Shown piece by piece: positions 1 through 64,000 of a stretch of DNA of 64,000 nt (position 1 is its first letter; every line of letters begins with the position of its first letter). The notes under the pieces are model-generated. The model saw only the letters and a program-made list of their open reading frames with translations. It searched no databases and was not told the origin of the DNA. This DNA comes from Nemopilema nomurai (lineage: Eukaryota; Cnidaria; Scyphozoa; Rhizostomeae; Rhizostomatidae): positions 788,009 through 852,008 of the forward strand of contig ML133378.1 in assembly GCA_003864495.1 (NCBI GenBank). Reading direction: 5' to 3'. Position numbers and translations under genes: made by a program.

Positions 1-366
1 GTAAAAACCCTACTCCGATAATCGCTAGGGGGGAGAGGGGTATGTTGGCAATTTGAATCTGGTTTCACGCATCTGGTTGCGCTATTGTTGAAGCCGAAAT
101 CTTACTGTTTCTAAAACAAGCCCTCCAAATTGGTAGAAAGTGAGTGTTTAGCCAATTTACCTTAAAACGGTGTATTTCTAAGAGTAAAAACCCTACTCCG
201 ATAATCGCTAGGGGGGAGAGGGGTATGTTGGCAATTTGAATCTGGTTTCACGCATCTGGTTGCGCTATTGTTGAAGCCGAAATCTTGCTGTTTCTAAAAC
301 AAGCCCTCCAAATTGGTAGAGACTGAACATTTAGTCAATTTACCTTAAAACTGTGTATTTCTAAGA
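1..366. repeat. End of ~185-bp subtelomeric tandem array (unit 1)
   Basis: Two copies are visible, starting at 1 and 184 with GTAAAAACCCTACTCCGATA. They match the last copies of the large array at 18187-21050. A G-rich stretch (CTAGGGGGGAGAGGGG) recurs in each copy. No coding sequence is evident. Confidence 0.9.
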
Positions 367-855
367 GTAAAAGCCCGACTCCAATATGCTGCTTACTGAC
401 AGTCTTTGATACGGATGGCAGTTGTGAGAGAAATGAGAGAGAAAACAGTAAACTGGAAAGGTTACCTTTTTGAATTAGTTTCTGCTCTTGGAAAAGTGAC
501 TTTGAAAAATTATAGAAAAACTAAGGAACTTGCCGGTCTGGTCTTCTTCTCCTAATTTGTGATCTATTGACATTTTGAAGCTGAAAAAAAAGTACCTTGT
601 TAGTGACTTGCAAAGAACTTCTCTTACCATTGTCTCTATCAGGTATTGTTGTGCCCCCGCTGTTGTTCTTTTGCTGACAATAATTTCCGGCCATTTAAAT
701 TTTTTGATAATTACCCGATGACACTTTGATAAACAAAGGTTTTGTTTGCGTATTCTAATCGACAACCACACAGGGCTTCATGTCAATCATACTTCTCAGA
801 TCGAATGTTCGTTGAGCTTCTGGCAACTTGCACGTGCGCCTATTCGTTTTTGAAA
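367..855. other. Leader region upstream of nuclease-SET exon 1
   Basis: Single-copy sequence between the 185-bp array and the first coding exon. It should hold the promoter and 5'UTR of the nuclease-SET gene. I see no convincing TATA box or other named element. The short frames here are not conserved as coding. Confidence 0.5.
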
Positions 856-1012
856 ATGGAGGCAATCGAGCAAGTGGTCACAATTTTCCAAAGGATTTTG
901 ACCAACTTGCTCGAAATCCAACATGCTAATGTGGCAGAAGATGTAAACCGCGACCTTCTCCGCTTGTCTTTGCAAGCGGAGCAAGACGTCGAGGCCGTGT
1001 GTCGTCGTGTTG
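856..1012 (+). CDS. Exon 1 of nuclease-SET gene, unit 1
   Basis: The ATG at 856 has a good context (AAAATGG) and opens a 52-residue acidic, probably helical peptide beginning MEAIEQVVTIFQ. It runs to a strong splice donor at 1013 (GTGAGTAA). The exon ends in phase 1. The acceptor at 4270-4271 starts exon 2 with the two bases needed to finish an alanine codon and enters exactly the frame of the long coding exon. This phase match is the main evidence that the two exons belong together. The exon has no recognisable domain. In copy 2 the same exon has lost one base. Extra exons inside the intron cannot be excluded. Confidence 0.62.
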
Positions 1013-1537
1013 GTGAGTAATTTTAAACTTCGCTTTATTAGAGCAGCTCACCATGTTCTCTATACTTGAACGTTTGAGCATTTCGAAGTGCTCTCTATGG
1101 CCAGCACTGGCTTGAGAAAACACAAAGATCGAAGCAAGTAAATCTATATGAGTAAATGTAAAACTTTCGTTCTTCAGATGCGATTAGTCAAGCATTCATG
1201 GCAACACCCCTTTTGAAAAGTTACGGTTGTGAAATCCAGGCCTTTGGTAAATCACGAATTTCAGAATGGAGCGAAATTCTTTTATATCTAAGCCCATTTC
1301 TAAGTACGTTAACATCATTTCAAAGTAAGAATAAATTTGACAATAAACCACACTGTTGAAGAATATTTTGCGAAGTCTAATGTTTATGTCTAATTCAACT
1401 TACCTAAAAGGAGATTTACCAATCTTTAGCTTCGCTTATTATCAGTAGAGCTGTATAAAGTTGCGTTTGTTGGTTGTCCTCTTTTATACTGCAATTCAGG
1501 TGATTTGTGACGCAGTACATAAATATAGTATCAAAAG

Positions 1538-2553
1538 ATTTTTCTCGAATCTTAGTCGTGCACTTTGACCACACATGGGAACCATTTTTCGTGCACTAGT
1601 AGCATCACATCATTTGCACCAGGGTATTAACGTAACAGATCAGATGGCCTGTTACTGCTTTCGTAGATTATGATTTTGTGACACAATGAATAAACATAGT
1701 AGCAGAAGATTTTTCTCGAATCTTAGTCGTGCACTTTGACCACACATGGGAACCATTTTTCGTGCACTAGTAGCATCACATCATTTGCACCAGGGTATTA
1801 ACGTAACAGATCAGATGGCCTGTTACTGCTTTCGTAGATTATGATTTTGTGACACAATGAATAAACATAGTAGCAGAAGATTTTTCTCGAATCTTAGTCG
1901 TGCACTTTGACCACACATGGGAACTATTTTTCGTGCACTAGTAGCATCACATCATTTGCACCAGGGTATTAACGTAACAGATCAGATGGCCTGTTACTGC
2001 TTTCGTAGATTATGATTTTGTGACACAATGAATAAACATAGTAGCAGAAGATTTTTCTCGAATCTTAGTCGTGCACTTTGACCACACATGGGAACATTTT
2101 TCGTGCACTAGTAGCATCACATCATTTGCACCAGGGTATTAACGTAACAGATCAGATGGCCTGTTACTGCTTTCGTAGATTATGATTTTGTGACACAATG
2201 AATAAACATAGTAGCAGAAGATTTTTCTCGAATCTTAGTCGTGCACTTTGACCACACATGGGAACCATTTTTCGTGCACTAGTAGCATCACATCATTTGC
2301 ACCAGGGTATTAACGTAACAGATCAGATGGCCTGTTACTGCTTTCGTAGATTATGATTTTGTGACACAATGAATAAACATAGTAGCAGAAGATTTTTCTC
2401 GAATCTTAGTCGTGCACTTTGACCACACATGGGAACTATTTTTCGTGCACTAGTAGCATCACATCATTTGCACCAGAGTATTAACGTAACAGATCAGATT
2501 ACCTGTTACTGCTCTCGTAGATTATGATTTTGTGACGCAGCGAATAAACATAG
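1538..2553. repeat. 171-bp intronic tandem array, six copies (unit 1)
   Basis: The string GATTTTTCTCGAATCTTAG recurs at about 1538, 1708, 1879, 2050, 2220 and 2391, a period of 170-171 bp with only a few substitutions. Each copy carries the short inverted pair GTGCAC. A more diverged copy continues at 2943-3115 on the far side of an inserted MITE. Confidence 0.95.
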
Positions 2554-2555
2554 TA

Positions 2556-2940
2556 CACGCTTTTTTTATAAGGAACCTACCCAGGGCCTAGTTCCAAAAG
2601 TTCCTTATTCGATGACCTCAAGTCATCAGATTTTAGTACCAAAGTTCCTTAATTTTCACTGCACTTCAATAAGCCTTAACACTTAATAGAGAGAGGGCGA
2701 GATAAATATGCGGAAACTACTCAATGAAGCACTTGACACACGAATAGCAAACAATTTACGCGAGTATTGGCTGCAAATGAATGGAACCAGCTTTTTAGCT
2801 CTTGATGGTTCAGTTAAAAAAAAATTTCAAATCGAAAAGTTCCATAGGTATTTCGTTGTTAGTATTATAAGTTCTTTAAATATTTCGGCCTTCTACATGT
2901 AGGTTCCTTATAAAGTGGTTCCTTATGAAAAAAAAGCGTG
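2556..2940. mobile_element. 385-bp MITE with TA target duplication (unit 1)
   Basis: The left end starts CACGCTTTTTTTATAAGGAA and the right end finishes with its inverted counterpart (TTCCTTATGAAAAAAAAGCG then TG). It is flanked by TA at 2554-2555 and 2941-2942 and interrupts the 171-bp repeat cleanly. TA duplication with inverted termini fits a non-autonomous Tc1/mariner-type element. A second inner copy of the GGAACC/TTCCTTA motif lies near each end. The 64-codon frame inside is not a transposase. The same insertion is in copy 2, so it is older than the duplication. Confidence 0.8.
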
Positions 2941-2942
2941 TA

Positions 2943-3115
2943 GCAAAAGATTTTTCTTGAATCTCAGTCGTGTACTTTTACCCAACATAGAAACCATTTT
3001 TCGTGCACTAGTAGCATCACATCATTTGCACCAGGGTATTAACGTAACAGATCAGATGGCCTGTTACTGCTTTCGTAGATTATGATTTTGTGACGCAGTG
3101 AATAAACATAGTAGC
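2943..3115. repeat. Diverged 171-bp repeat copy beyond the MITE (unit 1)
   Basis: The host repeat resumes after the TA at 2941-2942, with more substitutions than the six leftward copies. This suggests the array grew from its left part, or that the MITE isolated this copy from homogenisation. Confidence 0.8.
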
Positions 3116-4271
3116 AAACGATTTTTGTTGAATCTTTGTTGTGCCCTTTTACCCAAACTGGGAACCATTATTTGTAAAACATGGCTACCAGAAGTTTTGA
3201 ACAAGTCTACTTTTGGTGCTAGGCCTACTTTGAGACATTCTTACCTAGAGGGTCAAATCTGCCAGTTTGTGGCAGCTATTTTTCAATTTTTTTAGTTTAT
3301 GCTAACCATAATATCCCACCTACGTCGGTTTTTAATAGTCTATTGTGGCCTAACATTATTCATTTGTTTACTAGATTATATATATGTGCGTGAAGAGGAG
3401 CGAAGAGTGAGATATAACGGTAAGAATACAACATAAATTTGTAGCTACCAACAAACTAATATTTTATGCTATTTCCACGAATGTGCTAATCTATGGAACT
3501 CAAAAAGAGTTAAAATGGATTTAGCTAATTACATTCTATTTTGACATTATTGATTGAAAGTTTTTTGTCAACCACGAATCCTGAAGAGGTTTGTGGAGGA
3601 GGTTAAAACTTTCTATATCACTTCCTTACCTTTTCAATCTTGTCAAGTCAGACTGTGTTGTGAAATATATCAAACTTATAGGCAAATGTTGAAAAGGATT
3701 CGGGAAAGAACATAAGGAAATTTAACGAATTGGAATCTTTATTTTTTTGATAATAGTATAATCAGATGGTCAGATGTTTGAGAAAGGGCAATTTAAATAT
3801 TTGCTATCATATCATTTGTAGAAACGATAGAAAGGACAAGTAAATTTATTTGCAGTGATAGAGGATATCGTTTTTTCGCTTGCCGAAGCAACGTAAGAAA
3901 GTTTAAGTAGTGGATTTTATACTTCTTTCATAAAGTATAGTCAGATGATACAGAAAAATCAATTTATATATATGTTTTCAGATGATTTGTAGAAATGATA
4001 AAAAGGAGAAATAGTTGAGTTCTTGCTACCTTCGCAAAATCTCACTTTACCACTAAATAGAGCTTCAACAATAAATATCTTTTTTATAGAGATGTGCTGA
4101 TAAATAATGCAAACAATATGTTCAGCCAGACCTTTAACTTTTTACATTACTTAAGCATTACCTATATATATATAAATTTGATATAATTCAATAAATCTCA
4201 GTTGTGAATACTCTAACTTGAAACTGGTGCTATTGTCCATAAAAATTAAGCTGATGTTTTTCATTCCCCAG

Positions 4272-6768
4272 CTACCTTCCTTGGCCCACAGAGGAAGAAG
4301 AGGTGTGCAGCCACTGCTTCAGATCCCGGCAAGTATAATTTCGTTGCGTCTTCTTCTTCTTCTTCTTCTTCTCTTCAACCCTGACTGGGGCTGGAGGTGT
4401 TGATTTGGAGCAAGGACCCGTTGTCAATCAGGCTGACAGGTCCATCGAAAATGCATCTCTTGAAGAAGGGCTTGAGCAAACGCTGGACGTTTCAGAGCCA
4501 GAGATGCCCACTGAAGATGCATTGGTAGATGAGTTCTCTCAAAATGTGCGGCACGGGGACGAGCTGTCGATTCATACCGAAGGCTCCAGTCAGGATATCT
4601 TTGGCGGCGAAAGCTTGGCTTCTGCGCTTCTGAAACTTTGATGTTGCAGGCTCACTTCAGAGTGAGCCTGTCGCACGAAGCAACAGAAAGGGGGCGCGCT
4701 CCACTTTCATTGGCCACCACACAAGTGGAAGTTCTAGGTATGCCGAGGTGCTGGCGCATTCAGCATCGCCCTCTGATGACTGCGAGTATGCGAGGAGGTT
4801 CACGCGCCATGACAGTACGTATGTTCTTCCTCAAGCTTCTTCATGTGGCAGAATGTTCCAGCTGGATTTGCCACACTATACTTGTGCGGAGGTCGTCCTG
4901 ATTCCTGAAGGCATTGACCCGTCCAAAACATGTATGGAATGAAGACAGCAATGCTGAGTTAGACGTGCTACTGGGGTGCGTTAAATTATTTCCACGCTGT
5001 TCGGAACAAGGTGTTCTGGCTGGTTGGTCGGTTTATTGTGGATTCATCTTGTAGTACTGGAACGTCCAGAGATGAATGTGCCACCAACCTAGCCAAAAGG
5101 ATGTTCAATAGGAGGAGGGAGGAGTACCACCGCCTGCTGCGCTCCTGCGGATGCGGCATGTGCTTGCAGGCTGTTGGGGAGCACGTCTCTCGCGGCTTGC
5201 ATTGCTGCCGTATCGACTCGCGCGTGCGCATAATTAACTATAAGTTCTCCAACACGAGCAAGCGCTCGTTGTTGAGAATGGTAAGGCTTGCGGAGGAACT
5301 GGGACCCACCCCTGACGCGCTGCGCTTTTCAAATCTCTCTGTTCCAGAAAGTGTGTTTTCAACAGCAGTTTTGCAGATTCACCTTTCTGGGTTCCTTTGC
5401 GCCATTTCAACTGGGTCCTTCCTGGATGTGCCAGACTTTCTATTGTACGACTTTCCATCGGAGGATGACGGTCGGTGGGTCAAAATTCCATTGGATGTCT
5501 GCTTCTTTCCAGATGCGGATGGCGTCACAATAGAAAGGTGCGAGAGAAACGATTTTGTTTGTCTGTTTGGATCTCCGTCTGTGCGGTTTCGACTTGAGGG
5601 ACTTGATGCTCCTGAGATGAACACATCCGTTAAGTATACTGAAGGGACAAGTGGTCAATATTGTCGGTGGTTGGATTGCGTTGGCCACAACTCCTTGAGG
5701 TTTCTTAGGAGGGTTCTTGGCAAAGTTTACCATGATGAGTTGAAGGTTGTGCCTAGATACGATTCATTGGGACACCTAGCTAAGGATGCTCATGGGCGGT
5801 TCATTGTCCGAATTCTCTTTCGGGAGAGCGGTGATGGGGCTTTCAAAGATCTTGGGGAGACTCTAATCAGGCGGGGAATGGCTTTTCTATACCCCATTTT
5901 CGGCCTTCCTAGGGCGTATTTAGAAGCTGCCAGACATGCCAAGACAAATCGTTTGGGTCTCTTCCAGCACGAAACAGAGGTTTTAGAGGCTATCCTCCCA
6001 AGTAAGTGTAGAGGGGAAAGTAGTGGGGAAAAAGAGGTGCCATTGCGTCAGGCTGGTCCTTTTGGCTCAAAATGTGCAATTGTCTCCTCCCCTCGGAAAT
6101 GTTCTGAGGTCCTCGCTATGGAGAGAAAGCTACGTGTGGGGGAGAGTACTATAGGGGGGGCCGGGGATGGGCTGTTTTTAAAACCTCAGCCAGGAAGGAT
6201 CCCAAGAGGCACAAGATTGTGCCTCTATTTAGATTCCTTACTTTCACGCCCTTCTGATCTTTCTTCGCAGGATTATCTTCTGGAAGCAAGAGGCAGAGGG
6301 CGTATGTTGTTGTTTGCAGATGCCGAGAAGTGCCATGATATCTTCCTTGGCCCCAAATGCAATGACAAGTCATTCGGCTCTGTATTTGGGAGGATTGATT
6401 TTGGTTCACTGGAAGCAGGTGGTGCATGCGGAAGACCAAGAAGGGCTGAGGCGGCTTCAGTTACAGTGACCGCCTTGGATACCTTCTTCACAGAGTTTAG
6501 GAAGGTTGAAGAGGAAGTCAGTAACTGTAAGTTTGTCTTTGATGCGCCCTTCACATTCTTAGAAACCACCAGAGACCTTCCAGCACACACTAGCATCGAG
6601 CTCTTTGTCTCTTACGGAATTTCCGCTTACTGGATTCCAAAGATTCAATCGATCGGTGCTAGGGAACCACCTTTTGCCAATGAATTCGAGGAGTCCCTCC
6701 ATTTGTTATTTTTAAAACTTAGGGATTGTGGGGGGGTTAGTGAGCGTTGCAGAGAGCTTTTCTCCTAG
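4272..6768 (+). pseudogene. Exon 2 of nuclease-SET gene, unit 1 (frameshifted)
   Basis: Same exon as 24943-27424. Its last 585 codons (5011-6768) are open and hold both domains: the SNase-like core (R and D/E of RLEGLDAPE, then DAHGR) and the SET-like C-terminus ending ELFVSYGISAYW. Upstream, relative to copy 2, it lacks one C near 4378, has a garbled stretch near 4615-4645, and carries extra bases near 4928 (AAAA) and 4977 (GGGG). It keeps one T near 4831 that copy 2 lacks. Each copy is therefore open where the other is broken. The breaks may be real decay or consensus errors. A CTT run at about 4352 encodes a serine tract. Confidence 0.7.
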
Positions 6769-6797
6769 AATGGAAAGGTTCTCTGCATCGTCAAAAC

Positions 6798-6803
6798 AAT
6801 AAA
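6798..6803 (+). promoter_or_regulatory. Polyadenylation signal AATAAA of nuclease-SET gene (unit 1)
   Basis: A canonical AATAAA lies 30 bases after the stop codon, followed by AT-rich sequence. It is the first such signal downstream and is present at the same place in copy 2. Confidence 0.6.
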
Positions 6804-7583
6804 TTATTATAATAATTCATCAAATCTTGATAAAAACTTGTCCTCAAGTATCGATAGCAAAGCTTCTTATCATTTCGTGTTATCAGGTTGAAGTTTTTAA
6901 TTTGAAAAATTCCATCATGGTATTGTCATGTAAAAACATGTTATTAAAACATCTGATAGGAGATCAGTTTACCTTCAACTGCTAATTGATGACAGAAAGG
7001 ATCTCTATTAGATAAAGAATTTTAAATGATCTTAAGTATGAACCTCCTCTTTCATTGGTAATTGGCAATCCTGCTTCTAGGCGTCTGCGCCTTTTGTATT
7101 ATTTTGTATTATTATTTGTATATATGATTTCTTTGCTTGTTTTTGTATATTCATTTTTCTTTATTATTTTGTAATATAATCATTTAACATAAACATATTC
7201 TTTCGTTGGTAATTGGCAATCATTTTGTATATATCTTTGTATTATTTGTATATATATGTTTTTATGTGTTTGTTTTATCTATTTATTGTTTGCATGTTTT
7301 TAAATAATTTTGTAGTATAATTACATTTGATATTGTTTCCTAACCTTCTCGGCCGCTTTCCTTCTTCGAGGTATCTGCTTCTATGTCGTCTGCTTCCATA
7401 CCTACTGTATGACTTTCTGTCGGAGGATGGCAGTCGATAGGTCGACGTACTTTTCGTCTTCTCTCTTCCATTTCCTTGTTCTTCACATCCTGATCAACAT
7501 CCTGAAATAAGGATTCGCTTGTCAGACATCTTGTTCAATTAAAAAATACCAATCAAGTCATGCACAGTCCAAGGATGAGCAGA
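6804..7583. other. AT-rich 3' flank, no gene seen (unit 1)
   Basis: Very T-rich sequence with two copies of TTGGTAATTGGCAATC (about 7057 and 7206) and runs of TTTGTATAT. No coding frame or RNA gene is supported. Confidence 0.6.
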
Positions 7584-8760
7584 GAAGATGCAGGCCGTTC
7601 GAGAAGATCGGGGCAGAAAATTGGGCAGCGGGAAAGGTGGAAACAGACTCTTACCAAAGCAAGGTACGTGCTTACACCCCCTTCTTCCAACAGCGTGACA
7701 TGAGTTGACAAGGCTTGTTTTACACAATAATGCGTTGACCTCTCATTGCTGCAAGGCCTCTAGCTGATAAAGTCAACAGCAAACTGGAAGAAGCAAAATG
7801 GATCAGACTGGCAAATGCTAACCCCCATTCTAAATGTCAAATTGCAACCCTAGCAATGAAGCTTTGAAGCGCCGCAACCCTAGGCAAGGAGGCCACGAGT
7901 TGCAATGTCTGTGAATACAAGAACTGATATGCCTAGGATTAGTGTTTTATTATCATGACTACAATGACAAACAAGTCGCCTTGATGTCTTGATTTTGTGC
8001 AAACTGCAATGTCGCAATAAAAGTCACTGACCAATATCTATCTCTTGCAGGAATACGAGCCATAATAGCGACTAAACAACACACTTGTGGGGAGGGCAAC
8101 TTATTACGTATCGGGGAGAGCGTGGACAGAGGAGATGCAGGCCGTTCGAGAAGATCGGGGCAGAAAATTGGGCAGCGGGAAAGGTGGAAACAGACTCTTA
8201 CCAAAGCAAGGTACGTGCTTACACCCCCTTCTTCCAACAGCGTGACATGAGTTGACAAGGCTTGTTTTACACAATAATGCGTTGACCTCTCATTGCTGCA
8301 AGGCCTCTAGCTGACAAAGTCAACAGCAAACTGGAAGAAGCAAAATGGATCAGACTGGCAAATGCTAACCCCCATTCTAAATGTCAAATTGCAACCCTAG
8401 CAATGAAGCTTTGAAGCGCCGCAACCCTAGGCAAGGAGGCCACGAGTTGCAATGTCTGTGAATACAAGAACTGATATGCCTAGGATTAGTGTTTTATTAT
8501 CATGACTACAATGACAAACAAGTCGCCTTGATGTCTTGATTTTGTGCAAACTGCAATGTCGCAATAAAAGTCACTGACCAATATCTATCTCTTGCAGGAA
8601 TACGAGCCATAATAGCGACTAAACAACACACTTGTGGGGAGGGCAACTTATTACGTATCGGGGAGAGCGTGGACAGAGGAGATGCAGGCCGTTCGAGAAG
8701 ATCGGGGCAGAAAATTGGGCAGCGGGAAAGGTGGAAACAGACTCTTACCAAAGCAAGGTG
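7584..8760. repeat. ~547-bp tandem repeat with exon-like core (unit 1)
   Basis: GATGCAGGCCGTTCGAGAAG recurs at 7587, 8133 and 8681. The second and third copies contain a 160-bp block (8051-8210, 8598-8757) framed by CTCTTGCAG on the left and AAG/GTACGT or AAG/GTGCGT on the right, so each looks like an exon on the + strand. The block is open and encodes a basic peptide with GRSRRSGQKIGQRERWKQ. Because 160 is not a multiple of three, successive blocks would not keep one frame. I therefore call it a repeat, not a gene. Confidence 0.75.
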
Positions 8761-8769
8761 CGTGCTTAC

Positions 8770-9247
8770 ACCTCCTCCGGGTGCACACGCTAACTAGTAT
8801 GCACACATGTTCCGAGGGGGCGAGATGAGATGCCAGGACTTAAAACAGACGAAACAGAAAACAATATACCAAGTTATTTAATATATTGCGACAAAACCAA
8901 AAAAAGATAGGTATGTAGATGCGAAGTATTGTAAATAAAAGAGTTTAGAGTTTAGTTTAGTTTAGAGTAAACATATAGAGTTTATAATGTTATTGAGTTA
9001 CCAAATGTTCTATTGATATGTTAGAAAAGATAATATATATACATTAGAAAGTGGTAAATTTAAAGTCTGGAAGCCAATAATAGAAACAAGAATGTAATGA
9101 AAAAAGATTCAACCCAGGAAAGTGAAAGCCATGGAAATGTGTATTGAGCCTAAATAGATAAGGCAAGGAGAAGGAGAAATATCAAAGAGTAGTTACATAT
9201 CATGTTGTATTGTTATTCGATTTGAGAATGTATTTATTCTAGTAAAA
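8770..9247. other. AT-rich spacer with one hairpin motif (unit 1)
   Basis: It begins with CTCCTCCGGGTGCAC ... TTCCGAGGGGG (8772-8820), a variant of the hairpin found in each 384-bp repeat further right. The rest is AT-rich and includes several TTTAG steps near 8945. No gene is seen. Confidence 0.5.
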
Positions 9248-9920
9248 CTAAAGATAGATAATGGACCCCCGTTTAATAGAAATGACTTTTAGAGATAAAC
9301 CAAAACCTTTGGTATAGAATGGAAACCAAGTACACTATGGCCTCAAGGAAATTCGAATGTTGAAAGCTTGATGAAACCAGTCGATAAAATGTTACAAACA
9401 GCAAAATTGGAAGGAAAGAACTGGAAACAATAACTCCAAAGATTTCTACCTACATACCGAACAACACCGCATGTAACAACGAAAATACATCCGTGTGAAC
9501 TGTTATTCATCGATCTATTCGAGGACAACTACCAGAATTGCTAAGGAGTACCAGAAGTACTTGATAAACAAGCCAAGGAAAACATCGAGAAAAAGAAAGC
9601 TCAAAACAAAGAATATTATGACAAGAAACATATTTGTCTACATAGTTATTTGTCTACAAAAGAGAACAAATAAACTAGTACCAAAGTTCAGTCCTGAAAG
9701 ATTCTTTGTACAAGAACGAAAAGGAACAAAGATAGTGGCGAAAACGCAACGACATATCATAACAAGAAATGTTTCACACTTCAAGAGAGTTCCAACAAAG
9801 AACAGCTACGACAAGGAAGAGGAAGATATTAGTGACAGTGAGAGAAAAAGGAAGAGGAGAAACAAGAGAAGTTTGAAGTCGATAACAGACCAATGAGATC
9901 GAAAAGATTAAAGGTTTCAG
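9248..9920 (+). pseudogene. Ty3/gypsy integrase relic (unit 1)
   Basis: Conceptual translation with stops and frame changes gives the C-terminal half of a Ty3/gypsy integrase. DNGPPF carries the second catalytic Asp and is followed by WPQGNSNVESLM with the catalytic Glu. Then come YRTTPHVTT, RSIRGQLPELL, a lysine-rich linker, and the tail ITRNVSHFKRVP. No reverse transcriptase, protease or clear LTR is visible, so this is a fragment. It carries the same in-frame stops in both units. Copy 1 also lacks a base near 9510 that copy 2 has. It is not a functional gene. Confidence 0.8.
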
Positions 9921-10739
9921 TATCAAGATTTGGATTTATGAAAATGTGAGCAGCCCAGAACATTGCGAATTATAAACAAAGATGTGTCGATAAAGATAAA
10001 GTTATATAGTTTTCGTTGTTATTTTGATCATTATCAGTAGATAAGCTAATTGTAAAGAGCACATTACAGTGGTGCGCGGTATCAAATTTAATAACGGCCA
10101 ACTACTCGTATATATGGAGACACAGGGTTAAGAAGTTATTCATGTGAATTTTCTCTCTTTCGGTTACAATATGATCAGATACAATAAGTTCTAGCTTACA
10201 TTTTAACAGTGGATGACTTCTAATTCTTGTGTCTCACAGTTTATAAGAGGTGAATATGTATGTAGTGCATAACAAAAGCCTAGTAGACATAACTTATGTT
10301 AACTGAGTTGTAAGCTCAGAATCTAGAGTAAATATTAATTTATTATTAATATTATCATATCTATATAACGTCATGTGCCTGCAAATATGATTGGATTGAT
10401 TCATATATTAAGCAATCTCCCAAACAGAAGAAGTGTTTATATCTGGTTTACAAAGTCTACAACTTTAAAATGGATATGCAAAGAAGCTAGGAGTGAAGGA
10501 TTAAAGACAAGATTCAAGAGTCAAGTTATAATGTTCTTGATACATTGCTCAAAAATAATTACCATACACAACTAATATATTTAAGAAAACATTTGTGTTA
10601 TTCATAACATATTAAATCAAATGTACAATCACGAGCATATAAAAGTTTCCTTTAATCTTCAGTTTCTGCGTCAGTAGAGAAGTTCGTTCAGTTGCCTTTA
10701 CCTAAAAGAAATAAAAATTGATATAGTCCTTTGAGTACT
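9921..10739. other. Spacer after gypsy relic, no gene seen (unit 1)
   Basis: AT-rich sequence. It may include the 3' end of the old retroelement, but I could not delimit an LTR. A short frame at 10375-10575 lacks any family signature. Confidence 0.5.
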
Positions 10740-13700
10740 ATGACTGGGCGGCAGTACCAAAAATCCCGACTTGGAAATCTACATAGACTTGTATAGGAAA
10801 CTGGCAATTACACCCCCTCCGGGTGCAAAGGCTGACTTAAATCCACGCTTGCTCCGAGGGGGCAAACCATGCTAGCTGAGCATGAAACAACCCTAGTACA
10901 ACATTATAGCAAGAGTTCAGGCCGACAGCGGCTCTGACTGACTAGAAAATCAAAGGTTTGTGAGTGTCACAAGACGGCCACTTTTGTGTTGTTTTTGTGC
11001 ATTTTCAACATAAAAACGGCAGAGTTTCACATGAAAACACAGCTAAAATGCACAGGAGATTGCACAGAGTATTGGCAACTATAGTAGGCAACTAATACTG
11101 GCTGCCCTGCCAGGGGGCACTATGACTGGGCGGCAGTACCAAAAATCCCGACTTGCAAATCTACACAGACTTGTATAGGAAACTGGCAATTACACCCCCT
11201 CCGGGTGCAAAGGCTGACTTAAATCCACGCTTGCTCCGAGGGGGCAAACCATGCTAGCTGAGCATGAAACAACCCTAGTACAACATTATAGCAAGAGTTC
11301 AGGCCGACAGCGGCTCTGACTGACTAGAAAATCAAAGGTTTGTGAGTGTCACAAGACGGCCACTTTTGTGTTGTTTTTGTGCATTTTCAACATAAAAACA
11401 GCAGAGTTTCACATGAAAACACAGCTAAAATGCACAGGAGATTGCACAGAGTATTGGCAACTATAGTAGGCAACTAATACTGGCTGCCCTGCCAGGGGGG
11501 CACTATGACTGGGCGGCAGTACCAAAAATCCCGACTTGCAAATCTACACAGACTTGTATAGGAAACTGGCAATTACACCCCCTCCGGGTGCAAAGGCTGA
11601 CTTAAATCCACGCTTGCTCCGAGGGGGCAAACCATGCTAGCTGAGCATGAAACAACCCTAGTACAACATTATAGCAAGAGTTCAGGCCGACAGCGGCTCT
11701 GACTGACTAGAAAATCAAAGGTTTGTGAGTGTCACAAGACGGCCACTTTTGTGTTGTTTTTGTGCATTTTCAACATAAAAACAGCAGAGTTTCACATGAA
11801 AACACAGCTAAAATGCACAGGAGGATTGCACAGAGTATTGGCAACTATAGTAGGCAACTAATACTGGCTGCCCTGCCAGGGGGGCACTATGACTGGGCGG
11901 CAGTACCAAAAATCCCGACTTGCAAATCTACACAGACTTGTATAGGAAACTGGCAATTACACCCCCTCCGGGTGCAAAGGCTGACTTAAATCCACGCTTG
12001 CTCCGAGGGGGCAAACCATGCTAGCTGAGCATGAAACAACCCTAGTACAACATTATAGCAAGAGTTCAGGCCGACAGCGGCTCTGACTGACTAGAAAATC
12101 AAAGGTTTGTGAGTGTCACAAGACGGCCACTTTTGTGTTGTTTTTGTGCATTTTCAACATAAAAACAGCAGAGTTTCACATGAAAACACAGCTAAAATGC
12201 ACAGGAAGATTGCACAGAGTATTGGCAACTATAGTAGGCAACTAATACTGGCTGCCCTGCCAGGGGGGCACTATGACTGGGCGGCAGTACCAAAAATCCC
12301 GACTTGCAAATCTACACAGACTTGTATAGGAAACTGGCAATTACACCCCCTCCGGGTGCAAAGGCTGACTTAAATCCACGCTTGCTCCGAGGGGGCAAAC
12401 CATGCTAGCTGAGCATGAAACAACCCTAGTACAACATTATAGCAAGAGTTCAGGCCGACAGCGGCTCTGACTGACTAGAAAATCAAAGGTTTGTGAGTGT
12501 CACAAGACGGCCACTTTTGTGTTGTTTTTGTGCATTTTCAACATAAAAACAGCAGAGTTTCACATGAAAACACAGCTAAAATGCACAGGAGATTGCACAG
12601 AGTATTGGCAACTATAGTAGGCAACTAATACTGGCTGCCCTGCCAGGGGGGCACTATGACTGGGCGGCAGTACCAAAAATCCCGACTTGCAAATCTACAC
12701 AGACTTGTATAGGAAACTGGCAATTACACCCCCTCCGGGTGCAAAGGCTGACTTAAATCCACGCTTGCTCCGAGGGGGCAAACCATGCTAGCTGAGCATG
12801 AAACAACCCTAGTACAACATTATAGCAAGAGTTCAGGCCGACAGCGGCTCTGACTGACTAGAAAATCAAAGGTTTGTGAGTGTCACAAGACGGCCACTTT
12901 TGTGTTGTTTTTGTGCATTTTCAACATAAAAACAGCAGAGTTTCACATGAAAACACAGCTAAAATGCACAGGAGGATTGCACAGAGTATTGGCAACTATA
13001 GTAGGCAACTAATACTGGCTGCCCTGCCAGGGGGGCACTATGACTGGGCGGCAGTACCAAAAATCCCGACTTGCAAATCTACACAGACTTGTATAGGAAA
13101 CTGGCAATTACACCCCCTCCGGGTGCAAAGGCTGACTTAAATCCACGCTTGCTCCGAGGGGGCAAACCATGCTAGCTGAGCATGAAACAACCCTAGTACA
13201 ACATTATAGCAAGAGTTCAGGCCGACAGCGGCTCTGACTGACTAGAAAATCAAAGGTTTGTGAGTGTCACAAGACGGCCACTTTTGTGTTGTTTTTGTGC
13301 ATTTTCAACATAAAAACAGCAGAGTTTCACATGAAAACACAGCTAAAATGCACAGGAGGATTGCACAGAGTATTGGCAACTATAGTAGGCAACTAATACT
13401 GGCTGCCCTGCCAGGGGGGCACTATGACTGGGCGGCAGTACCAAAAATCCCGACTTGCAAATCTACACAGACTTGTATAGGAAACTGGCAATTACACCCC
13501 CTCCGGGTGCAAAGGCTGACTTAAATCCACGCTTGCTCCGAGGGGGCAAACCATGCTAGCTGAGCATGAAACAACCCTAGTACAACATTATAGCAAGAGT
13601 TCAGGCCGACAGCGGCTCTGACTGACTAGAAAATCAAAGGTTTGTGAGTGTCACAAGACGGCCACTTTTGTGTTTTTTTGTGCATTTTCAACATAAAAAC

Positions 13701-14060
13701 AGCAGAGTTTCACATGAAAACACAGCTAAAATGCACAGGAGGATTGCACAGAGTATTGGCAACTATAGTAGGCAACTAATACTGGCTGCCCTGCCAGGGG
13801 GGCACTATGACTGGGCGCGCAGTACCAAAAATCCCGACTTGCAAATCTACACAGACTTGTATAGGAAACTGGCAATTACACCCCCTCCGGGTGCAAAGGC
13901 TGACTTAAATCCACGCTTGCTCCGAGGGGGCAAACCATGCTAGCTGAGCATGAAACAACCCTAGTACAACATTATAGCAAGAGTTCAGGCCGACAGCGGC
14001 TCTGACTGACTAGAAAATCAAAGGTTTGTGAGTGTCACAAGACGGCCACTTTTGTGTTGT
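10740..14060. repeat. 384-bp tandem array, about 8.6 copies (unit 1)
   Basis: ATGACTGGGCGGCAGTACC recurs at 10740, 11122, 11505, 11889, 12273, 12656, 13040, 13424 and 13807, a period of 382-384 bp. Copies are almost identical except for one-base differences. Each contains a G/C hairpin (CCCCCTCCGG ... CCGAGGGGG) and a second inverted repeat (CATGCT/AGCATG). The repeated 86-codon frames are by-products of the array. Copy 2 has only about 2.8 repeats, so the array expands and contracts. Confidence 0.97.
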
Positions 14061-15238
14061 TGAAGCATGACTAAAAAACCCGACTGGGAACTCTACGCAA
14101 ACTAGCATGTGGGCCTGGGCCGCTCTATTTATGTTGGCAATGATAGGAAGATTTATTGTGAAAGGAGGAAAAACATTTGTCTGCGAATCAATAGTGATTG
14201 ATAAAATAAGTGAGTTTCTCTGACCGCATATTGTTTTTGTTTTATCACACAGTTGTCAGTAGATATTGTGTTTGACGAACCTTCAAAACCTGGGAAGTGC
14301 TTTCAACATGGCGGCCTCAGGTTACGGAACGAGACAAGCGAGTTAAATAGGAAAACACGTTAATTGAAAACTCACCACTTTGTCACAGCTTGCAAGAGGA
14401 AGTAGCTTTCATTAAGCAATAGATTTATCCAGTTTCCAGTAATAATCCGTTAGTAATTCTCTGAAGACCTTCCACTTTATCAAGCACGCGCCAAATCAGT
14501 CGTTCCCCACTTCACAACAGCAACCACTTCAGTTACCTCTTTTGCGTCGGCTTAAAATTTTTTTGACCATTGTTCTCCCAACTTTAACCCTTAATATCTC
14601 GACGAAATATTCATTTGCGACCCCTCAAACTTAATCCGATTTAAAGAGCTTGAAATTCTCTATCCAACCCATGAGAACATTTGCATTAGAACACTGTTTT
14701 CTGAAACTCTCCATAGTCGGCAAGTTCGAAAAACCTTCAGATGACCTCCTCCGGGTGTAATGGCGGACCTCTACATACTTACGTCTCTTAACAGTGTCGG
14801 ATTTTCAAAATTCAACCAAAAATCAGCATAAATAGCTAGGAAGCTGAAACTTTGATAGCTTGTAGTACTAGGCGTCACCTCAAACATAAGATCAGATGAC
14901 AGGGATATTCTTACCCGTTTAGGCGTCAACGGGGTGTAAAGAATGGAAATTCCCTGAAGGGGCTATCCCCTTTCGCGTCATCATCATAATCATCACCATT
15001 GGCTTCTTTTTCGATCGCGTTGTCAAATATTGCTGTTTTTGCATGAGGGAATCGGTAACCAAGTGAAATTATGAATGATTTGCTTCGAATTTTCGGCTCA
15101 GGCCATTTAAATGCAAAGAAAATACGGCATGGGCTACGGCAAAACGTTTTCATAGAAATAATAAAGTAAAAAAAACATGTAAAAAAGCAAATACACAGTT
15201 TTCGAATTAATTTTTATGGTTCATTGAAGCTACATGTT
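14061..15238. other. Spacer between 384-bp array and YR gene (unit 1)
   Basis: No supported gene. It contains one further left arm of the G/C hairpin motif (CCTCCTCCGGGTGTAATGG, about 14745). A 75-codon - strand frame (14926-15153) with an acidic stretch has no recognisable family, and I do not call it. The 3'UTR of the YR gene must lie near the right end. Confidence 0.5.
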
Positions 15239-17225
15239 CTACGCTTGTTGCAGTCTCTTTTCCAGCTCTTCTTGTATTGCGTTCTTTTGCGTCTGAAGTC
15301 GATACACATTTTCAACTGCATTGTAAGCGACGTCAATTGGATGAAAGATGGAAGTTGCTCTTTTTCTCAAAGTGTTGCCAATAATCATCTTATATGTGCT
15401 TTCTTCGCCTGTCTCTCTCAGCTCAGCCATCAGGACAGTTTCTTTATCGAAGCCAAGAACTTTTCCTAGTGTGAAGGTCGACTCCTCCGTCAACAGCGCA
15501 ACAATCTGCCCTTTTAACGGCAAATCGACGTTGACCAATTCGCCTACTTGGATATCTAAAGCCGCTGCCGTAGTTTGTGACATAAAATTCACCCCTCTCT
15601 CCACCAACTGCTCGTTTTCCTCGGTATAATACCGTAGCCGTTGGGTCTTTACAGTGTGTGACATTAATCGTGCTATTCCCGCTTGCAAAGCTCTATCGTC
15701 TTTCTCTTGGGACAAAACCCAATTTACTAGGCTTTTTCTTAGCGTGTCTGTTGTCATGTGTAACTTTTCATCGCTATACTTTTGGAAAGATCTCCCCATA
15801 TATATTGAAAATGCTTCGGAACTTGCAAACGGGTCGCCCGAATGGCGTACGAACAGATACTTGTGATCTTTCCCTGTTGTTAGAATTTTTCTATGTATAG
15901 TCACGTATGTCCTAAAGTACTCTTCCAAGTAATTTATTTTGGAGATGATTACACGATTGCATCCATATGTCTTTTCAGTCTTAAAATTATAAATAACCAT
16001 CTCCACCGTCCCGTCCTTCTTGAAAACTACGTAGTTCCCTTTATTCTGTGGCTCTTCCTCTTCTTCGTAAATTACTTTAAGGTTGATAACATCGATGTTC
16101 CTTGACGGGTTGACGGTGGAGAACATCAGCAAAATGATGAAATCGTGGTATAATCTAGCTTTATCACTTGCTGATCCAATGTAATTTTCTAACTCATACT
16201 TCATGCTTTTTATCGTATCCAGGACCTTAGACCATTTGAACCTCTTCCTCCGATTGTTGTCAACTGGACGGTCTTTCCTCCTTTGTCTTTCGTACTCTCT
16301 CTGTGTGCAAAATTGACAAATATTACGGAGTGAACTTAGTTAGTATGGCAACATGGAGCACAAAACAGTTAGCACAAAATAGTTTATACAAAATATTTGG
16401 TATAATTTTACCTTCCTAACTCATTCAATTAATGATTGGGGGTGTCCTCACCACCAACATGCTACATAGAATTCAGGACTACAGTAAATCACTCGCCTGC
16501 AACTGTGACTGCATCGTCTTCAACTCCACAATCTCTTGTATTTCGAGATGACTACCTGTGTGCTTGCTCTTTCGATGCAAATATTTCGCAACGTACAATA
16601 GGCACTGAGCATACCCCGCTACAGTTCCGTAGCTCAAGCCTTTTGCAATTAAGTTGTCAACAAATCGTTCCACCATTTCTATCTCTAGGCAGTACTCAAT
16701 TTTTGGAAGGCGGCCATCCTTCTCAAAAAGATATATATAGTATTCCATTGCTCGGCTTGTTATTTTCTTTATTGTTGTCACTGCTATGTGTCCAGATGGT
16801 CTCTCTGGGTTGACCACTTTTCTGTAAAACTCTGAAATTCGGTCGAATTCTTCCGCCAGCTGAACGGATACTATTTCCTTTGACTTTCGCTGTTTCCTAA
16901 TATTCTTGTTTTCCCGTGAAACACAACCATCCGTCTGAGTCTCCTTCTCGGTGATGTCGCTGCACTCTTCGTGATTCCCTTCATTTTCGCTTGTCACTGG
17001 AAAATACGCTGTCTCTTGACCAGAAGAGAGCTTTCTCTTCTCTTTTATTCGTTCAAAATCCTCCACCGTTATTAGCCAGTGACCTCCCTTTTTGTTTCCA
17101 AGGCGTGATTGCAAACATGCACGGATTTCTCCTTCCGCTAGCACCGCCTGGATGTTCATTCTCCGAAGTAACGACTTTAAGCAAGATGCCTTCACATCAG
17201 CAATGGCCGCTCTTACATCGGCCAT
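15239..17225 (-). CDS. Tyrosine recombinase, two exons (unit 1, intact)
   Basis: Exon 1 is 17225-16497 and exon 2 is 16300-15239, joined in phase 0 across a 196-bp intron (CAG/GCGAGT donor, a GC-AG type; acceptor TTTTGCACACAG). A weaker GT donor four bases on is possible. The product would be 596 aa. Residues ~125-230 look like the helical core-binding domain. The catalytic domain follows, with Arg310 in NPSRNIDVINL, Arg431 in TTDTLRKS, His458 in LMSHTVKTQ, and Tyr467/468 in RLRYY. The usual HxxR histidine is an Asp. A ~130-aa tail with GQIVALL and LGKVLGFD may be a small beta-barrel, ending in a coiled coil. The gene starts 155 bp from the telomeric junction and reads inward. It fits a DNA-cutting recombinase that moves the unit, nearest to Crypton-type YRs by motif. 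Both exons are open here. Confidence 0.78.
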
Positions 17226-17380
17226 TGCTACGTGGGTCTTCCCATTGAATATGTAGCATGGTACGCATGGTTGGCCGACACCACTGGGTTCTAAAATGGA
17301 AGAGAGACCCAGTCAAACCTACACAAATAGAGAATAATCAGAAGCACTCACTACTTAACCCTTACTCTGCCAAGATTTTC
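17226..17380 (-). promoter_or_regulatory. YR promoter-proximal tip of unit 1
   Basis: This 155-bp stretch between the YR start codon and the first CCCTAA must hold the 5'UTR and promoter, or the promoter lies in the telomeric tract itself. It includes a telomere-like TTAACCCTTA at 17355-17364 and ends CCAAGATTTTCC against the repeats. No TATA box is clear. Confidence 0.4.
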
Positions 17381-17968
17381 CCCTAACCCTAACCCTAACC
17401 CTAACCCTAACCCTAACCCTAACCCTAACCCTAACCCTAACCCTAACCCTAACCCTAACCCTAACCCTAACCCTAACCCTAACCCTAACCCTAACCCTAA
17501 CCCTAACCCTAACCCTAACCCTAACCCTAACCCTAACCCTAACCCTAACCCTAACCCTAACCCTAACCCTAACCCTAACCCTAACCCTAACCCTAACCCT
17601 AACCCTAACCCTAACCCTAACCCTAACCCTAACCCTAACCCTAACCCTAACCCTAACCCTAACCCTAACCCTAACCCTAACCCTAACCCTAACCCTAACC
17701 CTAACCCTAACCCTAACCCTAACCCTAACCCTAACCCTAACCCTAACCCTAACCCTAACCCTAACCCTAACCCTAACCCTAACCCTAACCCTAACCCTAA
17801 CCCTAACCCTAACCCTAACCCTAACCCTAACCCTAACCCTAACCCTAACCCTAACCCTAACCCTAACCCTAACCCTAACCCTAACCCTAACCCTAACCCT
17901 AACCCTAACCCTAACCCTAACCCTAACCCTAACCCTAACCCTAACCCTAACCCTAACCCTAACCCTAA
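17381..17968. repeat. Interstitial telomeric array, 98 perfect CCCTAA repeats
   Basis: Uninterrupted CCCTAA, 588 bp, bounded by the right tip of unit 1 and the left tip of unit 2. Lack of variants argues for recent telomerase synthesis rather than an old internal tract. The orientation places the chromosome interior to the right. Confidence 0.98.
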
Positions 17969-17970
17969 CT

Positions 17971-17993
17971 CTAACCGCGGAAAATACGGTTAG
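17971..17993. other. Inverted-repeat junction at the left tip of unit 2
   Basis: CTAACCG, nine bases CGGAAAATA, then CGGTTAG: a perfect 7-bp inverted repeat made of telomere-like halves. The spacer contains GGAAAAT, the inverse of the ATTTTCC that abuts telomeric repeats at the other end of both units. Paired short arms round a 6-9 bp core are typical of tyrosine recombinase sites. That role is inference here. Confidence 0.5.
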
Positions 17994-18186
17994 GAAGATT
18001 TCCATTCATAGTGGTGCTCGCGATTTTTGGGGTTGATAAAAGCGTAGCCTGGTAAAGCACATAATAGCCTTGAATAACACATCATTTCGGATCAAAGATG
18101 TTACACCAAACTGGGTAAAGTATACAGATACGGATAGTGGGAAAACAGATCTAGATTGAATGCGTGAAACTGGTTTTTGCCATCTT
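17994..18186. other. Left-end unique segment of unit 2
   Basis: About 190 bp of single-copy DNA between the boundary repeat and the 185-bp array. An ATG on the - strand at 18005 opens a frame that reads straight into the TTAGGG tract. Confidence 0.5.
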
Positions 18187-21050
18187 GTTGATGCCGAACA
18201 AGCCCTCCAAATTGGTAGAAAGTGAGTGTTTAGCCAATTTACCTTAAAACTGTGTATTTCTATGAGTAAAAGCCCGACTCTGTTAATCACTAGGGGAGAG
18301 GGGTATCTTGGCAATTTCGAATCTGGTTTCACGCATCTGGTTGCGCTATTGTTGATGCGGAAATCTTACTGTTTCTATAGAACAAGCCCTCCAAATTGGT
18401 AGAAAGTGAGTGTTTAGCCAATTTACCCTAAAACTGTGTATTTCTCAGAGTAAAAGCCCGACTCTGTTAATCGCTAGGGGGGAGGAGGGGTATGTTGGCA
18501 ATTTGGATCTGGTTTCACGCATCTGGTTGCGCTATTATTGATGCCGAAATCTTACTGTTTCTATAAAACAAGCCCTCCAAATTGGTAGAAAGTGCGTGTT
18601 TAGCCAATTTACCCTAAAACTGTTTATTTCTAAGAGTAAAAGCCCGACTCCGATAATCGCTAGGGGGGAGGAGGGGTATGTTGGCAATTTGGATCTGGTT
18701 TCACGCATCTGGTTGCGCTATTATTGATGCCGAAATCTTACTGTTTCTATAAAACAAGCCCTCCAAATTGGTAGAAAGTGAGTGTTTAGCCAATTTACCC
18801 CAAAACTGTTTATTTCTAAGAGTAAAAGCCCGACTCTGTTAATCGCTAGGGGGGAGGAGGAGTATGTTGGCAATTTGGATCTGGTTTCACGCATCTGGTT
18901 GCGCTATTGTTGATGCCGAAATCTTGCTGTTTCTGTAAAACAAGCCCTCCAAATTGGTAGAGACTGAACATTTAGTCAATTTACCTTAAAACTGTGTATT
19001 TCTAAGAGTAAAAGCCCTACTCCGATAATCGCTAGGGGGGAGAGGGGTATGTTGGCAATTAGAATCTGGTTTCACGCATCTGGTTGCGCTATTGTTGATG
19101 CCGAAATCTTACTGTTTCTATTAAACAAGCCCTCCAAATTGGTAGAAAGTGAGTGTTTAGCCAATTTACCTTAAAACGGTGTATTTCTAAGAGTAAAAAC
19201 CCTACTCCGATAATCGCTAGGGGGAGAGGGGTATGTTGGCAATTTGAATCTGGTTTCACGCATCTGGTTGCGCTATTGTTGAAGCCGAAATCTTACTGTT
19301 TCTATTAAACAAGCCCTCCAAATTGGTAGAAAGTGAGTGTTTAGCCAATTTACCTTAAAACGGTGTATTTCTAAGAGTAAAAACCCTACTCCGATAATCG
19401 CTAGGGGGGAGAGGGGTATGTTGGCAATTTGAATCTGGTTTCACGCATCTGGTTGCGCTATTGTTGAAGCCGAAATCTTACTGTTTCTATTAAACAAGCC
19501 CTCCAAATTGGTAGAAAGTGAGTGTTTAGCCAATTTACCTTAAAACGGTGTATTTCTAAGAGTAAAAACCCTACTCCGATAATCGCTAGGGGGGAGAGGG
19601 GTATGTTGGCAATTTGAATCTGGTTTCACGCATCTGGTTGCGCTATTGTTGATGCCGAAATCTTACTGTTTCTATTAAACAAGCCCTCCAAATTGGTAGA
19701 AAGTGAGTGTTTGGCCAATTTACCTTAAAACGGTGTATTTCTAAGAGTAAAAACCCTACTCCGATAATCGCTAGGGGGGAGAGGGGTATGTTGGCAATTT
19801 GAATCTGGTTTCACGCATCTGGTTGCGCTATTGTTGAAGCCGAAATCTTACTGTTTCTATTAAACAAGCCCTCCAAATTGGTAGAAAGTGAGTGTTTGGC
19901 CAATTTACCTTAAACGGTGTATTTCTAAGAGTAAAACCCTACTCCGATAATCGCTAGGGGGAGAGGGGTATGTTGGCAATTTGAATCTGGTTTCACGCAT
20001 CTGGTTGCGCTATTGTTGAAGCCGAAATCTTACTGTTTCTATTAAACAAGCCCTCCAAATTGGTAGAAAGTGAGTGTTTAGCCAATTTACCTTAAAACGG
20101 TGTATTTCTAAGAGTAAAAACCCTACTCCGATAATCGCTAGGGGGGAGAGGGGTATGTTGGCAATTTGAATCTGGTTTCACGCATCTGGTTGCGCTATTG
20201 TTGATGCCGAAATCTTACTGTTTCTATTAAACAAGCCCTCCAAATTGGTAGAAAGTGAGTGTTTGGCCAATTTACCTTAAAACGGTGTATTTCTAAGAGT
20301 AAAAACCCTACTCCGATAATCGCTAGGGGGGAGAGGGGTATGTTGGCAATTTGAATCTGGTTTCACGCATCTGGTTGCGCTATTGTTGAAGCCGAAATCT
20401 TACTGTTTCTATTAAACAAGCCCTCCAAATTGGTAGAAAGTGAGTGTTTAGCCAATTTACCTTAAAACGGTTGTATTTCTAAGAGTAAAAACCTACTCCG
20501 ATAATCGCTAGGGGGAGAGGGTATGTTGGCAATTTTGAATCTGGTTTCACGCATCTGGTTGCGCTATTGTTGAAGCCGAAATCTTGCTGTTTCTGTAAAA
20601 CAAGCCCTCCAAATTGGTAGAAAGTGAGTGTTTGGCCAATTTACCTTAAAACGGTGTATTTCTAAGAGTAAAAACCCTACTCCGATAATCGCTAGGGGGG
20701 AGAGGGGTATGTTGGCAATTTGAATCTGGTTTCACGCATCTGGTTGCGCTATTGTTGAAGCCGAAATCTTACTGTTTCTATTAAACAAGCCTCCAAATTG
20801 GTAGAAAGTGAGTGTTTAGCCAATTTACCTTAAAACGGTGTATTTCTAAGTGTAAAAACCCTACTCCGATAATCGCTAGGGGGGAGAGGGGTATGTTGGC
20901 AATTTGAATCTGGTTTCACGCATCTGGTTGCGCTATTGTTGAAGCCGAAATCTTGCTGTTTCTGTAAAACAAGCCCTCCAAATTGGTAGAGACTGAACAT
21001 TTAGTCAATTTACCTTAAAACTGTGTATTTCTAAGAGTAAAAGCCCGACT
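18187..21050. repeat. ~185-bp subtelomeric tandem array, 16 copies (unit 2)
   Basis: GCCCTCCAAATTGGTAGA recurs about 16 times from 18199 to 20973, spaced 180-193 bp. The leftmost copies are more diverged (AGTAAAAGCCCGACTCTG) and those right of about 19000 are nearly identical, as expected for ongoing homogenisation. No gene. Confidence 0.97.
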
Positions 21051-21525
21051 CCAATATGCTGCTTACTGACAGTCTTTGATACGGATGGCAGTTGTGAGAG
21101 AAATGAGAGAGAAAACAGTAAACTGGAAAGGTTACCTTTTTTGAATTAGTTTCTGCTCTTGGAAAAGTGACTTTGAAAAATTATAGAAAAACTAAGGAAC
21201 TTGCCGGTCTGGTCTTCTTCTCCTAATTTGTGATCTATTGACATTTTGAAGCTGAAAAAAAAGTACCTTGTTAGTGACTTGCAAAGAACTTCTCTTACCA
21301 TTGTCTCTATCAGGTATTGTTGTGCCCCCGCTGTTGTTCTTTTGCTGACAATAATTCCGGCCATTTAAATTTTTTGATAATTACCCGATGACACTTTGAT
21401 AAACAAAGGTTTTGTTTGCGTATTCTAATCGACAACCACACAGGGCTTCATGTCAATCATACTTCTCAGATCGAATGTTCGTTGAGCTTCTGGCAACTTG
21501 CACGTGCGCCTATTCGTTTTTGAAA
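21051..21525. other. Leader region upstream of nuclease-SET exon 1 (unit 2)
   Basis: Equivalent of 381-855, differing by one-base indels such as one extra T near 21140 and one missing T near 21355. No separate gene is seen. Confidence 0.5.
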
Positions 21526-21681
21526 ATGGAGGCAATCGAGCAAGTGGTCACAATTTTCCAAAGGATTTTGACCAACTTGCTCGAAATCCAACATGCTAAT
21601 GTGGCGGAAGATGTAAACCGCGACTTCTCCGCTTGTCTTTGCAAGCGGAGCAAGACGTCGAGGCCGTGTGTCGTCGTGTTG
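21526..21681 (+). pseudogene. Exon 1 of nuclease-SET gene, unit 2 (one base lost)
   Basis: The ATG at 21526 and the donor at 21682 (GTGAGTAA) match copy 1. One C is missing in CGCGACTTCTCC (about 21625), which shifts the last third of the exon. Copy 1 is open at this point. Copy 2 is therefore either disabled by a single deletion or mis-called at one base. Confidence 0.6.
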
Positions 21682-22205
21682 GTGAGTAATTTTAAACTTC
21701 GCTTTATTAGAGCAGCTCACCATGTTCTCTATACTTGAACGTTTGAGCATTTCGAAGTGCTCTCTATGGCCAGCACTGGCTTGAGAAAACACAAAGATCG
21801 AAGCAAGTAAATCTATATGAGTAAAATGTAAAACTTTCGTTCTTCAGATGCGATTAGTCAAGCATTCATGGCAACACCCCTTTGAAAAGTTACGGTTGTG
21901 AAATCCAGGCCTTTGGTAAATCACGAATTTCAGAATGGAGCGAAATTCTTGTTATATCTAAGCCCATTTCTAAGTACGTTAACATCATTTCAAAGTAAGA
22001 ATAAATTTGACAAAAACCACACTGTTGAAGAATATTTTGCGAAGTCTAATGTTTATGTCTAATTCAACTTACCTAAAAGGAGATTTACCAACTTTAGCTT
22101 CGCTTATTATCAGTAGAGCTGTATAAAGTTGCGTTTGTTGGTTGTCCTCTTTTATACTGCAATTCAGGTGATTTGTGACGCAGTACATAAATATAGTATC
22201 AAAAG

Positions 22206-23221
22206 ATTTTCTCGAATCTTAGTCGTGCACTTTGACCACACATGGGAACCATTTTTCGTGCACTAGTAGCATCACATCATTTGCACCAGGGTATTAACGT
22301 AACAGATCAGATGGCCTGTTACTGCTTTCGTAGATTATGATTTTGTGACACAATGAATAAACATAGTAGCAGAAGATTTTTCTCGAATCTTAGTCGTGCA
22401 CTTTGACCACACATGGGAACCATTTTTCGTGCACTAGTAGCATCACATCATTTGCACCAGGGTATTAACGTAACAGATCAGATGGCCTGTTACTGCTTTC
22501 GTAGATTATGATTTTGTGACACAATGAATAAACATAGTAGCAGAAGATTTTTCTCGAATCTTAGTCGTGCACTTTGACCACACATGGGAACCATTTTTCG
22601 TGCACTAGTAGCATCACATCATTTGCACCAGGGTATTAACGTAACAGATCAGATGGCCTGTTACTGCTTTCGTAGATTATGATTTTGTGACACAATGAAT
22701 AAACATAGTAGCAGAAGATTTTTCTCGAATCTTAGTCGTGCACTTTGACCACACATGGGAACTATTTTTCGTGCACTAGTAGCATCACATCATTTGCACC
22801 AGGGTATTAACGTAACAGATCAGATGGCCTGTTACTGCTTTCGTAGATTATGATTTTGTGACACAATGAATAAACATAGTAGCAGAAGATTTTTCTCGAA
22901 TCTTAGTCGTGCACTTTGACCACACATGGGAACCATTTTTCGTGCACTAGTAGCATCACATCATTTGCACCAGGGTATTAACGTAACAGATCAGATGGCC
23001 TGTTACTGCTTTCGTAGATTATGATTTTGTGACACAATGAATAAACATAGTAGCAGAAGATTTTTCTCGAATCTTAGTCGTGCACTTTGACCACACATGG
23101 GAACTATTTTTCGTGCACTAGTAGCATCACATCATTTGCACCAGAGTATTAACGTAACAGATCAGATTACCTGTTACTGCTCTCGTAGATTATGATTTTG
23201 TGACGCAGCGAATAAACATAG
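22206..23221. repeat. 171-bp intronic tandem array, six copies (unit 2)
   Basis: Same repeat and same copy number as 1538-2553, with the same variant copies in nearly the same order. The array has not changed size since the duplication, unlike the 384-bp array. Confidence 0.95.
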
Positions 23222-23223
23222 TA

Positions 23224-23610
23224 CACGCTTTTTTTATAAGGAACCTACCCCAGGGCCTAGTTCCAAAAGTTCCTTATTCGATGACCTCAAGTCATCAGAT
23301 TTTAGTACCAAAGTTCCTTAATTTTCACTGCACTTCAATAAGCCTTAACACTTAATAGAGAGAGGGGCGAGATAAAATATGCGGAAACTACTCAATGAAG
23401 CACTTGACACACGAATAGCAAACAATTTACGCGAGTATTGGCTGCAAATGAATGGAACCAGCTTTTTAGCTCTTGATGGTTCAGTTAAAAAAAAATTTCA
23501 AATCGAAAAGTTCCATAGGTATTTCGTTGTTAGTATTATAAGTTCTTTAAATATTTCGGCCTTCTACATGTAGGTTCCTTATAAAGTGGTTCCTTATGAA
23601 AAAAAGCGTG
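23224..23610. mobile_element. MITE with TA target duplication (unit 2)
   Basis: Counterpart of 2556-2940, with the same termini and TA duplications (23222-23223 and 23611-23612). It differs by single-base indels. Confidence 0.8.
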
Positions 23611-24942
23611 TAGCAAAAGATTTTTCTTGAATCTCAGTCGTGTACTTTTACCCAACATAGAAACCATTTTTCGTGCACTAGTAGCATCACATCATTTGCA
23701 CCAGGGTATTAACGTAACAGATCAGATGGCCTGTTACTGCTTTCGTAGATTATGATTTTGTGACGCAGTGAATAAACATAGTAGCAAACGATTTTTGTTG
23801 AATCTTTGTTGTGCCCTTTTACCCAAACTGGGAACCATTATTTGTAAAACATGGCTACCAGAAGTTTTGAACAAGTCTACTTTTGGTGCTAGGCCTACTT
23901 TGAGACATTCTTACCTAGAGGGTCAAATCTGCCAGTTTGTGGCAGCTATTTTTTCAATTTTTTTAGTTTATGCTAACCATAATATCCCACCTACGTCGGT
24001 TTTTAATAGTCTATTGTGGCCTAACATTATTCATTTGTTTACTAGATTATATATATGTGCGTGAAGAGGAGCGAAGAGTGAGATATAACGGTAAGAATAC
24101 AACATAAATTTGTAGCTACCAACAAACTAATATTTTGCTATTTCCACGAATGTGCTAATCTATGGAACTCAAAAAGAGTTAAAATGGATTTAGCTAATTA
24201 CATTCTATTTTGACATTATTGATTGAAAGTTTTTTGTCAACCACGTAATCCTGAAGAGGTTTGTGGAGGAGGTTAAAACTTTCTATATCACTTCCTTACC
24301 TTTTCAATCTTGTCAAGTCAGACTGTGTTGTGAAATATATCAAACTTATAGGCAAATGTTGAAAAGGATTCGGGAAAGAACATAAGGAAATTTAACGGAA
24401 TTGGAATCTTTATTTTTTTGATAATAGTATAATCAGATGGTCAGATGTTTGAGAAAGGGCAATTTAAATATTTGCTATCATATCATTTGTAGAAACGATA
24501 GAAAGGACAAGTAAATTTATTTGCAGTGATAGAGGATATCGTTTTTTCGCTTGCCGAAGCAACGTAAGAAAGTTTAAGTAGTGGATTTTATACTTCTTTC
24601 ATAAAGTATAGCAGATGATACAGAAAAATCAATTTATATATATGTTTTCAGATGATTTGTAGAAATGATAAAAAGGAGAAATAGTTGAGTTCTTGCTACC
24701 TTCGCAAAATCTCACTTTACCACTAAATAGAGCTTCAACAATAAATATCTTTTTTATAGAGATGTGCTGATAAATAATGCAAACAATATGTTCAGCCAGA
24801 CCTTTAACTTTTTACATTACTTAAGCATTACCTATATATATATAAATTTGATATAATTCAATAAATCTCAGTTGTGAATACTCTAAACTTGAAACTGGTG
24901 CTATTGTCCATAAAAATTAAGCTGATGTTTTTCATTCCCCAG

Positions 24943-27424
24943 CTACCTTCCTTGGCCCACAGAGGAAGAAGAGGTGTGCAGCCACTGCTTCAGATCCCGG
25001 CAAGTATAATTTCGTTGCGTCTTCTTCTTCTTCTTCTTCTTCTCTTCAACCCCTGACTGGGGCTGGAGGTGTTGATTTGGAGCAAGGACCCGTTGTCAAT
25101 CAGGCTGACAGGTCCATCGAAAATGCATCTCTTGAAGAAGGGCTTGAGCAAACGCTGGACGTTTCAGAGCCAGAGATGCCCACTGAAGATGCATTGGTAG
25201 ATGAGTTCTCTCAAAATGTGCGGCACGGGGACGAGCTGTCGATTCATACCGAAGGCTCCAGTCAGGATATCTTTGGCGGCGAAAGCGCTTCTGAAACTTT
25301 GGATGTTGCAGGCTCACTTCAGAGTGAGCCTGTCGCACGAAGCAACAGAAAGGGGGCGCGCTCCACTTTCATTGGCCACCACACAAGTGGAAGTTCTAGG
25401 TATGCCGAGGTGCTGGCGCATTCAGCATCGCCCTCTGATGACTGCGAGTATGCGAGGAGGTTCACGCGCCATGACAGTACGTATGTTCTTCCCAAGCTTC
25501 TTCATGTGGCAGAATGTTCCAGCTGGATTTGCCACACTATACTTGTGCGGAGGTCGTCCTGATTCCTGAAGGCATTGACCCGTCCAAACATGTATGGAAT
25601 GAAGACAGCAATGCTGAGTTAGACGTGCTACTGGGTGCGTTAAATTATTTCCACGCTGTTCGGAACAAGGTGTTCTGGCTGGTTGGTCGGTTTATTGTGG
25701 ATTCATCTTGTAGTACTGGAACGTCCAGAGATGAATGTGCCACCAACCTAGCCAAAAGGATGTTCAATAGGAGGAGGGAGGAGTACCACCGCCTGCTGCG
25801 CTCCTGCGGATGCGGCATGTGCTTGCAGGCTGTTGGGGAGCACGTCTCTCGCGGCTTGCATTGCTGCCGTATCGACTCGCGCGTGCGCATAATTAACTAT
25901 AAGTTCTCCAACACGAGCAAGCGCTCGTTGTTGAGAATGGTAAGGCTTGCGGAGGAACTGGGACCCACCCCTGACGCGCTGCGCTTTTCAAATCTCTCTG
26001 TTCCAGAAAGTGTGTTTTCAACAGCAGTTGCAGATCACCTTTCTGGGTTCCTTTGCGCCATTTCAACTGGGTCCTTCCTGGATGTGCCAGACTTTCTATT
26101 GTACGACTTTCCATCGGAGGATGACGGTCGGTGGGTCAAAATTCCATTGGATGTCTGCTTCTTTCCAGATGCGGATGGCGTCACAATAGAAAGGTGCGAG
26201 AGAAACGATTTTGTTTGTCTGTTTGGATCTCCGTCTGTGCGGTTTCGACTTGAGGGACTTGATGCTCCTGAGATGAACACATCCGTTAAGTATACTGAAG
26301 GGACAAGTGGTCAATATTGTCGGTGGTTGGATTGCGTTGGCCACAACTCCTTGAGGTTTCTTAGGAGGGTTCTTGGCAAAGTTTACCATGATGAGTTGAA
26401 GGTTGTGCCTAGATACGATTCATTGGGACACCTAGCTAAGGATGCTCATGGGCGGTTCATTGTCCGAATTCTCTTTCGGGAGAGCGGTGATGGGGCTTTC
26501 AAAGATCTTGGGGAGACTCTAATCAGGCGGGGAATGGCTTTTCTATACCCCATTTTCGGCCTTCCTAGGGCGTATTTAGAAGCTGCCAGACATGCCAAGA
26601 CAAATCGTTTGGGTCTCTTCCAGCACGAAACAGAGGTTTTAGAGGCTATCCTCCCAAGTAAGTGTAGAGGGGAAAGTAGTGGGGAAAAAGAGGTGCCATT
26701 GCGTCAGGCTGGTCCTTTTGGCTCAAAATGTGCAATTGTCTCCTCCCCTCGGAAATGTTCTGAGGTCCTCGCTATGGAGAGAAAGCTACGTGTGGGGGAG
26801 AGTACTATAGGGGGGGCCGGGGATGGGCTGTTTTTAAAACCTCAGCCAGGAAGGATCCCAAGAGGCACAAGATTGTGCCTCTATTTAGATTCCTTACTTT
26901 CACGCCCTTCTGATCTTTCTTCGCAGGATTATCTTCTGGAAGCAAGAGGCAGAGGGCGTATGTTGTTGTTTGCAGATGCCGAGAAGTGCCATGATATCTT
27001 CCTTGGCCCCAAATGCAATGACAAGTCATTCGGCTCTGTATTTGGGAGGATTGATTTTGGTTCACTGGAAGCAGGTGGTGCATGCGGAAGACCAAGAAGG
27101 GCTGAGGCGGCTTCAGTTACAGTGACCGCCTTGGATACCTTCTTCACAGAGTTTAGGAAGGTTGAAGAGGAAGTCAGTAACTGTAAGTTTGTCTTTGATG
27201 CGCCCTTCACATTCTTAGAAACCACCAGAGACCTTCCAGCACACACTAGCATCGAGCTCTTTGTCTCTTACGGAATTTCCGCTTACTGGATTCCAAAGAT
27301 TCAATCGATCGGTGCTAGGGAACCACCTTTTGCCAATGAATTCGAGGAGTCCCTCCATTTGTTATTTTTAAAACTTAGGGATTGTGGGGGGGTTAGTGAG
27401 CGTTGCAGAGAGCTTTTCTCCTAG
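24943..27424 (+). CDS. SNase-like plus SET-like fusion protein, main exon (unit 2)
   Basis: Joined to exon 1, and allowing one missing base near 25493, the frame is 880 codons. The first ~240 residues are disordered: a basic RKKR patch, a serine tract, then acidic sequence. From the Met codon at 25514, 636 codons are open. In that numbering there is a Cys-rich patch (SCGCGMC, 98-103; HCC, 116-118), then an SNase-like domain at ~215-375. Arg245, Asp250, Glu253, Asp310 and Arg314 match the staphylococcal nuclease catalytic Arg35, Asp40, Glu43, Asp83 and Arg87. A SET-like region follows: STIGGAGDGLF at 430-440 and NCKF to ELFVSYGISAYW at 556-592. The usual NHS/ND catalytic asparagine is not obvious, so methyltransferase activity is uncertain. 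A nuclear cargo protein of the unit is inferred. Confidence 0.72.
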
Positions 27425-27453
27425 AATGGAAAGGTTCTCTGCATCGTCAAAAC

Positions 27454-27459
27454 AATAAA
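27454..27459 (+). promoter_or_regulatory. Polyadenylation signal AATAAA of nuclease-SET gene (unit 2)
   Basis: Canonical AATAAA, 30 bases past the stop codon, conserved with unit 1. Confidence 0.6.
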
Positions 27460-28239
27460 TTATTATAATAATTCATCAAATCTTGATAAAAACTTGTCCT
27501 CAAGTATCGATAGCAAAGCTTCTTATCATTTCGTGTTATCAGGTTGAAGTTTTTAATTTGAAAAATTCCATCATGGTATTGTCATGTAAAAACATGTTAT
27601 TAAAACATCTGATAGGAGATCAGTTTACCTTCAACTGCTAATTGATGACAGAAAGGATCTCTATTAGATAAAGAATTTTAAATGATCTTAAGTATGAACC
27701 TCCTCTTTCATTGGTAATTGGCAATCCTGCTTCTAGGCGTCTGCGCCTTTTGTATTATTTTGTATTATTATTTGTATATATGATTTCTTTGCTTGTTTTT
27801 GTATATTCATTTTTCTTTATTATTTTGTAATATAATCATTTAACATAAACATATTCTTTCGTTGGTAATTGGCAATCATTTTGTATATATCTTTGTATTA
27901 TTTGTATATATATGTTTTTATGTGTTTGTTTTATCTATTTATTGTTTGCATGTTTTTAAATAATTTTGTAGTATAATTACATTTGATATTGTTTCCTAAC
28001 CTTCTCGGCCGCTTTCCTTCTTCGAGGTATCTGCTTCTATGTCGTCTGCTTCCATACCTACTGTATGACTTTCTGTCGGAGGATGGCAGTCGATAGGTCG
28101 ACGTACTTTTCGTCTTCTCTCTTCCATTTCCTTGTTCTTCACATCCTGATCAACATCCTGAAATAAGGATTCGCTTGTCAGACATCTTGTTCAATTAAAA
28201 AATACCAATCAAGTCATGCACAGTCCAAGGATGAGCAGA
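27460..28239. other. AT-rich 3' flank, no gene seen (unit 2)
   Basis: Counterpart of 6804-7583 with no visible gene. It is close to identical between units although non-coding, which supports a recent duplication. Confidence 0.6.
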
Positions 28240-29416
28240 GAAGATGCAGGCCGTTCGAGAAGATCGGGGCAGAAAATTGGGCAGCGGGAAAGGTGGAAAC
28301 AGACTCTTACCAAAGCAAGGTACGTGCTTACACCCCCTTCTTCCAACAGCGTGACATGAGTTGACAAGGCTTGTTTTACACAATAATGCGTTGACCTCTC
28401 ATTGCTGCAAGGCCTCTAGCTGATAAAGTCAACAGCAAACTGGAAGAAGCAAAATGGATCAGACTGGCAAATGCTAACCCCCATTCTAAATGTCAAATTG
28501 CAACCCTAGCAATGAAGCTTTGAAGCGCCGCAACCCTAGGCAAGGAGGCCACGAGTTGCAATGTCTGTGAATACAAGAACTGATATGCCTAGGATTAGTG
28601 TTTTATTATCATGACTACAATGACAAACAAGTCGCCTTGATGTCTTGATTTTGTGCAAACTGCAATGTCGCAATAAAAGTCACTGACCAATATCTATCTC
28701 TTGCAGGAATACGAGCCATAATAGCGACTAAACAACACACTTGTGGGGAGGGCAACTTATTACGTATCGGGGAGAGCGTGGACAGAGGAGATGCAGGCCG
28801 TTCGAGAAGATCGGGGCAGAAAATTGGGCAGCGGGAAAGGTGGAAACAGACTCTTACCAAAGCAAGGTACGTGCTTACACCCCCTTCTTCCAACAGCGTG
28901 ACATGAGTTGACAAGGCTTGTTTTACACAATAATGCGTTGACCTCTCATTGCTGCAAGGCCTCTAGCTGACAAAGTCAACAGCAAACTGGAAGAAGCAAA
29001 ATGGATCAGACTGGCAAATGCTAACCCCCATTCTAAATGTCAAATTGCAACCCTAGCAATGAAGCTTTGAAGCGCCGCAACCCTAGGCAAGGAGGCCACG
29101 AGTTGCAATGTCTGTGAATACAAGAACTGATATGCCTAGGATTAGTGTTTTATTATCATGACTACAATGACAAACAAGTCGCCTTGATGTCTTGATTTTG
29201 TGCAAACTGCAATGTCGCAATAAAAGTCACTGACCAATATCTATCTCTTGCAGGAATACGAGCCATAATAGCGACTAAACAACACACTTGTGGGGAGGGC
29301 AACTTATTACGTATCGGGGAGAGCGTGGACAGAGGAGATGCAGGCCGTTCGAGAAGATCGGGGCAGAAAATTGGGCAGCGGGAAAGGTGGAAACAGACTC
29401 TTACCAAAGCAAGGTG
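28240..29416. repeat. ~547-bp tandem repeat with exon-like core (unit 2)
   Basis: Same three starts as in unit 1 (28243, 28789 and 29337 for GATGCAGGCCG) with the same splice-like borders of the 160-bp block. Copy number is unchanged between units. Confidence 0.75.
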
Positions 29417-29903
29417 CGTGCTTACACCTCCTCCGGGTGCACACGCTAACTAGTATGCACACATGTTCCGAGGGGGCGAGATGAGATGCCAGGACTTAAA
29501 ACAGACGAAACAGAAAACAATATACCAAGTTATTTAATATATTGCGACAAAACCAAAAAAAGATAGGTATGTAGATGCGAAGTATTGTAAATAAAAGAGT
29601 TTAGAGTTTAGTTTAGTTTAGAGTAAACATATAGAGTTTATAATGTTATTGAGTTACCAAATGTTCTATTGATATGTTAGAAAAGATAATATATATACAT
29701 TAGAAAGTGGTAAATTTAAAGTCTGGAAGCCAATAATAGAAACAAGAATGTAATGAAAAAAGATTCAACCCAGGAAAGTGAAAGCCATGGAAATGTGTAT
29801 TGAGCCTAAATAGATAAGGCAAGGAGAAGGAGAAATATCAAAGAGTAGTTACATATCATGTTGTATTGTTATTCGATTTGAGAATGTATTTATTCTAGTA
29901 AAA
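29417..29903. other. AT-rich spacer (unit 2)
   Basis: Equivalent of 8770-9247, including the hairpin motif at its left edge. No gene. Confidence 0.5.
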
Positions 29904-30575
29904 CTAAAGATAGATAATGGACCCCCGTTTAATAGAAATGACTTTTAGAGATAAACCAAAACCTTTGGTATAGAATGGAAACCAAGTACACTATGGCCTC
30001 AAGGAAATTCGAATGTTGAAAGCTTGATGAAACCAGTCGATAAAATGTTACAAACAGCAAAATTGGAAGGAAAGAACTGGAAACAATAACTCCAAAGATT
30101 TCTACCTACATACCGAACAACACCGCATGTAACAACGAAAATACATCCGTGTGAACTGTTATTCAGTCGATCTATTCGAGGACAACTACCAGAATTGCTA
30201 AGGAGTACCAGAAGTACTTGATAAACAAGCCAAGGAAAACATCGAGAAAAAGAAAGCTCAAAACAAAGAATATTATGACAAGAAACATATTTGTCTACAT
30301 AGTTATTTGTCTACAAAAGAGAACAAATAAACTAGTACCAAAGTTCAGTCCTGAAAGATTCTTTGTACAAGAACGAAAAGGAACAAAGATAGTGGCGAAA
30401 ACGCAACGACATATCATAACAAGAAATGTTTCACACTTCAAGAGAGTTCCAACAAAGAACAGCTACGACAAGGAAGAGGAAGATATTAGTGACAGTGAGA
30501 GAAAAAGGAAGAGGAGAAACAAGAGAAGTTTGAAGTCGATAACAGACCAATGAGATCGAAAAGATTAAAGGTTTC
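29904..30575 (+). pseudogene. Ty3/gypsy integrase relic (unit 2)
   Basis: Same fragment as 9248-9920, with DNGPPF, WPQGNSNVES and ITRNVSHFKRV recognisable and with shared stop codons. Here the stretch LLFSRSIRGQLPELL stays in frame, because one base near 30167 that is missing from copy 1 is present. Non-functional. Confidence 0.8.
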
Positions 30576-31390
30576 AGTATCAAGATTTGGATTTATGAAA
30601 ATGTGAGCAGCCCAGAACATTGCGAATTATAAACAAAGATGTGTCGATAAAGTTATATAGTTTTCGTTGTTATTTTGATCATTATCAGTAGATAAGCTAA
30701 TTGTAAAGAGCACATTACAGTGGTGCGCGGTATCAAATTTAATAACGGCCAACTACTCGTATATATGGAGACACAGGGTTAAGAAGTTATTCATGTGAAT
30801 TTTCTCTCTTTCGGTTACAATATGATCAGATACAATAAGTTCTAGCTTACATTTTAACAGTGGATGACTTCTAATTCTTGTGTCTCACAGTTTATAAGAG
30901 GTGAATATGTATGTAGTGCATAACAAAAGCCTAGTAGACATAACTTATGTTAACTGAGTTGTAAGCTCAGAATCTAGAGTAAATATTAATTTATTATTAA
31001 TATTATCATATCTATATAACGTCATGTGCCTGCAAATATGATTGGATTGATTCATATATTAAGCAATCTCCCAAACAGAAGAAGTGTTTATATCTGGTTT
31101 ACAAAGTCTACAACTTTAAAATGGATATGCAAAGAAGCTAGGAGTGAAGGATTAAAGACAAGATTCAAGAGTCAAGTTATAATGTTCTTGATACATTGCT
31201 CAAAAATAATTACCATACACAACTAATATATTTAAGAAAACATTTGTGTTATTCATAACATATTAAATCAAATGTACAATCACGAGCATATAAAAGTTTC
31301 CTTTAATCTTCAGTTTCTGCGTCAGTAGAGAAGTTCGTTCAGTTGCCTTTACCTAAAAGAAATAAAAATTGATATAGTCCTTTGAGTACT
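30576..31390. other. Spacer after gypsy relic (unit 2)
   Basis: AT-rich counterpart of 9921-10739. One GATAAA-type step (about 30650) is shorter than in unit 1. No gene is seen. Confidence 0.5.
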
Positions 31391-32475
31391 ATGACTGGGC
31401 GGCAGTACCAAAAATCCCGACTTGGAAATCTACATAGACTTGTATAGGAAACTGGCAATTACACCCCCTCCGGGTGCAAAGGCTGACTTAAATCCACGCT
31501 TGCTCCGAGGGGGCAAACCATGCTAGCTGAGCATGAAACAACCCTAGTACAACATTATAGCAAGAGTTCAGGCCGACAGCGGCTCTGACTGACTAGAAAA
31601 TCAAAGGTTTGTGAGTGTCACAAGACGGCCACTTTTGTGTTGTTTTTGTGCATTTTCAACATAAAAACGGCAGAGTTTCACATGAAAACACAGCTAAAAT
31701 GCACAGGAAGATTGCACAGAGTATTGGCAACTATAGTAGGCAACTAATACTGGCTGCCCTGCCAGGGGGGCACTATGACTGGGCGGCAGTACCAAAAATC
31801 CCGACTTGCAAATCTACACAGACTTGTATAGGAAACTGGCAATTACACCCCCTCCGGGTGCAAAGGCTGACTTAAATCCACGCTTGCTCCGAGGGGGCAA
31901 ACCATGCTAGCTGAGCATGAAACAACCCTAGTACAACATTATAGCAAGAGTTCAGGCCGACAGCGGCTCTGACTGACTAGAAAATCAAAGGTTTGTGAGT
32001 GTCACACACGGCGGCCACTTTTGTGTTGTTTTTGTGCATTTTCAACATAAAAACAGCAGAGTTTCACATGAAAAACACAGCTAAAATGCACAGGAAGATT
32101 GCACAGAGTATTGGCAACTATAGTAGGCAACTAATACTGGCTGCCCTGCCAGGGGGGCACTATGACTGGGCGGCAGTACCAAAAATCCCGACTTGCAAAT
32201 CTACACAGACTTGTATAGGAACTGGCAATTACACCCCCTCCGGGTGCAAAGGCTGACTTAAATCCACGCTTGCTCCGAGGGGGCAAACCATGCTAGCTGA
32301 GCATGAAACAACCCTAGTACAACATTATAGCAAGAGTTCAGGCCGACAGCGGCTCTGACTGACTAGAAAATCAAAGGTTTGTGAGTGTCACAAGACGGCC
32401 ACTTTTGTGTTGTTTTTGTGCATTTTCAACATAAAAACAGCAGAGTTTCACATGAAAACACAGCTAAAATGCACG
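31391..32475. repeat. 384-bp tandem array, about 2.8 copies (unit 2)
   Basis: Repeat starts at about 31391, 31774 and 32160. The array breaks off within the third copy and joins GGCCTGGGCCGC directly, whereas in unit 1 the last copy stops earlier and extra bases precede GGGCCTGGGCC. The array edge as well as the copy number differs between units. Confidence 0.95.
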
Positions 32476-33604
32476 GCCTGGGCCGCTCTATTTATGTTGG
32501 CAATGATAGGAAGATTTATTGTGAAAGGAGGAAAAACATTTGTCTGCGAATCAATAGTGATTGATAAAATAAGTGAGTTTCTCTGACCGCATATTGTTTT
32601 TGTTTTATCACACAGTTGTCAGTAGATATTGTGTTTGACGAACCTTCAAAACCTGGGAAGTGCTTTCAACATGGCGGCCTCAGGTTACGGAACGAGACAA
32701 GCGAGTTAAATAGGAAAACACGTTAATTGAAAACTCACCACTTTGTCACAGCTTGCAAGAGGAAGTAGCTTTCATTAAGCAATAGATTTATCCAGTTTCC
32801 AGTAATAATCCGTTAGTAATTCTCTGAAGACCTTCCACTTTATCAAGCACGCGCCAAATCAGTCGTTCCCCACTTCACAACAGCAACCACTTCAGTTACC
32901 TCTTTTTGCGTCGGCTTAAAGTTTTTTTGACCATTGTTCTCCCAACTTTAACCCTTAATATCTCGACGAAATATTCATTTGCGACCCCTCAAACTTAATC
33001 CCGATTTAAAGAGCTTGAAATTCTCTATCCAACCCATGAGATAACATTTGCATTAGAACACTGTTTTCTGAAACTCTCCATAGTCGGCAAGTTCGAAAAA
33101 CCTTCAGATGACCTCCTCCGGGTGTAATGGCGGACCTCTACATACTTACGTCTCTTAACAGTGTCGGATTTTCAAAATTCAACCAAAAATCAGCATAAAT
33201 AGCTAGGAAGCTGAAACTTTGATAGCTTGTAGTACTAGGCGTCACCTCAAACATAAGATCAGATGACAGGGATATTCTTACCCGTTTAGGCGTCAACGGG
33301 GTGTAAAGAATGGAAATTCCCTGAAGGGGCTATCCCCTTTCGCGTCATCATCATAATCATCACCATTGGCTTCTTTTTCGATCGCGTTGTCAAATATTGC
33401 TGTTTTTGCATGAGGGAATCGGTAACCAAGTGAAATTATGAATGATTTGCTTCGAATTTTCGGCTCAGGCCATTTAAATGCAAAGAAAATACGGCATGGG
33501 CTACGGCAAAACGTTTTCATAGAAATAATAAAGTAAAAAAAACATGTAAAAAGCAAATACACAGTTTTCGAATTAATTTTTATGGTTCATTGAAGCTACA
33601 TGTT
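32476..33604. other. Spacer between 384-bp array and YR gene (unit 2)
   Basis: Counterpart of 14100-15238. It carries one left arm of the G/C hairpin motif near 33112. No gene is supported. Confidence 0.5.
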
Positions 33605-35581
33605 CTACGCTTGTTGCAGTCTCTTTTCCAGCTCTTCTTGTATTGCGTTCTTTTGCGTCTGAAGTCGATACACATTTTCAACTGCATTGTAAGCGACGTC
33701 AATTGGATGAAAGATGGAAGTTGCTCTTTTTCTCAAAGTGTTGCAATAATCATCTTATATGTGCTTTCTTCGCCTGTCTCTCTCAGCTCAGCCATCAGGA
33801 CAGTTTCTTTATCGAAGCCAAGAACTTTTCCTAGTGTGAAGGTCGACTCCTCCGTCAACAGCGCAACAATCTGCCCTTTTAACGGCAAATCGACGTTGAC
33901 CAATTCGCCTACTTGGATATCTAAAGCCGCTGCCGTAGTTTGTGACATAAAATTCACCCCTCTCTCCACCAACTGCTCGTTTTCCTCGGTATAATACCGT
34001 AGCCGTTGGGTCTTTACAGTGTGTGACATTAATCGTGCTATTCCCGCTTGCAAAGCTCTATCGTCTTTCTCTTGGACAAAACCCAATTTACTAGGCTTTT
34101 TCTTAGCGTGTCTGTTGTCATGTGTAACTTTTCATCGCTATACTTTTGGAAAGATCTCCCCATATATATTGAAAATGCTTCGGAACTTGCAAACGGGTCG
34201 CCCGAATGGCGTACGAACAGATACTTGTGATCTTTCCCTGTTGTTAGAATTTTTCTATGTATAGTCACGTATGTCCTAAAGTACTCTTCCAAGTAATTTA
34301 TTTTGGAGATGATTACACGATTGCATCCATATGTCTTTTCAGTCTTAAAATTATAAATAACCATCTCCACCGTCCCGTCCTTCTTGAAAACTACGTAGTT
34401 CCCTTTATTCTGTGGCTCTTCCTCTTCTTCGTAAATTACTTTAAGGTTGATAACATCGATGTTCCTTGACGGGTTGACGGTGGAGAACATCAGCAAAATG
34501 ATGAAATCGTGGTATAATCTAGCTTTATCACTTGCTGATCCAATGTAATTTTCTAACTCATACTTCATGCTTTTTATCGTATCCAGGACCTTAGACCATT
34601 TGAACCTCTTCCTCCGATTGTTGTCAACTGGACGGTCTTTCCTCCTTTGTCTTCGTACTCTCTCTGTGTGCAAAATTGACAAATATTACGGAGTGAACTT
34701 AGTTAGTATGGCAACATGGAGCACAAAACAGTTAGCACAAAATAGTTTATACAAAATATTTGGTATAATTTACCTTCCTAACTCATTCAATTAATGATGG
34801 GGGTGTCCTCACCACCAACATGCTACATAGAATTCAGGACTACAGTAAATCACTCGCCTGCAACTGTGACTGCATCGTCTTCAACTCCACAATCTCTTGT
34901 ATTTCGAGATGACTACCTGTGTGCTTGCTCTTTCGATGCAAATATTTCGCAACGTACAATAGGCACTGAGCATACCCCGCTACAGTTCCGTAGCTCAAGC
35001 CTTTGCAATTAAGTTGTCAACAAATCGTTCCACCATTTCTATCTCTAGGCAGTACTCAATTTTTGGAAGGCGGCCATCCTTCTCAAAAGATATATATAGT
35101 ATTCCATTGCTCGGCTTGTTATTTTCTTTATTGTTGTCACTGCTATGTGTCCAGATGGTCTCTCTGGGTTGACCACTTTTCTGTAAAACTCTGAAATTCG
35201 GTCGAATTCTTCCGCCAGCTGAACGGATACTATTTCCTTTGACTTTCGCTGTTTCCTAATATTCTTGTTTTCCCGTGAAACACAACCATCCGTCTGAGTC
35301 TCCTTCTCGGTGATGTCGCTGCACTCTTCGTGATTCCCTTCATTTTCGCTTGTCACTGGAAAATACGCTGTCTCTTGACCAGGAGAGAGCTTTCTCTTCT
35401 CTTTATTCGTTCAAAATCCTCCACCGTTATTAGCCAGTGACCTCCCTTTTGTTTCCAAGGCGTGATTGCAACATGCACGGATTTCTCCTTCCGCTAGCAC
35501 CGCCTGGATGTTCATTCTCCGAAGTAACGACTTTAAGCAAGATGCCTTCACATCAGCAATGGCCGCTCTTACATCGGCCAT
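33605..35581 (-). pseudogene. Tyrosine recombinase, frameshifted copy (unit 2)
   Basis: Exon 1 is 35581-34858 and exon 2 is 34663-33605, with the same GC-AG intron as copy 1. Relative to copy 1 it lacks single bases in several short runs: near 33744 and 34074, near 34652, 34999 and 35087 (five A to four), near 35403 and 35449 (T runs), and near 35470 (AAA to AA). Each shifts the frame. The catalytic blocks (NPSRNIDV, DTLRKS, LMSHTVKTQRLRYY) are otherwise unchanged. Losses concentrated in homopolymers suggest either very young decay or read-consensus error. Confidence 0.75.
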
Positions 35582-35736
35582 TGCTACGTGGGTCTTCCCA
35601 TTGAATATGTAGCATGGTACGCATGGTTGGCCGACACCACTGGGTTCTAAAATGGAAGAGAGACCCAGTCAAACCTACACAAATAGAGAATAATCAGAAG
35701 CACTCACTACTTAACCCTTACTCTGCCAAGATTTTC
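35582..35736 (-). promoter_or_regulatory. YR promoter-proximal tip of unit 2
   Basis: Identical in layout to 17226-17380, ending CCAAGATTTTCC against CCCTAA at exactly the same base. This makes the junction a fixed end rather than a random break. Confidence 0.4.
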
Positions 35737-36020
35737 CCCTAACCCTAACCCTAACCCTAACCCTAACCCTAACCCTAACCCTAACCCTAACCCTAACCCT
35801 AACCCTAACCCTAACCCTAACCCTAACCCTAACCCTAACCCAAACCCTAACCCTAACCCCATACCCTAACCCCATACCCTAACCCTAACCCCATACCCTA
35901 ACCCCATACCCTAACCCTAACCCCATACCCTAACCCTAACCCTAACCCAAAGCCCTAACCCTAACCCTTACCCGAACCCTTACCCGAACCCTAACCCTAA
36001 CCTAACCCTAACACTAACCC
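35737..36020. repeat. Degenerate telomeric block at the subtelomere edge
   Basis: About 16 clean CCCTAA repeats adjoin unit 2. Variants such as CCCATACCCTAA, CCCAAAGCCCTAA and CCCTTACCCGAA follow. Clean distal and degenerate proximal repeats are the usual polarity of a native telomere base. Confidence 0.95.
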
Positions 36021-39000
36021 TAGCCTCGTTTCCATGCTAGCCTCATTTTGGTCCTAGCCTCGTTTTCCTCCTAGCTTTGTTTCCATGCTAGCTTCGTTTT
36101 CGTCCTAGCCTCATTTTCGTCCGAGCCTCGTTTTCGTCCTAGCCTCGTTTTCGTCCTAGCTTTGTTTCCATGCAAGCCTCGTTTTGGTACTAAAAGCCCT
36201 AGCCTCGTTTTCCTTCTAGCCACGTTTCTATCCTAGCCTCGTTTTCGTCCTAACCTCGTTTTTGTCCTACTCTCGTTCAATGCTGGCCTCGTTTGGTGCT
36301 AAAAGCCCTAGCCTCGCGTTCGCCCTTGCCTCGTTTCCATGCTAGCCTCGTTTTCATCCTAGCGTCGTTTTCGTCCTAGCCTCGTTTTAGTCCTAGCCTC
36401 GTTTTTGTCCTACTCTCGTCCTATGCTGGCCTCGTTTTGGTGCTAAAAGCCCTAGAGTCGTTTTCCTTCTAGCCACGTTTCCATCCTAGCCTCGTTTTCG
36501 TCCTAGCCTCGTTTTTGTCCTACTCTTGTTCCATGCTGGCCTCGTTTTGGTGCTAAAAGCCCTAGCCTCGTGTTCGCCCTTGCCTCGTTTCCATGCTAGC
36601 CTCGTTTTCATCCTAGCGTCGTTTTCGTCCTAGCCTCTTTTCCGTGCAAGCCTCGTTTTTGTGGTAAAGCCCTAGTCTCGTTTTTCCTCCTACCCTCTTT
36701 TCAATGCATGCCTCGTTTTAGTGCCAAAAGACCTAGCGTCGTTTTCCTTCTACCTTTGTTTCCATACAAGCCTGGTTTTTGTGCTAAAGCCCTAGCCTCA
36801 TTTGCATCCTTGTCACGTTTCCATGCTAGCCTCGTTTTCGTCCTAGCCTCGTTTTCGTCCTACTTTCGTTTCCATGCTAGCCTCGTTTTATTGCTAAAAT
36901 TCATAGCCTTGTCTTCGTCCTAGCTTTGTTTCCATGCAAGCCTCGTTTTGGTGCCAGAAGCCCTAGCCTCGTTTTCCTTCTAGCCACGTTTTTATCCTAG
37001 CCTCGTTTTCGTCCTAACCTCGTTTTTGTCCTACTCTCGTTCCATGCTGGCCTCGTTTGGTGCTAAAAGCCCTAGCCTCGTGTTCGCCCTTGCCTCGTTT
37101 CCATGCTAGCCTCGTTTTCATCCTAGCGTCGTTTTCGTCCTAGCCTCGTTTTCGTCCTAGCCTCGTTTTTGTCCCACTCTCGTTCCATGCTGGCCTTGTT
37201 TTGGTGCTTAAAGCCCTATAGTCGTTTTCCTTCTAGCCACGTTTCCATCCTAGCCTCGTTTTCGTCCTAGCCTCGCTGTTGTCCTACTCTTGTTCCATGC
37301 TGGCCTCGTTTTGGTGCTAAAAGCCCTAGCCTGGTGTTCGCCCTTGCCTCGTTTCAATGCTAGCCTCGTTTTCATCCTAGCGTCGTTTTCGTCCTAGCCT
37401 CTTTTCCGTGCAAGCCTCGTTTTTGTGGTAAAGCCCTAGTCTCGTTTTTCCTCCTACCCTCTTTTCCATGCTTGCCTCGTTTTAGTGCCAAAAGACCTAG
37501 CGTCGTTTTCCTTCTAGCTTTGTTTCCATACAAGCCTGGTTTTGGTGCTAAAGCCCTAGCCTCATTTTCATCCAAGTCACGTTTCCATGCTAGCCTCGTT
37601 TTCGTCCTAGCCTCGTTTTCGTCCCACTTTCGTTTCCATGCTAGCCTCGTTTTATTGCTAAAATTCCTAGCCTTGTCTTCGTCCTAGCTTCGTTTCCATG
37701 CTAGAAATGTTTTGATGCCAGTAGCCCTAGCCTCCTTATCGCCCAAGACACGTTTTCCTTCTAGCTTCGTTTCCATGCTAGCCTCGATTCCTCCTAGCTT
37801 CTTTTTCGTCCCAGCTTCGTTTCCATGATAAACTCGTTTTGGTGCTAAAAGCCCTAGCCTCGTCTGCATCCTAGCCTCGTGTCCATGCTAGCCTCATTTT
37901 GGTGCTAAAAGCCCTAGCCTCGTCTTCATCCCAGTCCCGTTCCCATGCTAGCCTCATTTAAGTGCTAACCCTAACCCTAACCCTAGTCCTAACCCTAACC
38001 CTAACCCCATACCCTAACCCTAACCCTAACCCTAACCCTAACCCAAAGCCCTAACCCTAACCCTTACCTGAACCCTTACCCGAACCCTAACCCTAACCTA
38101 ACCCTAACACTAACCCTAGCCTCGTTTCCATGCTAGCCTCGTTTTGGTCCTAGCCTCGTTTTCCTCTTAGCTTTGTTTCCATGCTAGCTTCGTTTTCGTC
38201 CTAGCCTCATTTTCGTCCGAGCCTCGTTTTCGTCCTAGCCTCGTTTTCGTCCTAGCTTTGTTTCCATGCAAGCCTCGTTTTGGTGCGAAAAGCCCTAGCC
38301 TCGTTTTCCTTCTAGCCACGTTTCTATCCTAGCCTCGTTTTCGTCCTAACCTCGTTTTTGTCCTACTCTCGTTCCATGCTGGCCTTGTTTGGTGCTAAAA
38401 GCCCTAGCCTTGTGTTCGCCCTTGCCTCGTTTCCATGCTAGCCTCGTTTTCATCCTAGCGTCGTTTTCGTCCTAGCCTCGTTTTCGTCCTAGCCTCATTT
38501 TTGTCCTACTCTCGTCCTATGCTGGCCTCGTTTTGGTGCTAAAAGCCCTAGAGTCGTTTTCCTTCTAGCCACGTTTCCATCCTAGCCTCGTTTTCGTCCT
38601 AGCCTCGTTTTTGTCCTACTCTTGTTCCACGCTGGCCTCGTTTTGGTGCTAAAAGCCCTAGCCTGGTGTTCGCCCTTGCCTCGTTTCCATGCTAGCCTCG
38701 TTTTCATCCTAGCGTCGTTTTCGTCCTAGCCTCTTTTCCGTGCAAGCCTCGTTTTTGTGGTAAAGCCCTAGTCTCGTTTTTCCTCCTACCCTCTTTTTCA
38801 TGCTTGCCTCGTTTTAGTGCCAAAAGACCTAGCGTCGTTTTCCTTCTAGCTTTGTTTCCATACAAGCCTGGTTTTGGTGCTAAAGCCCTAGCCTCATTTT
38901 GATCGTAGTCACGTTTCCATGCTTGCCTCGTTTTCGTCCTAGCATCGTTTTCTTCCTACTTTCGTTTCCATGCTAGCCTCATTTTATTGCTAAAATTCCT

Positions 39001-42000
39001 AGCCTTGTCTTCGTCCTAGCTTCGTTTCCATGCTAGAGTTGTTTTGATGCCAGAAGCCCTAGCCTCCTTATCGCCCTAGACTCGTTTTCCTTCTAGCTTC
39101 GTTTCCATGCTAGCCTCAATTCCTCCTAGCCTCTTTTTCGTCCCAGCTTCGTTTCCATGCTAAACTCGTTTTGGTGCTAAAAGCCCTAGCCTCGTCTGCA
39201 TCCTAGCCTCGTTTCCATGCTAGCCTCATTTTGGTGCTAAAAGCCCTAGCCTCGTCTTTGTCCCAGCCTCGCTTCCTTGCTAGCCTCATTTAAGTGCTAA
39301 CCCTAACCCTAACCCGAACCCTAACCCTAACCTAACCCTAACACTAACCCTAGCCTCGTTTCCATGCTAGCCTCGTTTCGTTGCTAAAAGCCCTGGCCTC
39401 GTTTTCCTCCTAGCCTCTTTTCCATGCTAGCTTTGTTTTGGTGCTAAAAACCCTAGCCTCATTTTCGTACTAGCCTCGTTTTCGTCCTAGCCTCGTTTTC
39501 CTCCTAGCTTCGTTTCCATGCTAGCCTCGTTTTCGTCCTAGCCTCGTTTTCGTCCTTACCTCTTTTTCATGCTAGCCTCTTTTAGGTGCTAAAAGCCCTA
39601 GCCTCGTTTTCGTCCTAGACTGGTTTTCGTCCTTGCCTCTTTTCCGTGCTAGCCTTGTTTTGGTGCTAAAAACCCTAGCCTCGTTTTCGTCCTAGCCTTG
39701 TTTTTGTCATGGCCTTGTTTTCGTCCTTGCCTCGTTTTCGTCCTAACTTCATTTCCATGCAAGCCACGTTTTGGAGCTAAAAGCCCTAGACTCTTTTTCC
39801 TTCTAGCTTCGTTTTCATGCTAGCCTCGATTTCGTCCTAGCTTCTTTTTTGTCCCAGCTTCGTTTTCACGATTGCCTCGTTTTGTTTCCGTCCTAGCTTG
39901 GTTTTCGTCCTACTCTTGTTTTCATGCTAGCCTCGTTTTGTTTCTAAAAGCCCTAGCCTCGCTTTTGTCCTACTCTTTTTTCCATGCTAGCCTTGTTTTG
40001 GCGCTAAAAACCCTAGCCTCGTCTTCGTCTTAACCTCATTTCCATGCTAACCTCATTTGGGTGCTAAAAGCCCTAGCCTCGTTTTCCTCCTAGCCTTGTT
40101 TCCCTACAAGCCTCGTTTTGGTGCTAAAGCAGTAGCCTCGTTTTCCTCCAAGTCACGTTTTCATGCTGGCCTCGTTTTCGTCCTAGCCTCGTTTTCGTCC
40201 TAGTCTCGTTTCAATGCAGGAGTTGTTTTGATGCCAGAAGCCCTAGCCTCCTTATCACTCTAGACTCGTTTTCCTTCTAGCCTCGTTTCCATGCTAGCCT
40301 CGATTCCTCCTAGCCTTTTTTTCGTCCCAGCTTCGTTTCCATGCTAAACTCGTTTTGGTGCTAAAAGCCCTAGCCTCGTCTGCATCCTAGCCTCGTGTCC
40401 ATGCTAGCCTCGTTTTCGTCCTAGCCTCGTTTTCGTCCTACTTTCGTTTCCATGCTAGCCTCGTTTTATTGCTAAAATTCCTAGCCTTGTCTTCGTCCTA
40501 GCTTCGTTTCCATGCTAGAGTTGTTTTGATGCCAGAAGCCCTAGCCTCCTTATCGCCCTAGACTCGTTTTCCTTCTAGCTTCGTTTTCATGCTAGCCTTG
40601 ATTCCTCCTAGCCTTTTTTTCGTCCCAGCTTCGTTTCCATGCTAAACTCGTTTTGGTGCTAAAAGCCCTAGCCTCGTCTGCATCCTAGCCTCGTGTCCAT
40701 GCTAGCCTCATTTTGGTGCTAAAAGCCCTAGCCTCGTCTTCGTCCCAGTCCCGTTCCCATGCTAGCCTCATTTAAGTGCTAACCCTAACCCTAGTCCTAA
40801 CCCTAACCCTAACCCTAACCCTAACCCCATACCCTAACCCTAACCCTAACCCAAAGCCCTAACCCTAACCCTTACCCGAACCCTTACCCGAACCCTAACC
40901 CTAACCTAACCCTAACACTAACCCTAGCCTCGTTTCCATGCTAGCCACGTTTCCATCCTAGCCTCGTTTTCGTCCTAGCCTCGTTTTTGTCCTACTCTTG
41001 TTCCATGCTGGCCTCGTTTTGGTGCTAAAAGCCCTAGCCTGGTGTTCGCCCTTGCCTCGTTTCCATGCTAGCCTCGTTTTCATCCTAGCGTCGTTTTCGT
41101 CCTAGCCTCTTTTCCGTGCAAGCCTCGTTTTTGTGGTAAAGCCCTAGTCTCGTTTTTCCTCCTACCCTCTTTTCCATGCATGCCTCGTTTTAGTGCCAAA
41201 AGACCTAGCGTCGTTTTCCTTCTAGCTTTGTTTCCATACAAGCCTGGTTTTGGTGCTAAAGCCCTAGCCTCATTTTCATCCTAGTCACGTTTCCATGCTA
41301 GCCTCGTTTTCGTCCTAGCCTCGTTTTCGTCCTACTTTCGTTTCCATGCTAGCCTCGTTTTATTGCTAAAATTCCTAGCCTTGTCTTCGTCCTAGCTTCG
41401 TTTCCATGCTAGAGTTGTTTTGATGCCAGAAGCCCTAGCCTCCTTATCGCCCTAGACTCGTTTTCCTTCTAGCTTCGTTTCCATGCTAGCCTCGATTCCT
41501 CCTAGCCTCTTTTTCGTCCGAGCTTCGTTTCCATGCTAAACTCGTTTTGGTGCTAAAAGCCCTAGCCTCGTCTGCATCCTAGTCTCGTTTCCATGCTAGC
41601 CTCGTTTTGGTGCTTAAAGCCCTAGCCTCGTCTTTGTCACAGCCTCGCTTCCTTGCTAGCCTCATTTAAGTGCTAACCCTAACCCTAACCCGAACCCTAA
41701 CCCTAACCTAACCCTAACACTAACCCTAGCCTCGTTTCCATGCTAGCCTCGTTTCGGTGCTAAAAGCCCTGGCCTCGTTTTCCTCCTAGCCTCTTTTCCA
41801 TGCTAGCTTTGTTTTGGTGCTAAAAACCCTAGCCTCATTTTCGTACTAGCCTCGTTTTCGTCCTAGCCTCGTTTTCATCCTAGCTTCGTTTCCATGCTAG
41901 CCTCGTTTTCGTCCTAGCCTCGTTTTCGTCCTTACCTCTTTTTCATGCTAGCCTCTTTTAGGTGCTAAAAGCCCTAGCCTCGTTTTCGTCCTAGACTGGT

Positions 42001-45000
42001 TTTCGTCCTTGCCTCTTTTCCGTGCTAGCCTTGTTTTGGTGCTAAAAACCCTAGCCTCGTTTTCGTCCTAGCCTTGTTTTTGTCATGGCCTTGTTTTCGT
42101 CCTTGCCTCGTTTTCGTCCTAACTTCGTTTCCATGCAAGCCACGTTTTGGAGCTAAAAGCCCTAGACTCGTTTTCCTTCTAGCTTCGTTTTCATGCTAGC
42201 CTCGATTTCGTCCTAGCTTCTTTTTTGTCCCAGCTTCGTTTTCACGATTGCCTCGTTTTGTTTCCGTCCTAGCTTGGTTTTCGTCCTACTCTTGTTTTCA
42301 TGCTAGCCTCGTTTTGTTTCTAAAAGCCCTAGCCTCGCTTTTGTCCTACTCTTTTTTCCATGCTAGCCTCGTTTTGGCGCTAAAAACCCTAGCCTCGTCT
42401 TCGTCTTAACCTCATTTCCATGCTAACCTCATTTGGGTGCTAAGAGCCCTAGCCTCGTTTTCCTCCTAGCGTTGTTTCCCTACAAGCCTCGTTTTGGTGC
42501 TAAAGCCGTAGCCTCGTTTTCCTCCAAGTCACGTTTTCATGCTAGCCTCGTTTTCGTCCTAGCCTTGTCTTCGTCCTAGCTTCGTTTCCATGCTAGAGTT
42601 GTTTTGATGCCAGAAGCCCTAGCCTCCTTATCGCCCTAGACTCGTTTTCCTTCTAGCTTCGTTTCCATGCTAGCCTCGATTCCTCCTAGCCTCTTTTTCG
42701 TTTGAGCTTCGTTTCCATGCTAAACTCGTTTTGGTGCTAAAAGCCCTAGCCTCGTCTGCATCCTAGCCTCGTTTCCATGCTAGCCTCGTTTTGGTGCTTA
42801 AAGCCCTAGCCTCGTCTTCGTCCCAGTCCCGTTCCCATGCTAGCCTCATTTAAGTGCTAACCCTAACCCTAGTCCTAACCCTAACCCTAACCCCATACCC
42901 TAACCCTAACCCTAACCCAAAGCCCTAACCCTAACCCTTACCCGAACCCTTACCCGAACCCTAACCCTAATCTAACCCTAACACTAACCCTAGACTCGTT
43001 TCCATGCTAGCCTCGTTTTGGTCCTAGCCTCGTTTTCCTCCTAGCTTCGTTTCCATGCTAGCTTCGTTTTCGTCCTAGCCTCAATTTCGTCCAAGCCTCG
43101 TTTTCGTCCTAGCCTCGTTTTCGTCCTAGCTTTGTTTCCATGCAAGCCTCGTTTTGGTGCTAAAAGCCCTAGCCTCGTTTTCCTTCTAGCCACGTTTCTA
43201 TCCTAGCCTCGTTTTCGTCCTAGCCTCGCTGTTGTCCTACTCTTGTTCCATGCTGGCCTCGTTTTGGTGCTAAAACCCTAGCCTGGTGTTCGCCCTTGCC
43301 TCGTTTCCATGCTAGCCTCGTTTTTATCCTAGCGTCGTTTTCGTCCTAGCCTCCTTTCCGTGCAAGCCTCGTTTTTGTGGTAAAGCCCTAGTCTCGTTTT
43401 TCCTCCTACCCTCTTTTCCATGCTTGCCTCGTTTTAGTGCCAAAAGACCTAGCGTCCTTTTCCTTCTAGCTTTGTTTCCATACAAGCCTCGTTTTGGTGC
43501 TAAAGCCCTAGCCTCATTTTCATCCTAGTCACGTTTCCATGCTAGCCTCGTTTTCGTCCTAGCCTCGTTTTCGTCCTACTTTCGTTTCCATGCTAGCCTC
43601 GTTTTATTGCTAAAATTCCTAGCCTTGTCTTCGTCCTAGCTTCGTTTCCATGCTAGAGTTGTTTTGATGCCAGAAGCCCTAGCCGCCTTATCGCCCTAGA
43701 CTCGTTTTCCTTCTAGCTTCGTTTCCATGCTAGCCTCGATTCCTCCTAGGCTCTTTTTCGTCCCAGCTTCGTTTCCATGCTAAACTCGTTTTGGTGCTAA
43801 AAGCCCTAGCCTCGTCTGCTTCCTAGCCTCGTTTCCATGCTAGCCTCGTTTTGGTGCTAAAAGCCTTAGCCTCGTCTTCGTCCCAGCCCCGTTCCCATGC
43901 TAGCCTCATTTAAGTGCTAACCCTAACCCTAACCCTAGTCCTAACCCTAACCCTAACCCATACCCTAACCCTAACCCTAACCCTAGCCTCATTTTCATCC
44001 TAGTCACGTTTCCATGCTAGCCTCGTTTTCGTCCTAGCCTCGTTTTCGTCCTACTTTCGTTTCCATGCTAGCCTCGTTTTATTGCTAAAATTCCTAGCCT
44101 TGTCTTCGTCCTAGCTTCGTTTCCATGCTAGAGTTGTTTTGATGCCAGAAGCCCTAGCCGCCTTATCGCCCTAGACTCGTTTTCCTTCTAGCTTCGTTTC
44201 CATGCTAGCCTCGATTCCTCCTAGGCTCTTTTTCGTCCCAGCTTCGTTTCCATGCTAAACTCGTTTTGGTGCTAAAAGCCCTAGCCTCGTCTCCTTCCTA
44301 GCCTCGTTTCCATGCTAGCCTCGTTTTGGTGCTAAAAGCCTTAGCCTCGTCTTCGTCCCAGCCCCGTTCCCATGCTAGCCTCATTTAAGTGCTAACCCTA
44401 ACCCTAACCCTAGTCCTAACCCTAACCCTAACCCCATACCCTAACCCTAACCCTAACCCTAGCCTCATTTTCATCCTAGTCACGTTTCCATGCTAGCCTC
44501 GTTTTCGTCCTAGCCTCGTTTTCGTCCTACTTTCGTTTCCATGCTAGCCTCGTTTTATTGCTAAAATTCCTAGCCTTGTCTTCGTCCTAGCTTCGTTTCC
44601 ATGCTAGAGTTGTTTTGATGCCAGAAGCCCTAGCCGCCTTATCGCCCTAGACTCGTTTTCCTTCTAGCTTCGTTTCCATGCTAGCCTCGATTCCTCCCTC
44701 TTTTTCGTCCCAGCTTCGTTTCCATGCTAAACTCGTTTTGGTGCTAAAAGCCCTAGCCTCGTCTGCTTCCTAGCCTCGTTTCCATGCTAGCCTCGTTTTG
44801 GTGCTAAAAGCCTTAGCCTCGTCTTCGTCCCAGCCCCGTTCCCATGCTAGCCTCATTTAAGTGCTAACCCTAACCCTAACCCTAGTCCTAACCCTAACCC
44901 TAACCCCATACCCTAACCCTAACCCTAACCCTAGCCTCGTTTTCGTTTTAGCCTCGTTTTTGTCTTAGCCTCGTTTTTTTCTTAGCCTCGCTTCCATGCT

Positions 45001-46884
45001 ATCCATGTTGTATAATAGCCTCGTTTTAGTGCTAAAAATTCTAGCCTCGTTTTCATGCTAGCCTTCTTTTGATGCTTAAAATCCTAGCCTCGTTTTTATT
45101 TTATCTTCGTTTTTATTCTAATCTCCTTTCCATGCTGGCTTTGTTTCCATATTAGCCTCGTTTTCATGTTAGCCACATTTTGGTGTTACAAACCCCAGCC
45201 TCGTTTTGCCTTCGCCTGGTTTTCGTCCTGACCTCGTTTTTGTTCTAAACACCCTAGTCTCATTTTCGTTTTAGCCAAGTTTTCATCCTACCCTCGTTTC
45301 TATGCTAGCTTCGTTTTTTTGTTAAAAACCATAGCCTCCTTTTCTTTCTAGTCTCGTTTACATGCCAGCCTCGTTTTTACGCTAGCCTCCTTTCAATTCT
45401 AGTCACATGTTTGCGCTAAAAGCCCAAGCCTCGTTTTGCTTTTGCCTCGTTTTGCCTCAGCCTCGTTTCCATGCTAGCCTCGTTTCTACTCTAGCCTTGT
45501 TTTGGTGCTAAAAACACTATTCTCTTTTTCGTTTTAGTCTTATTTCTATTCTAACCTCGTTTCCAAGTAAGCCTCGTTTTGTTGTTCAAAACCCCAGCCG
45601 CCTTTTCTTTCTAGCCTCCTTTACATGCTAGTTTCTTTTTTATGCTAGCCTCCTTTCAATTCTAGTCTCAGTTTGGTGCTAAAAGCCCTACCCTTGTTTT
45701 CGTTTTAGACTGGTTTTAGTAGTAACCTCGTTTTGGTTCTAAACACCTTAGCCTCATTTTCGTTTTAGCCTCGTTTTCGTCCTTGCCTCGTTTCTATGCT
45801 AGCCTCGTTTTCGTTTTAGCCTCGCTTTTGTCTTAGCCTCGTTTTTGTCTTAGCCTCGCCTCCATGCTAGCCATGTTGTATAATAGCCTCGTTTTAGTGC
45901 TAAAAATTCTAGCCTCGTTTTCATTCTAACTTTTTTTATTCTAGTATCATTTCCATGCTAGCCTTCTTTTGATGCTTAAAATCCTAGCCTCGTTTTTATT
46001 TTAGCTTCGTTTTTATTCTAATCTCCGTTCCATGCTGGCTTCGTTTCCATATTAGCCTCGTTTCTATGTTAGCCACATTTTGGTGTTACAAACCACAGCC
46101 TCGTTTTGCCTTCGCCTGGTTTTCGTCCTAACCTCGTTTTTGTTCTAGACACCCTAGCCTCACTTTCGTTTTAGCCTCGTTTTCGTCCTACCCTCGTTTC
46201 TATGCTAGCTTCGTTTTGTTGTTAAAAACCATAGCCTCCTTTTCCTTCTAGTCTCCTTTACATGCCAGCCTTGTTTTTATGCTAGCCTCCTTTCAATTTT
46301 AGCCACCTTTTTGCGCTAAAAGCCCCAGCCTCGTTTTGCTTTTGCCTCGTTTTGCCTTAGCCTCGTTTCCATGCTAGCCTCGTTTCTACTATAGCCTTGT
46401 TTTGGTGCTAAAAACACTATTCTCTTTTTCGTTTTAGCAATATTTCTATTCTAACTTCGTTTCCAGGTAAGACTTGTTTTGGTGTTAAAAACTCTAGTCT
46501 CGTTTTGCCTTAGGATCGTTTCCATGCTGGCTTCTTTTCTTTGCTAGCCTCGTTTTGGTGCTAGCCTCCTTTCAATTCTAGCCACATTTTGCGCTAAAAG
46601 CCCCAGCCTCGTTTTGCATTTGCCTCATTTTGCCTTGGCCTTGTTTCCATGCTAGTCTCGTTTCTACTCTAGCCTTGTTTTGGTGCTAAAAACACTATTC
46701 TCTTTTTCGTTTTAGCCTCATATCTATTCTAACCTCGTTTCCAGGAAAGACTCGTTTTGGTGTTGAAAACTTTAGTCTCGTTTTGCCTTAGGATCGTTTC
46801 CATGCTGGCCTCTTTTCTATGCTAGCCTCGTTTTGGTGCTAAAGATTCTAGCCTCGTTTTCATTCTAACTTCTTTTTTATTCTA
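36021..46884. repeat. Subtelomeric 17-bp satellite with telomeric islands
   Basis: The basic motif is TAGCCTCGTTTTCGTCC with variants ending CCATGC or GGTGC, the last usually followed by TAAAAGCCC. Telomeric islands sit at about 37965-38118, 39298-39351, 40779-40926, 41673-41728, 42857-42991, 43918-43984, 44392-44460 and 44868-44935. They share the same variant order and the same entry (TTTAAGTGCTAACCC), so they mark higher-order units of about 0.5-2 kb. From about 44936 rightward the motif is more diverged and has no telomeric islands. Frames of 60-70 codons here come from the repeat period and are not genes. Confidence 0.95.
43984..44935. repeat. ~475-bp higher-order repeat, tandem
   Basis: The block starting TAGCCTCATTTTCATCC and ending in a telomeric island appears at about 43984 and 44460, almost identical, and a third related end precedes it at 43500-43984. 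This is the most recently duplicated part of the satellite. Confidence 0.85.
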
Positions 46885-47118
46885 GTTATTTCCCTGGCCC
46901 TTTTCCCAGTCCCTGGAACAGGTGAGATACGAGCATGCGCACAACAAGAACCAATTTCGAGCTGCTTCGGGACAAGGATCAAGCCCGTTTTACGTTTGTA
47001 TCGATATTTCGTTATATCTCTCTCCATCGTCGTTATTTCAGGAAAGTACATCTCTATTTGTTTATTATGAAATAATTCTAAATTCATAATTTCCCTTTTC
47101 AGACGAATTTTAGCCGTA

Positions 47119-49932
47119 ATGGCAGATGAACACGTTTATAATGTACCCAACGAGGTCTTGGTCGCTCCGGACCCTCTCGATGAAATCAGAAACTCAATAA
47201 GCGCTTTAACTGCCTCCGTAAAAGCCTTAGTCGAAAAGCAGAACAAAAAAGGGGCCGATGATCATAGCGTCCTTCGACAAAAGTCTCGAAAAAGGAATTT
47301 TCCTGACGAGGTAGACTAGGATGCAGTCTATGTACATGCTACAAGCTTTGCGTCTTGTAACGCCTCTGATGAGTCTCAACATACCAGCCTTAGTGCTGAG
47401 GAGACTGTCTCTCGCAATCAGCCCAAAGACACCAGCTACAATGCTGAGAGGGCATGCACATCCACTGATTTCGATGATTTATTTTGTAACGACAGAACCA
47501 CAAAGAAATCTAGTGACCCTCAGAATCTGCAAGTGGAAGAGGAAGTTCTGTGTGCAGTGGAACCTGAGCAGGCCACAGTTGCACCTCTTGCAGAAGGGGA
47601 CCCTATACTGCAAAACCTTGCAGATAGAGTGCACAAATATTGGCAGGTGAGCACAATAAATGCCAAAAGTCTCAACGGAAGTATCAAAAAGATCTTGGAC
47701 ACCTACCCTACGCTATCAAACTGCGATAAATTGAAAGTGCCTCTTATTAACGAGGCTGTTTATAAATCTCTCTCACCAGTGGTCAAACGCCAAGATGCAG
47801 ACTTGGCCTGTATACAGAAACATCTAATGGTTGCTAGAAATGCCTCTATTCAAATTGCGTTAAATGTATTAGAGGCTGACAAAAAGTCTATTATGGTACA
47901 TTCTAAAATGCTGATTAAGCACACATTCAGTGCCTTGAAAATGCTTGGTGTTGCCCACAGTAAACTAAACAACCGTCGCAAGGCCGGCATTGCCCACTCT
48001 CTTGAGCCAAGTGTCAGGGACATTTGCAGCCCAAGGCACCCAGTGACAGGTTATTTGTTTGAAGATGACCTTCCCAAAGCAATCAAAGATGCCAAGGAAG
48101 TAACGCGCTTGTCTTCCTCATTTAAGACAACAGACAAGAAACACTACTCAAGAGACAATTATAAAGATAAATACAGCTATGGACAGAAGTCCTCTGGCCA
48201 GAACAAGCGTTTTTCAGAAGGCCAGGAAAGCACCTTTCAAAGAGAAAAAATCTTATCGCAATTAAACAAGGTAAGATCGAATGTCACTCAGTTTAATGCC
48301 TTTGTTCCTATACTGAAAGGATATTTTGAAAGACAGGTAGAGCAGTTCGAGGCAGGGTGTATCAGCAAAAACCTTGACACATGGTCCAGCCTGACATCTG
48401 ATGACGAAATCCTAGCTACTGTCGCTGGTTTACCCATCAAATTTGATAAAATTGGTGTGACAGTCATCAAACACTCCAGGAATCAAATACCTTTGGTAAA
48501 ACTACCACATCTTCAAAAGGAATTATCCAAACTCCTTAGTAAAAAGGTCATTCAAATTTGCCAACATGAAGCAGATGAAATCATATCCCCTGTCTTCTTG
48601 CGAGAAAAATCAGATGGTTCTCATAGACTTATCCTGAACTTGAAGCAGGCAAATGAACATATGGATAAAATTCATTTTAAAATGGAAACCATCAAAACCA
48701 TAATTCAGCTTATTAAGCCAAACTGCTTCATGGCGTCCATTGATTTAAAAGATGCTTACTATTCTGTTAAAATCAATGCATCTGACCAAAAATACCTGAA
48801 ATTTCAGATTGGCTGTGAGCTATATAAATTCACCTGTCTACCTAATGGCCTATCACCAGAACCTAGAAAATTCACGAAACTACTTAAACCGCCCTTAGCA
48901 ACATTGAGAAAATCAGGCCACATCGTTTGTGCTTTCATTGATGACCTTTTTAACATTGGGGATTCTTATGAGGACTGTATTATCAATGTTCTAGATATAA
49001 TTTCATTGATACACAGCTTAGGGTTTATCATTCATCCAGAAAAATCCTGCCTGTTTCCTCAACAAACAATTGTGTTCCTTGGGTTTATTATTGACTCCAC
49101 AAAAATGACCATCACCCTTACACAGAATAGGAAAACAAACATAATAAAAGGTTTTGAACACCTGCTGAAGGTTTTGCGACCCAGAATAAAGGAAGTAGCT
49201 AGAGTAATTGGAATGTTTACATCCAGTTTCCCAGCTCTCAAGTATGGGCCACTTTACTTCAGAGAGCTGGAAAACTGTAAAACTGTTGCTGTTTCAAAAA
49301 ATAAAGGGAATTATGACGCACTGATGTCTATAAGTGAAAATGGCTTAGAAGAACTGAGGTGGTGGAAAAACAATGTCAGCACTGCCTTTAATGAAATTTA
49401 TCATAGTAGTCCCACAACTACACTTACAACAGATGCCAGTCAGTTAGGCTGGGGAGCTGTGTTCCAAGGGGTAAAAACCCAGGGCTTATGGAACAAATCA
49501 GAGAAAAGTATGCACATAAATGCACTAGAACTTAAGGCAATATTCTTTGGTCTGAAAGCCTTAGTCACAGACTCAAATTTTCACCTTCAAATCCTCTGTG
49601 ACAACACTACAGCAGTGAATAAAATGGGGACCTCTCATTCGGCTAGCTGTAACAACATTATTAGGAATATATGGAGTTTTGCCTCTGATAAAAATATCTG
49701 GCTCTCAGCTTCTCATATACCTGGGAAACTTAACACTGAGGCTGATGAGGAGTCTAGGAGACTAGCTAACTTTAATGAGTGGAAACTAAATCCTCTTGCC
49801 TTTCATAGAGTTATAGAACACTTTAAGCGGACACCAGATATGGACCTTTTTTCCAGCCGTTTAAATTACCAGTTGAAACAATTTGTTTCTTTCAGCATAT
49901 ATTTTTCTATGCATTTCCACCTTTTTGTATAG
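47119..49932 (+). pseudogene. DIRS-like gag-RT-RNase H polyprotein, with one TAG and a 3' break
   Basis: The ATG at 47119 opens a frame interrupted only by a TAG at 47317-47319 and then open to 49932, so the TAG is a point mutation or a readthrough stop. The N-terminal part is gag-like and ends in a basic, Ser/Gln-rich linker. RT follows: SIDLKDAYYSVKI with the motif A Asp, CLPNGLSPEPRKF (motif B), and FIDDLF as the catalytic box where Y/FxDD is usual. RNase H then has TDASQLGWG, ALELKAIFFGL, CDNTTAVN and the HIPGKLNTEADEESR block. After QFVSF the reading changes frame: YAFPPF, then LLIVPNWPNQPWFSRLL, the conserved DIRS polyprotein tail, continues in another frame to 50201 past a stop. A small deletion is likely there. 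Confidence 0.88.
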
Positions 49933-50137
49933 TAGGAAAAGTATTATAAAAAGTAAATTTTGAACAATCAGAAGGACTTTTGATTGTACCTAACTGGCCA
50001 AATCAGCCATGGTTTAGCCGGTTGCTAGGCATGTTAGTAACAAAGCCTCTTATCCTTTATCATGACAGGAATCTACTGACACAGCCCAATCAACCAGATG
50101 CAGTACATCCACTTCACAAGAGCTCAGGTTTGCTAGC

Positions 50138-51184
50138 TTGCCACATATCCGGGAAAAGCTTGCAAGGTCATCACATCTATCTGACAGAGCTATTGCAATA
50201 ATTGAAAGCTCCCAAGCAACAGGTACTGCAAAGCAATATAAACCTTATCTTAATCAATGGATGAAATACTGTCATGATCTGGAAATGGTCCAATTTAACG
50301 CCACCGTTGACTCAGGAATAGAGTTTTTAACTAAACTCTATCATAACTCAAATATTGGCTATTCTGCAATAAACACAGCAAGGTCGGCTTTATCTCTTGT
50401 CATTGAAACACCTTCGGAGACTACCTTTGGGTCTTTGCCAATAGTACGACGATTTATGACAGGCATTTTCAAACTACGGCCTTCATTCCCTAGATACACA
50501 GCCACATATGATGGTAACAACGTCCTGGATCACTTAAAGCAGATAGACTCACTAAATCCACAAACAAATTTAAAAGATATTTCCTACAAGCTGGCAATGC
50601 TTCTTTGCCTCCTAACTGGGCAAAGAAATCAATCTATTGCCACACTTGACATTGACCATATGTCATTGACAGCAAATAAATGCACATTCTTCATACCAAA
50701 AATATTAAAAACAACCAGACCAGGCCACCATCTGGAACCTATACAGCTCCCGTGTTATGAAACAAACCCAAATATCTGCCCAGTGAAACTGATACAATCA
50801 TATCTTGCTCGAACCTCCAAAAAAAGGGAAAGTCACAAAACACTCATTCTGAGTTTTAAGAGCCCTTATAAACCGGTTACCTCATCTACTTTGGCTGGGT
50901 GGTGCAAAGAAGTTATGGATGCCGCTGGCATAAATTCAGAAGTCTTCAAGGCACACTCCACCAGGGGCTCTTCAACCTCTCTAGCGTACAAGAAGGGATT
51001 GAACTTGAACGATTTAAGAAAAGCAGCAGGCTGGACAAATAATAGCACATTTGCTAAGTTTTATAATAAACCTATTGTACAAAGCTTTTCAGAAGCTATT
51101 CTTTCATTCTTTCTATTCTTTCTACAGTTCCGACGATTCAGGTGCCAATCCCATATTACCCACCCTACTCCTCGGAACACTTAA
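50138..51184 (+). CDS. DIRS-like tyrosine recombinase
   Basis: 348 codons, overlapping the end of the polyprotein tail as is usual in DIRS elements. Residues ~1-110 form the core-binding region (TGTAKQYKPYLNQWMKYC). The catalytic set is complete: Arg in LLTGQRNQSIATL, His and Arg in AHSTRGSSTS, Trp in AAGWTNNSTF, and Tyr in FAKFYNKP. It performs the integration step after reverse transcription in this group. This frame is intact although the upstream polyprotein is not. It is unrelated in detail to the YR of the telomeric units, which has no HxxR histidine. Confidence 0.9.
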   Translation: MPHIREKLARSSHLSDRAIAIIESSQATGTAKQYKPYLNQWMKYCHDLEMVQFNATVDSGIEFLTKLYHNSNIGYSAINTARSALSLVIETPSETTFGSLPIVRRFMTGIFKLRPSFPRYTATYDGNNVLDHLKQIDSLNPQTNLKDISYKLAMLLCLLTGQRNQSIATLDIDHMSLTANKCTFFIPKILKTTRPGHHLEPIQLPCYETNPNICPVKLIQSYLARTSKKRESHKTLILSFKSPYKPVTSSTLAGWCKEVMDAAGINSEVFKAHSTRGSSTSLAYKKGLNLNDLRKAAGWTNNSTFAKFYNKPIVQSFSEAILSFFLFFLQFRRFRCQSHITHPTPRNT

Positions 51185-51203
51185 CTAGGCACATCTACAT
51201 TTC

Positions 51204-53640
51204 AGTCTTTTATTTCTATTCTAACCTCGTTTCCAAGTAAGCCTCGTTTTGTTGTTGAAAACCCTAGCCTCCTTTTCTTTCTAGCCTCCTTTACATGCTA
51301 GCTTCTTTTTCATGCTAGCCTTCTTTCAATTCTAGTCACATGTTTGCGCTAAAAGCCCAAGCCTCGTTTTGCTTTTGCCTCCTTTTGCCTTAGCCTCATT
51401 TCCATGCTAGCCTTTTTTCTATCCTAGTCTCAGTTTGGTGCTAAAAGCCCTACCCTTGTTTTCGTTTTAGACTGGTTTTAGTCGTAACCTCGTTTTGGTT
51501 CTAAACACCCTAGCCTCATTTTCGTTTTAGCCTCGTTTTCGTCCTTGCCTCGTTTCTATGCTAGCCTCGTTTTCGTTTTAGCCTCACTTTTGTCTTAGCC
51601 TCGTTTTTGTCTTAGCCTCGCTTCCATGCTAGCCATGTTGTATAATAGCCTCGTTTTAGTGCTAAAAATTCTAGCCTCGTTTTCATTCTAACTTTTTCTA
51701 TTCTAGTCTCATTTCCATGCTAGCCTTCTTTTGATGCTTAAAATCCTAGCCTCGTTTTTATTTTAGCTTCATTTTTATTCTAATCTCCTTTCCATGCTGG
51801 CTTCGTTTCCATATTAGCCTCGTTTCTATGTTAGCCACATTTTGGTGTTACAAACCCCAGCCTCGTTTTGCCTTCGCCTGGTTTTCGTCCTAACCTCGTT
51901 TTTGTTCTAAACACCCTAGCCTCATTTTCGTTTTAGCCTCGTTTTCGTCCTACCCTCGTTTCTATGCTAGCTTCGTTTTGTTGTTAAAAACCATAGCCTC
52001 CTTTTCCTTCCAGTCTCCTTTACATGCCAGCCTCGTTTTGGTGCTAGCCTCCTTTCAATTCTAGCCACATTTTTGCGCTAAAAGCCTTAGCCTCGTTTTG
52101 CTTTTGCCTCCTTTTGCCTCAGCCTCGTTTCCATGCTAGCCTCGTTTCTACTATAGCCTTGTTTTGGTGCTAAAAATCCCAGTCTCGTCTTGGTTTGGCC
52201 TCGCTTTGCGTTAGCCTTGTTTCCATGCCAGTGTAGTTTCTACTCTAGCATTGTTTTGCTGCTAAAAACACTAGCCTCGTTTCTTTTTAGTCTCGTTTTT
52301 CTCCTAGCCTCGATTCCATGCTAGACTCCTTTCCATGATAGTCTCGCTTCCATACTAGCCTCGTTGCCATGTTTACCTCGTCTCCATGTTACCCACGTTT
52401 TGGTGCTGAAAATCCTAGCCTCGTTTTGTTTCTAGCCTCATTTCCATTCTAGCCTCGTTTCCAAGCAATTATCATTTTGGTGTCAGAAACCCTAGTCTCG
52501 GTTGCTTTAGCATCGTTTCCTTGCTAGCCATGTTGTATGCTAGCCTCGTTTTGGTGCTAAAAATCCTAGCCTCGTTTTCGTTTTAACCTCGCTTTCATGC
52601 TAGCCTCGTTTTGTTGTTTAAAACCCTATACTTGTTTTCTTTTTTAGCCTCTTTTACATGCTAGCTTTGCTTTGGTGCTAAAAATCCTAGCCTTGCTTTC
52701 GTTTTAGCCTCCTTTCCATGTTAGCATCGTTTCCATGCCAGTCTCATTTTGTTGCTCGGAACCCCAGCCTCTTTTTCGTATCTGCCATTTTTCCATGGTA
52801 GTTATCACTACATGCTAGCCTCGTTGTGCTTCAGCCTTGTTTCCATGCTTGCCTCGTTTCTGTATTAGCCTCTTTTTTTCTAAAAACCCTAGCCTCGTTT
52901 TAACTTAGCCTCGTTTCCATGCTAGCCTTTTTTTCTTATTAGCCTCGTCTTAGTTGTAAAAACCCAGGCCTTGTTTTCGCCTAAGCTTCGTTTCCATGCT
53001 GTCGTCGTTTTGGTTTACATGCTAGACTCGTTAGTGTAACAGTCTCGTTTTCTTGCTTGCCCTGTTTTGATGCCAAGAATACCTTCCTTTTCGTTTTTGT
53101 CTTGTTTTCATGCTAGCTTCGTTCTCATGCAAGCATTGCGTTGGTGCTAAATGCCTCAGTCTCGTTTTAGTTTTAGCCTCGTTTTTATGCTAATTTCGTT
53201 CAAGTGCTAGAAATCTTAGCCTTGTTTTCGTTTTAGCATCGTTTCCATGCTAGCCTCGTTTCCATGTTATCCTCGTTTTCATGTTAACCACGTTTTGGTG
53301 TTAAAAACCTTAGCCGTTTTCATGCTACCCTCGTTTTGTCATTAAAAGCCCTCGCTTCGTTTTCATTTTAGCTTGTTTTACGTTATAGCATTGTTTTGGC
53401 GCTAAAAGCTCAAGGCTCGCTTTCGTATAAGCCTTTTCTTTATGCTAGCCTCGTCCTTGTGCAAATGCCTAACATCGTTTTCGCTTAAGCCTTGTTTTTT
53501 GCTAAAGGCCCTAGCCTTTTGTAATTTACCCTCGTTTTCATGCAAACCTTATTCTGGTGCAAACCTAGTTTTTGATGCTAGAATTTTTAGCTTCCTTTTC
53601 GTTTTAACCTCATTTCAATTTACATCATATGAATATTTTT
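51204..53640. repeat. Diverged 17-bp satellite, inner part
   Basis: Continuation of the satellite beyond the DIRS insertion, increasingly diverged to the right (TAGCCTCGTTTTGGTGC variants). It fades at about 53640. A last island lies at 54365-54410 (CTTTATCATCTAAGCCTTG). No telomeric islands. Confidence 0.92.
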
Positions 53641-54364
53641 CAATGAAAGAAGTCGTGTTTGTGTCGTTTGGGGCTACCTGCCTTTTCATTTTAGAAATTT
53701 TTCAATGTAAAGAAGTTAAAGACATCCAAATTTCTTGTGCATATCAAAATCGAGTGTAATTGTAACGATGCTTTAGTTTCAGCGAGATGTCTTACGAAAT
53801 ATATTATCTTAGATATCTGGAGAAGCTTTTGAAATCAGTATTTTTGCTTGACGTCGCAATACGAATGTCAAACAGAGATAAACATGATAGTAGAGGTAGG
53901 CTGCGAAGAGAGGAGAAGGGAAAATTCGTTTATTCAAAAGGAGATACACTGTACTGATGGAATCAGTTAGAAGCAGCAAGTAGAGTGACAAACGGACTGA
54001 AAAACTCTGAATTTGCAGACTATTTAATTTCTTCTGTTGAGAGAGACAAGATGGTTTTTTTAATTTTATACTGCAAAACTGAATACGTTACTACATATCC
54101 AGTTGATGCTATTAGGAAAGTGGTCGGAAAGCCATTTGTGTAACCGAATATCCGTATAAGTTTCTTACATAGCCAGGCTGTGTTACATCATAGTTAAACC
54201 TGTTGTCTGATGTATATGCTGTATTCGCGTACGCCATTGTCAATTTGGATTGCGGTAATGAAAGCAACAACAATGGCACGCAAAGGCTACTGGTCAGTAA
54301 AGGGTCTTTAACCAATTCTATTGACTGAAGCACAAGCCGGTTTTTCATTCTTTGTCCTCATTTT
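53641..54364. other. Non-repeat segment inside the satellite edge, no gene called
   Basis: Unique sequence between the last dense satellite and its final island, so possibly an insertion. A 78-codon - strand frame (54112-54348) has a hydrophobic stretch but no family signature. Confidence 0.4.
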
Positions 54365-54410
54365 GAAGCTAGCTTTATCATCTAAGCCTTGTTTCTATGC
54401 TTGCCTCTTT

Positions 54411-55645
54411 AAAATTTCTTAAAATCGTCATGGGAAACCCTCTACCATTTCACAACATGAAGTGTCTTGTGTTTCAAATCTACAAAAATGTGTGACATCT
54501 TTCCCAAATTAAATAGGCCTGGTGTTGTGATGATTCACATCCCGGAAAATTATATTTACAGCCCACCATGAAAATTTTGTTCCTTTTAATTTCTACAAAG
54601 CTTTTTCTACAGAGAGAAGGCAATCATGGTTCTGCCCTAAATCTAATGTCGTGATCTAAAACTGGGTCTTTTTACCATTAGATGCCTCTGCCACGCATTT
54701 TATATACTTTACGTGGTGTAATGAAAAGAATAGTTTACAAAAATCGAAATCCTTTTGCGTGATCTGTCAAGAACTTGGCAGTCACATTGTACGTCTCGAA
54801 AACATTCTCCTTTTAGTTCTCTCTTATAGTACACCAGTCCTGTGTCAGTTTACATTTGCAGTCCTCAGCTGCGATACACATTGCTTTTCTGGATTTTTCA
54901 TCCGCTGTTCGTGGCTATAAAAGAATGATTTATAGTTATGGAGGAATTAAAGCAATGGCAAACGAGAGATAATGTCTAAGAGAAGGTGATTTTCAAACTT
55001 TCAGTCTGTAGATGACTACCCTAATTGTTCAAACGTTAGGATGATTTCATAAACACCAGCATACTCGAAAAAGTAATGAATATATTCGTCATAATTAATT
55101 TTATTGCAATATTCTATCCAGTGATTGCAATGCATTTTGAGCGTGGCGAGTCCTTAAATAATAAAGAGAAAGTGAATGATGAGTTGCATTTTATTTCTCT
55201 TATTTCTTTCTCTTAGTCATAAGCAGTAATTTTGGAAATGAAAGAAAGTCCTACAGCTTTTTTTGTCCATACCAGAGTTAAAAAGGTCTAATAAACAGGA
55301 GATGCCATTCTGCTGTGGTTCTATTTAGAACCTCATTATCAAAGGTAATAGACCTTAATAGCAAGATCGTTATAGTCTTTCCAGACACAGGCACAAATCG
55401 TTTTGCCTTTGATCAATTTGATTACAAATATGGATCAGAGGATGGATCAGTTGCAAATTAGCATAATAAATGTTTCATTGTACATTGGTGATACATGGGA
55501 TGTCATTGTGATTTTCTCATTCATCTTAAATTTGACAACTTTTTTTGTGTCAGAGAGGGTGTAGTCCGAAATTCTGGATATGCTTTTCCTTTTTGCTCAG
55601 CTGACCCCTAAAACATTTCCTAACTTAGAACTGGATGTTCACTTC
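54411..55645. other. AT-rich intergenic DNA, no gene seen
   Basis: Both strands are dense in stops. I looked for Penelope reverse transcriptase upstream of the relic at 55646 and saw none, so that element is 5' truncated or decayed. Confidence 0.5.
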
Positions 55646-56414
55646 CGAACGTGATACAATGAAACGTATCGTAATTGAAAATGGCTACCCTGATGATGTC
55701 ATCTCGAGGTGTTTCAAATAAAAAATTACCAGTTTCATCTCTGACAAGCATTTTGGACCTGAAAAGTGCCCCGTTTATCTCAAATTACCTTGGATTGGTG
55801 ACGTTTCTCTAAAATTTGAAAATCAAATAAAGAAGGCCATCAATTTCTGCTATTCAGCTGTGAATCATCGTGTGGTCTACAATGCTAAGACCAATGGCGG
55901 ATCCAAACCGGGTTCCAAGGGTTCCGGAACCCTGTCAGATTTTCTTAAGAAAAAATTCCTTAGATTAGTTACCTAAAAAGACTCCATCACCGATTACCTT
56001 CGTGAAGGTTGTCGTGAAAGGTTGATTGCCTTTTACTGGTTCAATATAATATGGATTCTAGGTTCCGTATTGGCTCTCCTTCGCAGAGGAAGTCTGCACT
56101 CAAGGATGGATTCCTTATACGGCATTATGTAGTCTCTGAATATGGTATTATAAAAGAAAGGAACCCTGTCGTAGCTAAGATGATCTTTTGTAACGTATTA
56201 TATTCCTCTAAAGAAAGGAACCCTGTCGTAGCCATGGCAGCTCATTGTACCATATTGTATTTTGAAAGAAAGGAACCCTGTCGTAGCCATGGCAATTTAT
56301 TGTAATAGATTGTTTTAACCACAAACAAAGGAACCCTCTTGGAACCCATTTCAGGTTTCCATTTCAATGTACGAAAGGTTCTGACCGCTGACCATCCGTG
56401 CTTCCGTGCTCATA

Positions 56415-56666
56415 ATGGCGACGTTAGAGCGTGACTACGAGGAGCTGCTTGCAGCACTTGTAGGTGAAGATTACCAAACTTTAGACAAAATGAAAAAGTC
56501 ACATTAAAAGGTTATCGAAGTAAAGAACTTTGATATTTCAAAACTTCCCGAGGACTCGGTTTCCACAGGATTTGTGAACGAGGATATGGAATATTCAATG
56601 TTTTCTCTTGCTCAAAAGGAGAGCAATGTATTTGCGGCAAGGTTCGTTAAGATTTTTTGTTTCTGA
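56415..56666 (+). pseudogene. Unrecognised short coding-like segment inside the hAT element
   Basis: The ATG at 56415 opens 84 codons beginning MATLERDYEELLAALVGEDY, with one in-frame TAA at 56505 and a possible donor (AAG/GTTCGT) near 56642. The composition is protein-like, rich in Asp, Glu and Lys, but I cannot assign a family. It could be a first exon of a cargo or host gene captured by the hAT element. Confidence 0.3.
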
Positions 56667-57424
56667 CTATGAAGCCTTGCAAATTTAACGTAGACACTCT
56701 CTTAAAAAACTGTAAAAAACCCGAGACTGACAAAATGCATGGTTAGGTCTATAACTATGAGCAGGGGTGCTGTCCTAAAAGTCACACTTTGGCAACTTCT
56801 AAATTGCCACACCTGTCTTTCCTCTTTACTTACATTTGTGTTGAATATTGTATGTTGTGTATAGAAAATCATTGAAACTGCTTATTCACGCAATAGACGG
56901 TTACCAGCTCAGAATTCATTCATTGACCTGCCAGCCTGAAGACACCCTGAATTTCAACAAGGTCAAGGAAGATGAGCCCTCTTCCTTGGCACCCCATGAG
57001 TATTAGTATTAATTTACACATAATATGAGCTGAAGTAATTATTTTTGCACTCCATTCCATAGTTCCTGCATCCTTGGTGGTCTTTTCTCATCGTCATATT
57101 ACCAGGCATATGCATACAGCAAATTAAAAGCTTTAGTGTTATGATAATTTGACTATTAGAGTGCAATAATTTTTCATTTAGAATAACTGGTGATGGGAAT
57201 TGTCTTTTTAATGCTTGCTCTATTGCCTTATATGGAAATGAAAGTCTCAGTTCATCTCTAAGAATTCTCGCAGCCATTGAATTATTTGTTAATTCTGAAT
57301 TTTATGCAAACCATCCTTGCACCTTGGTCTTCATTTTTTTGTCTATTCTGCTATTTCCACCCAAATCTATTCCCATTAGCCTAAAGGCAACAATGCAACT
57401 AATCATTTTTTAAACAGAGAAATA

Positions 57425-57712
57425 TTGCCACAATTTGTTACAGATGTTATAGGTCAGCAATTGGTTTACATTCTTTGGACAAGGTGTGGCTATGTCAGCA
57501 CAGCTTCACATTATACTTTTAATCCAAACCACTTTGTCCCAATCTTTCTTATTGGTGAAGATTCTCTAGGCAAAACATGTAAATCCCATGCTTCTGTATC
57601 AGCACCTAAATTTGTTCAAACAAAGTTGAATCTGCCTCCCAAAAGACGCTCTAAAGAAATCATCACCTCATTGGAAATAAGTATTTCCAAGGGAGCAAAG
57701 CGAATACAATAG
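57425..57712 (+). other. 95-codon frame of unknown nature inside the hAT element
   Basis: An open frame ending in a basic stretch (LPPKRRSKEI). There is no Met codon in good context and no family signature. It could be an exon of the same unknown gene as 56415-56666, or chance. Confidence 0.2.
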
Positions 57713-58912
57713 TTTGATTGTATCAGTGGTGACTCGGCAACCCCTGAAAAGAAACCTTGCTTTCCTCGTTTTTTCTGGAAGTGTTAGTTCTTTTGATATC
57801 AGTTGTCCACTTTGTCTTTTCTGGAAAACATCTATTAGATGATTCTGAGCTTGCAGATCTCTTAAAGGTTGGGTCCCTCCACAAGATTTTGAATTTCCTC
57901 TTAAACTGGAGTCTGGCTAATCCAGAAAATTCCTACTCAGTTGGCTGAATGATTTTCCTTGGCTTGCTTATTCAAAATTTTCAAATGGGTGTTTTTGTGT
58001 TCCATGTTTATTCTTTACAAAGAAAATTGGTCATTATCAAGCAAGAATAAAGGAATTAAGAATAAAAGGAATCAAGCAAGAAATTGATATTTGCCTTGTC
58101 AGTTATTGCAGTGTCTTAATAAACTGTTGCTGATCATTGATATTTGCCTTGCCTTGTCAATTATTACCCTGCTTTAAAGAGCTGTTGCTGCAACAAATAA
58201 ATCCTGCAACAAAGAGTGGTTGGCACCCCATGGGACCCCTGCTCTAAGCAGATAATACAAATGATTGTTATTGTACCATTTGGGGAACAGGAAGCAAACA
58301 TTTTAGAGTATATTTTATCGATCTTTTCATCATACTTTGCTTTATATCGTAACATTTCATTCATCTTCTTTTCTCTCGACAAGCTCATTTTGCTAGTGAA
58401 TATGGGCGTTGCCACTATCTCCCGCGATTTTAAGGGCGTGGTCTCTAAAAAATTTCCGGGGCTACGCCCACGCCCCCCCCCTTTGTAACCCACTCAAATT
58501 AATTTCTGTGTCCGCCACTGGCTAAGACCATGTTGCCCTTCACCCAAAAGGATTGCGTTCCTGCCCTCAAAAAAGGTTAGTCGCTTACGAATTTTGTTGC
58601 CGATGGGAAGCTTGGTATGTAGGACGCACTACTCAAAGATTGGAGAATAGAATAGAACAGCATGTTCCCACGAGCATAAGGACCAAAATGTCTGCAGAAA
58701 AAGAGCACCCGCGTCGAAATTGTAAAAGAAGAAATGCCCAGATTAATTGTGATTCGGTTATAGGACAACATCTTTTGGAGAATCCAGATTGGTAAAAACC
58801 ATACGGTGGCGACAATTTTCGTACAATTGGGCAAGATTGGTTGTCTTTTCACCTAGGTGTTTTGGACTCTGTCTACATTTCAATGGAAAATCCCTTTCTT
58901 TTTAGTCCAACA

Positions 58913-60141
58913 TAATCAAGTCCTCCATTGTATCATAGTCATTATCACCTTCAATTGTCTCTGTATTCCCAGTAACGTTATCGACGGCATGCCTCCTCGT
59001 TTTATATGTATACGCCCAGTTATTCAATTTAGTTAGTTAGAATCAAGACGCGCAACAGGCACATCGTCTTTTCTCTGGCTCCGTGTTCTCTGCACGTAAA
59101 ATAAGACTTTCTAGGTTTGGAAGTGACACGTTAATCGATGAATGGAATTTTTATTGTACAAACAGCATCTTAAAATCACACCAAAATGCCTTAATACTTG
59201 TTACACTAAGGGCGCTTCTAAATTTAGGTGTTAAGTAGCGCTGATCGGTCAATTATAATCATTCACTCGCTCTGCTTACCACCCCCTAGCATTTTCGATC
59301 CGCATCTGGCTATTTATTCTGTCAGTTTTCGGTTATTTTCCGACGTTTGCATACTCTCATTTCATTTCAAATGTTTGGAGTGTCGGACGAAAAAGTATTT
59401 TAAATATGCAAAAGTTAGTTCCGCTTTTTCTTGCAACTAATTAATGTTCTCATTCCAAGAGACTAGGGAAAACATCTATGTGCTTGCAGGCAAAGCGATA
59501 TATAATGATTCACCCAAAAGTATATTGATTCAATATATGACCACTACCTCTGAATACCATCTGTTCTTTGTTATAAGAGAAAAACGAAATGTATTTTTAA
59601 AAATCCTCAATCGTCAACATGATTTTAAAGGACATGACCAAACTCACTATGACCTAACGAAATTTATTCGAACGTCAAATTCAGCATTCGAGAAACTTGT
59701 AGCAAGCAAGGATGGCCCTTGCACTCGTTGGCATATCAGGCGGGTTATGGCCCTTTTGGTGGCAACCAGCCTTCTACTAAGTCACTCTGTCTTGCTTGGC
59801 TATACGGTTTCTACAATGAGGCTCATCACCGTCATTAGCACACAAAATGAACAAGAAGATAACTCAGGCTATGCACCTTTCCTAGCTAAAGCAAAAGTTA
59901 AAAGCTAGTCTGAGGAGACTTCCAAGAATAGTCAATGTCGAATGGTGTAACAAAGCTGTTTATTTCAAGTACTTTTGACACCTGGGTCATCATACCGTTG
60001 ATTGAAATTATCTAAAGTTATCAGATGACTTCTATTTCCATGTTCACTTTACAGTTGTTCAAAAGAGAGACAATTGCTCTATGTGTGTTTTTTCACCTCA
60101 CTAAAAGCAGCAAATGGTTCCCAAAATGTTCTCGCTGAGTT
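58913..60141. other. Intergenic DNA with one unassigned 154-codon frame
   Basis: The + strand frame 59444-59908 starts MFSFQETRENIYVLAGKAIY and contains a hydrophobic segment (VMALLVATSLLLSHSVLLGY) that could span a membrane. I recognise no family and see no neighbouring exon, so I do not call it a gene with confidence. Confidence 0.3.
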
Positions 60142-62023
60142 TTATGTTTGTATGCACGGCAAAGAAAAGCTCGAACCATTGAAAATGTATACAATTTTGA
60201 AATTGAGAGCAGCTAAATGTCTTACCCGACTTCCTAAGACCATTGGTGCCGTTGCGCCAGTGGTTTGACTTGCAAGTCTCACAAGCTCTTTGGCAACTGC
60301 TTCTTCATAACCAAAATCACTCTTTAGTTTCTCAACTACGCAAGCGTGGTTTGACTGACTTAGTCCACCCTCCTGTGTATTGCCTGAAGTATTAATTGTT
60401 TTATTTACAATTGTGTAGAAACTGCAGCATTGGCAAAAGTGAATACAATTGAAAGATAATTGCCTAGAGCAACCTATTGTAAATCTATTGCTACACGAAA
60501 GATAGATTGGGCCAAGAATTGATGATTTACCCTTTCTAAAATTTCTAAGCTAAGACCTAGAGAGTGCACATAAGATAAAAAGGACTTACCACAATTGCCC
60601 CAGCTTGAAGACACTGGAGACATTCCAGGGAATGCGCTAAGAAGAACTCCACCTTGAAGGTTTGGAAATGATATACTTGCAGCTGTGAAATGAAATTGCA
60701 GTTATAATTTTTTAAGAATAAAGTATATGACATTATTGTGGCTAAAAATTTCTAAAATTCAAGAATAACGCCAGGCTCAACCTTCATCAAAACTAAAATT
60801 TCTCCTTAATATAAGTTTTTTCCTATATCAAAGCAAAGATATAGAATTACATATTCAGATGATAGACATGACTACATTAACATTGATGAGATTTAAGGCA
60901 TTGACGATGTACTGGTCATAGCAACCTGGGTCAACTGTAACTTTTGCAATTCAGTAGACGGTAATCAATTATCATATAGTAATGCTAGTTGCTCAGGACC
61001 CGGCAAATTAGTGTATTTAGACGGTTCACTGTGCAATGTAAGTTTTTTTGCCGCAGCTGAAGCGTTATCTTATTTTCTAAAACGGGTTCAGCTTTTCAGG
61101 TACTTAATTAAGATACCTAGTGACATTACCTCTTTTCAGAAGTTGCCCCTTTTCTAAAAATCAACCTCTGGGCCGCTTTTTTCACACATTGGTCAACTAG
61201 ACGTGTAATTGAAACTCAAATATAGTTAATGAGCATGTAACTACACATGTCAATGAGATGTTTATCTATGTCAGTATAGACTCCTTCATTGAATGCATGC
61301 CTACGAATCTATCTTTGTAGCAGTTACTTGTTACTTAACACTCAATGTCAATCACTTTGCCTTTCGAAGAACAAATCATGCTAAAGTGAATATAAGGTTT
61401 TTGAAACTCCTCTGTCCTTCTGCAAATTCCATTTCACAATTCAAAATAAGTGCTATCGTAATATAACTGGAAAATACATTATAGACAGTGTAATTGTGTC
61501 TATTTTGAAAAATACTGTTAGAAGCTGTATAGATAGCGAAAAATTTCGAAATGTTGAATATCTAGAGTAGCGTCGTGCTACATATATGTTATGAAAATCG
61601 TAAATTATTGTAGGTTCAACACTGCTCGTACAGCTTTTTGCTTTTACTCGAGACTAAGTGTTTCTTTTTTCAAAATCTTATTATAAAAGCTAAAAACAGC
61701 AAATCTTATATTCTAAATTATTAACTTCTAATTGATTTGTTATCCTTTTTATTATCATTTAAAAGATTAATTTTGAGATAAGTTGCTTAGGAACTCATAA
61801 TTACATGTACATAATTAACAGAAATTTGGGGATTTCTCCCATATCAAACACAACAGAATGTAGATTGATCATTCAATGAAATAAGGTCTTATATATGGTC
61901 CTGGTATAATACTGATATTGCAATCATCTGAAATATAAAGAGTAACGTTTTAAAATAAAGGTGCTGCAACTCACCATTTGCATGTATGACCAGGATAGCG
62001 GTAAAGATAACAGCTCTCGTCAT
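60142..62023 (-). CDS. Small predicted secreted protein, three exons
   Basis: Exon 1 (62023-61975) begins MTRAVIFTAILVIHAN, a typical signal peptide, and ends in phase 1 at GTGAGT. Exon 2 (60682-60600, acceptor TTTCATTTCACAG) restores the frame: SISFPNLQGGVLLSAFPG and SSSWGNC, ending in phase 1 at GTAAGT. Exon 3 begins at 60383 (acceptor TACTTCAG), again in phase, with SNHACVVEKLKSDFGYEEAV and LVRLASQTTGATAPMVLGSR. It either ends at a donor at 60225 (GTAAGA) or reads on to a stop at 60142. The three matching phases and good splice sites support a real gene. Two cysteines (one in exon 2, one in exon 3) could pair. I do not recognise the family; more exons may lie to the left. Confidence 0.6.
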
Positions 62024-63412
62024 CTTCGAGGCTGTTTGTTTGATCTAGAAAGTTCAATGAGGATGGCCTTTAATTGCAGAATTTGAAATGCTTTTCTTCG
62101 TTTTCAGAACAAGAAGTCAATAACTAACATTTGCACAATTAACTCTTAATGATAGAACTATAGCTCTAGGAAGCTAAAGTCGTTTTGTGCAAAAGCCTGT
62201 ACAAAGCAATCTTGGTACTGGAAGACTGTCCAAACTATAATCTAGTTGCCTCCTTGCAGAGGTGGATAAAATTGTCTTCTTTCAAAGAACCTAAGTATGT
62301 GGCTCAAAACTTTCTGCGATAATATAGGGGGTAGACAAATAAACTTTCTGTTTGTGTCAATTCATCTATGTGCCTATATTGAATGTTTTGCTGTCTTGAA
62401 CTAATTCATGAACTTAAATATGTTATGGTTTTAAAAAAATTATTGAACCACAACATTTATATTATAACAAAACAATTTTTTTATGGCTGAGAAGGTAAAG
62501 GGGGCGTGAACGGAGACTTGTTTTGATGCCTAGTTGCATCTTACATCGTGAGTGTTTTGTACAGAACCGAGATTGATGATTACTTTGCCAATGAAAACAT
62601 GGCCTATAAACATTCAATTGACAGGATTTCAATTTTGAGCCAGCTATCTGGTATATAAATAGAACCCCATTTTTATATTTTGGAGACTGAGCAGATTATT
62701 TCGCATGCAATTGCAAACAAGTCACTTTGTAAATATAGCAAAAGCACTATCTGCTCCTAAGTCATCTAGCAGCATAGAAGGATTTTGTATCTTTATAGCT
62801 AAATACCTCTTGGCGTAAAACAATCACTGTATTTAGCTGAACAAATTCAAGACATGTTTTTATGAAACTGACTCTGAATAGACCTATCTCAATATTTGAC
62901 AAGATGGAAGCGATATATGGTTAAAACGGAGTCCTAGAGATATTAACATGGGACCAATGCTGCTCACGTCATAGTGCGAAAAACATTTTATGTGAAAAGA
63001 AATCTTAGACACTAATCTAGTCTGAATCATAATTTGCTAAAAAAATTTTGATTGTTAGCGGTTGAGATTTCTGTGAGGTGGCGAGTGTAAATGATGTGCA
63101 TAAGAAATTTCTTTCAACTGGAAAGAGACTATGCCCAAAAGACACTTGCTAGCTCAGACTAACCTGCTCACAGGAAATTTGAAGTAATATTTTCTTCCAA
63201 TTTGACTTATGTCACCAGACTCTTGTATTTACTTAGCCACTAAAAAAAATTTTCTGCAGAACTTTTTGCTAGCATTTTCATTCTAAGAAAATTGTCATCT
63301 TAATCAGAATGTCAAATTGTGTATTTGTACCAAATTTCATGCTTGTATCATAAAATACACAATTCGTCCATTTTTTTAGGTTAAGCGGCTGCACTACAAT
63401 GAGAGGCCCTAC
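62024..63412. other. AT-rich DNA, no gene seen
   Basis: Region upstream of the small secreted-protein gene, expected to hold its promoter. No coding frame or repeat stands out. Confidence 0.5.
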
Positions 63413-63511
63413 CTGAAAGATCATCGACTTTCCAAAGCCAGTTGGCAATATGGTAATGGTGTCTCTACTCTTTACAAGCCATGGAAAACTGTTTTTACAG
63501 CTTTTTCTAAC
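63413..63511 (-). CDS. RecQ-like helicase exon with Walker A motif (partial gene)
   Basis: On the - strand the sequence reads TITILPTGFGKSMIFQ, then a donor (CAG/GTAGGG). LPTGFGKS is the RecQ-family form of the Walker A box, which binds the ATP phosphates, followed by the usual Gln/Tyr-rich helix. The frame is open back to a TGA at 63512-63514; an acceptor at ...AAAAACAG (about 63491) is plausible. I found no exon for the later helicase motifs to the left, so this may be a gene fragment or a gene with long introns. Confidence 0.55.
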
Positions 63512-64000
63512 TCAATCATTACGGTCGCCAACACTCACCCACCAGACCAGACCAGATCAACAAAACAACGTATCCCAATTCGATTTCGGCAAGACTGCCT
63601 AATGACCATGAAACACACCAACATAATTAAAGGTAACAACGATACTACGTCAGACGAGAGATGATACGTCACTCTATAACAATGAACGTGATCACAATAA
63701 CGGAAACGGCACATTGACAAAAGACAATACATAGTTGTCAACAAGACTAAGTTTAATCAGATACTGCGCGCAACACAACTAATTAACAAAACCCTAACAC
63801 GTTGTACGGTATGAGTTCTATTACTTTTGGAATATGCATTTGCTTTCATCCGCATAAGCATTTTTGAAGAAATTTCCTTGGAATTGATGGTTTTTGTCAA
63901 AACCAGGTACAAAGCGTGCTGCTAAAAATCATTAAAAAGGCTTCTTTTTATAAAATATGTAATGAACAAATAACGAAATTAATTTCGACACCAGTTTTGA
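63512..64000. other. Right edge, no gene called
   Basis: A - strand frame (63535-63744) ends at a good donor-like GGTGAGTG and might be an upstream exon of the helicase fragment, but its sequence has no recognisable domain. Confidence 0.35.

Follow-up and report, generated by a model that had tools for sequence, protein, structure and literature searches.

The window analysed here is a 64,000-nucleotide stretch of the Nemopilema nomurai genome (C14:788009-852008, in a scaffold of 1442695 nucleotides). Its left part holds two copies of a large unit on the plus strand (1..17380 and 17969..35736). Copy 1 was delimited by its repeat with copy 2 and by its right end (17369-17381), and its left end lies beyond the window; copy 2 spans about 17.8 kb, and the element is 18 to 21 kb long. 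The two stand head to tail, as a preliminary description of this DNA had stated: positions 1-11818 align directly with 20668-32474 at 99.5% identity, and a second block, 13037-17661, aligns with 31388-36022 at 98.3%. The copies are separated by a telomeric tract (17381..17976), comprising 98 perfect CCCTAA repeats at 17381-17968 followed by its last bases. Inward of the units, a further telomeric tract (35737..36022), with 17 perfect repeats and then degenerate ones, meets a 17-bp subtelomeric array (CCTAGCCTCGTTTTCGT; 36019..46885, plus strand). The units contain tandem arrays of 185 bp close to the left end (18197..21056; copy 1 portion, 1-386), 171 bp (22172..23223; copy 1 counterpart, 1504-2555) and 384 bp (10737..14061; copy 2 counterpart, 31388-32474), all on the plus strand.

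The preliminary description had also reported a unit lacking reverse transcriptase. No Pfam match to this enzyme was found in the five unit frames scanned, and the other frames of at least 120 aa were assessed by eye only. The reverse transcriptase in the window (47320-49932) is part of a separate DIRS-like element at 47.3-51.2 kb, which stands apart from the units; assignment of the units to DIRS was thus excluded.

Tyrosine recombinase and second gene

A tyrosine recombinase (YR) gene at the telomere-side tip, reading inward, and a second large gene were both recovered as frames. In copy 1, the YR gene occupies the right tip on the minus strand as two exon-like frames (15239-17312). The 5' frame (16479..17312) showed weak matches to HTH_17 (E 0.0024) and to a SAM-like core-binding domain (E 0.17), and the catalytic frame (15239..16339; 366 aa) ends in a C-terminal Tudor/SH3-like domain. 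The copy 2 gene (33608..35668, minus strand) is broken into several frames, which corrects the preliminary description. Genome-wide, 47 YR matches were found, five of them intact 366-aa frames.

Pfam matches to the YR family were below the Pfam cut-off throughout, with DUF5724 and Phage_Mu_Gp27 each listed for 2 of 18 members and HAT_KAT11 for one; PHROGs gave two unnamed families, with one member each. An initial structure model built from three sequences was poor (pLDDT 37) and was set aside. In a second structural comparison, the first 32 matches were tyrosine recombinases, DNA topoisomerases and the phage protein SroF, and the YR protein has the catalytic fold of tyrosine recombinases. Foldseek proper gave one PDB match at E<=0.001 (TM 0.34). 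The best PDB sequence match of the family, the non-recombinase Lin1889 (E 0.001), was taken as chance, because the fold comparison disagrees. Profile comparison of the YR family, at 1.9 effective sequences, gave no match to the recombinase of the window's DIRS-like element. The residues R, K, R, H and Y (H+9) were in register in the window YR and most relatives, with T in place of the H of HxxR, and relatives at 25-54% identity have for the most part kept the catalytic residues. The deviating relatives carried C at the second R (P0011, P0014), Q at H (P0018) or N at Y (P0003), and one (P0019) ran off the alignment.

The second gene lies on the plus strand in both copies (4533..6768, large frame 4963-6768; 24921..27424, large frame 25475-27424), and its dN/dS of 0.20 shows that it is under selection. 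It had been described as a nuclease-SET gene. The SNase-like assignment found weak support, below the curated cut-off (Pfam E 0.00088), whereas the SET-like half matched no Pfam family at E<=5. The sole PDB match of the second-gene profile, an ADP-ribosylating toxin (E 0.48), was taken as chance.

Ends, joints and chromosome-end setting

The window holds two occurrences of CCAAGATTTTCC and no more, at 17370 and 35726, and both run straight into CCCTAA repeats. The right ends of copy 1 (17370..17381, CCAAGATTTTCC on CCTAA) and copy 2 (35726..35737) therefore break at the same base, as previously described, and this base was identical at all five telomeric right ends found. At the left end of copy 2 (17963..18010), CCCTAA is followed by CTCTAACCGCGGAAAATACGG, and the base was again identical at the four telomeric left ends found. 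Among 13 right-end records, 11 were complete, five abutting telomere at one base and six abutting a left end directly; at least ten left ends were found, four after telomere at one base and six after a right end. The tip-to-tip joints that the preliminary description had proposed to look for were thus present. Combining the right-hand and left-hand telomeric junctions predicts a joint that six of six direct joints matched letter for letter. The core CCCTAAC is present at both unit ends as short direct repeats. A single T marking the left arm accompanied the left end in all ten cases and none of the five telomeric right ends; because it always stays with the left end, the exchange falls in CCCTAAC. 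The arms around the core share just a 7-bp inverted repeat, which was reached in 70 of 2000 shuffles.

The telomeric right flanks consisted of 98 perfect repeats, of 17 and then degenerate repeats, or of 13 and then variants, which indicates no fewer than three separate placements. Of the six direct joints, five (L019-L023) were nearly identical, with 0 differences in 335 positions on one side and 0-4 in 340 on the other, and may therefore be copies of one joint, which leaves at least two independent joints. The flanks on C111 and C138 resemble each other, with 38 differences over 1217 columns, and the two may represent one insertion on two haplotypes. All joints were taken from assembly data, which contain many gaps.

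A unit confined to this locus had been named as an outcome that would count against a mobile element. Instead, units with fixed ends in telomeric DNA were found on several contigs, in one register and one orientation. C53 terminates within the 384-bp array of a unit, C35 begins within a unit, and C111 and C138 begin with N followed by unit sequence. The placement of the window at a chromosome end held in part: the window is internal to its scaffold, but N was present at all places sampled at 689.4-723.3 kb and telomeric repeats run from 724.27 kb, so that C14 appears to bring two chromosome ends together across a gap there. Scaffolders join such ends head to head, which calls for caution. The stacking was also confirmed, although not its count of two, because five second-gene copies lie on the window's side of C14. 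On C14, C15 and C37, a stretch of N separates the array from other sequence farther out, and for this reason truly interstitial arrays on C37 or C15 were rejected, short of proof. At two places, on C130 and on C22, a unit-free telomeric tract directly meets the 17-bp array, which is the state expected before insertion. The C130 tract may be interstitial, because a same-orientation 17-bp array lies beyond a gap.

Ragged or non-telomeric flanks, the other outcome named as adverse, were seen in a minority of copies. The innermost copy on C53 is cut inside a YR exon onto the 17-bp array and has no telomeric right junction; that of C37 has a decayed YR and likewise lacks this junction; and in the left array of C14 the second-gene match of the innermost copy stops short, with no right end further in. 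The C35 YR is full of stops, and element fragments are internal to C1, C54 and C61. The innermost copies are probably older ones that have decayed.

A proposed circle-based insertion cycle and its alternatives

We consider it probable that an 18- to 21-kb DNA element encoding its own YR resides in the telomeres of N. nomurai and moves by the following cycle. The YR would join the two element ends into a circle with the joint CCAAGATTTTCC-CCTAAC-TCTAACCGCGGAAAAT and would then recombine the CCCTAAC of this joint with a telomeric CCCTAAC. The outcome would be telomeric repeats on both sides, with CCAAGATTTTCC on CCCTAA at the right end and telomere on TCTAACCGCGG at the left, in a single orientation because the core is directional. 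Where a circle recombines with the end of a resident copy, the two would be joined head to tail directly, with a single core between them, and entry into the telomere beyond a resident copy would give a telomere-separated stack such as that in the window, the inner copy presumably having arrived first. Family B, which lacks the YR, would presumably be moved in trans. Judged by their sequence, the element joints look as recombinase-made joints should.

The same arrangement could instead belong to a passive subtelomeric repeat, similar to yeast Y' elements, which is spread by homologous recombination or break-induced replication, with tracts made by telomerase and slippage and the YR as a passenger. 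Ordinary recombination does act on the arrays, as indicated by the arrays themselves, their internal tandem repeats, the near-identical L019-L023 joints and the homogenized YR module. Copy 1 and the C111 A2 unit share this module (14850..17369, minus strand) at about 99.9% identity, whereas their aligned parts outside it were 81-94% identical; family B departs from family A at 14999. However, a passive repeat does not predict a direct joint that is the recombinant of two telomeric junctions with a single 6- to 7-base core, and seven bases are too short for homologous recombination. The largely conserved catalytic residues of the YR relatives also speak against this explanation, which is considered unlikely.

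If an ancestral tandem array with direct joints had instead been broken at its joints and healed by telomerase, telomere-separated units would also result, and healing at the CCCTAAC of a direct joint would, by sequence logic, yield the observed left telomeric junction. Such telomere capture leaves unexplained both the inward-side right ends, which lie on telomere at the same base in five of five cases, and the units that lie outside the subtelomeric array and a telomeric tract (35737-36022) that is older and degenerate; we regard it as very improbable.

A broader form of the YR-driven reading is put forward only tentatively. The element would be a nonviral, nonretroelement telomere resident with relatives in other cnidarians, whose circles repeatedly enter the terminal TTAGGG telomere; chromosome ends would lengthen by unit stacking, and the selected second gene would help life in telomeric chromatin or modify it. 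In any case, CCCTAAC with its two arms offers a short, defined site for direct tests of telomere-targeted recombination.

Comparison with known telomere residents and recombinase elements

To our knowledge, most of the mobile DNA known to live in telomeres consists of retroelements. SART/TRAS (PMC7265360) and Terminons/Athena (PMC6431247) are telomere-resident retroelements with reverse transcriptase, and Terminons form head-to-tail arrays with short telomeric stretches. The jellyfish element differs from these groups, as no reverse transcriptase was detected in the unit frames scanned, and the hammerhead ribozyme at the 3' end of Terminons found no counterpart in an Rfam scan of the window, which gave zero families at gathering score. 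Yeast Y' elements, which encode a helicase and are spread by homologous recombination, are subtelomeric tandem units with telomeric tracts between them. The jellyfish units share the tandem arrangement and the intervening tracts but differ by the YR and circle-type joints, and no helicase was present among the Pfam matches of the five unit frames scanned. Starships are large fungal elements that are not known to be telomere specific, with a DUF3435 captain, an inward-reading YR gene at one tip and a cargo gene. The jellyfish element resembles them in these features of tip, cargo and size; DUF3435 was absent among the Pfam matches at E<=1 in either YR frame.

Like Cryptons, the unit is a YR-encoding DNA element in which reverse transcriptase was not detected, and it bears short direct repeats at both ends through its CCCTAAC core. 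According to the excerpts of PMC3212892, such repeats occur in fungal Cryptons and CryptonS and were not found in animal Cryptons, and CryptonA and CryptonI have no C-terminal domain or terminal repeats. CryptonV of cnidarians is likewise a YR DNA transposon and inserts in microsatellites, being known here by citation alone as microsatellite specific (Repbase Reports 2012, as cited in the part of PMC8869645 consulted). The portions seen of PMC12506042, PMC11905480 and PMC4455052 held nothing on telomere targeting, and that of PMC13236599 concerns a viral protelomerase.

Among the literature matches listed, the only report of telomere-inserting YR elements was that on endogenous nimaviruses, which carry telomere-repeat-specific tyrosine recombinases and whose reads hint at concatemers or episomes (Kawato et al. 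2023, PMC10871703). This precedent, together with the microsatellite specificity of CryptonV, leaves the idea that a YR element in telomeres has no precedent unsupported, and the preliminary interpretation as a whole is partly supported. The shared target logic, the hints of concatemers or episomes and the resemblance of the YR model to giant-virus and virophage proteins (seven matches, E<=0.001) would fit a derivation from a large integrating virus, akin to the telomere-specific nimaviruses, of which only the integrase and one or two genes are left. This origin is highly doubtful: the 17.8-kb unit has two recognizable genes, compared with 278-401 kb for majaniviruses (PMC10871703, same sections), and searches of viral contigs, from which near records may have been left out, gave no relative of the YR or second-gene proteins. 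The YR-encoding element of the jellyfish is placed specifically in telomere repeats, as these endogenous nimaviruses are, but the latter are viral genomes of crustaceans in (TAACC)n (PMC10871703, as excerpted), whereas the jellyfish element measures 18-21 kb, lies in (CCCTAA)n and has a Tudor/SH3-like C-terminal domain in its YR. As far as the literature searches went, no cellular element of this type and small size is in print, and recombinase-driven telomere insertion is otherwise known from viruses of crustaceans. With its precise ends in TTAGGG repeats, a circle-type joint preserved in the arrays, intact YR frames and a partner gene under selection, a compact element such as this would show that an ordinary animal transposon can do the same.

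Unit structure and the second gene

Two units are placed as direct repeats in the window, copy 1 at 1-17380, with its left end beyond the window, and copy 2 at 17969-35736, and the copies showed 98.3 to 99.5% identity. From left to right, the unit consisted of the left end, a 185-bp array, a 171-bp array, the second gene on the plus strand, a 384-bp array, the tyrosine recombinase (YR) gene on the minus strand, which reads inward from the right tip, and the right end. The tandem arrays were of unequal length in the two copies. A 17-bp subtelomeric array (CCTAGCCTCGTTTTCGT) with several short embedded telomeric blocks was found at 36019-46885. A separate DIRS-like retrotransposon lay inside this type of array at 47320-51184 (reverse transcriptase, 47320-49932; YR, 50066-51184), and its flanks (45588-46414 and 51351-52176) were 94.9% identical.

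The second gene showed an SNase-like match (E = 0.00088) and a match to NCBIfam EcnA (2e-6) that was far below the cut-off. A SET-like half, named in the preliminary description, was visible by eye only and had no Pfam match. One relative at 48% identity spanned 99% of the gene, and the sole named relative, from the jellyfish Rhopilema esculentum, showed 67% identity over 43%. Between copy 2 and the copy of subfamily A2 on contig C111, whose frame was without a stop, dS was 0.218 and dN was 0.0445 over 641 codons (ratio, 0.20).

Unit ends and direct joints

The 212.9-Mb eukaryotic assembly (226 contigs), in which the window spans C14:788009-852008, contained 13 matches to the right tip, of which 11 were complete, one was cut by N (C35), and one was a 47-base remnant (C61). 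Five complete right ends passed into CCCTAA at one same base (two on C14 and one each on C53, C111, and C138), and the other six passed directly into a left end (two on C14, three on C53, and one on C37). At least 10 left ends reached the tip: four followed telomeric repeats, all at one base and with a degenerate tract in one case (C14:648 kb), and six were the direct joints. All six joints had the sequence expected from exchange between the telomeric right and left junctions. Because five of them were near-identical on either side, at least two joints are independent. The flanking telomeric tracts varied in length and variants, thereby indicating at least three placements; the C111 and C138 units may be a single insertion on two haplotypes.

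A mechanism in which a circle would form and then insert at the CCCTAAC core predicts four features seen here: both telomeric junctions, the direct joint, one orientation throughout, and a YR encoded at the end. The arrays are very likely also shaped by spread through ordinary recombination; however, this makes no prediction of the joint. The 7-base inverted repeat around the core was matched by 70 of 2,000 shuffles and is thus suggestive only.

Arrays at chromosome ends and decayed copies

In the located arrays (two on C14 and those on C53, C111, C138, C37, and C35), the YR end is turned inward, on the side opposite the contig end or gap. C53 terminates within the 384-bp array, C35 begins within a unit (87% identity to window positions 21512-22044), and C111 and C138 begin with N followed by unit sequence. 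On C37 and C15, sequence outside the array is separated by N (1 and 5,041 bases, respectively). The published Nemopilema nomurai assembly is described as 213 Mb in 255 scaffolds built with SSPACE, with 1.48% gaps (PMC6441219). On C14, two arrays stand face to face, on the minus strand from about 627 kb and on the plus strand at 725-824 kb, with N at all places sampled between them (689.4-723.3 kb) and telomeric repeats from 724.27 kb up to the outermost left end. On C22 and C130, a unit-free telomeric tract abuts the 17-bp array and has a gap on its other side. Past the gap, the 17-bp array of C22 runs in the opposite direction, as would follow from the joining of two ends; that of C130 keeps the same orientation, and its telomeric tract may therefore be interstitial. 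At the gaps C14:689-724 kb and C22:1060.1-1061.0 kb, pairs of chromosome ends appear to have been placed head to head, probably during assembly.

Several observations spoke against the proposed insertion mechanism: some copies were broken or decayed, and fragments occurred elsewhere in the assembly. The innermost C53 unit was broken off inside the YR exon and fused to the 17-bp array. In the C14 left array, the innermost match to the second gene ran only to base 1248 of 1301, with no right end beyond it on the inner side. The innermost YR of C37 was decayed, and the YR of C35 was riddled with stops. Rearranged second-gene pieces were present at C54:2.26-2.32 Mb, with the 3' part ahead of the 5' part at C54:2316400-2323100 (L051), and pieces of the 185-bp array occurred on C44, C5, C53 (2.17 Mb), and C54. 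A 2,857-base tandem repeat at C1:2.34-2.38 Mb (L079 to L081) carried in each repeat a 310-base YR-exon fragment at 84%; two copies read were 99.8% alike, and the three stretches read contained no telomeric repeats.

Subfamilies, family B, and known systems

Where subfamilies A1 and A2 could be aligned, they showed 81 to 94% identity, but window copy 1 and the A2 unit on C111 shared a YR module (about 14850-17369) at about 99.9%. This near-identity across otherwise diverged subfamilies points to a recent swap or homogenization. Family B, located at C14:648.4-657.2 kb, in a further copy beyond, and on C15 at 1364 kb (L027, L047, and L050), has the 384-bp array in common with family A up to 14999, followed by a different right end (GGCAGGATTTCCC on CCTAAC). 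Each of the three family B right ends found also adjoined repeats of telomeric or telomere-like sequence, and the register was the same. The YR module had no match in family B, and the genome-wide YR search gave no hit there. Family B may depend on another element for mobilization in trans; alternatively, family A may have acquired the YR module. A distant YR-like gene, adjoining a C2H2-like zinc-finger and SAM-like frame, was present at C100:353109-355546 (L082) and on C143 (L083); the C100 locus had open frames of 341 and 420 amino acids.

Kawato et al. (2023) describe nimavirus YRs as telomere-specific, with reads that suggest concatemers or episomes (PMC10871703), and on that account the principle already has precedent. 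CryptonV is cited in PMC8869645 as a cnidarian YR group specific for microsatellites.
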